This document shows, in pieces, positions 1 to 64,000 of a stretch of 64,000 nucleotides of DNA. Below the pieces are notes generated by a model. That model was not told the origin of the DNA and made no database searches. It saw nothing but the letters and a program-made list of their open reading frames with translations. The stretch comes from Onthophagus taurus (taxonomy: Eukaryota > Arthropoda > Insecta > Coleoptera > Scarabaeidae), in NCBI RefSeq assembly GCF_036711975.1, contig NC_091971.1, positions 20,715,501 through 20,779,500 of the forward strand, in the 5' to 3' direction. A program made the position numbers and the translations under genes. Position 1 is the stretch's first letter; each line of letters opens with the position of its first letter.

Positions 1-1218
1 TTAATATTGGACCTTTCTGGATGGTTTCTTATAATAACGTCAAATTCTATTGATGTGAGATGTAGATCGGCTTTTGTTTCGATTGCAAATTTATAACCTT
101 TGTTCAAGAATTCATCTTCCTGTCTGGTGAATTTAAGTCAGTGAGATTACTGTATTGTGCAATGGTTTGATGTTATTTAATGTGACAAATTCTTCTATGT
201 TTTTGCGTTTTTGGTATTTTATGAACCACAAACGTTTTCTTTTCCAGTTTTTCCTATTTTCTCCTTCTTCAACACCAAACTGACTCCTCGTAGATCACCA
301 AGATGAATTTTTTGAAAATTGACTGGACCAGTCAAGTTGACTGATGGTCTGAATAAGTTTTATTGCAAGCTTTTACCCAAATTTCGAGCATCGGATTGTT
401 TATTGAAAAATTTTTAATACAAAACAATTAATATTCATACATTATACAACAACATGATCGAAAATACTCGAAAATACTCGACGTATTGCCTGAAACACCA
501 CGAGACCGAAAGTCGAATAGTGTTTTTTAAGGCAATAGTAGAGATTAGTAGAAATTAATTAAATGTCAAACAAGCGAAAATACAAATGTTCGTATTACAG
601 CGATAATACAAAGGTTCGTATTATTGTTTTTCATGGTTACGGCCAAATAACCGCTGAAATACTCGCAATTGACGGAAAACCCCGAATTATTGTTGGCTGT
701 TAACGTTATGAATGAAATAGTCTTTAATATGATAGTTAACAAGCATAAAGTCATGTAGCAAATAACTAATAAAGAGATGAGAAGTAAGAATTGAGAGCTT
801 AAGTGGAGTAAATGGAAGTATAGATAACATAGCTACGAAGTTAAACAGCTATATAATGTATAAGAAGAATAAGAACTCTGGCAAGTGCTTCTGCGCAAGC
901 TAACAGAATACTTTTTTCACAGAAATGGGCGAAAAGAAATCTTCGACAATTGTTTGTGATGGAATTTTATAAACGGTGAACTAATTATAACAATTCCGAC
1001 ATTGTATCTTTTAAGTTGTATAAGGTGCCTATTAAACAACCCCGGTAAATATTGCATATTGCAAGATGCAGTACATGGAGGAAACATACAATGAAGGAAA
1101 CGCTGGATAATTCTATAATTACTTACGGCAGAGAGCAAGAAATCTTCCACAAAAACGAAGAAAATATAGTTAATTGATGGAAGCTTTTCCTTATAAGGTT
1201 TTTAACACATCTTTTTAA
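1..1218. other. AT-rich intergenic sequence, no gene recognised
   Basis: Short open frames on both strands show no recognisable domain and no codon-like bias. A small direct repeat of the unit aaaatactcg lies near 460-480. Nothing else can be supported here. Confidence 0.5.
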
Positions 1219-1220
1219 TA

Positions 1221-1348
1221 TACAGGGTGTTCATTTCAAAACTTTCCACCTCAATTTCTGTAAATCCGGAAGTTTAAAAAGCAAATCGCTGAAATAGGTA
1301 AAGAATAAAACCAAGGGGGACAACTTTTTATGTAAAAATTGACTCACT
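1221..1348 (+). repeat. left terminal inverted repeat of mariner-like element
   Basis: It pairs with 3666-3794 with only a handful of mismatches (for example AGGGTG/AGGATG and AAAGCAAA/AAAGAAAA). The pairing stops at GACTCACT. Confidence 0.85.
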
Positions 1349-2284
1349 CACTTCAACCCCCCGGCGCCAGAAACCAACCCCTTAAAAATCTTAAATGGAA
1401 AGGGGTGTCAAGTGATACCTCATTTTAAAGGTCTTTTAAGGTACTACATGTTAGTATTTTTTTTTTTTAAATTGATCGATTCGTTTTCGAAATTTTTGTT
1501 TTGTATTTCCCGCTTTAATTAATATTAAAAACTTTAATCACCTTCTTAAAAGCAAGAATAAGTAATCTTTTATTATTAATTTATAAAATTAAATTACCAT
1601 GTTCGTTTTTACAACGACCATTAAACCTTTATTATTTCGGAGCAATCCGAAATCTTTGATATTTAGGTTATTTTGACAATGATATACCTATAGTTCGTTT
1701 TTTTTTCTATAATACTTGTCAATGTAATTTTTTTAGGGTTTCTGTTGGTATTATCTAGTACCCTTATAAAATTTATGTTGTTTTCCTGATTTTTAGTAAA
1801 ATTATCAGTAACTCAATAGTTGAGGTTAAAATACTAATATATTTTTAGATAAATACGATTTTAACGAAGTACATATTTATTGTAAAAACGTGCTACAAAG
1901 TAATTAAATAGAACAAAATACCTTTTCTAGGTAAATAAATGACAAATAAACACCCCATAACACTTTTTATGCGCCTTTTCTTTTTGAATAACGAAAACTC
2001 AAACGTCAGTGTGACATATCTATTTCAAAACATGATAAAACAAAACTCCCTGTTAATTTTGCCAACTTTACAACAATTTGATAGGTATTATAGAAATAAA
2101 ATGAACTATACGTTGGCTAGCTTGCCTGGCGTCTGTCAGAGATATTTAGAAAAAACGATTTCTGTTTCATTTTTCTTTTCTTTTAGGTTTATTTGGTTAT
2201 TACTTAAACAACTTTTAACTGCTTGAAACGTTCTATTTTATTTTCAGTTATTTAATTATGTACAAAAACGTTTTGCAGAGAAAA

Positions 2285-3370
2285 TCAACTTAATAATTGT
2301 TCAAAGTGTTGTCCGTTATTAGCTAAACACTGGTACAACCGTTGTTCAAAACTACGGCGCACATTTTCAAAAACTTCCCTTTGAATTCCACGGCAAGCTG
2401 CAGTAATTCTCTGACGAAGTTCTTCTAAATTTTGAGGTTGAGGGGTAAATACAACAGACTTTAAATGACCCCATAAAAAAAAGTCTAATGGCGTCAAATC
2501 TGGTGATCTGGCTGGCCCTTCTATAGGACCTCTTCGTCCTATCCATCTGTTTGGAAACGTATTATCTAACCACGGTCGTACTGGGAGAACATAGTGAGGA
2601 GGAGCTCCGTCTTGTTGAAAATGTAATTCATTCTCATCAAGTAAGGCATTTTCTTCTCTATCCAACTGATTCTCGAGAGCTTCCGTAATTACTGGATTGA
2701 TAGTATTTTCTAACATATCCAAGTACACTTCGCCGTTTAAATTTCCATCGATAAACACTGGACCAATCACTTGGTCTCCCAAAATGCCGGCCCATACATT
2801 AACTTTTTCAGGATATTGTGTATGCCCTTCTACAGTCAGATGAGGGTTTTCATTATTTCAATATCTGCAGTTATGTTTATTTACAAATCCATTTAAAGAA
2901 AAAGTGCATTCATCACTAAAGCAGATATTTTTCACAAAAACGTTATTATTAATAATAGTGGTCACTTCTTCACAAAACTGTATTCTCCTGTCAAAATCGT
3001 CTTCAGTTAGCTCTTGACGTATTTTCAATTTATAAGGATGGAATTTGTGAAGTTTTACAACTTTATGAACAGAACCCAAGGATATACCAGTTGCACGAGA
3101 TACCTGACGCAATGAAGTATTGGGGTTGATACCAAAATGACCCAACACTTCCAGTTGAGCGGTTTCATTCAAAACTCTCGACTCATTATGTTTTATGTTG
3201 GCAACGGACCCAGTCTGAGTGAATTTCTTCATGAGATTCAGGACGTATGTATGAGATACGTTCTTATCTGGATGCCTTTCATTAAAAACTGCGGCAGTTC
3301 GTCGAGCACATTCATTTTGGGATCCATACATTAATACAATTTCAATCCTTTCCTGCAAACTGTAAACCAT
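2285..3370 (-). pseudogene. mariner-like transposase, one premature stop
   Basis: The minus-strand frame runs 362 codons with a single internal stop at 2858-2860 (TGA, a one-base change from TGG Trp). The N-terminal half (2861-3370, starting MVYSLQERIEIVLMYG) carries two helix-turn-helix-like segments of the DUF4817/HTH kind. It is followed by the first catalytic Asp in ICFSDECTFS. The C-terminal half has the second Asp in HFQQDGAPPH and the third in RSPDLTPLDFFLWG. Counting residues between the second and third acidic sites gives 41, a DD41D spacing, so it is not a classic DD34D mariner. It would cut and paste its own terminal repeats. No frameshift is visible, so it looks like a recently inactivated copy. 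Confidence 0.85.
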
Positions 3371-3665
3371 TATTGCTGTTTTATTTAAATAACTTTGTTA
3401 AGTGGATAACACAAAGTTGTTTAAGTTATAACCAAATAAACTTATGTTTAGAATTGCACTTTTATTTTATTCTTTTCTCGCACTGTGAGCCTGCCTATAA
3501 CTCGTTTATAGAAAGAGGAAAATTTCGTCTCTTTTTTTCCTTTTTTTGGCCATTCGAGTCAAGAGTAATTTTCATACAGATTTAATGTAAAATACTTTCA
3601 ATAAAATTTAGTTTAATTCATAATTATACGTGTTTAGTTTTCTTAAATATTTCCGATTGCTCCGA

Positions 3666-3794
3666 AGTGAGTCAATTTTTGCATAAAAAGTTGTCCCCCT
3701 TGGTTTTATTCTTTACCTATTTCAGCGATTTTCTTTTTAAACTTCCGGATTTACAGAAATTGAGGTGGAAAGTTTTGAAATGAACATCCTGTAT
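3666..3794 (-). repeat. right terminal inverted repeat of mariner-like element
   Basis: Reverse complement of 1221-1348. Inside it, the block TCGGAGCAATC (3652-3664, read on the minus strand) is also present on the left side but displaced to about 1637-1655, so the two subterminal regions differ in layout. Confidence 0.85.
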
Positions 3795-3796
3795 AT

Positions 3797-6700
3797 AATC
3801 TAAATGTTTCTTTTGTGCTTCTGTGGATTACGTGATATACACTTTTCCTTTTTCCGCAAATAATAATATAGTAATTATTGTAATGTATTATTTGACGTTA
3901 ACTTGATAAGTTTGAATTATTTTTTCTGCATAGAATTTTGAGTGCACGGTTAAAATATGTATTTTTAAATATGTTTAATGTTAAAACATTTGAAAGAAAT
4001 GGTTGACGATCACTCAATTTAAGTTTACACGCAAATGGTTTGAGTCGCGACCGTGTCTTGTAGGGAAAATTTTTATGACCGCCGGTATCGACGACATAAA
4101 ATTTTATGGACGCTTACTGCTGTAGGGCCGCGGTTATTATAAATAGCGTATGGCGCAACAGAATATAAATATTTTACAGTTTGCGTGCTCGCCATTTTGT
4201 CAACCTCGTAAAGGCCTAACGTCGTCGTCTGACACAGACCTTTTCCTATCATTTTAAGCGATCGCGTTTACTTCCTCCCCTCAATTCACGGTTATATTTC
4301 CTTCGTGTTTTCTTTCTCAAAACTTTTTATCTTGCGTATATCGTACTGTTGACTTGTTAATTTTATTTTACATCACATGTACGTACCGGAAATCGTTTTT
4401 AAATACGCTGATAACATTTCGTTTCGCCGGTTGTCCTTAGAGGATAACCATTATTTAGATCAGCGTTTGTGCTAGACGTGAGCTGATTTCAATTTAAAAA
4501 GCAACAAAAATGTTGGTCGTATTGAATGTATGCGAGTTCGTGTTGACGATTGTTAAGGAGATGAGAATGTGGTTTATATATGTAGAAAATAGAAAACGGT
4601 AGAAAAGTGAGAAAAGATCGATTAGAAATTAGCATTCCGTAATGGACCGACCTCTCTTCAGCAGGTCGTCTGAAGCTCTCTGGGGACCGACAATGGGGAA
4701 TGCCGATTCTTAGACGTTCGTCTTTTCTTCGTTCTTTCGTCAGGTTCTTTTTGGGATACGCGTTCGCAGGCGAAGTGGTATGCATACAATTTTCAATGGG
4801 GCTCGGCTGATTCCCATCTCAGTTCGATTTTATTCCGAGCAACACACTTAATTTAAAATCTTCTCCTTTATGGAAACCCAGCAAGTTTAGAAAGAAGAGA
4901 GAGGAGTCTAATAAATTCATTGAATTCCGTAACCTTTGATTAAAATTTTAAAAAAGCGCTAATTTTGGGTCCCGAATTTTACCTTCTTCGCGTCTCTTGC
5001 AAAGGGGAGACTAAGTAACGACTGCTGTAATATGCTAATTATGTGCGCCACGCGCGTGATCCGCTTACGAAACTGCCCTTTAAGCATATTTTAGAGCTGT
5101 CTCACAATCGAAACTTGGGCGGGTCGCATTTTTCACCACCGTCGTCTTTTCCACAAATTTTTTTCCCTTCGCCTAATGAGCGTTAGGAGGCGATTTAGGG
5201 CGTTTCCTTACGTACATCCTGCTGAGGCCCACCCAGTTTTATTCCCGACTAAACGGTTTTCCATGTACGCCCCGGTTTAGTGGCAACATATCTCTTTGTT
5301 TGCTCTTACGCGGGATGAAGGGAAAAAGAAATAACCCGATTGTTTACCCACGGACCAAATGAAACCTGAGAGCGCGGAAAAGAGACCATGTCGATTAAGA
5401 GAAAACGAACCTTCTAATCGCTTTAAAGTGGATTTAGCGGTAACAATTTGATAGATTCTTTAATAAAGTACGGTGAACGCTATAAATTAATAAAGTATAA
5501 ATTGATAGTTGCAATATTTCATTGTTAAGGTGAATTAAATTAACGAAAATGATTTCGACTAGTTATAAACTAATAGCGGAAATAATTTCGCGTAAAACCG
5601 AATAGCCATATTTTATAATCGAACTCGGTGTTGTTGGTGGAAAACGCAAATTCGTAGTTGAACGAACGAACGATGGCGCGCGGTTCGCATTTATACATTA
5701 TTGTAATACGCTCCCGTAATCCGAAAGTCGATCAATTCGCGCCTGTTAAACACTGGCACGCGTCCGATCCAATTTTGTATAAATTCCATCGATAGGCATC
5801 GGTTGCGCCTGGACCGACGTGTAAATCTCAACGGCACGATAAATCAATAAAGATTCGCGAATATTCTGCAAACGATATTTAAATAGCGCGCGTTTGAAAA
5901 CCGCGTTCCACCGGTTAATTTGAACCACGATTTTTAACAGCTTTGATCTCGCTTTGTAACCGATTTTCGTTAGTGTAAATACTACACTTTTTGATTCGTT
6001 CCCGTTACCAATCTGATCAACAAAATTTAATTTATCGCCTGTTTCCCCGTTTATTTGTTTTAAGGTTAAAATTTAACGATAAAACTCCAATTTGTAAAAC
6101 AGTTTATGTATTCAATATAAAAATAATAGTATTTATTTATTCAATTTAGAAATTTTATAAAACAACATAAACACCGTGTAATATTCATAATGAATGTGGC
6201 TATCGTTTACATAGATTCATCCTAAGTCTAAAATATCTGTATGAAATTTATCAAATCTCCTCACAGTCTTCACTACACATTAACTTAAACTCGAACATTC
6301 TCGAATTTTTTTAACTACATTAACAAAACTTTCATCTATGATACAGTATTAAATTGAAAATGAGGGAATTTCAGGATATGCAATTTGATTGAAATTTTAT
6401 ATGTGAATGTTTATCATAATTATAAAGGCTTAAACAACATTTAATTAATTTATTTCAATTTAGACTACCAGATTGTATGAAAATTACTAGGTACGTGAAA
6501 AAGTTGCACTTCCGGTAATTCCGATTTGTTTGAAATTTTGTCTCTGAATGTTTTTCATAACTTAATTACATGTTTTATAATTGTATCTTTAGTAACCAAA
6601 ATAAAAATTTAGGATCGCTTTCGAAATGGAGAAAGAGTAAAAGATGCATACGCTATTAAAGGTACTAGCGCAACTTCATACTGCTTGTATATTAGAAAGA

Positions 6701-7430
6701 AAACGAGGATAATGACCTTGATAGAGGGTTAAACTCAAAAATGGAAAAATTTGGAAAGGTTTCAAGTCATCTTCACACAGTTTATAATTAAAGGTGAATT
6801 AGCATCTGGGAATGTAGATGCACTTCAAGAATATCCAATAAAAATTGCTGAAATTATTACCAACTACTCATACACTCTTGATCTTGAATACTGCTGCGCC
6901 GATATTGAATGAAGAGAGTTCATGTATTTCTTTGAAGAGATTTTAATCTCCAACATCTCCACCATTGTGTGAAGCAAGGTAATAGCATACGATACTCTTC
7001 GAATTAACAAAACGTTCAGCAAGCTAAATCGAAAAGGATAACCCACCAAATAGGGTAATCGAAGATCAGTACCGTAAACTTGGGTGGCTTTAGTAGTAAT
7101 GTGCGAATTTTTAGTAGTAATAACTTTGCCCATACAAGGGAAACTACGATTATTTATGATCGGTGGATCAAAGGAGACGTTGGTAGGTCTCTCTAACAGA
7201 TTTCTGTTCATATACCATCGAGTTAAATCTTTATCCTTAGCTGCTAAAGGGTAGCCAAAGTCACCCATACGCTTTCATTGATTTTCATGGGTCACTTTGG
7301 CCACTGGTGATTCAGCAGGTGTTGTGGTACTCTTTTATTGTTTTCTTATTATTGGAGAGTAATAAATCTATTTATATAAACTAGACTTGCAAAAAATTAT
7401 AAAAAAAATATATAAACAGCAAAGGGGTCT
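3797..7430. other. non-coding stretch, GC-richer in 4000-5950
   Basis: No gene recognised. 4000-5950 is noticeably richer in G+C and CpG than the surroundings and free of recognised transposon sequence, so it may be old unique sequence with regulatory content. A TATAAATAG sequence lies near 4138, but no transcript start can be shown. 6360-6620 holds two decayed, similar copies of a block reading TGAAATTTTRTNTNTGAATGTTTWTCATAA. The minus-strand frame 6864-7268 begins MGDFGYPLAAKD, faintly like the CENPB-type segment of jerky/Tigger transposases, and may be an inverted piece of the DDE_1 element that follows; this is weak. Confidence 0.4.
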
Positions 7431-7439
7431 ACTGTACGT

Positions 7440-8122
7440 AAATACACAGATAACTTGCCAGGGTCGGAATGGGTGAGACTTTCAAACGACATCCCGAAAT
7501 TACATAGCGATTTGCTGCTAATATTAAAATCGCTAGGGCCACTATCGCTCCTGACATAATAAACACCTTTTTTGACAAGTTAGAAGGAGAAATAGTTGGA
7601 GTTGAACCAGGAAAAATATGGAAATACGACGAATCGAATTTAGTCGATAATCTGGGTAATAAAAAAATCATTACAAAACGAGGTTGCAAATACCCCGAGC
7701 GGATTATAAATTCAACAAAACAATCTACAATTATCATGTTTTGCCACCCTACATGGTTTACAAAGTCGTAAATTTATACGACAGTTGGAGGAGAGGTGGA
7801 CCAGATGGAACTCGTTATAAACGCTTCAAAAGTGGCTAGTTTGAAGCAACAATGGAAAAAAATTAGTGTGTTACCTGGTAGAAGCATTTCCGTTTCGGAT
7901 ATTCAACCAGAAGCGATCCCTGGACTAAATCAAGTTACAAAAATTTTTTCAGAAAAGGCAAGACGAAGAATTTCCTATGACTCTGAGTCCTCCTGTAATA
8001 TTTCCATTTCTTCGGAGACTGAGGATCACTGTGACCTTCATGAAGAAGTTGGCGTGGAAGGTCTGACAACACCTCAGAATTCACGTTACTTTTTAGCTAC
8101 GTATTTTGTTTACTTTCAGTGG
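7440..8122 (+). pseudogene. pogo/jerky-type DDE_1 transposase remnant
   Basis: Conceptual translation with frame changes gives the order expected for the Tigger/jerky DDE_1 superfamily. First comes a DNLPGSEW block (end of the CENPB-type DNA-binding region), then ETFKRHPEIT, then the KIWKYDESNL motif with the first catalytic Asp, then KRGCKYPERI. In the next frame LPPYMVYK and GGPDGTRY follow, and the copy joins abruptly to a serine/acidic C-terminal tail (7796-8120) typical of the family's end. The second and third catalytic acids are missing, so there is a large internal deletion besides the frameshifts. It has no function as a transposase. It directly precedes a piggyBac remnant on the same strand. 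Confidence 0.7.
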
Positions 8123-8128
8123 TGGTGT

Positions 8129-9721
8129 AATGTTAAAAGAAGCGATTGATATGGCATATGACTCAGACAATGAAAACATTGTTAGCGATATATATATCGA
8201 ACGCCCCCATAGTCATGTCCTCACAGACGAAGATTCCGGTGATGAGGACGAATAGATGAGGATTGATAACCTAAGTTCAAGACAACTAAATGCGGCTGCT
8301 GAAGTTGTTCTTACCAATAATAGCCGGTTAGATACAAATGAAGAAGTTTGTCTGAGCAATTGATTGATATTGAAAACAAAACTAATTACGCTGAGACCAA
8401 TTCGCCAAGAGCGCCAATTACTCAACAGAAAAAAATTCACCCCATAGTATCTTCCTTGACTATAGTAACTAAGTCAATCGAAACCAGGTTTTGCGTAGAT
8501 GGTGATATTCAGCCTTCAAATTATTCATTTCCACGCAGTCACGAATTATTCGAACAATTTTTTGCAGACGAACTTCTTGAACTCATTCTCAAAGAAACAA
8601 GAAATTATGCCCTGTATAAAAACGCTCCAAATCCAAAAATTACAATTATATTATTATACACTATATTATTATTATTATTATATATATAAATGTCGCTTTA
8701 TTCATTTTGCCGATAATAATAATATAGACTTAACGGATAAGATGTACAAATTGCGCCCTATTTCATATTATTTAAAAGATACATTTCTAAACCATTTTGT
8801 TCCTGAATCAAATCTGAGCTAGGAGTTTATCCGTTGCAATCCAATACGATTTGGTTACAAAGTTTGGAGTTTAAATGCTTCTTCCGAATATCTGATTAAT
8901 TTTGAGATCTACCAGGGTCGAAATCCTAGAGCAAACCCAAATTATAAAGTTTTGTTTGGAAAATGTGCCGCTCCTTTGGTACAAATGATAGACGAGTTGA
9001 GATCAAGATCAATGCTTCGTTATAATTTTTTCTTTGATAACCTATTTACTGGGAGCAATCTGCTATGTACCCTCCAAGCAAACGGTTACGGGGCAACTGA
9101 TACAATTAGAGATAATAGGTTACCAAGGAAATGCCCACTTACAGACAAAAAAAATATAAAAAAACAAAAACGCGGAGATTGCTCGTCTGTTTTAGAGAAA
9201 AACTCCGGAATTCAATATGTACGATAGCTCGATAACAAAGCAGTAACGGTTGCTAGTACTCAGTTTGGAGTATCATCCATAAAAAACGTAGAACGATTTT
9301 CTTGCTGTGAAAAGAAACATGTGCATGTTCCCCGCCCAAATGTTATTTTACAATATAACGCATGGATAATCTTTAGAAACATGGGAAAGAACGTCAGTCA
9401 ATTAGAATGTCGTAGAAGTATTGCTCAGGTAACCCTGAAGTCATGTGCTATCTAATATATAAAATCAACAAAATGTTTGTCGTGTTCAGGTTTATTTAAC
9501 GAAGTACAAGAATCCTGCAAAAGGTTCTGGTAGAAATCCAAAGGCTTCGGGACCAGATAGTCGTATATCTAATGAGATTCGGTTTGACTGAGTAATTTCG
9601 TCGTTTCTGTGCCTCAGGGAAGTCGCCGCAGGTGGCTAATTGCACAAGCAAAGGAAGAACAATGTGTTGTAAATGTAAAATTTGATTACGATTTTAAGAA
9701 ACGTCAAAACCTGGAAACTTA
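8129..9721 (+). pseudogene. piggyBac-like (PGBD) transposase remnant
   Basis: Pieces of a DDE_Tnp_1_7 protein occur in correct order but in several frames. The acidic N-terminus (MLKEAIDMAYDSD, then DEDSGDEDE) is followed by NLSSRQLNAAAE, KLRPISYYLKDTF, GYKLWSLNA, YQGRNPRANPNYK, the second catalytic Asp in FFFDNLFTGSN (about 9030), TIRDNRLPRKCPL, a VPRPNVILQYN block, and a decayed C-terminal Cys-rich tail near 9640-9720. The segment that should hold the first catalytic Asp (IDES-type motif, near 8820) is deleted. Many stops and frameshifts make this an old, dead copy. Its TTAA target sites and terminal repeats were not identified. Confidence 0.8.
8637..8692 (+). repeat. ATT/TA microsatellite
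   Basis: Runs of ATT and TA units lie inside the piggyBac remnant and are likely a local expansion after the copy died. Confidence 0.7.
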
Positions 9722-10355
9722 AAATTTAGTATACTCTAATCTCAAACATTCTTCTATAATATTGAAAAGTTTTGTTTGTATGTGAATAAGTATATTAATT
9801 AACTATATAATTAAGCATATTAATAAGTACATTGAAAATGAATATGTTTTCGAAGCATAGACGCGAATTCAGAAACAGAGAAGATTAAGGGATAGACACA
9901 AGTATAATAATACGACCAATATAAACAAGCAAACAAATTTTACGAAACAAATCACCGCGTTGAAAGCACTACTGTTCCGGACTTATCGCAGAATAACCTC
10001 CAAGTTCTACCACCGTTACAATATCTAACAAAGTCTATTCACAAGTTCCATTACATCCTTATATTGATGTGAAGGTTTGAAATGTTTAATAGATACTGAT
10101 GCAAAAATGTTCCTTGATTAACTCAGAATTGCTAAATTAAGCTAAAATGTAATGTTAATGTCAAATTTGATATAATGTAATTAAAATGCTTAATAATATT
10201 TTCTAATTTTAATTTTTTTGTTAATGTGTCATATCAATATGGGGTAGCATCAAGTTCGAACATTATGATTTTAACCATTCATACGTTAGTAGCGTCATAA
10301 AATAATTTTGTTAACTTATTCCCTTCAATTCATCAAGAAAACGTGGCAATTAAAC
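9722..10355. other. AT-rich sequence, nothing recognised
   Basis: No open frame with a recognisable domain and no clear repeat structure was seen. Confidence 0.5.
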
Positions 10356-10359
10356 AGGG

Positions 10360-10570
10360 TTTTATTAAAAATTTTGGTTTTCATGGAGTATTAGGCTCCA
10401 CCCAAAAGAGATACAACATACCATCCGTATTTATTAAGAAATTGAAAAGGGATTCTGTAAACTCTACGCTAGCAACTTGTAATATTTTTGAATCTCATGC
10501 CATATATTCTGGTTCAGTATATGATTGTACAATATGGAGAACATCCGATATAAGGTACTACCTTAAATAG
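10360..10570 (+). pseudogene. PIF/Harbinger (HARBI1-like) nuclease remnant
   Basis: The frame ending at 10570 contains FGFHGVLGST, matching the FGFPGVIGCIDGTH region that normally carries the first acid of the Harbinger DDE nuclease (here replaced). It ends in SGSVYDCTIWRTSDIR, matching the PGSVHDSAIW-type block with the second Asp. About 40 residues that normally separate these blocks are partly degenerate, and no C-terminal third is found downstream. This is a short dead fragment of about 70 codons. Confidence 0.6.
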
Positions 10571-13374
10571 TGAAGCAAGACAGCATTACTATTCAGAATA
10601 ATCCCGTGTCGTCTCGACATTGCGAGAACAGACAATTATCCGTACACGAAGGTACGGAATTGTAGGCATGGATTTTCATCTCATCTAGCGAGTCTTGAGG
10701 CTATATATACTTTCTTAAACCACAGTGAAAAATATGACGTAAATACTGTAAAGTCATAAAACCATGAAAGTTATTGTAAAACTATAGAAGTAATTAGAAA
10801 AAGTAACAAAATCTAGTTTACAAAAATAGTTTTGTTATGGATTTAGAACATTTTCTAAAAAAGGTAATTATAAATAACATTATTATTTATAACAAATTAA
10901 GGGTAGATATTTGATATGTTGAAAAAAAAGTGTTTTGTTTCGACTTTGCTTAAACTGTCATAATGAAGAGATCGTCAAATTTGAAGTATAACGGCTAAAT
11001 AAAAATATGACGAGTTGCACCTATACTCGATTTAAATTCAACAAAAGCCGAGATTGACCTTTTCATGGTTTCGACGATGCTCTATACATACAGTGCTTGT
11101 ATTTCTTATCATATGGATCTAATGTGATGTATTTGATACGAACTGTACTGGGGTTAAAAGGCCTTAAACCATATAATAAGACATAAGAAAGTGTTTACCG
11201 CTGGAATTACCCAAACTATAAAGAAAGATGCTTTACGTCGCATAACCAGACGTTCTTAGAAAAAACGTCTTTTTCTAACGCAAGCACTTAGTTGCTGTGT
11301 TTGAGTCCTTTCAATAGTATCAGAGGTTAAGCCTACGAGGCACAAACTATTGTTCAACATAGGTGTACTGAAAAATGATATACCTCATGGATCTACTTAA
11401 ATGTACTCTGTTACTCGTCCCGTGTCGATAATCGGGCCATATATTATAAGGACAAGTGTATGAACGTCATGAAATATTCAATAAAAGTCTAAGATGGACT
11501 AAGTAAGTAGATGATATAGTGGCTGGAGGAAAAAAAGCGTTAAACGTAGCCAGAATAAAAGTTGAAAATAAAAATGTTGTACTATTGCATCGCTCAGTAC
11601 ACTGATTTTAAGAATTACGTATTCACTAGAGAAAAAAATACGGGAGCATTACAGTTTAGTTTATTAAAGAGTTAGTAACAATTTAAACCAGTGTTTCTTA
11701 ACCTTACAGATAAAAATGTTTTTTAATGTTTCATCAAAATGTCATAATAAAAGTAGTATAACATCTACTTTTATTGCTTTCAAATACAAATGATTGAAAG
11801 CAACCGTTAGAACAAAATGGAATAATCACTCAAAATAGTTATTCTTTGATCATGTAATGATAAACATTACATGTAAGCTTAATGGGATGACTGAGCTCCG
11901 CATACAAAAAATTTGTCAACATCAATTTTAATATTGCTTCAGCACTCGGTTAACTTCTTTTGCCAGTCTTTGTAACAACATGTTAAGAAAATACTGGTTC
12001 AGAACCGCAAGTTGCAATAAAATGTAGTACTTTTCTTACAGTACAATTGATAATTTTATCCCATTAGCTGTCACATTATTCAGCTGTTCGATTTCTTTAC
12101 AGGATATGATGTAAACTTTCGATAGCTATTGGGAATGATTCATTAGCATTTTTGTTTAGCCTCTCTGTACAATATTTGTATGATGTTATTTAATCATCTG
12201 TAGTGTATCGCGATTGACACTCTGAGCTATATAACTATGGGGATTACGAATATAGCTAGCGTCGGGTTGGGCTTAATAAACAACTCATATCAATTATATC
12301 CTAAATTTTCTGCTCTTTCTATTGGTACTTAACAAAAATCGATTGTCAGATTTTTAAAACCATTTTCTCTGTAAAAACTGATTTACCGGGGCGATTTTGT
12401 CGCGCATTAAATCACTTTCAAGGTAATACCTTCTTTATATTATACGGACAAATTCCGATACCTTATATTATAGAATCGATAGGAAAATTTTCGCTATATG
12501 AACTTTTTCTCTAAACGTATCAATATAAATTTTTGAAGATAGCGCTTAATAAAGAAACTACAACGAAAGAAGCACCAAATTATATTTTCAGAGGATCAGT
12601 TTTCACAATTTTAACCATACAGAACCGTTAATATGTTATGTGAAAGGTGCAGAATGAATATTTCTTGGAGAACATATGAAAAATCATACAGTCTTTATCA
12701 TTAAGTTGAATCTCCTTCAAGATATTCTTAAAAGCGGTGTTCGTTGAATGGAGCTTGGAAACGTGAAGACTACTTTGTACCTAGACATTACTGGTACTGT
12801 AGTAAAAAAAAAGCCTATTTTATTGAACAAACGCATCTGGTACTATGCAGGTGTAATATCACTTCCTCCAACAGCAGACTGCTACCTGTTGTGGAATATT
12901 TATATCTACATAGACATGATCTGGATACTGTTACCCTACTATATGTTTAATTTCAAATGGTTTATATTTACAAAGGTTTCATCGATTTTAGTTTTGCCAT
13001 GTTAAGCGCAGCAATGTTAGCATTCATTGTTTCGAAGAGATGTTTCGTTTTTAAAATGTTTCGAAGAGATCCGATTGTTACCGATGTGCAATACAGATAT
13101 GCACTAATTAATTATGTAATTTACATTACGAAGCCAAACACACAAAGTTAAGTAAAGGAATTTCCACATTTAACAATTTCGGTCAGTAAAATTGAGAGAA
13201 TGGAATGAAATACAGTAATGCTGACTATTAGTGTATTTGAGTAAATCGATGGAAGAAAATCTGTAAGTGGATGAAAATGAAGCATACTGTGGTATCTTGT
13301 CCACAATTATATTTAAAATAACAATATATTTTATGTTAATAACTATTATTTTTAATTAATGAACTGTATGTATG
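10571..13374. other. 2.8 kb AT-rich sequence without recognised gene
   Basis: Several small frames (for example 12744-13005) show no domain I recognise and overlap in different frames, which argues against coding. No terminal repeats or tandem arrays were noticed. Confidence 0.45.
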
Positions 13375-13376
13375 TA

Positions 13377-13789
13377 CAGGATGTGTCCAAATTTCGATGG
13401 GATTGCAGGGTATCTCAGTTAATATGAAAGATAGAAAGTTGCGGCTTTCGCGAACCTGAGCTACTTTTATGCTTTCATAGCCCTCTTCGTTTTGATATAC
13501 AGAGAGTGTTTGAAATTTACGTCGTACTGGCAAAACCACACGGTAATTTTTTTTATATAATTATTTTACTTTTAACCATAGATTCAGATTTTGAAATCAA
13601 AAAGATAGGTTGCCATTTAAGAAATTGGCCGTGACCTTCATATGACCTTGAAAATAAGGTCAAGGTCAAAACATGTTATCGTCATATGGTTTCCCCCTTC
13701 GCACAGAACAACTTTCATTTGGTTCATTTTTATGTAAAATGAACCGTTTTTGAGATAATCACTTGTCTCACGTTAAATGGACCACCCCG
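13377..13789. mobile_element. probable MITE of the Tc1/mariner type
   Basis: The left end (CAGGATGTGTCCAAATTTCG) and, on the other strand, the right end (CGGGGTGGTCCATTTAACG) are similar over about 15 bases. Both sit next to TA (13375-13376 and 13790-13791). There is no coding capacity across about 410 bp. The interior holds the direct repeat AAGGTCAAGGTCAAAAC near 13655. The ends are less alike than in the other elements here, so the call is moderate. Confidence 0.45.
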
Positions 13790-13791
13790 TA

Positions 13792-14726
13792 TTTGAAACA
13801 AAAGCTTTATTAATAATATCTAAACAATTTTGTTGTTAATTGTTATCTAGATGTTCTTGTTTTTCCCCACCCCATTTATAGCATGCGTTTAACACCATCG
13901 TAACCAGCTGTGGAGATATCAACGTTAATTCTGCTGTTAAATGTAAATAACAACAAGGATTTTAGCCTTTTACAAACATAAACGCACATTCGTGTTATAT
14001 TTCTGATCCATTAGGTGTTAATCGAGATACATCTTTGCTGTATCATGCAGAATGCTTGTTAACAGGAAATTGATGATGTTTGTAATAAAACCTCTTGTAC
14101 GTCGTCATATAATACACAAAGTAATAAAAAAGAAGTAGTAAGACATTATACCATTGTTTATATTGCGCTGAGAATGTGAGACATTTATGTGTATTAGGCA
14201 TAAATTGGAATTGATAAAGTTTTTTTAATTCGGTTCAATAACGGCCGCATATAGGCTTGAAATTTAAATTCATTTTGAGGTGTATTCGGTATATGACGAC
14301 ATTCGTTATTATTTGACGTTCTTGATATCAACATATCGACAGAATAAAACCCTGTTTTAGATGAAGTATTTAATATTCTGCTATACCTAAAGACAACGAA
14401 GAGATGGGAAAATGCCTCATAAAAATTATTAATAAACTCATTCGGACTAGTTACTGTCACTGGTTGGTATGTTAGTGTTATTCCGTCACCATCAAATGTT
14501 GAAATCAAGTTCTGTACGATTTTCTGTTCCATCAGCTATTGTGGTATCATTTATAACTTCTTAGTTTTTTAAATTATCCACAGGTTAAGAAATTGGAAAA
14601 GTGGGGTTTCCTTTAAATGACATTACCAATTTTATGATACCAACTTTTCGAGTTATCATAGAAATCAACTATGTTAGCATTCCATCCATTTACGATCTTC
14701 AATTACCTTCAATACCTTTATTGAAC
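13792..14726. other. AT-rich sequence, nothing recognised
   Basis: A minus-strand frame of 112 codons at 14194-14532 shows no recognised domain. No repeat borders were seen. Confidence 0.4.
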
Positions 14727-14728
14727 TT

Positions 14729-14830
14729 GCTCACTTTCATATGAAATACACCACCCACTAAAATTCAAACTATAATTTTGAAACTTCGGTAAAACAACAC
14801 TTTATTATCAACTAAAAAACGATGAAAGTT
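14729..14830 (+). repeat. left terminal inverted repeat of Tc1-like element
   Basis: Pairs with 18334-18436 through the blocks CTCACTTTCA and TGAAACTTCGGTAAAA. Identity is roughly four bases in five. Confidence 0.75.
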
Positions 14831-15383
14831 TCCGCCGAAAAGACTCAACTGTTATGTTTCCTGTACCAAGTTATTTCCAACTTTCAATATTTTCTTCCTA
14901 GCAATTAATGAATTTTTGCCCATAAAATGTCGCTTTATTTCATTGTCAAACTGATAACAAATTTTGCCCATATCAATGACTTTGGATATGGTCTTTATGG
15001 TCCGAAGAAGGTATTCAGAGGCGCCGTTCTGCTTGAAGACCCGTCGAAGAAGCAACGCACGTGAAAACCGACTCCTTAGGCGGATCACTACCATGGGTCG
15101 ATTTCAAACAACAAGATCGATTGCTGTGGATTGAACGAGAACTCTGAATCGACACTTCCTTTGGGCTTCATTCATACCGTCCTTACTTTTGGCTTCCATT
15201 AACACCTCCCCATAAAGCAGCCAGACTTGCATGGTGTCAAGAACGGCAAGGGTGGGTTTATCAATGGAATGCCATCGTCTTCAGTGATGAATCAAGGTTT
15301 TGTTTATCACCTGGGGTTATGGTTTGGGGCCGATGTGTGCTGGACGAAGGTCACCCCTTACATTTATTCCAGGCACATTAAAC

Positions 15384-17557
15384 CACACCATGATTTAATC
15401 TATTGGGTGCAGCATCTGAGTCGTTCTCGGCGTGTTGTGACTTACCGTGATCTAGGGCGAGTTGAAACTAATTTGCTATTGTCAGATGCACTGATGATTG
15501 ATTGGCTTCCACTGTATCGTTTAACAGATATTGATGCTAAAGTGGACTACTTTAATTCCAAAATCATTAATCTCTATGATAAATATGCCCCACTTAGGCA
15601 ACGCAGGATGAGGCACCCGCCTGCACCTTGGCTGAGTGATGAGATAAGATCTCTTATGCGACTGCGTAACCGTGCAAAGTCCGTAGTTAAACGTACACCC
15701 TCTAGTGCTAATCGGGAAAATTATCGAATTTTATGCAACCGCTGTAATCATAAATGCAAGAATGCTAAGAGATCTTATTTCTACCAGAGGCTGTCTGGAG
15801 TCGCGCCGAGAACATTTTGGAGGACTATGAGGTCTCTCGGAGTGATTGATTCTCCGTCTGTCCAGATGGATCTTGATTGTGAGTCGATGACAAACTTTTT
15901 TGCAGAGCCTCCCCTGATCATCGATGACGTAACTAAGGCGGCTACAATTAATGAAATTCTTACTTCTCTTAAATCTTGCTCCTTCTCTCTTACGCTTGTG
16001 ACCGCGATCGAAGTAGGTGATGCTTTGACTTATTCGAAGTACCCTTGCGTGGGTTCTGATGGTATCGGTCTCAACCTTCTTTTTCCTATCCTGGATATAG
16101 TGCTTCCTCCCTTAACTCATATCTTCAACTTTTCTTTTGAGCGGTCTTTATTTCCCTCTGTCTGGAAGGTTGCTCATGTCGTTCCCATACCCAAATCCAA
16201 GTCCTCTTCATGTAACACTAATTTCCGTCCGATTTCAATTTTATCCGTACTATCAAAAGCTCTTGAACGCTTAGTTTATTTACAAGTCCAAGGATTTCTA
16301 GAGAGGTTTAATTTACACAATGAGTTGCAATCGCGTTTTCGCAGTGGGCATAGTACAACTACTGCCCTCATTAAAGTTACTGATGATATTAGGTATGCCT
16401 GCGACAACAGATGTGTTACTGTGCTGGTACTGCTCGATTTCAGCAAGGCTTTTGATTCTGTCGACCACAGCCTTCTTTTAGCGTCTCTTTCTGCCTACGG
16501 ATTCACTCCCCCCTGTGTTTCTTCGTTTCAATCCTACCTTTCCCATCGCTCCTTGTGCGTACGCGCTAACTCTTCAATTTCTTCTGCTTGTGCAATCAAA
16601 TGTGGTATTCCTCAGGGCAGTGTATTGGGTCAGTTACTTTTTTCTTTGTTCGTTAATAGTGTTACTAATTATATCTCGTGTAATTATCATTTGTATGCCG
16701 ACGACCTGCAGATATATACTACTACTACTGTTGCTGAATTTCCGGCAGCTATTGTGCGACTTAATAACGATCTATCTAACGTCTTGAACTGGTCTCGGAG
16801 ATACGGACTTAAGTTGAACTCAGTTAAAACGCAAGCTATTGTGTTTGGAACTCGTCAATTACTTGGTAAGATTAATCCATCTGCCTGCAGTGATCTGATG
16901 CTGGATGGTAATGTCATACGGTTTTCTAACACAGTTAAAAATCTTGGAGTCCTTATGGATTCTGCACTGTCTTGGAAACCGCAAATTCAACATATTTGCA
17001 GAAAAGTCTATGCTTGCTTCCACTCTTTAAAAAGACTTCGCTGCTCTCTTCCTCCTGTGGTGCGTCGTAATCTTTGTTACTCTCTTATATTTCCTCACTT
17101 CGACTATGCGGACGCGGTTTATCTCGATCTCTCGGTGACTCTTCTGAGTAAATTGCAGCGGCTACAAAATAATTGTATCCGGTTCATATTTGATCTAAAT
17201 AGATTTGACCATGTAACGCCGTATCGCAATTACATTCAGATGTTAACCTGTGAGAGACGTAGATCCTTTCGTTTATTAACCATTTTATTTAAAATCCTTC
17301 ATCATAACTACACCCCAAAGTACTTATCAGATAGGTTCCAGCAATTATCAACTCATGAGCTTGCTACTCGTTCCCGTTCTGATACTATTCTTACATTTCC
17401 CGTTCATAGCACTGAAATTTATCATAGATCATTTACAGTACAGTCGATTGCGCTATGGAATCGACTGCCTTCTGAAATTCGTAATATTTCTAGAATTACT
17501 AATTTTAGACATGTTTTAAAGAGCCACTTGCTTGCCCTTCAACTGGCTGTTTCCTGA
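15384..17557 (+). CDS. LINE reverse transcriptase, open, 5'-truncated
   Basis: The frame is open for about 725 codons and is actually continuous upstream to 15227, but those first codons are out-of-frame Tc1 sequence. Domains seen in order: a linker after the endonuclease (RQRRMRHPPAPWLSDEIR); RT palm and fingers with PIPKSKSS, NFRPISILSVLSK, QSRFRSGHSTTTAL, LDFSKAFDSVDHSLL; GIPQGSVLGQLLFSLFVN; the catalytic YADD box in HLYADDLQIY (about 16690-16720); then a thumb region with KTQAIVFG and KNLGVLMDS; and a C-terminal domain ending in RHVLKSHLLALQ. The sequence style (LDFSKAFDSVDH, HLYADDLQIY) fits the CR1/L2/Jockey superclade. No own start codon is preserved, so translation would depend on chance upstream codons. 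Confidence 0.85.
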
Positions 17558-17925
17558 TTCTTTGTTCTTTGTCTTTCTCTTTTTTCCTCTCTTCAACTGC
17601 TCTCACTTGTTGGCAACTGATATCCGGCAGATTCTTTTAGTTTCTTTTAGTCGCTCTCTATCTCTCTTTTTGTGTCTTTTCTTTATTTTTCTCTTTGTTT
17701 TTCTTTTCTTGCTTAACCTTATTTGGTGATGTTAATAATATCTAATTGTCACTACTTGCCATATTCAGCAAATATAATTTTTATTTTTGTTTGTTCTGTT
17801 GAGTCATTTGGCAGAGATCGCTTGTGCGATAAAATGATCCATTTGCTGATACAGTTTAAGTTAAGTGTATCTTATGTAATTTTGTATTTTTGTCTGTGGC
17901 AATAAATGGTAAATAATAATAATAA
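15384..17925 (+). mobile_element. 5'-truncated non-LTR retrotransposon (CR1/Jockey-superclade LINE)
   Basis: Both junctions can be placed. The host Tc1 sequence stops after TAAAC at 15379-15383 and resumes with TAAAC at 17926-17930, a 5-bp target duplication. The insert starts at the last residues of the apurinic-type endonuclease (HHDLI, equivalent to the SDHDLI motif) and ends after a short 3' UTR in a (TAA)n tail at 17911-17925. ORF1 and nearly all of the endonuclease are absent, the usual outcome of incomplete reverse transcription. The open reading frame suggests a recent insertion. Confidence 0.85.
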
Positions 17926-17930
17926 TAAAC
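17911..17930 (+). repeat. LINE 3' tail (TAA)n plus target duplication
   Basis: AAATAATAATAATAATAAAC: about five TAA units, then TAAAC, which repeats 15379-15383. The tail marks target-primed reverse transcription. Confidence 0.75.
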
Positions 17931-18333
17931 GCACGTCGTTACATCGACAACGTTCTGGAACCGGTGTTAGTACCTTTCATGCAGACGTTGCAGAATGCCA
18001 GTTTCCAATAGGATAATGCAAGACCCCATACTGCTGTGGTTACAAGAAGATTCCTGGAGCAGGTTGGATTGCATATTTTGCCCTGGCTTGCACGATCACC
18101 GTACTTGTCGCCGATTGAACATGTCTGGGATATGATGGGTCGGAGACTAAGACAAGTACCCAGACCTCCTGAGAATCTGGATGAACTTCGACACCATCTA
18201 GAAAAGAGCCATCTACCACTTAATAGAGAGCACGTTTAAAAGAGTTAATGCATGGAAAGCTGCGCGTGGGGGTGCAACCCACTGCTAGCTTTTTCTTGAA
18301 AAATGTTAATTTTTGTTTTTTTTTTTTCAACTA

Positions 18334-18436
18334 AACTTTCATCGTTTCTTAGTTGATAATAAAGCATTATTTTACCGAAGTTTCAAAATTGTAGTCTAAT
18401 TCTTAATGGGTAGTGTATTTCAGGTGAAAGTGAGTG
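18334..18436 (-). repeat. right terminal inverted repeat of Tc1-like element
   Basis: Reverse complement of 14729-14830. A T-run at about 18317-18328 lies just inside. Confidence 0.75.
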
Positions 18437-18441
18437 TATTT

Positions 18442-20605
18442 ATAATCTCAGGATTACCACTTTCGTACAAATTTTGAAAATCGTTAAAAATTGTTTTCAT
18501 TTAAAAATTTGTAAAAACCGACTTCTTGAGGTATATTTATAAAATGTTGTCGTACTATCAAACATCTTATCAACTGTTCAAGTAAATACACCGACTTAAA
18601 AAACAATGATTAGTTTATGAGATAATAATATTTTAAATATTATCAAAATTTGTATTGCCCTTCTTTCACAATAATTATTAAATTCACACTTATTGTAATT
18701 GTCATCTTTCTATTTTGTTGGTATATGTATAAACAACTCTTAATATAAACAAACGTTATTTTTTTGTGTTATGTAATTCTTAACATATTCAATCCTTATC
18801 TAATCTAGTCAAATCATCTATTTTTTTATTTGTGAAGTGATCCCTGTCGGATTTTTTGATATTATCAAGTGAAGGCTCGAAATTGCTACGGAAGCAATAC
18901 AATTTTGAAACAAATCTTATAATAAGCGCACCGTAACGATACGGTTGGTAGGTCGATTCCATACGGAATCCGTCGAACGAGGAGAAAGATAAGAATGCAA
19001 CGGACGGATTTTTCGTTTTGGCAAACCGACACGAAATAAATATCCAAGATTCGATCCGAGCTCTTGTTCGCATTGCGGACCCTCCGTTTAAAGCCTCGAC
19101 GGCGTTCTACGTGCCGGTCACGTGCACGTAATACGATAGAGGAAAGCGCCAGGTCAGCAAGCGATGGCGCCCTGCAACTCCCAATGAAGACACAGTCATT
19201 AGTTTCAATCAACATATTAATCGGATTCCAAAACCCTATTGCGGGTGCCGCCGTTTCGATTCCGTTCTGTTCCATTCCCTGTTCTGTTCGATTCCCGGAC
19301 GTTTATTCGTTGTTCTTAACGATAATTACTATTGATGTCTCCTAGCCAGGAGTATTGCGTCCCTAAATCCCGAAGGAGTGCTGCGCATTGATGAACAACG
19401 AAGGGCGCAGAGGAACTCGTTTCTCTGCGTTTCGACAGAAAACGGTAACAAAACGACGCGAGCTCTGCGTTTTAGCCCCTCTGACTCCGGATGGAGGAAA
19501 TTTTCCGGGAAATTGCTTAATTGGGAGAGGTTAACGAGTGGGATGTTTTCAATTGAGTTAAGGGTTGTTCGAGGACGACGGTGGAACGCTTTATTTCATC
19601 GGAGGCGATCGTCGAGGTTTCAACGAGATTAACAAGAAGAGACAATAACTAACAGAAATCAACGCCGAAGGGAGGAAACGAACGCTCAACCTTCATTCCT
19701 GGAATTAAAAACATTTTGAAATTCCGACGACGAGGTTTTATGTAAATATCTAAAAAGACACGTCTTTTTCTGTATTTCCGTGTGATTTACACTGAGCGCG
19801 ATACGACTTTTCGTGACGTGTTTCAAGACCAATCTTGGTTTTGGGGAGGTTTGAAGACGTTCACGTACGCAGTTGCGGGAGCATTAATATTGAAATATAT
19901 GAAAGGAAACGGGGAAACCGATTCCGGTATGGTATTAAGCAAGACGGAAGGCACTATTTTAGAACGCGGGTGACAATGTTATGAATAATTTAAGTGGCGC
20001 GGTCCGCGACTTCAAACGACCCAGACCTCGCGAGACCGACGGTATGCAAATTAATAAATCTTGCGTCGTCTTACTTTGAGGCCGATCCGGAATATGCCCG
20101 GATCTGCATATAAATGGGGAGGAGGACCGACGCGTGCGACGCTCCATCGGAGACGCCGAGTTTCCTTATTGGATTCCTCCGTCGCCGTCTTTATGCAAAC
20201 AAACAACGTTGCCCTCTCGGCTTCGACTTTGATTTTATGCGATGATTTTTATATGTGGACCCGCCGCGCCTCTCTTCTCGGACCCTCCAGTTCAAAACAA
20301 CAGGGAATTGGGTTTTCGTCAACAGCAAAAAAACACCACGTTCCCTTTTGATCTTCCAAATCCAATGTAGTCTTCCGGTAGTTTAATGAAACATAACTTT
20401 ATTATGATTCGATTTTCTCCTGAAAGTTATACAACCACTTTTACGGAAAAAAAATTTCTAGTGCTCCTATATTATTTTTATTAATCGAAAGATCAAAGTG
20501 ATTTTATTCTTTTGACACACATCTTTAAAAAAATTCAACTTGATATGTCAATCATTTTCGTTGTTCATTTTCAGTAGAAACTATTTCGTTATCTGCCTTT
20601 CTTTT
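18442..20605. other. region upstream of CEP78, no protein gene supported
   Basis: 18442-18850 is AT-rich. 18880-20350 is GC- and CpG-richer and free of recognised transposons. It opens many overlapping frames on both strands, as GC-rich non-coding DNA does, and none has a recognisable domain. It could hold promoter or enhancer sequence for CEP78 or a distant gene. TTTTCAG at 20566-20572, just before the CEP78 start, could be a 3' splice site of a 5'-UTR intron. Confidence 0.4.
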
Positions 20606-20609
20606 TCCG

Positions 20610-22430
20610 ATGTCGTCGGTGAAATCAAAGACAGGCGCGATAACCAACTCGGTGCCTAAAGTACCATGCCCGAAACCAAGTAATGTTTTCTACGTTTGGT
20701 ATGGGGAACTTTGTAGAAGATCGAATTTGACACCGTTGGCTAACGTCAAACCGGCAAGGCCTAAGAACGAGACCGTGCTGGATTTCACTTGCGATCGTAT
20801 CAAAGTTGAAGACTGGGTGCCTATTTTGGCCGCTCTAAAACAGGACAGCAGTCTACACGTGGTGGCCATCAGATGTAAAGTTGAGTGTAAGTTTTTAACG
20901 GAAATCGATACTGAAAAAAAGGCGAAAGAGATGAGGAGGAAAGGGGGATATCTTTACACTCATTTTATTTTGACTGCTTTAATCGACGCACTTAGGCATC
21001 TTGTTGCGCGATCTCAAGTATTGATGTACTTGGAGTTGGACGGTATACCACTTAGTAGCGAATATTTAGGACCCCTTCTTGATGCTTTAAATAAAAGCAA
21101 ATCTTTAAAAGTACTTTCATTCAAATATTGTCCATTAAGAGATAACGGCTGCCAACAATTATGTAGTTATATAAAGAACATTCCAAACATTGAAGTCCTT
21201 AACCTTACAGCGTGTGGATTAGGTTCAATGAGCGCACAATATTTAGCACAAGTAATTCGTTATCAACAGATTAATCGCTACAGCGAAAGTTGGCATTGTT
21301 CTTTACGATATGAAGACCCCGACGTTGATCTTATGACCGGTTTAAAACGAATTACATTAAATTGTAATCCAAACATCGGCGATGAAGGACTTACCCACAT
21401 TCTAAATGAACTCGATGACGATCTTTGGATTAAAGCTCTCGATATGCAACGATGCAACATCACGGAAAATATCTCAAAACGATTAGTAGATGTTATTGAT
21501 TACTCAAAATCTTTAGAAGTGGCCGATTTCCGTCATAATGAATTACTTTCGGATGCAACGGTAAAGAAAATTTTAGAAATTTTAAAAAATAAACAACATT
21601 TCAATTACGATCAGGAGTACGAATGGTGTATGACTGCAACAAGTTTACCTTACAACCATTCGATACAAGATACCTCATCGTATACTTCAACAAACTTAAC
21701 CAAAAAATGTCAAAAATCCGCCTCGGTGAAGCAAGTACCCAAGAAACCCAGTAACGATTCGATACCAATAAGAAGAATAAAAACTTGTTGTACGATCGCA
21801 AAATCGAAATTGTCGTCACAAAAAGAAGACGTAATCGAATTAACAGCTCAATTACAAAAAGAAATTGCTAAAAGATTACAAACAGAACGTGAAAATAAAG
21901 AGTTACAAAAAAAATTAGAATATTTGGAATCAACTAGAAATGGAAAATCTTTAGATAAGAAAAATATTAAATTAGATGTAAATAAAAAAAATAGTTTACC
22001 ACGCACGAAAGAATCATTAAATATTAAAATCCCCCTTGACATTATCGATCCCATTCCGGAAGAATCACCAAATCATAACTTCGATGAAGATAAAATCGAG
22101 AAAAAGAAGGATAAAGAAGTAGAATTTGTATTTACGATAGATGATAAGCAAGAGAAGAGTGTAGCTCAGAGTTTATTCGAAAATCTTATGTATAGGAATT
22201 GCGAGGAATCGGATAGCGAGGGTGAAAGGGACATCATAGAATATTACAATGGCGGAAGTGAGCAGGACGAAAACGACGCCGATAGCGACTCTGCGAGTAA
22301 CTCCTCTTTGCTAAAATTCATGGAGAGCTTCAAGAGCAACGTTAAGTTCGACGGTCTCGATTGCGGTAGACAGTCTAATAGGAGAACTTGGGAAAACAAC
22401 AAGTCAAGGAAAATACCTATTGTACATTAG
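20610..22430 (+). CDS. Cep78: Centrosomal protein of 78 kDa homologue (CEP78)
   Basis: A 606-codon intronless frame whose first ~340 residues match the CEP78 family along their length. Motifs: an N-terminal NVFYVWYGELC block (residues 25-35); VLDFTCDRIKVEDWVPIL (57-73); leucine-rich repeats at about residues 137-325 (YLELDGIPL, VLSFKYCPLRDNG, VLNLTACGLG, GLKRITLNCNPNIGDEG, ALDMQRCNIT); and ESWHCSLRYEDPD (226-238), a CEP78 hallmark. A predicted coiled coil follows at about 405-445 (ELTAQLQKEIAKRLQ), then a Ser/Asp/Glu-rich tail (about 540-580). The family acts at the centrosome and basal body, where CEP78 binds CP110/EDD-DYRK2-VprBP components and supports ciliogenesis; this is known from vertebrates, not from this sequence. 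The start was chosen as the first ATG in frame with family similarity nearby. A polyadenylation signal AATAAA lies at 22459-22464. The lack of introns is notable. Confidence 0.9.
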   Translation: MSSVKSKTGAITNSVPKVPCPKPSNVFYVWYGELCRRSNLTPLANVKPARPKNETVLDFTCDRIKVEDWVPILAALKQDSSLHVVAIRCKVECKFLTEIDTEKKAKEMRRKGGYLYTHFILTALIDALRHLVARSQVLMYLELDGIPLSSEYLGPLLDALNKSKSLKVLSFKYCPLRDNGCQQLCSYIKNIPNIEVLNLTACGLGSMSAQYLAQVIRYQQINRYSESWHCSLRYEDPDVDLMTGLKRITLNCNPNIGDEGLTHILNELDDDLWIKALDMQRCNITENISKRLVDVIDYSKSLEVADFRHNELLSDATVKKILEILKNKQHFNYDQEYEWCMTATSLPYNHSIQDTSSYTSTNLTKKCQKSASVKQVPKKPSNDSIPIRRIKTCCTIAKSKLSSQKEDVIELTAQLQKEIAKRLQTERENKELQKKLEYLESTRNGKSLDKKNIKLDVNKKNSLPRTKESLNIKIPLDIIDPIPEESPNHNFDEDKIEKKKDKEVEFVFTIDDKQEKSVAQSLFENLMYRNCEESDSEGERDIIEYYNGGSEQDENDADSDSASNSSLLKFMESFKSNVKFDGLDCGRQSNRRTWENNKSRKIPIVH

Positions 22431-22458
22431 ATAATACCATTGAAGATTTTATTGTCTA

Positions 22459-22464
22459 AATAAA
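22459..22464 (+). terminator. polyadenylation signal of CEP78
   Basis: AATAAA 29 bases after the stop codon. Confidence 0.6.
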
Positions 22465-22469
22465 TAGTA

Positions 22470-24530
22470 GTTTTGAAACAATAATAAGTTGTTTTTGTGT
22501 TATAAAAACTTTATTCATTTAAAATTGTTTAATTCTGAGACGATGCGCTTCTTATGTAGTACTTTGTATAACCGTTAAAAAAACAGGTTGAAACAGCTTT
22601 ACGCGGTGCTGGTTGTAATTTTTCACTGTCCCATGCCGTTTTGCTTTCGTTGGCTATTTTCCTGGAGCTCGAGCAAAAAAGGGGAACGCGATTTTGTCGC
22701 GCCGGCTAAACACTCAACGCGCAAAGTAAGAAAATGAACTAACTGCATTACAAATACTCATAAATTACAAGGGTCTCCGAGTATAAGGAAGAGTTATTTT
22801 CCTGGACGCTTTTTTTTTCTTTCGTCCTCTTTTGGAGATTCCTCTCTTCCCACAAAAAAGAGGGGTGAAGTAGAAGTTGAAAGTCGTAATGGAAAAGAGC
22901 TCGCTAACGTAAGGGACATTTACGCCATGTATACTGATGATTGAGACTTGGACGGGCGTAGTATGCATACTAAACAGGTTGGTGGAAGGTCTCGAGAATG
23001 ACTTTTCGAACGAGGACCCAAGGACTCCGAGAGGGCGTCGCGACGCCTCTCCTTCGCCTATATATATATGCTGGAAACGCCAGGCATCCATCTTGGCTCT
23101 CCTTGGGACGTGATCAACTCAGCGCCCTTTCTTTGCAAATTTTCGGCGAAAATATGCTGGGCGTGGATCCGGGAGCTTCAAGCTTCATCTACTGTAAACC
23201 CTTCTTCCGCGACACATTTCCTCTTTCCGGTACTTGTCCCATTAAATTCCAGAACTAATCGACTGGGGTATTTTGACAAATCACTTCTTTTCTCTTCCCA
23301 ACAATCCCTTTTAAATACCAACCAGAAATAAAAAAAAAAGAAAAATAAAATGAAATAAAGAGAAACGATAAAACTTTCTGAAAATACAATGTATAGTTGT
23401 AGTGTAAATATTCTATGGATGTATTTACATCAACGTAGAACATTCACATATTTCAGTCGTCGGCGTGTAAGAAAATCGACCAAAAAACTATGACGGGATA
23501 AGACGTTTCGGGCGGTGAAAAATGTGTATATATTGTCGAAAGAGTGCGCCCTGAATATTCCATCAACAAGTACATTCTGAACGTAATTCAATGGAAGCCG
23601 AACCGTCAGTCTAAGTAAAAAGTTGACTTCGGCGCGAGTTTAGCGCCCGGGACAAGTGTCACAAAGGCGTGAGAAACGGGGGGGAAGTCACCTCCCGCCC
23701 GCACTGCTCTGCCTCTAGCCGGGATCCTTCCGAGATATTGCAGGATACGTGCCGCGACTTCCCAAAACGCGAGGAACGTTATATTGCAAATCTCATTTGT
23801 GACAATAATTTATATGTAAATATATCCGGCGAACCACGTGTTACATACCAACAATTCTAGTCTAACGTGTTTATATCTCCCTTCTATCCTCTAAATCTAC
23901 TTTTACAAACAACAACCATCTTAAAAGAAATCTTCAAACTCCTTTTAAAGAAATAATCCCGATAAAACAATAAAAAGGACTAAAGGATAAAGGTTAAAAC
24001 AACAAACGGTTTTCTCTTCGCCTATAAGTAACTTGAATTTGCATACATTCTTTAGGGGAAACACACGAAACTGTGATAAATCAAGCCGAGAGTGGGAAAG
24101 AGTGTTGTAATATATAGCAGATTCGATATTAACGTGTTTCACGTTTTTGGCGCAACGCTTAGGCTCGGGATATTAAATTTCCTAGTTGAAATATGGGTAG
24201 GGTGTTGCGGAATAATTCAGTCACTCTATAGTTATCGTTCAAGTACCATTATCTTTTACATTAAAAAGCATCAAATCAACTTAATCTTCCAGATTAATTA
24301 TAGATGGTATAATAGGTCAAATACATTATTTTATACATAATCTCAGATTAAGTTAATTGATAAATTGATAATCAAATTTATGTGACATCAAATATTTAAA
24401 AATTGTACATTATGACGTAATCAACATTGTCTGGAAAAATCCCGAGATTTTATCTTAAGTAGACACTGTTATAAATAACAGATGGAATACAAACATTTTT
24501 AAATCAATAATATATTTTACTATAATACAC
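22470..24530. other. downstream flank of CEP78, partly GC-rich, no gene supported
   Basis: 22600-23780 is GC-richer and contains overlapping short frames on both strands without recognisable domains. TATATATATATG at about 23058-23069 is TATA-like, but no downstream gene was found. 23850-24530 is AT-rich and featureless. Confidence 0.4.
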
Positions 24531-24536
24531 ACTGCT

Positions 24537-25255
24537 AAACCCGTAGCTTTCTAGTTCTAGGTCTAGTGCTAGTTCTATACTTAGTTTAATAAAAATAAAT
24601 AACAAGCTAGCGCTGAATGACAACTAAACCTAGGATTAACTTATAAACTAAAACTAGAACTAACACTAGATCTAGAAAGTTTCGTGTCTGAATATGTCTG
24701 AGTTGTATGAACAATATTTCACAAATATTAATATTTGTTAGAATTGTTATTTAGTTTTTAGAGATTTTCGTGCTGTCTGATAGGTAAAGGTGTAACTTAT
24801 CTTAGAAAAAATGCAGAACACCGAAAGACCTAAAATACTATTTGTTTTAAAGGATAAAGCTAAATGCCAATCACGTTATACGATTTTATACGTCTACGTA
24901 TAAAACTACTACTTACATTATACGTCTATGAACCGACTTAGATACGATTTCTATTGCACTAAAACTAGAACTAACACTAGACCTAGAACTAGAAAGTTTC
25001 GGGTTTAGCCGTGCGTCTTCTAGTTTTACACAAGCACTATCATTAGAACTAACACAAGACCTAGAACTAAAATCATTCGGGTTTAGCCGTCTTGAGAGAC
25101 GTGGGAGTAAATCCGAATGTTTCTAGTTCTCGATCTAGTGTTAGTACTAGTGACAGTGGTAGGTAGCGCTAGTTAGCATAAGATATTACTATATTGTACA
25201 TTTTTATTGAACTACAACTTGAACGAGAACTAAAACATTCGGGTTTAGTCGTGAA
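24537..25255. repeat. array of ~50-60 bp CTAG-rich repeats in both orientations
   Basis: Six copies of one motif (core AACTAACACTAGACCTAGAA, then AGTTTCGGGTTTAGCCGT) lie at about 24537-24588 (minus), 24646-24693 (plus), 24957-25015 (plus), 25030-25092 (plus), 25111-25165 (minus) and 25208-25255 (plus). Within the core the CTAG word recurs about every 6 bases. The first two copies form an inverted pair around about 60 bp. No coding capacity. Confidence 0.7.
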
Positions 25256-25305
25256 AAAACTTTCAATTGCCAATGTTAACTTTAATTTTATTATTATATT
25301 CGTAA

Positions 25306-25985
25306 TCTTCATAAAATAAGCTTTAAAGTGAGTCCAAACTTGACGCATTTATCTCAAAAAACCAAAAAGTCCGAACTTTCAACTTTTAATTTTGACATTT
25401 GTCAACTTCATAAAAAATCCTTTAAAATGAGTCCAAACTCGACATATTTACCTTTAATATTAATAGAAATATAATCACTTCCGGTTTGAAACGTCAACGT
25501 CAATTTTGACATATTTGCCTTTAAAATGAGTCCAAAGATGACGCACTTATCTCAAAAAACAAAAATGTTAGAATAAAAAAACATTAAACCCGAAGTTAGC
25601 AACAATGAAGATAGCAATTTAATTTTTAAATATTAATACCAACCTTAATTTTTTAATTTTTTTTTTGTTATATTTCTGTTTTTGTGACAAATATTAAGGC
25701 ATTTTATAAAAATTAAGAATATGTCAAAATGACATTGACATTTCAAACCGGAAGTTGCTTATATCTCGAGTAATATTACAATTAAAACATCATGTTTGGG
25801 CTCATTTTAAAGGATTTTTCACGACGTTTACAAATGTCTCAAAATTGACATTCTTAACCGGAAGTTAACCATAACTTCATTAATATTGAAGATAAATATG
25901 TGGTGTTTGTACTCATTTTAAAGGATTTTTAATGAAGATTACAAATATGACAAAATTGAGGTTGACATTTTAAATCTGAAGTTAG
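25306..25985. repeat. foldback-type inverted repeat with internal subrepeats
   Basis: The left arm (25306-25560) repeats the block CTTTAAARTGAGTCCAAA three times, together with CACTTCCGGTTTGAAACGTC and TCAATTTTGACAT. The right arm (25700-25985) carries the same blocks on the opposite strand (TCATTTTAAAGGATTTTT twice, AACCGGAAGTT twice). The arms are separated by about 140 AT-rich bases. This is a long imperfect hairpin and could be a foldback element or a decayed non-autonomous transposon. Confidence 0.6.
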
Positions 25986-25989
25986 TTTC

Positions 25990-26458
25990 TGTGCAGGTAA
26001 TAGCTGTCATCAGTGTTCTGTGATAAAAATGGACAGGCGCCAAACAATTTTGAATAGTTTGAGTCTGTCTATTCTGAGAAGTCTTATATTTTTAGAGAAA
26101 TGAAAACGAAAATCCCGTTTTTCTTAACGTCATTTGTCGCTTAGTCAAGTGATGCATAACGCGGTCTAATTCTAATGCGAAATTAGAAATTCAAATTGCG
26201 TTTACAGATAGTCCTTGCGCGTGTATTGAAAAGTTAATTGATTCAAATGTCTCTTAATACACGAATTTCTGAACTTTAGTTGATTCTTAACTGGTCCACA
26301 TTATGCCGAACAGTTCCAGATAACTTCGAATGAGTCCCAATCTCTTCAATAGCTTCGAATAGCTTCCGAATTATGTCTCCAAATATACTCGTATAGCTTA
26401 TCGTAGTTACCAATTAAATGGAAGTTAAATTAATATAATAACCTTTACTTGTTTCAAA
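25990..26458. other. AT-rich sequence, nothing recognised
   Basis: No gene, repeat border or domain was seen. Confidence 0.4.
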
Positions 26459-26460
26459 TA

Positions 26461-26751
26461 TACAGGGAATTCAGAAATTGGCGGATAATGTAAACGTAGC
26501 GATACGTCTCCTTGAAGTTCTCAAAGTTCGAATAATTTATCCATAAATAATGATTAATATTCAATATCTGTTGACAAATATGCTGTAATTTAGAATAAAA
26601 ATAATTTTAAAAACTTTTTTCACATTTTTTCATTATCATATCTTCATTAAAAACATATTTGGCAACATTTTAACATTAAGATTTTCGATTCAGAGTCGAT
26701 TGTAGAATGTAGCTACGTGTACATTATTCGCCAATTTCTAAACACTCTGTA
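26461..26751. mobile_element. 291-bp mariner-type MITE
   Basis: The left end TACAGGGAATTCAGAAATTG and the reverse complement of the right end TACAGAGTGTTTAGAAATTG continue to pair through GGCGRATAATGTAMACGTAG, about 45 bp of inverted repeat. TA flanks both ends (26459-26460 and 26752-26753). It has no coding capacity, and the outermost bases resemble those of the mariner-like element at 1221. Confidence 0.7.
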
Positions 26752-26753
26752 TA

Positions 26754-28435
26754 TGATGCGGAGTTTCATTGCTTCTAATTAGACCGATTTTATTATAATG
26801 TATCGAAACTCCATCGTTAGTGACCCAAATTTTCATGCATTTCGGTGATGTTGACACTGGTTAATGCATCATAACCACTAATTCAGCGATATTCAATAAT
26901 TTTAGCCTAAATTTACATGAATTATTAACATTTTGTAATAGTTTCATTTTAATTTTTGTAATTAAATTTCTATACCGGGATTTTTCGATATTAAAATTAG
27001 TGTTTACTTATACTTATTTTTCTCACTCTCTGAGTGGAGTTTGTTTCTGATTTCAGCTTCTATTTCCTGCTTCGGACTTGCGATGTCACCATATATTATT
27101 AATTACTAACGAGTTAATAGCGTCAACATGATAATATAATTATTGCGTAACGCGGATGCTCAACTATGGTTCATTTATATCGAAATTAATTGTAGTTGGG
27201 TTTTTGTTATTGAGATGATTAAGAGAATTACGTGTTAATTCTATATTCTATATAGAATTATAATTCTAATGCCGCAATATCAAGCCGCGTTTTATCACTC
27301 AACTCGGTGATTTTATTAAACCGCGGTACTTGTTATAAAATTTGCAGAAAGTTGACATAAAATTTTAAATGAATAAATATCTTGAAATAAACTCAATTAT
27401 TTAATTTCAATTATTTAATTGGTAGATTAAGGAGGATCTGATAAATGTGAATTAATGTTTTATAACATACTTGAAGTCGGTTCAATATACTAAAAATTCA
27501 TGGTGAATCCAAGATTTTTATTATTGGATACGAAAGCGACACAAAATATCGAACTTAGGATTACTAAATGCGGATGAGGATCCAACCCGGTTAGTATTTA
27601 CGAAATCAAACCTTTTGAGCATACAACAGAAAGATAGCTTGCACTAAGTCATGAGATTTAACGGTGACCACTTTGCATAATATATTAAACTTTAAAAATC
27701 GACGATTAAACATCAGGATATTTAATTACTGAAGTACGTTGCACTCAACTTACACTGCTTTCTATATAACACTACTAATAAACAATACATTCAATGGTAG
27801 TTAATGGAACTTTAAATTTGAAAACCACTTCAATTGTATAGCACCAAATTTAATTTTTATCTGCGAAACGAATACACACCGAAACTTTTGGATTTCAATA
27901 AAATAAATATTAAAATTCTTGCTTTTAACTACAAAAACTTTCATTCCTATAATTTTAAACTTGTGATCTATTAAGGTTTGATAATTTAAGGATATTAAAA
28001 ATTTACAGTTTTTTTTTGTTACATCACGTTTAAAGACTCATGTGATCACATGGAATGGTCATAGAAACTTTAATTATTCAACAAAAGAAAATTTACTGAA
28101 ACTTATATCCAAGAACCTACTCCCTAGGATTCTTCATCGTTTTCCTAAGATTCTCTTGAATTTTCTGATCTGGTTACTAGGTCGAGGATTTGGCTGGCTT
28201 GGACATTATTATGATGAAGAAGTCGCTGTTCATGTGTTAGGGGCATTCTCAATGCTCCTTAACACGTTATTTCGGTATTGTTGGATTACTTCTAAGTTGT
28301 TCTTACTAACACAGTTCCACAGCTAGTTGCCATATGTACATATAGGCTTGAAAATTAGTTGTACAAAAATACTTTGATATGTATTGACAGGGTGGAGTTT
28401 TGTCCAAGCATTGTATTCGCATATTGTTTATACTT
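26754..28435. other. AT-rich sequence without recognised gene
   Basis: A plus-strand frame at 28042-28326 shows no known domain. Nothing else stands out. Confidence 0.4.
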
Positions 28436-28439
28436 CACA

Positions 28440-29400
28440 GGTGGATATGGACAGATTTAGATAAAAATGGCTATCTCATTATGATCTACTTCAGGAATAT
28501 CACTGTTATATAGTAGGTACAAAACTCTACCTACACCAATCCAACCCTACTACACTGGTTTATGGCTTTCCTGCGTTAATTGCTTTAAGTTAAGAGGAAG
28601 CGTTATCCTGATTAACCCTGAAGCCTCGATTGGAGATCGAAGTCTTCAACTATTGTGAAAACTGACTGAGAATTAATTAATTAGCAGAGTGACTCTCTGA
28701 AGCCAAGCTAGCGGTCTAAGATTACAGCGTTTTTTTCAATAATCGGTTTTAATCATTTAAGAAGTATATTTTTCTCCTTGATTGGTGTTCTTAGCCTCTT
28801 AGTAGCTCTGTATGGTGAATAATCAGTTTTACTATCATTAACTTCTCGAAGTTCTGTTTTGAGTTGTTGTGTGGCATTATTGAGAATAGTTTTGTCGGCT
28901 GGTAATCTAATTTGATGCCAGATTCTTCTTAACTAGGTAGTAACAACTACCTTCGATAATTGAAATGTCTAGAGTATTATCCTGTAAAGATTGTTGTGCA
29001 ATTGTATAATGAATTCACTTCATTATCTAGCTGTTCTTTACTTTTTAGAGGGACTGGCAAAGTCTACTAATACGTTCATCCATTTCAGTTAATTCGTCCA
29101 TTATTCGTTGAAGAGAGTTTTGGATGAAGACGTTTTTTCTTGTTTTTGGGTTTGACTTTAACAATAGTGTATTCAGACTTACTAGTAACTGCTTAACTGT
29201 AGACTTTTTTCTGTATTTGTGTTGTCTATTGGTACTTGATTATGATACCTCTGTAGTTGGTTCCTTTTTGATTTGTTTTACAATACAATTCCAGTTTTGT
29301 CATTTCCTCATAAATGTTGATTTTTCGAAGTCGAAACCACTGCATCATTTCAGCCTTACGTGTTGTAAATATAGGTTCTTTTCTTAATTATTTGTCATGG
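28440..29400 (-). pseudogene. Jockey-like LINE fragments, degenerate
   Basis: 28440-28700 is recognisably the same sequence as the LINE RT pieces at 49400-49600 and 61080-61280 (shared blocks TCCTGCGTTAATT and TTTAAGTT, and a CTGATTAACCC block). It corresponds to the region around GVPQGSVL in the minus-strand reading. 28700-29040 read on the minus strand resembles the linker between endonuclease and RT (EHQSRRKIYFL). 29040-29400 resembles 61490-61750. Stops are frequent and parts are deleted. Confidence 0.5.
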
Positions 29401-30870
29401 TATGGAACATTATTTATTACTTACATGCTGTTATACGGTAAATTAGGCAGCATTGCATACGCTATAGGAACGCATCTAATTTCCGAAGGCCCGTATTGGA
29501 ATTTGAACCTGGGATGATAACTTTCCTCGTGGGTTTAGAATGAATGTAGATATGTTTTATCTATATAAATAAAAATCCGTATCCCATCTATACTCTTATA
29601 CTTCCTATATGAAATAATTACACCAATACTTTTGTTGGGCACTATATACGATACACACTCCGTGAAATATAACAGCGAAATGAGCTTCGTGGGTATCGCC
29701 CTTTGTTTGCTACGGCGCATCTGACCTTTACCGGCCAAGATAGATTTTCCAAGCTGTAATCATCTCTGACAATTTTTGCATTTGTACAAGAATTTAGAGT
29801 GGGAAAGCTACAAAGACGTCAATTAGACACTTGTTCTCCAAGATCCATTAATGATATTATCATTATAAACTCTACAAGAAGAAATATTCACATATACTTC
29901 ATTCCTTCTTAAACAATTGTCTAAATAACACCATGCTGAGAATCTTAGTTAGACTTCTTCACACACCAAATCCACTAAGTAATATGTCAGATACAAATTC
30001 AGGGCACGAGTAACTCGATAATTAAAAATTCGTTATATCACTGTTTTTCATTTCAACAATAATAAATTGTAACTTTTTCTTGTTATTAGGTAAAGTCTCG
30101 AGTCTTTGGAATTTGAAGTAATTTTTGCGATAATAATTTTCCAAACGTTGTATAAACCCAAAACGCCTACATCTGATATTCGTCTATAATGCTTGCACAC
30201 ATGCTTATCGAAAAGACGGCTACAAGGCAACGATTGATAATAATCCCTTTAATAAGATTCTATTTGAAGACCAAACGGGATCTTTGCACAACGATTTTGT
30301 ACAAATTAATTTGAGTACCCTATACACCAATATGCAATCATGTCTTGTGATGTAGTATTATGGGCATTCAGTATAACTGAAAGAGTTATCTATGTTGCAA
30401 GATTAATGATCAAATAAAAACCATATATTAACTTCTAACTTGCATTTGTATAAAGTCGTACCAGTTTCGGGTTACCCCATCAACAGCGACAACTATAATG
30501 AGTACAAACCATAAGATAAAATTCAAAAAAGTTGGTATATAAAGTTAAATGATGTTAAACTCAAGAAAATCTCAAGAAATTAAAAATGGCGTCGTTCAAA
30601 AGTGTGGAATCTGAATAAAAATAAAAAATTTAAGTACTAAACCCTTATATAAAGGGGTATTAGGAAATAATTAAAAAGAAATTCGAATAAATCTGTAAGA
30701 TCGTATTAAAGATGTGTTGGTGGGATGAGATGAGGCGAGACTGAAGAGATCAAGTTAGAATTATTGTTAAACTGGAAAAGAGAGAGAGAGAAAAATCGAA
30801 AAAAGAGAGAAGGGGAGAGAAAAATATAATCGCTCTATGAAATTTAAATTTAAAAAACGGGGAAATAAAA
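29401..30870. other. AT-rich sequence, with a GA-rich tract at 30778-30826
   Basis: No gene recognised. The tract of GAGAGAGAAAAA-type purines at 30778-30826 is low complexity. Confidence 0.45.
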
Positions 30871-30875
30871 TATTT

Positions 30876-31990
30876 TTAAAAATCAGATTTTAGGTACTTG
30901 AAAATAGATTTATATAAGTTTTGAATTTGGTCATTAAGTAAAGTAAAGTTATTATTGTTATTGTGTCTATGGATTTCCAACAATTCCAAAAGATCAAGTT
31001 TATAGCGCTTTTGGCGTTTATGAATAAGTGAAATATTATTAAAATTTATGTTATATCCTGTTTTAACTCTATGTTTGTAAATATTTGATTGAATTTTAGT
31101 TTTATGTTCATTAATTCTATTCTCCAGTCTACGGCCAGTTTGACCCACATAAATACCGTTTCAATTATAGCATCCGATTGAATACACCCCACATTCCTTG
31201 AGAACATCAAATTGTTTGCAGTGATAATTAGATAAAAGGGTAAGTAAAGAATTATTGTTAGAAAAAGCTAAGGTTATAATAGAATTATTATGAATTTTAA
31301 TGAACAAGGGATCTTTCTGTTGTTGTATTCGATTATGTAGTTTATTGATGACATTAGAAGGAAAACCAAAGTGAGAAGCTAAGTTATGGATGTAGTTAAA
31401 TTCTTTTATTCTGTTTCTCTCAGATAGAGGGTAGTCAAGAGCTTTATTTATCAAAAATCTGAAATTAGCTAATTTGTGTGACATTGGGTGGGAAGAGTCG
31501 TAGGGAATTGTAGTTGGAATAACTGTTGGCTCCCCAAAAATGTCATATGTAATAGATTCGGAGTTATCTCTAGTAACTGCAAGATCAAGAAAATTAATTG
31601 TTTTATTCTTCGTTTTATTCTTTTCGATTTCAAGTGTGAAGTTAAGTTTAGGAAATAAGTTATTTAATATTTATTTAATATTTCCAAACACAAAAGACGT
31701 CATCAACATATCTAATCCATTTATGAATATGGTTTTTGAAAGCATTATTGTTGTTAATTATATAGTTATTTTCAACATGATCTAGGCAGATGTCTGAAAG
31801 AAGACCGGATAAGGGCATGCTCATAGGAAGCCCTTCACTGATATGGTAAAATTCATTATTAAAAGAACAATAGTTTTGAGAAACGACATGTTTAAGTAAT
31901 TTATTTAAATGTTCTGTAGTATTATTATTATTGAAAAAATCTTTAAAAATGTTAGAAACGAGGTTCAAAGTGAAATCCCCCGATACAAAT
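30876..31990 (-). pseudogene. Penelope-like retroelement: RT end plus GIY-YIG endonuclease
   Basis: On the minus strand, 31675-31968 encodes the RT core with EGLPMSMPLSGLLSDICLDHVE and the catalytic WIRYVDDVF. After a frameshift, about 31500-31674 gives KTINFLDLAVTRDN, and then 31161-31484 gives HKLANFRFLINKALDYPLS. One in-frame stop (31161-31163) sits inside the GIY-YIG start, CGVYSIGCYN(stop)NGIYVGQTGRRLE. The GIY-YIG domain continues with the catalytic Arg and RINEHK. An RT followed by a C-terminal GIY-YIG nuclease is diagnostic of Penelope-like elements. The 5' part of the RT is missing. Dead copy. Confidence 0.8.
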
Positions 31991-33990
31991 ACAAAACGAT
32001 TTAAATTTTCCGAATATTTTTCTAATTTTTAATATGTTGTGATTAAGTAACGGCAAAATGATTTTAATAATTGATATCTTTTCCTTACTTTTCTGTAATT
32101 CTTCACGCAGTGTAGTATACATAGCTATACATATTTCTACAACAATTATACCTACTGATTTTGGTGATACTCAAATAGCTTCGTTATGACCTAGCACGTT
32201 TGGTGTATTGAACGATAATATTGTATCCTCTAAGATAACTAGCATAAAGTAATATTGAATAATATATTGCCACTTTGTTGCCGATTTGATATTATTTCCT
32301 TCTTTTATAGTATCATTTCTTTCCAGTATCATTGTTAATGATTTGTGGTCAATTAAGATCAGAAATTTTAAGCATTTTAGCTTTTAGCATATTCTTAACC
32401 TGTGTTGAGATTCGCTTTTAATTTTGAAGAAAGTTATTTGCAATCCAGAATTTGTGTTATGTTAATCCGTAACGCTCATTAAGAGTTAGAGATAATATCG
32501 ATATAAATATTATTAAAAGTTTTTATGTTTATGGTTGGTGGAAATTTTGGATTATCCCATTATAAAACTTGTCCCAGTATACAACACATAAACCCTAATT
32601 AAAACACTTTATAACACCCCGTATATTTTCTGCAGTAAAATTTGGACCAAAATATACATTCAAGGGTGGAAATTTTCGTGTAGGAGTGGGGGACAGTGGT
32701 GCAGTAAAACCGCAATACCTGCAGCAATAATCGTGCGATAAAGCGGGCAAATGAGTGACATTAGAGCACGCGAAGCAGACGGTCGGAGCCATCGTCGTCG
32801 TTGCGGGGGAGGCGCCGCGACGTCGGGCGTCGTTTTACCATATCAAACGGGGACGCAACTTTACTACTTTCCGTTACGAAAAATTAACACAGTTAATGTA
32901 CCTACGCAACAACAAAAAAAAAAATAAAATTAGCACACAATAGAATACCAAGGGTATTAAATGCTGTATTTAACAGCTTTAAATGTTGTAGTAGAAATAA
33001 GTAAGTTTTAGGGTATTGAATCAGACAGCCGTGATTAGATGTAGAAACCGTAAAGGATTGGATGGAAAATCGTACGGAAAACGCAATGTCGTTCCAGATT
33101 TCAAATTCGCAAACAAAACGGCATTATACCGGCTCAGTGTCAAATAAATAGAGCAATTAAAATCCCCAATTAGCAGAGGAGCCGGTCAGAGGACGAACCC
33201 GGACCATTGTTGATGCTAATCCAATAAAACCTCGTTACATTCCGGATAAAACCCGGTTAACAAACGGTAACGATGTTAGCGTATTCGCACGATATTCATA
33301 ATTATTAATTGAACATCCCCTAACAACACACAAAAAAAAACATTGTAACTCATTTTTTCTACATAATAGCAAACTGCCCAATACTACATCAATCACATTT
33401 CTACCAGACTGTTGTTAAAAACGGGCTCAGCCCTTCCTTTTCTATCCCCCCAAAAACACATAAATTTTCCGCCCTTGTGGACTACAGATAAGGAAAGTAA
33501 CCTAGCATTGAGAACTTCAACGCTACCGCGGAATGGAGCTGTATATATTCGTAATACCTGGCCAGGACGTACTTGGCACGCAATAGATTGGTCTCGAGTG
33601 GAAACACGAATAGAACTTTCACCAGTGGAAACGAGATGGAAAACGAACGAAATAGAAGGGGGTTGGTAAGCTGGGTCAGCTGACGTAAAGCACGTACTAC
33701 CAAGAGTACCCTAAGGGTGCTGACCGTCACCCCTAGGTGACCAATTAACTCACACTGTGTTTCTATTTGATGATTTTGCGTTTCCTTCTTGTTGGAGGAG
33801 AAAAATATTGTCCTCTATTTTTAAACATTACATACATTTTCAGTTGTAATCAATTAGTGGGTTACTTAGAGATATAAAAATTTGACGTCATACACTGAAT
33901 AATACGCAATATATGTTTAATTTCTGTAAACCACATCCTATTAGTAAACCATTGTGTAGAAGGAAAATTACTTGTTGTGTAAAACTCCTA
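31991..33990. other. no gene recognised; GC-richer block 32600-33720
   Basis: 31991-32590 is AT-rich. 32600-33720 contains CpG-rich sequence (for example around 32790-32840) without transposon similarity and may be conserved non-coding DNA. Short frames there have no recognised domain. Confidence 0.4.
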
Positions 33991-33993
33991 AAC

Positions 33994-35563
33994 ATGGAAG
34001 GAGCAAACAGAAACGGCCAAAATCTTAAAGGTAAATTATAATTTTTAAATGTACTTTACTATATTAATGCATCTTTAGATTTCCATCAGTTAAAAAATAT
34101 AATAGAGAAGCAAATTGACTTCAAAATACAACAAACATCGTACTGTACAAAAAATTATTACGTACAACCAATAGTTTTCCCAACACTACCTAAAAACAAT
34201 GTTAAATCATCATCAACATTTGAAGAATCATCAACAGATCATGCAAGTTCTGAAATATATTTTAAAATAACTGGGAAAACATTTTATAAATTAATGGATT
34301 TTATAAGCAAAAAGGGAATAAAGGATCACGACACCTCCAACATCGATACGATTTATGATTATTTACAATCCGATGTGCTTTCTATAAGAATGAAGATAAA
34401 GTCATCGAATTTCGAAACGTTTAAATCATGCGGAAATGAAACCGTAAAAGATGTTTGCGAGAACCTGAAAGATGTTGAAAGCACAATAAAATCTGATAAT
34501 AAAAATAAAATTTGTACACCGAAATATCACTCTTTAATATGTGAACTCATTGAAAGCGAGTACAATTATGTCGGTGATTTACACAATTTGTATCATGTAA
34601 GTTTAATAATACAAAGAAAATGTTATTTTTAATTTAACGTTTTTAGAATTACGTTCTTTATTTTAAAAGGGAAACATTTCAAAATTTCTCAGAAATTTAC
34701 GAATTTTTTACAATTATCGAACAAATTAATTTCGAACAAGGAGAATTTTACAAACAACTGATGACATACAAAAGCATCGAAGATGTTGCATCCCACTTTA
34801 TTGAAAACGAGAAATTATTCGCTTTGTACAGAAATTATATTTTAAACGTCAACGATGCAATTGATTTTTTGACCATCAAACATAGATTTGAAGTTTTAGT
34901 AAATATGAATTTAAAAAACGAAAACATTTAATAAAAATATTTATTTTTTAGAAACGCCAACAAGAATTGGGAAACGTAAAATCATTAGAGGAGCATTTAT
35001 TATTACCAATTCAACGATTAAACGAATACATTTCATTATTAGAAAATCTCGAAACTCATCTAGAACAAAATCGGATATCATCAACGAAAGTAAACGCAGT
35101 TTTATTAATTTTCAAAAAACTTCTAACCACTTCAAAAAGCGACACGAAAATCGTTGAATCTATCACAGATCGACCAAAAAGTTTAGTAAATTACGGCGGG
35201 TTTATCATGAAACAACCCTTTTATATCCGAAAGATGAGCACTAGTTTTAAAATAATCGTTTTCTTATTTCAAGAAGTCGTCATTTTTACTATTCCGAAAG
35301 ATATAGAACGTTATACTTACGTTCATAGTATTTTCATGAAAGATTTGTATATACGTCCAATTTCGGAGGTTAAACATTCATTTGAATTGATGGATTTTCA
35401 TAATCGTAGTGATAATAATGAAAAGAACGCTTATATTTTGGAAACTAGGGATCCTACAATTAAAAATACATGGGTTGAAGTTATCGAATCTTTACTTTGG
35501 GAACAATTAATGATTTGTAAGAGAAAAGTAAAGGAAAATTTAAATATGGACAAACCGATTTAG
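33994..35563 (+). CDS. Dbl-family RhoGEF (DH-PH) protein, 472 aa, four exons
   Basis: Exons 33994-34030, 34079-34596, 34647-34898 and 34952-35563 join in frame (473 codons with stop) using GTAA donors and TTTAG/TTTTAG acceptors; the introns are 48-53 bp. Residues 1-160 are a Ser/Lys-rich leader. The DH domain spans about 160-335: CR1 is ICELIESEYNYVGDLH, CR2 is around IENEKLFALYRNYI, and CR3 is LLLPIQRLNEYISLLENL (285-302), matching the P-(I/V)-Q-R signature that contacts the GTPase. The PH domain is about 350-458 (YGGFIMKQPF, then VVIFTIPKD, and the final helix with NTWVEVIESLLWEQL). The PH tail resembles the MCF2/PLEKHG4-puratrophin branch, but this is a family-level inference. It would activate a Rho-type GTPase near membranes. 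AATAAA at 35617-35622. It heads a same-strand cluster of paralogues. Confidence 0.85.
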
Positions 35564-35810
35564 TTTTAGTTTTAAGTTTTAATTAAATTTAATCATGTAT
35601 ATGTTATGGTTGATGTAATAAATCCAATTTTTATGAATAGTAACCCTATAGTGTTATTTGTACAAGAAGATAGCATTTGGAATTATAAATTATTTGTGAC
35701 TTTTCACATACATATACAGCGATTTGAATTACATCCATCCATAAAATAGCAATATTGAAATCCTTAGCAACCTAATTTTGAATTAAGTGAGGATATTCTC
35801 TTAAACTAAT

Positions 35811-36343
35811 GGCCGGTTATACAATATACCGATAAATCTACCTGATAACTATGCGACCAATAAAGTTATCGGGAGGATAAAGATATTCGCTGTTGTACAA
35901 ACTGTTTTTGTAAGTACAAAACTCGGTAACTTGTCGGTTTCTTCGCTATCGGCGAAATAAGAGTCAGTTGGTAACACTTTTTCCACATATCTAGTAATTT
36001 GTGCCGTAGGTTGGTAATGCTAACGTCTTTCTTTGAAATTTGAACGTTGTTTTTGACAATAATGACAATTGTTTAAAAAAAACACGACACACAACTGACA
36101 TAACGTACGTGTAGATATTATAGGTTAACCTATGCAGTAACCATAAAAAGTTTTTATATAAAAACCTTGGTAATCATATATATCTGGTGGATAATTGTTT
36201 TATCGGCACCGCTGATTACCCGAAAAGTTATCCTGCCGATAATTTCACCTACAAAAATATCCGTACATTGTAATACAGTAGAAACTAACTTATCGGCCAG
36301 ATAACGGTGTCGGGAAGATTATCGGTATATTGTACAACCGGAC
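35811..36343. mobile_element. 533-bp non-autonomous DNA transposon (MITE)
   Basis: Terminal inverted repeats of about 27 bp begin GGCCGGTTATACAATATACC at the left and, on the other strand, GTCCGGTTGTACAATATACC at the right. The shared interior blocks ACCGATAA and TTATCGG recur in both orientations. It has no coding capacity. The family is uncertain: the GGCCGG-type end suggests PIF/Harbinger, but the flanks do not show a clear 3-bp duplication. Confidence 0.6.
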
Positions 36344-36483
36344 TTTATTTCATTATTAGGAACATCGTCAATCGAAAAATAAGCTTCCTTGCTAATATTA
36401 AATTGTTTTCTTGTATAGAGCTGGTTTAAAAATTCCGTATTTTATACCTAGTTTATAGAGTTTTTCATTTTGAATAGACATTA

Positions 36484-37880
36484 AGACTGCGATAACATTC
36501 CGCTTGTTTGCTTTACCTCTACCTACATCCGGAATTCTTATAAGTACATGATCTACTATAGCTATTACTCACGTTGCTTTTGAAAATCATTTTGTTAACT
36601 TGTTTTGCAGAGTTTCGAGCATCTTCAATGGTTGTAGATCTTTTATTGAGTAAGAAGGTGAAATCACGTTTTTCTTCTGAACTGATTTGAACTTGGTCGT
36701 TTTCACCAGTTTTCCCTGTTGTGACTAAATTAACAGCCGAACTTCCAGTAGTTGTTAGTTCATATTGCCTCAAGTTCGATGTCTTTAGTGCTCTTTCAAG
36801 TTCTTGCTCTGTAGTGATTTCTCATCTGTTGGCAATTTGTTTTTAAGGCAATTTTGGCTTTATAGCCAAATATAGCTTCATACGGACTGCGATCTATTCC
36901 AGAATGGTGAGCTCTATTTTACATGAATTGGATAGATTTAACATTCCGGCTGTTTGCTTTACCTCTACCTACATCCAGAATTCTTATTAGTACATGATCT
37001 ACTATAGCTACTACTTGCTTTGCTTTTGAAAAGCATAACATTTTCTTAACTTGTTTTGCAGAATTTCGAGCTTCTCCAATGTTTGTAGATCTTTTATTGA
37101 GTAAGAAGGTGATATCACGTTTTTCTTCTGAACTGATTTGAACTTGTTCGTTTTTACCAGTTTTTCCTGTTGTGATTAAATTAATAGCCGAACTTCCAAT
37201 AGCTGTTAGTTCACGTTGCCTCAAGTTCGATGTCTTTAGTGCTCTTTCAAGTTCTTGCTCTGTAGTGATTTCTCATCTGTTGGCAATTTGTTTTTAAGGC
37301 AATTTTGGCTTTATAGCCAAATATAGCTCATACAGACTGCGATCTATTCCAGAATGGTAAGCCCTATTTTTCATGGATTGGATAAATTAACGTCCTTCTT
37401 ACCATTTTGTGGTATTATCTATTTCAAGCAAAGTACGCAACATGTTTTCTATGTTCTGGTTGGCCCTTTCAATCGAACCTTGTGATTGCCTGGGTCTAAG
37501 TTTCCCATGAACGATTTTGAATTCATCACACATTTCTGCAGTAACATTGTTTCCAAGTTCCTTATCATTGTCGCTTTGCAAAATGCAAGGATCTCCAAAA
37601 ATTGCAAATATGTTCAGAAGATGATCAACAATTTCTTCTCTAATGTTCTTATATTTTGCATTAACTTATGTCGTCCTCTATGGCCTGCGTTTTTCCATAC
37701 CTCCAAGTTTTATTATGTCAATCTCGTTAATCCTTCATATTCTTCAGGGGATTTACTAGAACTCGTCTCTATATTTTCTTTAACTTTTCACAAAAAGGAA
37801 TAACATTCTTCTCTTTTAAATAACTGATGATTTTTTCCTTTTTTAGATATCGAGTTACTAATCTATTCGTTCAATCGTTC
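36484..37880 (-). pseudogene. KRBA2-like/Ginger-type integrase remnant
   Basis: Read on the minus strand from about 37880: NLEVWKNAGHRGRHK (an H-G-G-R-like integrase zinc region); then LLNIFAIFGDPCILQSDN with the second catalytic Asp; then KIVHGKLRPRQSQGSIERANQNI with the catalytic Glu (SxxxE region); then NNTTKWSEGL, a SPYEAIFGYKAKI block, and a C-terminal part (HVLIRILDVGRG) that resembles the DVDRG region of KRBA2-like proteins. There are internal deletions, frameshifts and a local duplication. This integrase type is found in Ginger transposons and domesticated KRBA2 proteins. No intact frame exceeds about 100 codons. Confidence 0.6.
36493..37390 (-). repeat. ~444-bp tandem duplication inside the integrase remnant
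   Basis: The segment beginning TTTGCTTTACCTCTACCTAC at 36508 recurs at 36952 with small differences, and the similarity continues to about 37390. The unit therefore runs 36493-36936 and 36937-37390. It duplicates the C-terminal part of the integrase reading. Confidence 0.75.
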
Positions 37881-37899
37881 CTTAATCTCTTCTAAGTTA

Positions 37900-39842
37900 G
37901 CCATTATACTTGAAAGTAAAGTAAAGAATTAAGCTTTAAGTACGTGGGCTTTCACGGCCAGTGTTTGGCCATATGTCTTTATAAAAAGTGTTTTCCTTGG
38001 GGCCAGTTTAACGGTGTTGGCGTCAACTAAAACGTAAAGAAAAATTGGCCTTTCCGATGCAATCAAATTTAAATATTGGGTACGTTCACCAGGAAATTTC
38101 GTTTATGTTGATAAACGGAAACGGTTCATGGTTGTGATGTTTCTATTGGTTAAAAACGCATTACTTACATTGAAAATTCCTATTCTCACATACACACTAG
38201 TGACGCATTTAGCAAAATAAACGATATGTGGAATAAATATATGAGTAAATCTTATTTTGATAAAGATTTGTTGCTTTATTAGAATTTTTAAACATTAAGT
38301 TCAAATCCCATCCAAGGAAGTAATATGTAAACATCACCTTTACTTTAGAAACTTATCCAGTCTGTATTTATAAAGGTTAAGGGAGTGGATCATCATCTTT
38401 TACACGCCGGGCAAGGTTGCGTTGGTCCACATCATGCTACATATTTATAGAAAAGTAAATACATAGGCATAAAATATCAGTAATAAGCAATAAATTGAGA
38501 AACTTAAAGCTTGGTATAAGTGGCATTGTAAAAGAGATTAGCCATTTAAACGTTGTTGCAAATATGTTATTTAATACTCATATAGCATAGGAAAAGATTC
38601 AGTATTCGCAAAATTTAACAATAGTTGCAATAAAAAGATGTAAGTTAGGTTGCCTAAAATTAAGATAAAAGTGTAGATAAAAGTGTATTTTCTAAAAGTG
38701 TATAAAACTTTAGCAATTGCCTTATAGATGGCGACTCGAACAACAAATTTCAATATAAAAATAATCAATGCTTGATAAAATGTCTCTACTTACTACTATT
38801 ACTCATTTAAAACCTATTATAACCTAAATTATTACACGATTTGATACGATTTGAACCTCTTGAGTTCATAAAAGTGACTAACACTTAACTTTTTTTACAA
38901 TGTTTATATGTCACCCTTTATTTAATAATACCCATCTATTATTAGATGATAAAATATTAAAAAAGTGCAGTGATTTAAAAATACAGCTCATGAGCGAATG
39001 TTGTGATATTCTCTTTATCTTTAAACATTAATAACGAGCCTGATAGATAAGCTGATTATTAAAATAAAAAATATGTTTTCCACGATTACATCTAAATATA
39101 CTATAATAAAGAAACAGAAATTACAGCTTTGTCATATCAAATGGTTAAAGTTTGCAGTAAAGTTTTTAAATATAAAAGATGTCTTGAATTCAACAATATT
39201 CAGAAGCAAGATTCAAAATGGCGATGTGCAACAGACAATTAATAATCTGTTTTAAAACAAATGGTATTTACTGTGGGTCCTATCGTTTATTAACTAAGCA
39301 TGAAATAAAGTATTGAAATATCAAATTGGTCGGATTTTTAAAAATAGTTCAAAAATGCTACTGAGGTTCAAGAAATGCACCTTAATTGTTAAATTTACCT
39401 ACATATGAAAGATGAGGTGTTGAAAGTAAAACAAGCAATCTTGTTAATATTTGTAATATGTACTTCTTATCTATTACAAATATTAACAAGATTTTTTCTT
39501 TCTAACAAACAGACAATGTTTCTAATTTAGCTTACTTCTTTTTTGTTTTAATCCTATCTATATTTGTAATAGATTAAATAAAAACATTTTAAAATTCTTC
39601 TTATTAACCCTCGTGTATTCACTACTCAATGTCGCATATCTGATTTTATTTTGAGTGAATCACAGCGTCTCATATGTGATAGTATTTGAACGTTATGCAT
39701 CGGGGATTTATTCATTCATGTACACTACATTTCAGTCTTATTTTTAAAAAGGGAATATTTTGTATTTCAAGTAACATTTCTACTTTATATAATGCTCCCC
39801 AGGGTTTGCTCAGTCAGTTATTCGCACATCTGCCTCCTAGCA
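37900..39842. other. AT-rich sequence without recognised gene
   Basis: A short inverted pair around CTTGTTAATATTTGTAATA / TATTACAAATATTAACAAG lies at 39438-39492 and forms a strong hairpin. No coding region supported. Confidence 0.45.
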
Positions 39843-39929
39843 ATCTCGACTATTATTACGTTAAATATTTCTTATAAAATTTCTGACAGAAAGTAGTTTG
39901 CAAATTTAGCAGAATATTTTTATGACGAC

Positions 39930-40500
39930 TTCTCTGATGCCATGAAACGTCTTGCAGGATACTATTATGGTCGCAAATGTTTCAAGTGGTCTAAAAATTT
40001 CCCTGCTTCTTCATGGACTACACCGTCAAGTATAATTTTTCGCCTGCCAGAAATAAAAGGTGCTTGGTCTCTTCTGATCAAAAATCATGGTGGCAAACGT
40101 TGCGTACAGACCAAGTTACGTAGGACATTTGGATGCAATTGAACTAAAAGCATTTCTGTGCCTTTTGATTTTAAACGGTGTGTTCAAATAAACTCATGAA
40201 GATACAAAATGTCTAATATTTTCAGAGGTACACAGAAGATCGTCAACACTCCGATTTGACATAGTATAATTTGATGGATTTGCTGCAATGTCAAATACAT
40301 ATAAGCAACAACTGCAAAAATAATTTTAGTTGCTAATATGTCATCGTAGATGATATGCTGTTGAATTTAGGGGTTGTTGCATAGTTTGGCAGTACATTAA
40401 AGGCAAACCTAAGAAACATGGGATCAAAATAATGTCTTTGTGTGATGCAAAACCACACTATTTATTAAACTCTCGTTTACTCAAGGAAACCAGCTGAACT
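39930..40500 (+). pseudogene. piggyBac-like remnant, copy A
   Basis: Translation in changing frames gives YYYGRKCFKWSKNFPASS and SIIFRLPEIKG (the PGBD N-terminal Trp-Ser block), AIELKAFLCLLILNGVFK, and IKGKPKKHGIKIMSLCDAK, which matches the NKPxKYGIKLxxLCD segment. The catalytic FDN part is missing. It is a different, shorter remnant from the one at 8.1-9.7 kb. Confidence 0.65.
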
Positions 40501-40739
40501 TAATGCTAGAAAAAGAACCTGGCAGTGCCAATACTATAAAGTACTTACATCACAGGATGTAAGAAGTAGGATGTAGAAATTGGTTCACTTCAATATAGTC
40601 GTTAGATTAACTAAGATGTAACAAAACAAGATGGACTAAGCAGGAATAAGCAAGACATTTCACTGACATCTACACAATAAAAGAATTCATTTGTTTGCAG
40701 AAAGCACTCAGAATCAATCATTAAATGGTTTTCATGTTT

Positions 40740-41395
40740 GCAGTTTAAAGAATTTAATTTCAAAAATAGCATTTTCAAAAAAACCACAAACGTCTACAAT
40801 GCTGATGAAACCAGTGTAACTACAGTTCGGAAACCCGACAAAGTTGTAGTAAGACAGGTGGACAGGCACTAACTCCAGGGGAAGTGGAAAGGAGTGCGTT
40901 AGTGATAGACGCCTTGAAATATTATTTCACCATTATTTGTGTTTCTACCACTGCGGTAACACTAGCGTTTTATATGAGATAAACCGGTAAGATCAACAGA
41001 TACTGCCAACCTATCAGAATGGACGGAAGACGAAACATTCCTTTTTCATTTCCTATACATTATTGAACACATATTTATATTCATCACCGTGCTACACAGA
41101 GTCCTATCAATATTAAATAATTTGTCATGTTCAATTAATTTAAAGACTTTGGAGTATTTCACAAAAAACTGTATTGTGTTACTTTCGAATCCCTCCTCTC
41201 AATCTCCCATCTCATCTCAAATGATGAAATTATATCGCCTAATTCATCTAAAATTGGACCAGAACAACCGTCAGCATCTAAGGAAATATCTGTTACCGGT
41301 GTTGAATGTTTTCCATCAACACTGGCATCAATTATTTTCTGTGCAGTATTCTGTGATCTACAGACGAGGGAAAAGATCTTAGAAACAAGCGATTA
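40740..41395 (+). pseudogene. pogo/jerky DDE_1 remnant, copy A
   Basis: The frame near 40785-40870 reads VYNADETSVTTVRKPDKVV, the first catalytic Asp motif of the DDE_1 family (IYNVDETGxTTVQKPxKV). It is followed after frame changes by ISPLFVFLP, and near the end by a C-terminal part with VTGVECFPSTLASI. Central catalytic residues are lost. Confidence 0.6.
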
Positions 41396-42027
41396 ATACA
41401 ACTTGTGATGCATCCAGGGAAAACCATGTCAAGTTGTCACAAAAATGATCCGATTGCAAAAATAAACCATTTCACAATCATTAACAATAAATAGAGGTTT
41501 CTTTAGTTTATGTGTCACCACTATTAATAATCATATATAATATTTTGAACACCGCTATCTCTCATTTACGCTATAAGTATTTTGTGCACACGCTCTACCC
41601 AACGACTCCTGACGATCGACTCTCGTCCTCAATAATCCTCTCTCTCATTTTTACATTTTGGTCATTCTTATCTTCATGCTATTCGGATGATGACTAAACA
41701 TCACGACGTTTTAGGTAAGGTTTTAAATTTGGTGTCACTGTGATATAATTTCAACCTTGTTCTTTTATTCCAGTCTTGTTACATACATTTATTTTTAGTT
41801 TGTCATTTCATTTGCCGTTGTAATGTGTTTTTCTTATTATTTTACCATGTAAGTCTATAATTTTGTATATTTATTTTATATTTAAAGATTTTTATTTTAG
41901 TTTTACTTTAAACATTTTTTAAGTTTTTAACTTATGCCTGAGTTTTTGTTCTTTTTTGTTCATTTTTGACAGTAAGTTTTATCATTTGTTTTAAGATAAT
42001 TTCTTGTTATTTATTTTTAATTTGTAG

Positions 42028-42068
42028 ATTCAGCTGATGATGGCTTATTAGACGAAACCGGTACTGAT
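42028..42068 (+). ncRNA. hammerhead-ribozyme-like motif 1, copy A
   Basis: CTGATGA (42034-42040), a stem II GGC/GAC with one mismatch around a TTATTA loop, GAAA (42054-42057), palindromic CCGG (42058-42061), then U-A (42062-42063). TCAG (42030-42033) pairs with CTGA (42064-42067) as stem I. This fits a minimal type I hammerhead with cleavage expected after 42063. An extra U sits between the CUGAUGA core and stem II. Such motifs are known in Penelope-like elements. Confidence 0.5.
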
Positions 42069-42909
42069 TATATTAAATTTTTTAGCGAGAAAGAAGTTAT
42101 TTCATTTTATTTAAATACCTAAAATGTTATATTTTATATTTATTTATTCTTTTAATTACCTTATATTCTTTCTTCATATGTTATAATTCCTTTTGTTATT
42201 ATCTTGAATTCGTTTGATTTGGTTTGCAGCATCATATCGTATTTGAGAACGTTCTTCATCTAGACGTTGCATCATATCTTCCTCTCATAATTCTTGCAGG
42301 TTTAAATCTTGTACTAGTACATATTGATTTCGGTTAATACTTTAAAAGAGGAGGAAGCTGTTCTTTTACTGATAAGGAATTAAGATATCATATTATGGTT
42401 GTGTTTTTTCCAACTTCTTCGTTTTCTTGTGATACTCTGGCTCTTTTGTGCAATAGTTTTTGAACTCATCGAATACAAATTCTCCTAGGTTTGCCGAAAA
42501 CTTTCTGTTTACTGTAGTAATATATTTATAGTTCTTATTGGTAGATAGTAGTGATCAATGTGATAAGTATCCAGCAGAGTGGGTCATTTTTCGGTTGAAT
42601 TTAGATAACCTTCAAAATTTCCAGTCTTTCTCTCCATTATACAAATTAAAAAAATTCGTAAATACAAGTTCTATCTTTTTTCTATGTTTTGGTATCCAGA
42701 ATTTCTGCGAAGAAATTCTTAGTGCGCAATTGAAGCAAATATTCGATTTGCATTTATTTTAATTCTGATAAACTTATTTCGCCTCTACCCTACTTCTCTC
42801 TAATTTTGTCATCTTAATTCAGTCTATACTACCTACTTCACGAATAGTACTTCAATTTTTAAAGTCAACATTCGACCACCTCCCAAAAAAGTAGATGTAA
42901 CATAATTTC

Positions 42910-43035
42910 CGGTACTTACAAATCATTTTTGGGCGTTACTGGTTATTTTCGAATATTCGGGAAATGTTATTTGTTTATAGCCAAGCCGTTAAGTGATTTG
43001 TTGCAAGACGATCAACATTTCTGTTTTGGAACAAC
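42910..43035 (+). pseudogene. Ty3/gypsy reverse-transcriptase fragment, copy A only
   Basis: The frame reads FLGVTGYFRIFGKCYLFIAK, then PLSDLLQDDQHF. This matches the segment of gypsy-type Pol where RT passes to the connection (GLxGYYRKFIxxFSxIAxPL, then LLKKDxxFxW). It is about 40 codons, with nothing else of the element nearby. It is absent from copy B. Confidence 0.55.
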
Positions 43036-43346
43036 TCAGAATGAAGCCTTTTGAATGAAGATTAAAGGCCATTAAGTTAAGTGAGATGTCACCCGCATAC
43101 CAAAATAGACTAGATCAGACAAGGTAGATAAAAAATTCAAGTCATGCATTTTAAATATCTAGGTGATGAAATTACAAGAAACCGTGATCTATATAGAAAA
43201 ACATACGGACTTAGAACGTTCTATGATTTTAAAATGTAAACGTGTTCTGTACATAATTTATTTAATTTTTATTTGATAACTTCAAACATTTTATTATAAT
43301 GTAACAAAATTTGATGTCTTAATTTACTTCATGACAATATAAAACT

Positions 43347-43385
43347 AGTCTCTGAAGATGGCACATAGCCGAAACTAGTAAGACT
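43347..43385 (+). ncRNA. hammerhead-ribozyme-like motif 2, copy A
   Basis: AGTCT (43347-43351) pairs perfectly with AGACT (43381-43385) as stem I. CTGAAGA (43352-43358) matches the CUGANGA core. GGC/GCC stem II closes an ACATA loop. GAAA (43371-43374), palindromic CTAG (43375-43378) and U-A (43379-43380) complete the core, and cleavage is expected after 43380. An unpaired U precedes stem II. Confidence 0.55.
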
Positions 43386-44410
43386 TATGTTTTTCATTTA
43401 ATTAAAGACCAGTTTAAAAGTATAAAAACTATACATATTTTTTTTCTGCTTGTTACAAATACTGGTAAAATGGATTTATAACTCTTTAAACAAATAATTG
43501 ACCAGTGAATTTTCGGTTTTTTGTGCATTTTTGTGTGCACAACACCTTTTTATGCTTGGTCTGTTCTGGGCAAGCGTTGCGTACGGATCAAGTTCTGTGA
43601 GACATTTGGATGATCTATCGTTTGTACTATTGACTGAAGTTAACATCACTGAAAGCATCAATATGCCTCATATGCTGTTCTAGTCGATGACGAATGATAT
43701 ATTACAATTTTTGTATTAAAAGTGACCATCGTACAACTGTAGTATATAGCTGAATAAATACTCTGTATTTGTTCTGTATTTTTAATGCTTTCTATGAGAG
43801 TCAGTACTTACATCCACGTAACTGCAACACTTTTGTTGAGCAGGTGTTGTCTTCTGCTTCATCAGTATACAGAATGTATTTTTAATCATTTTCTCTTTCC
43901 TGCCCTAATATTACAAAAAATCGAAACGTAAGAGTTATTTTCTTCTTTTTGTTCCACTTTCGACTAGGGACAATCCCTGTTTATCAACCCACGTGTTATG
44001 GGTTTTATTCCGCAGACGAAGAGAACCAACTTTAAATCCATATCTTGTGTGGTCGTCCTTGTGGTCTCATTCCTTCCGGTCGTCCACGCATACAAATTCT
44101 TGTCATTTTTTTTTTACTTATTCTTTCTATATGTTCCACTTCTTTTTTTCTGGTTTTTATCCATTTAACTACATCCTGTATGTTACATCTTTTTTTAAAT
44201 ATGAATAATAATTCCGGTATTTAAAATCTGTACCGGAAATTAATGAGATTTTATCTGAAAATTGTACTATTTTATTGTTAGTAACCTTATCAAATATTTA
44301 GGATTTATCTTGTAAAAATAATATATCTACTGTATTAACTATCCTATATATATATTATTGGGTTACGAATTTTAATAACCAGTTTGGTCCCGTTCTATGA
44401 ATTATTAACC

Positions 44411-45477
44411 ATGTTGTATACATTGGGCGGTGGTGATGTAATTGAGAGCACTAGTGTTTTAAAAACAAATACTAGATTTTTAAGGAGGTAAGTAATCGTT
44501 TTATTTAAAGATTTATCAAAATTATCAAGACATCAAAATGTATTAATTTACTAAACAGATCTAAACAAATCGAAGAAAATCCCGAAGAATACTCTATTTT
44601 TGATAATGTTGAAGAAGGAATATGCGATATTTTTGTTGGAATAAAAAATAGTTCTTACAAACCAATTGATAGAGCTCGAGCTATAAAAGAAATGATACAA
44701 AATGAATTAAATTATCACAGCAGACTTTTAGAATTTATTAAAGCTTATAAAGAAGATTCGAATCAGATGATAGCATCCAGTTTAAATTCAATTGATAAGT
44801 TAACAATATCTTTCATAGAAAATTTAAAAGATGCTAACTATGATTTAATCAAAATAACTCGTGTTTATGAAGAAAATGTAAGTAACAAATTCTTTAATAC
44901 AACTTAAATAAATTAATCAATTTATATTTTTTAGATTTACCTATTTAAAATATACTTAGATATACTTAGACAAACAACTTGTTTAACAGATTCTATTAAA
45001 TCAAGAACTCTTATTCACGCAACATTTTTAAAAATATTACTTCATTCGTTTAATCATAAAGAAGAGGAAGAAAAGGCTATAGAAGGAACTATTAACATAT
45101 GGGATAACTTAATTAATGGATATCAACATCAATTGGATATTAGTTACGATATCGAGAAAAATGTTCCGTTTAGTTCTAGAGGAAGACTTATACTGCGACT
45201 CGAATTTAAAGTTGATAAGAAAGATATGGTTGTTTTTCTATTTGAAAAGGTTCTTCTTTTTACTACGATGGCAAAACAAGATTATTTAACGTATAAAAAA
45301 CATTATTTAACATCAAATCTTATTGATGTTGAGATTTGTGACAATTCAACCAAGCTCATTTTGAGTGTAAAAGATAAGAATAATAGTGTTAAAATAATTA
45401 AATTTCGAGATCTCACAAAATCGCAAAGTCAAAATATTATTAGATTTAGGGATAGTGTTCAGCACTTAATAAATTAA
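44411..45477 (+). CDS. DH-PH-like protein, 312 aa, three exons (copy A)
   Basis: Exons 44411-44487, 44559-44877 and 44935-45477 join in frame to 313 codons with stop; the donors are GTAAGT and the acceptors ACAG and TTTTAG. Residues 70-200 are the DH-like part: RAIKEMIQNELNYHSRLLEF resembles CR1, and FIENLKDANYDLI resembles part of CR2. The CR3 P-Q-R signature seen in the 472-aa paralogue is not recognisable. The PH domain is at about 212-312 (SSRGRLILRLEF, VVFLFEKVLLFTT, final helix NIIRFRDSVQHLI). It probably lacks exchange activity, though that is inference. AATAAA at 45514-45519. The second intron falls at the position shared with the truncated neighbour (before IYLF/KQLF). The ATG is supported by the intact frame in both copies. 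Confidence 0.75.
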
Positions 45478-45699
45478 AAACATTAAAAATTGAAAGATTA
45501 TTAAAATTTGATTAATAAATTCATTTACTTGTTTTTTAATTCCACCATACTTCCGCTTCATTAACGATATTAATTTTACGAGGAAATAAATAATATAATA
45601 TTCCAACAAGGAAAATAGAATAATAATGGTGATACGTAATGTTAGTGGGAAGTAATCTACACCTATTGTGTTAAAAAATACAAAATAAAATAGTTTAAT

Positions 45700-46342
45700 A
45701 TGAACGAAAGTGATGAATTAAATGGCAAACGAAATATTGTTGATCTTATTACATATTTTGATAGTATTTCTTGTGAAATTGATGCGGGAAAATTAAGGAA
45801 ATAATTTTTATCTCTTAATGATTAATCGCCTTTCATTTCAATTTTATTAGGAATACTAAAGCTAATTGGACGTATATTAATAAGAACGTGTGCCAAACAA
45901 ATTCTTTAAAGAAAATATGTAAATCTTCCAAAATAATTGAAGAACTTTTAAACACCGAAGAAACTTACTTTCAAACTTTACGACATATAATTGGGGTATT
46001 TATTTAATTTAATAAAAGATATGTCATATTACAAAAATGTTTTCAGAGTTATATTTTTTACTTCAAACAAGAATTAAATGAAAATATGTATATTTAAAAC
46101 TTTAGAAGAATTAGGAAGGCACCAAGTAACTTTTTATGTGGATCTTTTAGATAATCAAAAAGACGCCGAAAAAATAGCACAATGTTTTTTGAAACATGTA
46201 AGTATAAATTTATATTTTAAATGTCTAATTTATCGTTCATATTTTGTTTTAGAAACAATTATTTTATTATTACAAAATTTATATTAGTGAAATGTACGAT
46301 TTATTTAATACACTTTCTACTAAATACAAGAAATTAGTTGAG
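45700..46342 (+). pseudogene. truncated DH-domain gene, copy A, broken
   Basis: Counterpart of 57349-57987. Two lesions are visible. The first donor is AAGGAA instead of AAGGTA (GT to GA at 45798-45799), so unspliced reading stops after 34 codons. There is also a 4-bp insertion (GTAT, near 46087) in exon 3 that shifts the frame into TAA. Exons by comparison with copy B: 45700-45797, 45851-45995, 46047-46197 and 46253-46342. It begins 223 bp after the 312-aa gene, on the same strand. Confidence 0.7.
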
Positions 46343-47235
46343 GTAAGTAAAAATCGTCATTGTTAATTTCAAAATATTTTATTATATTTTGTCCTAATGA
46401 AACTTATTGAAGAATCAGCAATTTTAATTTTTCTGAAACAAAACAAGAGTATTTATATCATTATTTATATTACATTCAAATGGAACTTATTGTTACACTA
46501 AGTGAGGCATGGCGAGATCATAGGTGATGTCTATGATCTTCGTTCTACCACTAACGGGTCAAAAACCAAGATTTTTTTTGTTGTACATTAGACTACATAT
46601 ATTTATCTACATGTAGACTCAGCTCGTCGTGATAGACCCTGATGGAAAACTCAGCAACCATCTGGTTCTACTATTTAACAGCACACGTCTTCATCACTTC
46701 TTCTTTAACTTTTTCGAAAAATTCTAATATTTTCGTCATATGTCAATGACCATTTTGGGAAAGTTAAAATGACAACTGTTTTGTTTTGTTAACTATTTCC
46801 TATAGACCCTAAAATTTATAATTCGGCTAACTCGGCCGCATTTCAGAATCAGGATGCAATAACACTAAATCTTCTGTAGAATCTTGTACGTTCTATCTTC
46901 GTCGTTGGTTAGACTTCATACTGGCAGAAGAAGTTTACCTTTCTACCAGTCTATTCCGATCTAACTCTCGCCATTAAATAGGAGTGAAGCCTGGCGATAA
47001 ATCACGTATTGTTGCTTGAATCAAGGGCGTAGAATTCCGTATTCGGAGCAACAAAAGTAACAGTGAGGTATTCGTAGTTTTCTGTACAATGTTAGCGGAA
47101 ATCGCTTTTTAGATTATTTTATTTTTATAGCTATTTATTTATTTCTTTAAAATTTTAGTATTCGTGCCTCATCACACTTCCATCTTGAGGTAAAAATTGT
47201 AGCCAAAACTGGTGAAGTCAATCATATTCTGCTAA
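46343..47235. other. spacer after truncated DH gene (copy A); equivalent 57988-58890 in copy B
   Basis: No exon with DH CR3 or PH similarity was found. A sequence near 47186 (CTTGAGG, then GTAGCC, then AAAACTGGT) looks like a further, badly decayed relative of the hammerhead-like motif. Confidence 0.4.
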
Positions 47236-47239
47236 TTCG

Positions 47240-48470
47240 TTTTTAGATTGGGGCTTTTGAATAAGATAAAGACAACTACATGGGAAATTCTGGACATATG
47301 GGCGGATTTTAATGTAGAACAGTTCAAAGATGGAAAACGGACACAAACACTGGAGGGAGAAGAAGATGAAATAACAGAAGACACTATGGACATAGCAACT
47401 GAAGAGATAACAATGGAAGAACTACATGGATGAAGATGAAAACAGACAAGACTTGCGGCAAAGACAAGATAGACACGGAGATGATAAAACATTTTGGAAT
47501 AAAAGGGAAGGAGTGGCTTCTAAGTATATATAAGCCCCATGGGCCGCATGGGAGTCGGAAACAGTCCTGAAAGATTGGGAAGATAATATCATCTTACCAA
47601 TACATAAAAAAGAAGATACTCGAAATGAGCAAGGGAATAAAACAAGGCGATAGCCTAAGCCCTTTGTTATTTACAATATTAATGGATAGAATGATAAAAA
47701 ATACAAGAACAAGAACAAATAAATATCAAACAGTAATAGGTTATAAAAGTTTGGAACCAGTAAAAATAGATAATTTACTATGTGCTGATGACTATAGTGC
47801 TGATAGCAGAGAACCATGAAAAGGCAAGGAAGTTAGTTGAAATATGGACAGAAGAAATTGAAAAGATGGGACTAGAATTGAACGTAAATAAATGTAAAAT
47901 CGTAATAATAAATAAAAAGAAATAAGAAATAACCCGTAAGAAATATTTATTAAGGAACAAAAGATAGAAAAAGTACTATCATATGAGTACTTGGGCAGTA
48001 TAATATCACAAGGTGGAAGGAAAAATTTAGACATAAATGCAAGAATAAGGAAAACAAACAACGTACATCATACTTTAAACAGAACAATTTTTGGGAAGAA
48101 AGAGATAGATAAAAAGATAACATTGAAAGTGTAGAACGCGGTGGCAGTCCCAATATTAATTCACTCCCATATGCCAGTGAATCATGGACACTCCAAGATA
48201 AACAAGAAGGAAAGATCACAGCAATGGAAATGAAATCTTTACGGAAAATAGTGAGGAAGACAAAGTGGGATAGGATAAGTAATGAGAAAATAAGACTGGG
48301 AGAAGATGAAGAGGAGATAATCAGCAAAACAGAAAGAAACCAACTAAACTGGTACACACACATAATTAGAATGGAACATAACACAATACTAAAAAAGGCA
48401 TTTGAAGCAAAGAAAAAGGATAAGACTCTAGCAGATATAAAGGAATTAGCCAGAAACCGGAGGGAGTGAA
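47240..48470 (+). pseudogene. RTE-like LINE RT fragment, copy A
   Basis: Pieces in order: KDKIDTEMIKHFGIKGKEW, GIKQGDSLSPLLFTILMDR (RT motif 4), the catalytic box as CADDYSADS (YADD changed to CADD), and thumb/C-terminal blocks such as VVNVKKC-like and RKIVRKTKWDRIS. Stops and frameshifts occur throughout. QGDSLSPLLF and the C-terminal YTHIIRMEHN style fit RTE-type elements. Confidence 0.6.
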
Positions 48471-48519
48471 AGAGGTGGATGGAGGAAGGTTTTTTACAAT
48501 GCACACCTGCCTAGTATCC

Positions 48520-49160
48520 TACAATATTATCAAATAGTTTCAATAACTCCCTGGTCTAATTCAACATCATCTATAAAGTTTTTTATCCCTATTTGATATC
48601 TCTCAAAATCAGATCTGTCTTTTGTTAAAATCTTTCTTAGCAATACTCAACATTGGATCTGAGAAGTCCCAGTTATGGTATTGACCTCGCTAATTATCGT
48701 CCCTATCATCTTTCAAGGTCGTTCATGGCGTCCATTATTTTGTCTAGGACTTTCACCTCTCATTCTGAGCAGTTCTGGGAGAATACTATCACTTCTACTT
48801 CTTCTATTTTGTAATGACGTTATTATATTATCAGTTTCATCTACTCATCTACTAATACAACCGTATTAGTTCATGTTTTTGTTATTCCCACACTTCATCT
48901 TCCGAGTACTCTTCCTCATTTACCACTGTTTTGACTCTCAGCAATTCTTTGAATATTCCTTCCAAGTATTTTTAATTTCTTCGATATCACTAATTATTTC
49001 ACCCTTCGTGTCTTTGCATAGTGTGGTTTCAATCTCTGTCTCTGCCTCTCTATGTATTTATAGGCTAAATAAAGGCGCAACGTACAGTCTGGAACACACA
49101 CCAGCCGAATTGGATGGAGCCCCTCTATCCCCGCATGGTTTATTTCTGTTTTTTTAAAAC
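48520..49160 (-). pseudogene. RTE-like LINE fragment on minus strand, copy A
   Basis: Degenerate counterpart of 60180-60800, where the minus strand reads CRDTKGKIISDVEEIKKTWK, the segment between endonuclease and RT in RTE-type elements. It faces the plus-strand RTE piece tail to tail. Confidence 0.45.
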
Positions 49161-49189
49161 TTATTATTCGCTTAAATCACCTATTCAAA

Positions 49190-49731
49190 ACAGAAATCTT
49201 TTTGTCAAATAGTATTTGAGAATGTCTGTACTTGGATAATGTTTATGCTGACGGAAATATGTTTGGCCCGTTTTGCTTTTGTAAAATTAATACGGGCAGA
49301 TGTAGCCTCATTTACTTGACTGTCCATTGCTAATCTTATTAATTGATATTGTTGGTTTATTGGCACTGCTTCGTTATCTTTACATAACAGCCATTATAGC
49401 AGTATCATAGGTAAAAGTGAATATCACTGGTATACAGTAGGCAGCAGCCTGGCCTTAATACACTACCTTGTGATAATCCTGCGTTAATTTCTTTAAGTTT
49501 AGAGTATGGATTGTCCTGATTAACCGTCGCAATCCTTAGCAGTACTCCTAGGAGTTGTGAAAAATACATAGGTAAGAGCTTGTTTCGTTTGTAGTGAAGT
49601 CTTACATGCCACATTCTATCAAATGCCTGAGCTATATCTAGGAATATAGTGGCGAAATTTTCTTTCTTCCAACAACTTTTCAATTATATCTATAATTCTG
49701 TGAATCTGATCAATAGTTGGATTATATTTTG
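49190..49731 (-). pseudogene. Jockey-like RT fragment ending copy A
   Basis: The minus strand encodes FATIFLDIAQAFDRMWHVRL, INAGLSQGSVLRPG and LLYTSDI, then in shifted frames a YDTAIM block (the degenerate catalytic ADD box) and VNEATSARINFTKAK. Frameshifted and missing its active site. Confidence 0.6.
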
Positions 49732-49869
49732 TTCTTCAATAACTAGATTCGTTCCGGCGTTAAGTGGGTTTCCTGAAGGCATACACACAAGGGTAAGTAC
49801 TGATTCATTAGCACTTTTAATTCAGCAGAATGTTGAATCAGTCCATTGCAATTCCATTGAAGTATATTA

Positions 49870-51231
49870 ATGGTTGACGTGTTGAACTTTATTGTAAAAA
49901 GAGAAATGCTGAATCAGTATAAGAGAAAAATAAATAAATAAATAACAATCAAACAAAGAATGTATATGAGACAATAAGACACGTGTAAATAAACATGACT
50001 GTACCGCAGTGGGTAAGTCGTCTCCTGAAGTCAGTGTCGGATTTCTTGGTCTACCTTTCTGCCAACCTTTCTTTTTCTTGTGCAGACCCGTTTTTGAGTC
50101 AACGGACAGCTCCGACATTTCGTCTGTCGATGACGTTTGGTTGCCTTCTCTTTTCCGTTTGTCCGAACCGGACTCGAAATGGAAAAGGTTTGCCTGACTG
50201 GCTCTCTCTACATTTTCCACCGGGAGGTCCATAATCTGTGGTGTTTTAAAAATTGGAGTCGCTGGTTTAACGAACGGACTGGGAGAACTTGTTTGCTGTA
50301 TCAGCGGTTTGATAGCAGCAACTATTGCCGGGATGAGATCTTTCACCAAGCTATCATACTTGGGCTGTGTGCTAACAACCGCTGATTACGACACTCCCGA
50401 AACAGGCGTGCGCTGCATCGCTTGCACCTTACGTTTCGCTTCGGCATACGTTAGCCGCTCCTTCGTCTTAATTTCTTGAATCGCGACTTCCTTTTTATAT
50501 ACAGGACACACCCTCGACCGAGCCGAGTGCGGTCCGCCACAGTTCACACACACAAGGGGACTTTCACAAGGCTGACCTTCATGCGCGGCCTTTCCACAAA
50601 CACATATTTGTTCGGCCTCACAGCGCAAGGATGTGTGGCCGAACCTTTGACATTTAAAACAGCGCATTGGCGCGGGTATATATATATCCTTACTTCTAAG
50701 GCGTAAAATGCTGCCTTGACCTTTTTTGGCAGAGAGAGCTTTATTGAAGGTAAGTATATGGTTGGGTGTGTCTACCAATAATCCGGCCTTCCTGGTTTTA
50801 ATTCTCCTCACTTCAATCACACCTTGCCCCTTCATTTCTTGTTGAATCTCCTCCTCAGTGCAATTGAGGAGATCAGGACAATAGACAATACCTTTGGTAA
50901 CATTAAGTGTTTTGTGTGGGATCACTTCCACCTCGATATCGCCTAGGCGTTCACTGGAGAGAACGCGTTTTGCCTGAGCGATCGACGCAGCTTTCATTAG
51001 GATACCCTCCGCGATCTTTTTAATAGACTTAAAGCCACCAAATTTACCAAACAAACATTTTTGCAAAGCAAACGGGCTCATTTTTTCGAAAGATTTTCCT
51101 TTCAGCGGTTTAACCACCAGGAACCGGGGTATGACCTCCTTTTCCTGGTTGATGGTTTTGTCCATTTTTTGAGAGTCGGGCGCCTCTGGAATGGGTTTTC
51201 TCGTTGAAGTTGCCATTCTTTTCGGTTTCAC
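49870..51231 (-). pseudogene. Jockey-like ORF1 (gag-like, CCHC zinc knuckles), one premature stop
   Basis: The minus-strand frame starts MKPKRMATSTRKP (or at the inner Met) and runs to an in-frame TAA at 50386-50388. It then stays open to about 49870 (LVKDLIPAIVAAIKPL, then KKKKGWQKGRPRNP). About 280 plus 150 codons. Three zinc knuckles lie near residues 190-240: CFKCQRFGHTSLRC (CX2CX4HX4C), CVCGKAAHEGQPC, and CVNCGGPHSARSRVC. Such proteins coat the LINE RNA. Apart from the single stop the frame is well preserved, indicating a young insertion. Confidence 0.8.
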
Positions 51232-51835
51232 CAGCGCATCGTATGAGAAGGGGCGGGCTGAAATGGTCGGGAACGGGTATACCCTCGGTTATAGAAACCT
51301 ACCCCAGTTCCCTGAGGCCCGACCTTCAATTATCCGGTTCCGAAAAACACGGACGAACCGGAACCCTCCCGGAGCAGTGTAAGTTCCGACCCTTAAATCC
51401 ATCGCACACTTCCTGATCAGGGCCCGAAGTGGCTGGCCTCTGACACGTACCCAGTCCCCCCTCGGCAGAGCAAGCTCACATCAGCCTCCTCCACCTCCGG
51501 CCGAGACACCGGAGGCTTCGTCAGCACTCCCAGGGTTTCCAAAATACGTGCCAATCACATAAAAACGAAAAAGAGGACGAAAAACAAGAGACGTAACAAG
51601 CCGGTGCCGTGCCGGTCCTGGCGAAAAAACAGACTATAGAAGTCAGGCTGGTTGGTCCGCGTCGGGTTAACCCGATACTCGAAGAAGCGAGCGTTCCCCT
51701 ATCCGCCACCTGGGGACGCGCCCGGTGGGGGCCCAGCTCCCCCGCGGGATCTCGACTATTATTACGTTAAATATTTCTTATAAAATTTCTGACAGAAAGT
51801 AGTTTGCAAATTTAGCAGAATATTTTTATGACGAC

Positions 51836-52425
51836 TTCTCTGATGCCATGAAACGTCTTGCACGATACTATTATGGTCGCAAATGTTTCAAGTGGTCTAA
51901 AAATTTCCCTGCTCTTTCAAAGACTACACTGTCAAGTATAATTTTTTGCCTGCCAGGAATAAAAGGTGCTTGGTCTCTTCTGATCAAAAATCATGGCGGC
52001 AAACGTTGCGTACAGACCAAGTTACGTAGAACGTTTGGATACAATTGAACTAAAAGCATTTCTGTGCCTTTTGATTTTAAACGGTGTGTTCAAATAAACT
52101 CATGAAGATACAAAAAGTCTAATATTTTCAGAGGTACACAGAAGATCGTCAACACTCCGATTTGACATAGTATAATTTGATGGATTTGCTGCAATGTCAA
52201 ATACATATAAGCAACAACTGCAAAAATAATTTTAGTTGCTAATATGTCATCGTAGATGATATGCTGTTGAATTTAGGGGTTGTTGCATAGTTTGGCAGTA
52301 CATTAAAAGCAAACCTAAGAAACATGGGATCAAAATAATGTGTTTGTGTGATGCAAAACCACACTATTTATTAAACTCTCGTTTACTCAAGGAAATCAGC
52401 TGAACTTAATGCTAGAAAAAGAACC
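51836..52425 (+). pseudogene. piggyBac-like remnant, copy B
   Basis: Duplicate of 39930-40500 with several substitutions (for example PASSWTTPSS becomes PALSKTTLSS). Same blocks, same lesions. Confidence 0.65.
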
Positions 52426-52689
52426 TGGCAGTGCCAACACGCATACTAAAGTTAGTGTTTTCAATTCAAAATACTATAAAGTACTTACATCACAGGATGT
52501 AAGAAGTAGGATGTAGGAATTGGTTCACTTCAATATAGTCGTTAGATTAACTGAGATGTAACAAAACAAGATGGACTAAGCAGGAATAAGCAAGACATTT
52601 CACTGACATCTACACAATAAAAGAATTCATTTGTTTGCAGAAAGCACTCAGAATCAATCATTAAATGGTTTTCATGTTTGCAGTTTAAA

Positions 52690-53335
52690 GAATTTAATAT
52701 CAAAAATAGCATTTTCAAAAAAACAACAAACGTCTACAATGCTGATGAAACCAGTGTAACTACAGTTCGGAAACCCGACAAAGTTGTAGTAAGACAGGTA
52801 GACAGGCACTAACTTCAGTGGAAGTGGAAAGGAGTGCGTTAGTGATTGACGCCTTGAAATACTATTTCACCATTATTTGTGTTTCTACCACTGCGGTAAC
52901 ACTAGCGTTTTATATGAGATAAACCGGTAAGATCAACAGATACTGCCAACCTATCAGGATGGACGGAAGACTAAACATTCCTTTTTTATTTCCTATACTT
53001 TATTGAACACATATTTATATTCATCACCGTTGTACAGAGTGCTATCAATATTAAATAATTTGTCATGTTCAATTACTTTAAAGACTTTGGAGTATTGCAC
53101 AAAAAACTGTATTGTGTTACTTTCGAATCCCCCTTCTCAATCTCCCATCTCATCTCAAATGATGAAATTATATCGCCTAATTCATCTAAAAGTAGGCCAG
53201 AACAAGCGTCAGCATCTAAGGAAATATCTCTTACCGGTGTTGAGTGTTTTCCATCAACACTGGCATCAATTATTTTCTGTGCAGTATTCTGTGATCTACA
53301 GACGAGGGAAAAGATCTTAGAAACAAGCGATTAAT
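52690..53335 (+). pseudogene. pogo/jerky DDE_1 remnant, copy B
   Basis: Duplicate of 40740-41395, with the same NADET motif and the same decay. Confidence 0.6.
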
Positions 53336-53964
53336 ACAACTTGTGATGCATCCAGGGAAAACCATGTCAAGTTACCACAAGAATGATTCGATTGCAAAAA
53401 TAAACCATTTCTCAATCATTAACAATAAATAGAGGTTTCTTTAGTTTATGTGTCACAACTATTAATAGTCATATATAATATTTTGAACACCGCTATCTCT
53501 CATTTACGCTATAAGTATTTTGTGCACACGCTCTACCCAATGACTGCTGACGATCGACCCTCGTCCTTAATAATCCTCTCTCTCATTTTTACATTTTGGC
53601 CATTCTTATCTTCATGCGATTCGGATAATGACTAAACTTCACTACGTTTTAGGTACGGTTTTAAATTTGGTGACACTGTGATATAATTTCAACCTTTTTT
53701 TTTATTCCAGTCTTGTTACATACATTTATTTTTAGTTTGTCATTTCATTTGCCGTTGTAATGTGTTTTTCTTGTTATTTTACCATGTAAGTCTATAATTT
53801 TGTATATTTATTTTATATTTAAAAATTTTCATTTTAGTTTTACTTTAAACATTTTTTAAGTTTTTAACTTATGTCTGAGTTTTTGTTCTTGTTTGTTCTT
53901 TTTTGACAGTAAGTTTTATCATTTGTTTTAAAATAATTTCTTGTTATTCATTTTTAATTGGTAG

Positions 53965-54008
53965 ATTCAGCTGATAATGGCTTATTGGCCGAAACCGGTA
54001 CTGATTAT
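53965..54008 (+). ncRNA. hammerhead-ribozyme-like motif 1, copy B (core mutated)
   Basis: Same layout as 42028-42068. The core reads CTGATAA (53971-53977), with the conserved G changed to A, but stem II is intact (GGC/GCC). Copies A and B thus carry different single lesions of one ancestral motif. Self-cleavage is unlikely here. Confidence 0.45.
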
Positions 54009-55200
54009 ATTAAATTTTTTAGCGAGAAAGAAGTTATTTCATTTTATTTAAATACCTAAAATTTTATATTTTATATTTATTTATTCTTTTAATTACCTTA
54101 TATTCTTTCTTCATATGTTATAATTTCTTTTGTTATTATCTTGAATTCGTTTGATTTGGTTTGCAGCATCATATCGTATTTGAGAACGTTCTTCATCTAG
54201 ACGTTGCATCATATCTTCCTCTCATAATTCTTGCAAGTTTAAATCTTGTACTAGCACATATTGATTTCGGTTAATACTTTAAAAGAGGAGGAAGCTGTTC
54301 TTTTACTGATAAGGAATTGAGATATCATATTATGGTTGTGTTTTTCCAACTTCTTCGTTTTCTTGTGGTACTCTGGCTCTTTTGTGCAATAGTTTTTGAA
54401 CTCTTCGAATACAAATTCTCGTAAATTTGCCGAAAACTTTCTGTTTACTGTAGTAATATATTAATAGTCCTTATTGGTAGATAGTAGTGATCAATGTGAT
54501 AAGTATCCAGCAGAGTAGGTCATTTTTGGATTGAATTTCGATAACTTTCAAAATTTCCAGTCTTTCTCTCCATTATACAAATTAAAAAAATTCGTAAATA
54601 CAAATTCTATCTTTTTTCAATGTTTTGGCATCCAGAATTTCTGCGAAGAAATTCTTAGTGCGCAATTGAAGCAAATATCCGATTTGCATTTATTTTAATT
54701 TTGATAAACTTATTTCGTCTCTACCCTACTTCTCTCTAATTTTGTCACCTTAATTTTGTCTATACCACCTACTTCACGAATAGTACTTCAATTTTTAAAG
54801 TCAACGTTCGACCACCTCCCAAAAAAGTAGATGTAACATAATTTCCGGTACTTACAAATCATTTTTGGGCATTACTGGTTATTTTCGAATTTATTTTTTC
54901 GCCTTTTGAATGAAGATTAAAGGCCATTAAGTTAAGTGAGATGTCACCCGCAGACCAAAACAGACTAGATCAGACAAGGTCGATAAAAAATTCAAGTCAT
55001 GCATTTTAAATATCTAGGTGTTGAAATTACAAGAAACCGTGATCTATATAGAAAAACATAAGGACTTAGAACGTTCTATGATTTTAAAATGTAAACGTGT
55101 TCTGTACATAATTTATTTAATTTTTATTTGATAACTTCAAACATTTTATTATAATGTAACAAAATTTGATGTCTTAATTTACTTCATGACAATATAAAAT

Positions 55201-55239
55201 AGTCTCTGAAGATGGCACATAGCCGAAACTAGTAAGACT
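55201..55239 (+). ncRNA. hammerhead-ribozyme-like motif 2, copy B
   Basis: Every core and stem base of 43347-43385 is preserved (AGTCT, CTGAAGA, GGC-ACATA-GCC, GAAA, CTAG, U-A, AGACT), with expected cleavage after 55234. Confidence 0.55.
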
Positions 55240-56059
55240 TATGTTTTTCATTTAATTAAAGACCAGTTTAAAAGTACAAAAACTATACATGTTTTTTTCT
55301 TCTTGTTACAAATACTGGTAAAATGGACTTATAACTCTTTAAACAAATAATTGACCAATTGTGCATTTTTTGTGTGCACAACACCTTTTGATGCTTGGTC
55401 TGTTCTGGGCAAGCGTTGCGTACGGATCAAGTTCCGTGAGACATTTGGATGATCTATCGTTTGTACTATTGACTGAAGTTAACATCACTGAAAGCATCAA
55501 TATGCCTCATATGCTGTTCTAGTCGATGACGAATGATATATTACAATTTTTATATTAAAAGTGACCATCGTACAACTGTAGTATATAGCTGAATAAATAC
55601 TCTGTATTTGTTCTGTATTTTTAACGCTTTCAATGAGAGTCAGTACCTACATCCACGTAACTGCAATACTTTTGTTGAGCAGGTGTTGTCTTCTGCTTCA
55701 TCAGTATACAGAATGTATTTTTAATCATTTTCTCTTTCCTGCCCTAATATTACAAAAAATCGAAACGTAGAAGTTATTTTCCTTCCACTTCTTTTTTCTG
55801 GTTTTTATCCATTTAACTACATCCTGTATGTTACATCTTTTTTTTAAATATGAATAATAATTCCGGTATTTAAAATATGTACCGGAAATTAATGAGATTT
55901 TATCTGAAAATTGTATTATTTTATTGTTAGTAACCTTATCAAATATTTAGGATTTATCTTGTAAAAATAATATATCTACCGTATTAACTATCCTATATAT
56001 ATATTATTGGGTTACGAATTTTAATAACCAGTTTGGTCCCGTTCTATGAATTATTAACC

Positions 56060-57131
56060 ATGTTGTATACATTGGGCGGTGGTGATGTGGTTGAGAGCAC
56101 TAGTGTTTTAAAAACAAATACTAGATTTTTAAGCAGGTAAATAATATAATCGTTTTATTTAAAGATTTATCAAAATTATCAAGACATCAAAATATATTAA
56201 TTTACATAACAGATCTAAACAAATCGAAGAAAATCCCGAAGAATACTCTATTTTTGATAATGTTGAAGAAGGAATATGCGATATTTTTGTTGGAATAAAA
56301 AATAGTTCTTACAAGCCAATTGATAGAGCTCGAGCGATAAAAGAAATGATACAAAATGAATTAAATTATCACAGCAGACTTTTAGAATTTATTAAAGCTT
56401 ATAAAGGAGATTCGAATCAGATGATAGCATCCAGTTTAAATTCAATTGATAAGTTAACAATATCTTTCATAGAAAATTTAAAAGATGCTAACTATGATTT
56501 AATCAAAATAACTCGTGTTTATGAAGAAAATGTAAGTAACAAATTCTTTAATACAACTTAAATAAATTAATCAATTTATATTTTTTAGATTTACCTATTT
56601 AAAATATACTTAGATATACTTAGACAAACAACTTGTTTAACAGATTCTATTAAATCAAGAACTCTTATTCACGCAACATTTTTAAAAATATTACTTCATT
56701 CGTTTAATCATAAAGAAGAGGAAGAAAAGGCTATAGAAGGAACTATTAACATATGGGATAACTTAATTAATGGATATCAACATCAATTGGATATTAGTTA
56801 CGATATCGAGAAAAATGTTCCGTTTAGTTCTAGAGGAAAACTTGTACTGCGACTCGAATTTAAAGTTGATAAGAAAGATATGGTTGTTTTTCTATTTGAA
56901 AAGGTTCTTCTTTTTACTACGATGGCAAAACAAGATTATTTAACGTATAAAAAACATTATTTAACATCAAATCTTATTGATGTTGAGATTTGTGACAATT
57001 CAACCAAGCTCATTTTGAGTGTAAAAGATAAGAATAATAGTGTTAAAATAATTAAATTTCGAGATCTCACAAATTCGCAAAGTCAAAATATTATTAGATT
57101 TAGGGATAGTATTCAGTACTTAATAAATTAA
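56060..57131 (+). CDS. DH-PH-like protein, 312 aa, three exons (copy B)
   Basis: Exons 56060-56136, 56213-56531 and 56589-57131; same exon lengths, phases and protein length as copy A. Eight amino-acid differences from A: I to V and R to S in exon 1, E to G in exon 2, then R to K, I to V, K to N, V to I and H to Y in exon 3. There are only three synonymous changes. That ratio is about what unconstrained drift would give, although both frames and all splice sites remain intact. AATAAA at 57168-57173. Domain reading is as for copy A: PH domain clear, CR3 of DH not recognisable. Confidence 0.75.
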
Positions 57132-57348
57132 AAACATTAAAAATTGAAAGATTCTTAAAATTTGATTAATAAATTCATTTACTTGTTTTTTAATTCCACC
57201 ATACTTCCATTAACGATATCAATTTTACGAGGAAATAGATAAGATAATATTCCAACAAGGAAAATAGAATAATAATGGTGATACGTAATGTTAGTGGGAA
57301 GTAATCTACACCTATTGTGTTAAAAAATACAAAATAAAATAGTTTAAT

Positions 57349-57987
57349 ATGAACGAAAGTGATGAATTAAATGGCAAACGAAATATTGTTGATCTTATTA
57401 CATATTTTGATAGTATTTCTTGTGAAATTGATGCAGGAAAATTAAGGTAATAATTTTTATCTCTTAATGATTAATCGTCTTTCAATTCAATTTTATTAGG
57501 AATACTAAAGCTAATTGGACATATATTAATAAGAACGTATGCCAAAAAAATTCTTTTAAGAAAATATGTAAATCTTCCAAAATAATTGAAGAACTTTTAA
57601 ACACCGAAGAAACTTACTTTCAAACTTTACGACATATAATTGGGGTATTTATTTAATTTAATAAAAGATATGTCATACTACCAAAATGTTTTCAGAGTTA
57701 TATTTTTTATTTCAAACAAGAATTAAATGAAAATATATTTAAAACATTAGAAGAATTAGGAAGGCACCAAGTAACTTTTTATGTGGATCTTTTAGATAAT
57801 CGAAAAGACGCTGAAAAAATAGCACAATGTTTTTTGAAACATGTAAGTATAAATTTATATTTTAAATGTTTAATTTATCGTTAATATTTTGTTTTAGAAA
57901 CAATTATTTTATTATTACAAAATTTATATTAGTGAAATGTACGATTTATTTAATACACTTTCTACTAAATACAAGAAATTAGTTGAG
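57349..57987 (+). CDS. N-terminal DH half of a RhoGEF-like protein, copy B, open but truncated
   Basis: Exons 57349-57446, 57500-57644, 57696-57842 and 57898-57987 give 160 codons in one frame, followed by a good donor (GAG|GTAAGT). Encoded: MNESDELNGKRNIV, then the DH CR1 (KIIEELLNTEETYFQTLRHI), SYIFYFKQELNENIF, and KQLFYYYKIYISEMYDLF. The last exon ends exactly where exon 3 of the 472-aa gene ends (KLVE versus FEVL, both phase 0). The missing part is therefore the exon with CR3 and PH. No such exon was found in 57988-58890 before LINE sequence begins. If the last intron is retained, translation stops after seven more residues. It could be a short protein, a decaying gene, or one whose final exon lies outside the window. 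Confidence 0.6.
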
Positions 57988-58893
57988 GTAAGTAAAAATC
58001 GTCATTGTTAATTTCAAAATATTTTATTATATTTTGTCCTAATGAAACTTATTGAAGAATCAGCAATTTTAATTTTTCTAAAACAAAACAAGAGTATTTA
58101 TATCATTAGATATAAGGGAATATGTAGCCCAAACTCAATAATAATCACATTCTTTCTCAAATGGAACTTATTGTTACACTAAGATCATAGACATTACCTT
58201 CGTTCTACCACTAACTGGTCAAAAACCAAGATTTTTTTCGTTGTACATCAGACTACATATATTTGGTTACATGTAGACTCAGCTCGTCGTGATAGACCCT
58301 GCACATCTGATGAAAAACTCAGCAACCATCACTTCTTTTTTATCATTTTCGAAAAATTCTAATATTTTCGTCATATGTCAATGACCATTTTGGGAAAGTT
58401 AAAATCACAACTGTTCTTTAGCTGTTTTGTTAACTATTTCCTATAGACCCTAAAATTTATGATCCGGCTAACTCATTTACGGCCGTATTTCAGAAGCAGA
58501 ATGCAATAACACAAAGTCTTCTGTAGAAACTTGTGCGTTCTCTCTTCGTCGTTGATTAGAATTCTTACTGGCAGAAGAACCTAACCTTTCCACCAATCTA
58601 TTCCGATCTAACTCTCACCTTTAAATAGGTGTCAAGCCTGGCGATAAATCACGTATTGTTGCTTGAATCAAGGGCGTAGAATTCCGTATTCGGAGCAACA
58701 AAAGTAACAGTGAGGTATTCGTAGTTTTCTGTACAGTGCTAGCGGAAATCGCAGACCGTTTTTTAGATTATTTTATTTTTATAGATATTTATTTATTTCT
58801 TTAAAATTTTAGTATTCGTGCCTCATCACACTTCCATCTTGAGGTAAAAATTGTAGCCAAATCTGGTGAAGTCAATCATATTCTGCTAATTCG

Positions 58894-60116
58894 TTTTTAG
58901 ATTGGGGCTTTTGAATAAGATAAAGACAACTACATGGGAAATTCTGGACATATGGGCGGATTTTAATGCAGAAAAGTTCAAAGATGGAAAACGGACACAA
59001 TCACTGGTGGGAGGAGAAGATGAAATAACAGAAGACACTATGGACATAGCAACTGAAGAGATAACAATGGAAGAACTACATGGATGAAGATGAAAACAGA
59101 CAAGACTTGCGGCAAAGACAAGATAGACACGGAGATGATAAAACATTTTGGAATAAAAGGGAAGGAGTGGCTTCTAAGTATATATAAGCCCCATGGGCCG
59201 CATGGGAGTCGGAAACAGTCCTGAAAGATTGGGAAGATAATATCATCTTACCAATACATAAAAAAGAAGATACTCGAAATGAGCAAGGGAATAAAACAAG
59301 GCAATAGCCTAAGCACTTTGTTATTTACAATATTAATGGATAGAGTGATAAAAAATACAAGAACAAGAACAAATAAATGTCAAACAGTAATAGGTTATAA
59401 AAGTTTGGAACCACTAAAAATAGATAATTTACTATATGCTGACGACTATAGTGCTGATAGCAGAGAACCATAAAAAGGCAAGGAAGTTAGTTGAAATATG
59501 GACAGAAAAAATTGAAAAGATGGGACTAAAATTGAACGTAAATAAATGTAAAATCGTGATAATAAATAAAAAGGAAATAAGAAATAACCCGAAAGAAATA
59601 TTTATTAAGGAACAAAAGATAGAAAAAGTACCATCATATGAGTTCTTGGGCAATATAATATCACAAAATGGAAGGAAAGATTTAGACATAAATGCAAGAA
59701 TAAGGAAAACAAACAACGTACATCATACTTTAAACAGAACAATTTTTGGGATGAAGGAGATAAATAGAAAGATAACATTGAATGTGTACAACGCGGTGGC
59801 AGTCCCAATATTAACATATGCCAGTGAATCATGGACACTCCAAGATAAACAAGAAGGAAAGATTACAGCAAGGGAAATAAAATTTTTACGGAAAATAGTG
59901 GGGAAAACAAAGTGGGATAGGATAAGTAATAAGAAAATAAGACTGGGAAAGGATGAAGAGGAGATAATCAGCAAAATAGAAAGAAAGCAACTAAACTGGT
60001 ACACACACATAATTAGAATGGAACATAACACAATACTAAAAAAGGCATTTGAAGCAAAGAATAAGGATAAGACTCTAGCAGATATAAAGGAATTAGCCAG
60101 GAACCGGAGGGAGTGA
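58894..60116 (+). pseudogene. RTE-like LINE RT fragment, copy B
   Basis: Duplicate of 47240-48470, better preserved. GIKQGNSLSTLLFTILMDR, then YADDYSADS, and after one frameshift an open run of 226 codons (59436-60116). That run covers the thumb and C-terminal domain (YEFLGNIISQNGRKDLD, AVAVPILTYASESWTLQ, RKIVGKTKWDRIS). The 5' half, including the endonuclease, is absent. Confidence 0.65.
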
Positions 60117-60179
60117 AAGAGGTGGATGGAGGAAGGTTCTTTACAATGCACACCTGCCTAGTATCCTACAATATTATCA

Positions 60180-60800
60180 AATATTTTCAATAACTCCCTA
60201 GTCTTATTCAACATCGTCTATGATATTCCTCATCATCGAAAGTTTTTTTATCCCTATTTGATATCTCTCAAAATCAGATCTGTCTTTTGTTAAAATCGTT
60301 TTTAGCAATACTCAACATTGGATCTGAAAAGTCCCAGTTATAGTGTTGACCTCGCTAATTATCCCTATCATCTTTCAAGGTCGTTCATGGCGTCCATCAT
60401 TTTGTTTAGCACTTTCGCCTTTCATTCTGAGCAGTTCTGGGAGAATACTATCAATTCTACTTCTTTTATTTTGTAATGACGTTATTATATTGTGAGTTTC
60501 ATTCTTCATGTACCCTTCATGATTTTGTTGTTCTCACACTTCATCTTGCGAGTACTCTTTCTCATTTACCACTGTTTTAACTCTCAGCAATTTTTTGAAT
60601 ATTCCTTCCAAGTTTTTTTAATTTCTTCGACATCACTAATTATTTTCCCCTTTGTGTCTCTGCATAGTGTGGCCTGAGGTTTGAATCTCTGTCTCTGCCT
60701 CTCTATGTATTTGTAGGCTAAATAAAGTCGCAACGAACAGTCTGAAACACACACCAGCCGAGTTGGATGGAGCTCCTCTCTCCCCACATGGTTTATTTCT
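60180..60800 (-). pseudogene. RTE-like LINE fragment on minus strand, copy B
   Basis: The minus-strand frame 60584-60787 contains ERQRQRFKPQATLCRDTKGK then IISDVEEIKKTWKEY, matching the endonuclease-RT linker of RTE-type LINEs. The remainder is degenerate. Confidence 0.5.
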
Positions 60801-60839
60801 GTTTCTTTTTAACTTATAATTCGCTTAAATCACCTGTTC

Positions 60840-61865
60840 AAAACAGAAACCTTTTTGTCAGATAGTTTTTGAGAATGTCTAGTGTTGTACCTAACATTTT
60901 GCTGTGTCAGCATATTGTACTTACGTAATGTTTATGCTGACGGGAATATCTTTGGTCCCTTCTGTTTTTATAAAATTAATATGGGCAGATGTACCCTCAT
61001 ATACTTGACTCTCCATTGCTAATCTTATTAATTGATGTTGTTGGTTTATTGCACCTACTTCGTTATCTTTGCATAACATCCATTATAGCAGTATCATAGG
61101 TAAAAGTGAATATCACTGGTATACAGTAGGCAGCAGCCTGGCCTTAATACACTACCTTGTGATAATCCTGCGTTAATTCCTTTAAGTTTAGAGTAAGGGT
61201 TGTCCTGATTAACCCTCGCAATCCTTAGCAGTACTCCTAGGAGTTGTGAAAACTACATAAGGGTTTCGTAAGAGCTTGTTTCATTTGTAGTGAAGTCTCA
61301 CATGCCACACTCTATCAAATGCCTGAGCTACATCTAGGAATACAGTGGAATGAAATTTTCTTTCTTCCAGCAACTTTTCAATTATATCTATGATTCTGTG
61401 AATCTGGTCAATAGTTGGATTATATTTTGCTACAGGGATTAATAATGCCTCTTACAAGGTTACCTGACCTTGCAATTTTTGGTTCATCTATTTTAGTTCA
61501 TTTCACCGTTATTTGTTGAAGAGAATTTTTAATGGAGACGTTTTCTTGTTGCTTTTTGGCTTGATTATTATTAATACTGTTTTCAAAATTACCAGTTACT
61601 GTAGAACATTTTCTGCACTTGTGTTGACTGTTGACACTTGTTTATTATTGCCCTGTGGTTGTTTAGGAAATACTGGTTTCTTAGTACGTTTATCCTTTAA
61701 TTTTTGCATTTATGTGTTATTGTGGCCCGGGGACAGGAACACATTGGAAAGCCCACATAAAATTGCTATTGAATTTAATGCATATTTCTTATCTGTCGTT
61801 GAAGTATAACACACAACGACAAGAACTTTAAGCATAACATAAGCTAAAATTCATATCAAAATTTT
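60840..61865 (-). pseudogene. Jockey-like LINE remnant, end of copy B and beyond
   Basis: 60840-61429 is the duplicate of the RT fragment at 49190-49731. Beyond 61429 the sequence continues differently from copy A. 61490-61750 is related to 29060-29400, so this LINE copy has its own internal rearrangement. All frames are broken. Confidence 0.5.
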
Positions 61866-61869
61866 TTTA

Positions 61870-63390
61870 CAAAATGCTAGAGGATCAGTTAGAACACTTT
61901 CTAAATTCCAGCAAAATGGTACCAGTTGTCAGTATGGTTTTCGTCAAGGAAGGGGGGTGATGCATTGGGTACTTCTACTCCCATTATAGGAATATTTTTG
62001 GATTTGGCTAAGGGATTTGATACTGTTGCTCATCTCATAATATACTGATTGCCAAATTGGATTTCTATGGTGTTAGAGAGGTGTTTCTTGATCTTGTCTG
62101 TTCTTATTTATCTAATAGATGCTGCTATAAATCAATAATACAGTGATAGTCGCAATGTACCCTGTGGAGTGCCAATCAATCCTGGGTCTTTTCCTGATGT
62201 GTATTAACGACTTACTCCTTCATAAATTTATGGACGCACAATTATTGTCGTACGTCGATGACACGTTTCTTCTGCTTTCCAAAGTTTCTACTTCTGCTAC
62301 TAGACATATTATAGTCTTATAGTCTTTTATTAAGTACTGGCTGGATAATAACTATCTCTTCTTGAATCCCACAAAATCCTACTTTTTTACGTTCCAAACT
62401 TACAATTACCCTCTAAATCTTAATGAGATTCGTGTTTATAATAGGGATTACATAACTGGTGGTCGTAATTGTTCTTGCTGTGGTATTATGAAGAGAGCGA
62501 ACAGAACCAGGTATTTGGGACTTATAGTGGATGCCAACTTTAAATGGAATTTTCATATTGACTTGGTAGTTAAGAATATCCGCAGATTACTATCTTTATT
62601 CTTAACGTTGAGAAATTGGCGGTATCTAAAACTCTTTTATTATTCTTTTGTTCAGTCGGTGCTTTGGTTTGTTAGCTTGTTAGGTTCATGTGCAAGTGGT
62701 TCAGAAATCAATACTACGGATCTCATTATTCAGACCAAGCAGGTTTCCCAGTGATACTCTATTTGCGGAACCAAAGTTCTAACACTTAAACACCTTTATG
62801 TTACTGCTATCTGTAGATGCATTTATAAAAATAAGTACTGTTTACCTATTGTGTTGCCAAACCATCTTTACTTTACCAGATCCAACATGTTGCAAAAATT
62901 AAATGTTCCTGTGCGTAGGAAGGCTGTGATAGGCTAACTTTTCGTTCATAGTTCATAAAGTTTACTATCTTCTCTTAAACTACAATCTTCAACTGTTGCC
63001 TATACTACTATTTCTTCCTCCAAAGGTATTTTTGAAAAAGGTAAGAGATTTCATTTCGGGTACTACTTTACGTGAATTGTATTAAATTGTACGATCGTGA
63101 TTAGGTTAATTATTATTTTAGATTAGAGTTTCGTTTTCAGGGTGCTTGGACAAATTAGTTCTCCTTTAATATAATATAGTGTTTGCTGGACGATCAACAA
63201 GTGCTTTAACACTTAGATCGACCAGTAAACTAGTTAATAATGAAAATTAGTTGAAATTTGTGCCTTTGGATTTCAGTTTGTCTTAAAAAATTAGAAATCT
63301 TTTTTTTGTTTTTTTTTTATCTCTTTTCTGTACATTTATTTTGTGCTGTATTTTTGAATTAAATAAAAAAATAAAATAAAAATAAATTAA
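61870..63390 (+). pseudogene. degenerate CR1/Jockey-superclade LINE, 3' half with tail
   Basis: Blocks in order: CQYGFRQGRG, a degenerate VPCGVPINPGS, LSYVDDTFLLL (catalytic YADD changed to YVDD), then an open run 62362-62754 with LNPTKSYFFTF, RYLGLIVDANFKWNFHIDL and YYSFVQSVLWF. The 3' UTR contains a stem-loop (63184-63229) and ends in an A-rich tail AAATAAAAAAATAAAATAAA at about 63361-63388. Stops in several places. Confidence 0.6.
63184..63229 (+). other. stem-loop in LINE 3' UTR
   Basis: GCTGGACGATC and AAGTG pair with CACTT and GATCGACCAG around a CTTTAA loop. It is a near-perfect hairpin about 135 bases before the tail. Such 3' hairpins are often recognised by the element's own RT; that role here is inference. 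Confidence 0.5.
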
Positions 63391-63660
63391 ATGTCTTGTT
63401 TTTTCTGCTTCATCAGGAATTTTGGGATGCTGAAGTCTAGCATTCGTGCCACATTTTCAACAGTTGTTCGGTAGGTCTCCTCGAGCTTGGTCACCCACTC
63501 TTGGCCATTTCGAACAACACTTATAGTCGCATAAATCGTACCACATCAGATACAATTAGTTCCTCCCGTGTTGTTGAGCTTCTTATCTAATCTCCCAGGG
63601 TTGCTCCTTTAATCGTCCTTAGCGTTCTCATTTCGGTGGCATGCCGTAGTTTTAGTCATT

Positions 63661-64000
63661 TTAATCTGTGGGGGGTTTACCAGGTTTTGCTATCATTATT
63701 ATTTTAGCAACTTTCCATATATTTGGGAAGTATTTCTGTTTAAAAGCAGCATTAACTATGTGTAATAGTTTTGTAATCGTCCGTTTTGGTAGATGTTTCA
63801 ATGTTTCTCCATTAATTAAGTCATACCCTACTGATTTTTTTATATTTGGTTTTTGTATTTCATAATACAGTTCTTTCATTCTTACACATGGTATATTACT
63901 CTGCTGATCACTTTGAATCATGCTAGGAACATAGTTGCTGGATTGTCTGATGTAAAAGTTCGTTTCAGATGTTCAGCAAACAAATTCACTTTTTCTTGGT
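63661..64000 (-). pseudogene. Jockey-like LINE RT start, runs off the right edge
   Basis: On the minus strand from the window end: VNLFAEHLKRTFTSDNPA, a stop, then MKELYYEIQKPNIKKSVGYD, LINGETLKHLPKR and NIWKVAKIIMIAKPGKPP. This is the classic first RT block of Jockey elements (KSPGYDLITGxxLKELP, then KVAxIIMIxKPGK). It breaks off at 63661, so the rest of the RT is absent and the 5' part lies beyond the window. Confidence 0.7.

Follow-up and report, generated by a model that had tools for sequence, protein, structure and literature searches.

The RhoGEF-related genes on contig NC_091971.1 of Onthophagus taurus are probably the outcome of birth and death in a gene cluster derived from a DH-PH RhoGEF of the Trio/PLEKHG4 type, with part of the members being active GEFs and part being non-catalytic. 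Eight related loci belong to this one RhoGEF-derived cluster, seven of them represented by open reading-frame models and one by a pseudogene. The cluster spans a 58-kb stretch, at C6:20.749-20.807 Mb, and ends at about 91.7 kb in window coordinates, the window being the whole stretch of 64,000 nucleotides that was analysed. Five of the loci (G1 to G5) lie on the same strand in the window, at the places given by an initial annotation. Downstream of the window we found three further members, G6, G7 and G8, of which two are encoded on the minus strand. A profile scan of six-frame ORFs of at least 20 aa over 174 kb revealed no ninth member, with no match at E<1 outside the known loci. The features of the window, with exons as predicted, are as follows.

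33994..35563, plus strand: G1, a 472-aa DH-PH gene with a spliced ORF and GT/AG borders (exons 33994-34030, 34079-34596, 34647-34898 and 34952-35563)
39843..49731, no strand: copy 1 of a segmental duplication, with G2 and G3 (from blastn pieces and global alignment)
44411..45477, plus strand: G2, a degenerate DH-PH gene of 312 aa (exons 44411-44487, 44559-44877 and 44935-45477)
45700..46342, plus strand: G3, a copy of G5 that has become a pseudogene (the donor of exon 1 is gone, exon 3 carries a 4-nt frameshift, and there is no last exon)
49732..51748, no strand: spacer of about 2 kb between the copies, holding a minus-strand ORF (50389-51288) with a CCHC zinc knuckle
51749..61429, no strand: copy 2, with G4 and the first four G5 exons (from blastn pieces and global alignment)
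56060..57131, plus strand: G4, the second copy of the 312-aa gene, 97.4% identical to G2 (exons 56060-56136, 56213-56531 and 56589-57131)
57349..57987, plus strand: G5 exons 1-4 (57349-57446, 57500-57644, 57696-57842 and 57898-57987)
57988..64000, plus strand: first 6.0 kb of the predicted G5 intron 4, with the remaining part of the duplicated segment and fragments of retroelements

A reading of the loci in the window as five independent minimal genes was rejected. The 312-aa genes and the short DH genes form a single unit, present as G2 with G3 and again as G4 with G5 after a tandem duplication, and the window genes are therefore of three types, G1, G2/G4 and G3/G5. A global alignment of the two copies of this unit of about 12 kb comprised 9,506 aligned positions with 352 mismatches (3.7%) and 33 gaps. 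The spacer ORF matched zf-CCHC_6 in Pfam at 4e-5 and is read as a putative retroelement gag remnant. Two haplotypes joined end to end in the assembly would also give copies in direct tandem, and haplotype differences in some insects can reach 3.7%, but an artefact of this kind is quite improbable in view of the 2-kb spacer outside the alignment of both copies, the 33 gaps that separate them, and the continuation of G5 into an exon with no trace in copy 1.

Concerning the two short DH genes, both had been described as truncated. G5 is complete, with its last exon outside the window (exon 5, window coordinates 65725-65916, 1.7 kb past the window end). This exon completes the DH domain, and the spliced model is a 223-aa DH-only protein. 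The RhoGEF match was 6.1e-10 with the first four exons and 3.2e-20 with exon 5, covering profile positions 1-180 of 180. No PH domain was present in G5, nor a remnant of one in the 901 bases behind the stop. The predicted intron 4 of 7.7 kb would have its donor gtaagt at 57988 and its acceptor AG at 65723-65724. RT-like ORFs were noticed by eye inside this intron at 64010-64770. G3 is a pseudogene and clearly broken. As a candidate for an exon 5 copy on the copy-1 side, a single tblastn match (21.6% identity, E 1.5) was rejected. As for the members downstream, the G6 model has at least 815 aa, its C-terminus not being reached, and the G7 model has 704 aa; the long N-termini of both look disordered as judged by eye. 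The description of the genes as small and minimal holds for G1, G2/G4, G5 and G8, and not for G6 and G7. The G8 model, which represents a degenerate member, was used with an exon 1/2 junction lacking a GT donor. By eye, an alternative GT..AG junction lies a few bases off and would swap four residues for one.

The domain content was examined with Pfam, at E≤1 for G1 and G2 and at E≤0.01 for G5, G6, G7 and G8; G4 is 97.4% identical to G2. RhoGEF (PF00621) exceeded its curated cut-off of 27.6 bits in G1 (53.4 bits, E=4.8e-14), G5 (73.5), G6 (85.2, 8.5e-24) and G7 (79.9, 3.4e-22). SOS1_NGEF_PH, with a cut-off of 27.7 bits, was recognized in G1 (38.8 bits, 1.2e-9), G6 (36.3) and G7 (41.7), and the domain order in these three models is DH followed by PH. 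G8 gave no RhoGEF match at E≤0.01 and a PH score of 22.9 bits, below the cut-off. G2 gave no RhoGEF match at E≤1, and its PH match (3.5e-4, 21.2 bits) was also under the curated value. The DH/PH similarity proposed for the window genes was recovered by Pfam in G1 (both domains) and G5 (RhoGEF), and not in G2 as far as RhoGEF is concerned. When G2 was scored against a profile of G1, G5, G6, G7, Trio and a related gene elsewhere in the genome (C2:21239121, hereafter the C2 gene), we obtained 31.4 bits, compared with 7.5 for the best of 485 scored shuffles, which points to DH-PH ancestry of G2. A phmmer search of the PDB with G2 returned 0 matches at E≤10, a genome search found only G2 and G4 themselves, and G8 alone likewise had no match outside the cluster. 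Judged by these scores, G2/G4 and G8 are diverged relatives that lie below the Pfam RhoGEF cut-off and would not be filed as RhoGEFs. AlphaFold2 models of G1 exon 4 (mean pLDDT 40.4) and G2 exon 3 (36.6) prove nothing. No spectrin, SH3, CRAL-TRIO, C2 or PDZ domain was detected by Pfam in the G1, G2, G5, G6, G7 and G8 models. Unseen upstream exons are possible for the cluster genes.

Apart from the copied pair, identity among the members is about 20-35% in BLASTP. Within the seven models, each member was linked to the others directly or via G1, G6 or G7 (tiny database, without composition correction). The members are further connected by their introns. Those proposed before KQLF/IYLF and after FEVL/KLVE are indeed present, in phase 0 and with GT..AG borders. 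Intron A, before x-Y-x-x-[YH]-F and also in phase 0, occurs in G1, G5, G6 and G7 (alignment column 25 in all four). Intron B, before KQLF/IYLF, is shared by G2, G5, G6, G7 and G8 (column 83 in five of five), with G4 like G2. Intron C, after FEVL/KLVE, falls at column 115 in G1, G5 and G6 and at column 116, poorly aligned, in G8; it is also found in the C2 gene, outside the cluster.

We then consider the origin of the cluster. Trio, Dbs and ARHGEF25 ranked first in the PDB searches. Trio 6d8z was the best PDB match of G6 (E 6.2e-23) and G7 (E 5.3e-19), and with G1 Trio and Kalirin ranked first (Trio 6d8z, E 1.6e-9). In the genome, G7 (36% identity, E 2.2e-15) and G6 (40%, 1.9e-11) had the C2 gene as their top match beyond the cluster, one query of these searches beginning with one mistyped residue. 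G1 alone matched only C6:13037538 (E 0.0013) outside the cluster, and not the C2 gene. Of the telomere-repeat patterns, TCAGG was not found and TTAGG occurred at one place, on C3. The C2 gene, which matched ARHGEF25 at 9.4e-57, may be PLEKHG4 / puratrophin-1-like (Drosophila Pura, CG33275). The comparison rows of the trees were five genes of this genome, made of ORF pieces joined at approximate junctions, four of the five being incomplete; G4 was in no tree. In a 10-row tree without G2, G4 and G8, holding few GEFs of other branches and mostly incomplete rows, the cluster formed one group (100/99) joined by the C2 gene (96/95), and the tree program gave a warning about two long rows, G1 and G5, which meet. 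In a tree that also contained G2 and G8, the grouping was weak (66/100, one of nine branches starred). The branches of G2 (5.6) and G8 (5.9) are very long, in agreement with the initial view of diverged RhoGEF relatives clustered at one locus, which was borne out. At about 1.0-1.3, those of G6 and G7 do not exceed the branches of several other GEF rows, and the C2 gene has a branch of 0.37-0.50 against 0.94-2.53 for G1, G5, G6 and G7. With other GEF branches sparsely represented in the tree, these data suggest that, among Dbl GEFs, the cluster has its place close to the Trio/Dbs/ARHGEF25 branch. N-terminal CRAL-TRIO and spectrin repeats are typical of Trio, Dbs and PLEKHG4 and not of ARHGEF25, and hence do not define this placement.

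The primary structure of the DH domains was then compared at CR3, whose basic residue has a role in DH catalysis. In Tiam1, E1047 (CR1) and N1232 are contacts (PMC7884829). The alignment gave PVQRxxRY in G6 and G7 and PFQRLTRY in G5, and in these three the catalytic CR3 is still recognisable. In G1 it reads PIQRLNEY, with a charge reversal. G2/G4 have lost the start of CR3 together with some 25 preceding residues, 28 G7 residues having no partner in G2, and the motif in G8 is degraded to PERKIISM. Because CR3 is charge-reversed, start-deleted and degraded, respectively, G1, G2/G4 and G8 are candidate pseudo-GEFs, that is, proteins of DH-PH ancestry that would have lost conserved catalytic parts. 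G5, G6 and G7, with recognisable CR1 and CR3, are most likely catalysts of GDP release acting on a Rho-family GTPase, whose switch I and switch II would be contacted by the DH helices. The PH domain would aid membrane placement of G6 and G7, and G5 would perform exchange by its DH domain alone. In G1, G2/G4 and G8, where CR3 is altered, degraded or missing in part, exchange activity has most likely been lost. If these proteins act at all, they may do so without catalysis, as pseudo-GEFs working via a PH or DH surface. Their kept reading frames suggest such a role, if any.

There is a serious possibility, on balance doubtful, that G1, G2/G4 and G8 are simply dying remnants of a once functional cluster, with no function left. 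G3 has already become a pseudogene, CR3 has lost a part in G2/G4 and has degraded in G8, and the very long branches of G2 and G8 would be expected. G2 and G4 differ at 11 of 939 coding positions, with 0 coding indels, against 332 of 8,087 non-coding positions. Their dN/dS of 0.64 (8 non-synonymous and 3 synonymous differences) is not clearly below 1 and is compatible with neutrality, and coding divergence is lower than that of local non-coding sequence (18/780), not significantly so (p=0.09). On the contrary, the frames of G1 and G2 are free of stops, whereas means of 31.6 (fewest 17) and 27.0 (fewest 12) in-frame stops were expected from first-order Markov simulations of the same make-up (2,000 runs each). 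GT..AG splice sites are retained in G1, G2 and G4, and the chance that both G2 and G4 stay open without a coding indel since the duplication is 0.024 at the non-coding rate.

The initial annotation had suggested lineage-specific, fast-evolving minimal GEFs, taken here as active ones, that could have a tissue-restricted role, for example in the germline. Divergence and tandem growth of the cluster are in line with this, and Fgd2 and Tiam2 provide a precedent as GEFs in sperm transmission distortion of the mouse t-haplotype, according to titles among the references of PMC12941216. Taking into account the lack of a normal CR3 in G1, G2, G4 and G8 (G4 by its identity to G2), which make up four of the seven models with open frames, and the large size of two members, we consider this unlikely. 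Also improbable is a reading in which the cluster is an evolving set of active GEFs and catalytically dead DH-PH relatives. In it, G2/G4, whose frame stayed open through a later duplication in spite of the lost CR3 start, would be locally made decoy GEFs that compete with their active neighbours G5-G7 for one GTPase or membrane, or tether them there, possibly in the germ line.

Under the favoured reading, birth and death with partial loss of catalysis, the cluster would display, as a series found in nature, how a family of signalling genes decays or is reused, with three members seemingly able to act as activators, four with the working part altered or lost, and one broken. Pseudo-GEF DH domains are known from Bcr-Abl, obscurin and others, where each is one portion of a large protein. 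In the present cluster, 58 kb hold graded states of one domain: DH-PH with CR3, DH alone, CR3 with charge reversal, CR3 partly deleted, and a pseudogene. Such a series would permit a direct test of which DH parts can be spared and whether the retention of dead GEFs serves a purpose. Among the titles listed in searches of the open-licence literature, none dealt with RhoGEF genes clustered in tandem in insects, and the terms RhoGEF, nucleotide exchange, puratrophin and guanine are all absent from the main text of PMC7560327.

Among known systems, the Trio branch (Trio, Dbs/MCF2L, ARHGEF25/p63RhoGEF and Kalirin) resembles G1, G6 and G7 in best PDB matches and DH-PH order. It differs in that the cluster models have no spectrin, SH3 or CRAL-TRIO domain by Pfam, G5 has no PH domain, and G2/G4 and G8 have no normal CR3. 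The C2 gene, perhaps of PLEKHG4 type, is like the cluster in being the best outside match of G7 and G6, in intron C and in the tree grouping, but differs in its short branch and ARHGEF25 match and in not being the best outside match of G1. The DH-PH of Bcr-Abl (PMC5727386) and that of obscurin, a Trio subfamily member whose contact residues differ, CR3 included (PMC10118190), are described as without exchange activity in vitro. These pseudo-GEFs are parts of very large proteins, whereas G2/G4 are small whole proteins in which, by alignment, about 28 residues are missing, the CR3 start among them, and whose inactivity is predicted. PsGEF is described in PMC2684095 as a protostome-specific GEF in arthropods whose RhoGEF part alone leads to Rac-like ruffling in HeLa cells. 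It carries C2 and PDZ domains, neither of which appeared in the scanned cluster proteins, and its RhoGEF part acting alone sets a precedent for proteins that, like G5, have only a DH domain.

The locus is a real, partly decayed gene cluster of RhoGEF-like (DH-PH) loci, most likely of the Trio/PLEKHG4 type as judged from sequence. It comprises eight loci, G1 to G5 beginning in the window and G6 to G8 beyond its right end (window coordinates are used throughout). As proposed in the initial annotation, splicing gave open frames of 472 aa for G1 and 312 aa for both G2 and G4. These frames reflect a coding history, since sequences randomised with first-order composition preserved average 31.6 (G1) and 27.0 (G2) stops. 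Their assignment as DH-PH proteins held in Pfam for G1 (RhoGEF 4.8e-14, PH 1.2e-9) and not for G2, where no RhoGEF match was found and a PH match stayed under the cut-off. Other members were as follows.

45.7-46.3 kb: G3, short DH gene; GT of first donor lost, exon 3 frame broken by a 4-nt insertion, last exon missing
from 66818, plus strand: G6, at least 815 aa; RhoGEF 8.5e-24, PH 7.4e-9
82646 to 80215, minus strand: G7, 704 aa; RhoGEF 3.4e-22, PH 1.5e-10
91664 to 90418, minus strand: G8, about 320 aa; PH-like Pfam matches, all below cut-off

A profile was built from G1, G5, G6, G7, Trio and a gene outside the cluster at C2:21239121 (the C2 gene), which we tentatively take to be PLEKHG4/puratrophin-1-like. 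It scored G2 at 31.4 bits against 7.5 for the best of 485 scored shuffles, and G8 at 39.6 against 4.8 (449 scored). A profile without any cluster member gave 17.3 (G2), 16.1 (G4) and 12.1 (G8), the best shuffles reaching 9.0 for G2 and 8.6 for G8 (480 and 482 scored of 500 made each). Scores above those of the shuffles indicate that G2 and G8 are distant DH-PH relatives, G8 only narrowly so by the second profile. When the genome (290.8 Mb, 33 contigs, with the window at C6:20715501-20779500) was searched, G2 recovered G2 and G4 alone and G8 only itself. Gene content and intron style point to an insect. Pfam RhoGEF found 36 matching places from 44 scored candidates, four in the cluster with two of these in G5; this search misses G1, G2/G4 and G8. 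Scanning 174 kb with a profile, across ORFs of at least 20 aa in all six frames, gave no match below E=1 for a ninth member.

Two 312-aa genes and two short DH loci had been noted because one unit is duplicated. Positions 39843-49731 and 51749-61429 are direct tandem copies (9,506 aligned positions, 352 mismatches, 33 gaps), separated by a 2 kb spacer containing a zinc-knuckle ORF, and each carries a 312-aa gene followed about 220 bases behind by a DH gene. G2 and G4 differ by eight non-synonymous and three synonymous changes (dN/dS 0.64). Their coding divergence (11/939) is below that of the non-coding duplication parts (332/8,087, p=8e-7) but shows no clear difference from nearby non-coding sequence (18/780, p=0.09). 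For this low divergence, local gene conversion is as good an explanation as selection. The 939 coding positions hold no indel, an outcome with a chance of 0.024 if indels arose at the non-coding rate.

The short DH genes, both described as truncated, proved to be of two kinds. The lost donor, exon 3 frameshift and absent last exon, of which no trace was found on the copy-1 side, mark G3 as a pseudogene. In G5 (57.3 kb) four exons are open, and a fifth outside the window (65725-65916) joins in phase, completing the DH domain (RhoGEF 3.2e-20, spanning 1-180 of 180). Two stops follow exon 5, and the 901 bases beyond them yielded no trace of a PH domain. This inferred splice would make G5 a 223-aa DH-only protein with a fourth intron of 7.7 kb that contains retroelement pieces.

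The reported sharing of intron positions was borne out at three places, all phase 0 and in the same columns of A1, an alignment of G1, G2, G5, G6, G7 and G8.

Intron A: column 25, before x-Y-x-x-[YH]-F; G1, G5, G6, G7 (absent from G2 and G8)
Intron B: column 83, before KQLF/IYLF; G2, G5, G6, G7, G8, with G4 as G2 (absent from G1)
Intron C: column 115, after FEVL/KLVE; G1, G5, G6, and G8 at 116, shifted by one codon where the alignment is poor (absent from G7)

Intron C is older than the cluster, because the C2 gene has it too (FFK|SKQIQLG); the C2 exon spanning the places of A and B lacks both.

The C2 gene was also the best match outside the cluster for G7 (36%, E 2.2e-15) and G6 (40%, E 1.9e-11). 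For G1 the best was C6:13037538 (E 0.0013), the C2 gene not being among the matches. A 10-row tree, leaving out G2, G4 and G8, grouped G1, G5, G6 and G7 (100/99), joined by the C2 gene (96/95); the output cautioned that G1 and G5, both long rows, come together. In a seven-row tree without G5 and two others, the values were 100/99 and 99/97. Including G2 and G8 lowered cluster support to 66/100 and left 7/9 forks open. In a PDB search the C2 gene matched ARHGEF25 (9.4e-57), and G6 (6.2e-23), G7 (5.3e-19) and G1 (1.6e-9) matched Trio; G2 matched nothing at E<=10. This falling match strength traces a gradient of change.

The flanks and the rest of the window contained the following.

-48 to -29 kb, left flank: series of similar ORFs (L009 to L012), by eye and presumably chitin deacetylases; two pieces tested, Pfam match at E<=0.01 in neither; PTDE or PTEE repeat tail on some
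2288-3397, minus strand: two adjoining ORFs (190 and 179 aa), transposase-like by eye; no Pfam match at E<=0.001 for the first
8823-9224, plus strand: 134-aa transposase piece (DDE_Tnp_1_7 6.6e-11), presumably piggyBac-like
15203-17554, plus strand: 784-aa ORF with reverse transcriptase domain (RVT_1 2.3e-33), a fairly intact retroelement ORF
20544-22427, plus strand: 628-aa single ORF, weak leucine-rich repeat match (LRR_6 2.2e-5), which we take to resemble centrosome protein CEP78
36588-37328: direct repeat of 290 bases (95% identity between the copies, which lie 451 bases apart), with two minus-strand ORFs, both starting EITTEQELERALKTSNLRQ
92 to 107 kb, right flank: CRAL_TRIO-type ORF series (L016 to L018; one tested, Pfam 2.4e-18), directly adjoining the cluster, a second family seemingly expanded in tandem on the same stretch
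114 kb, right of that series: protein kinase piece (2.1e-43)

The conserved catalytic regions CR1 and CR3 of the DH domain were compared; the CR3 basic residue has a role in the catalytic part. All six rows of A1 keep the second CR1 glutamate. CR3 reads PVQRTTRY in G6, PVQRLGRY in G7 and PFQRLTRY in G5, PIQRLNEY in G1, where an acid replaces the basic residue, and PERKIISM in G8. A gap in G2 removes 28 residues of G7 (27 of G6), PVQ of CR3 included, and is followed by RTLIHATF, scarcely recognisable as CR3; with a second profile, roughly this stretch was skipped in both G2 and G4. By this yardstick G5 to G7 look catalytically competent, unlike G1, G2/G4 and G8. Of interest are the different degrees to which the catalytic part has been lost within a single locus, and the G2/G4 frames, which are open though the normal CR3 is gone.

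The germline role raised in the initial annotation is a suggestion, for which Fgd2 and Tiam2, two GEFs linked to transmission distortion in the mouse by titles cited in PMC12941216, are a precedent and not evidence. As for the catalytic residues, E1047 (CR1) and N1232 of Tiam1 contact Rac1, according to passages of PMC7884829. Passages of PMC5727386 describe the DH-PH of Bcr-Abl as lacking exchange activity and count it, with six further Dbl members, among the pseudo-GEFs. Obscurin belongs to the Trio subfamily and is proposed as a pseudo-GEF in passages of PMC10118190.
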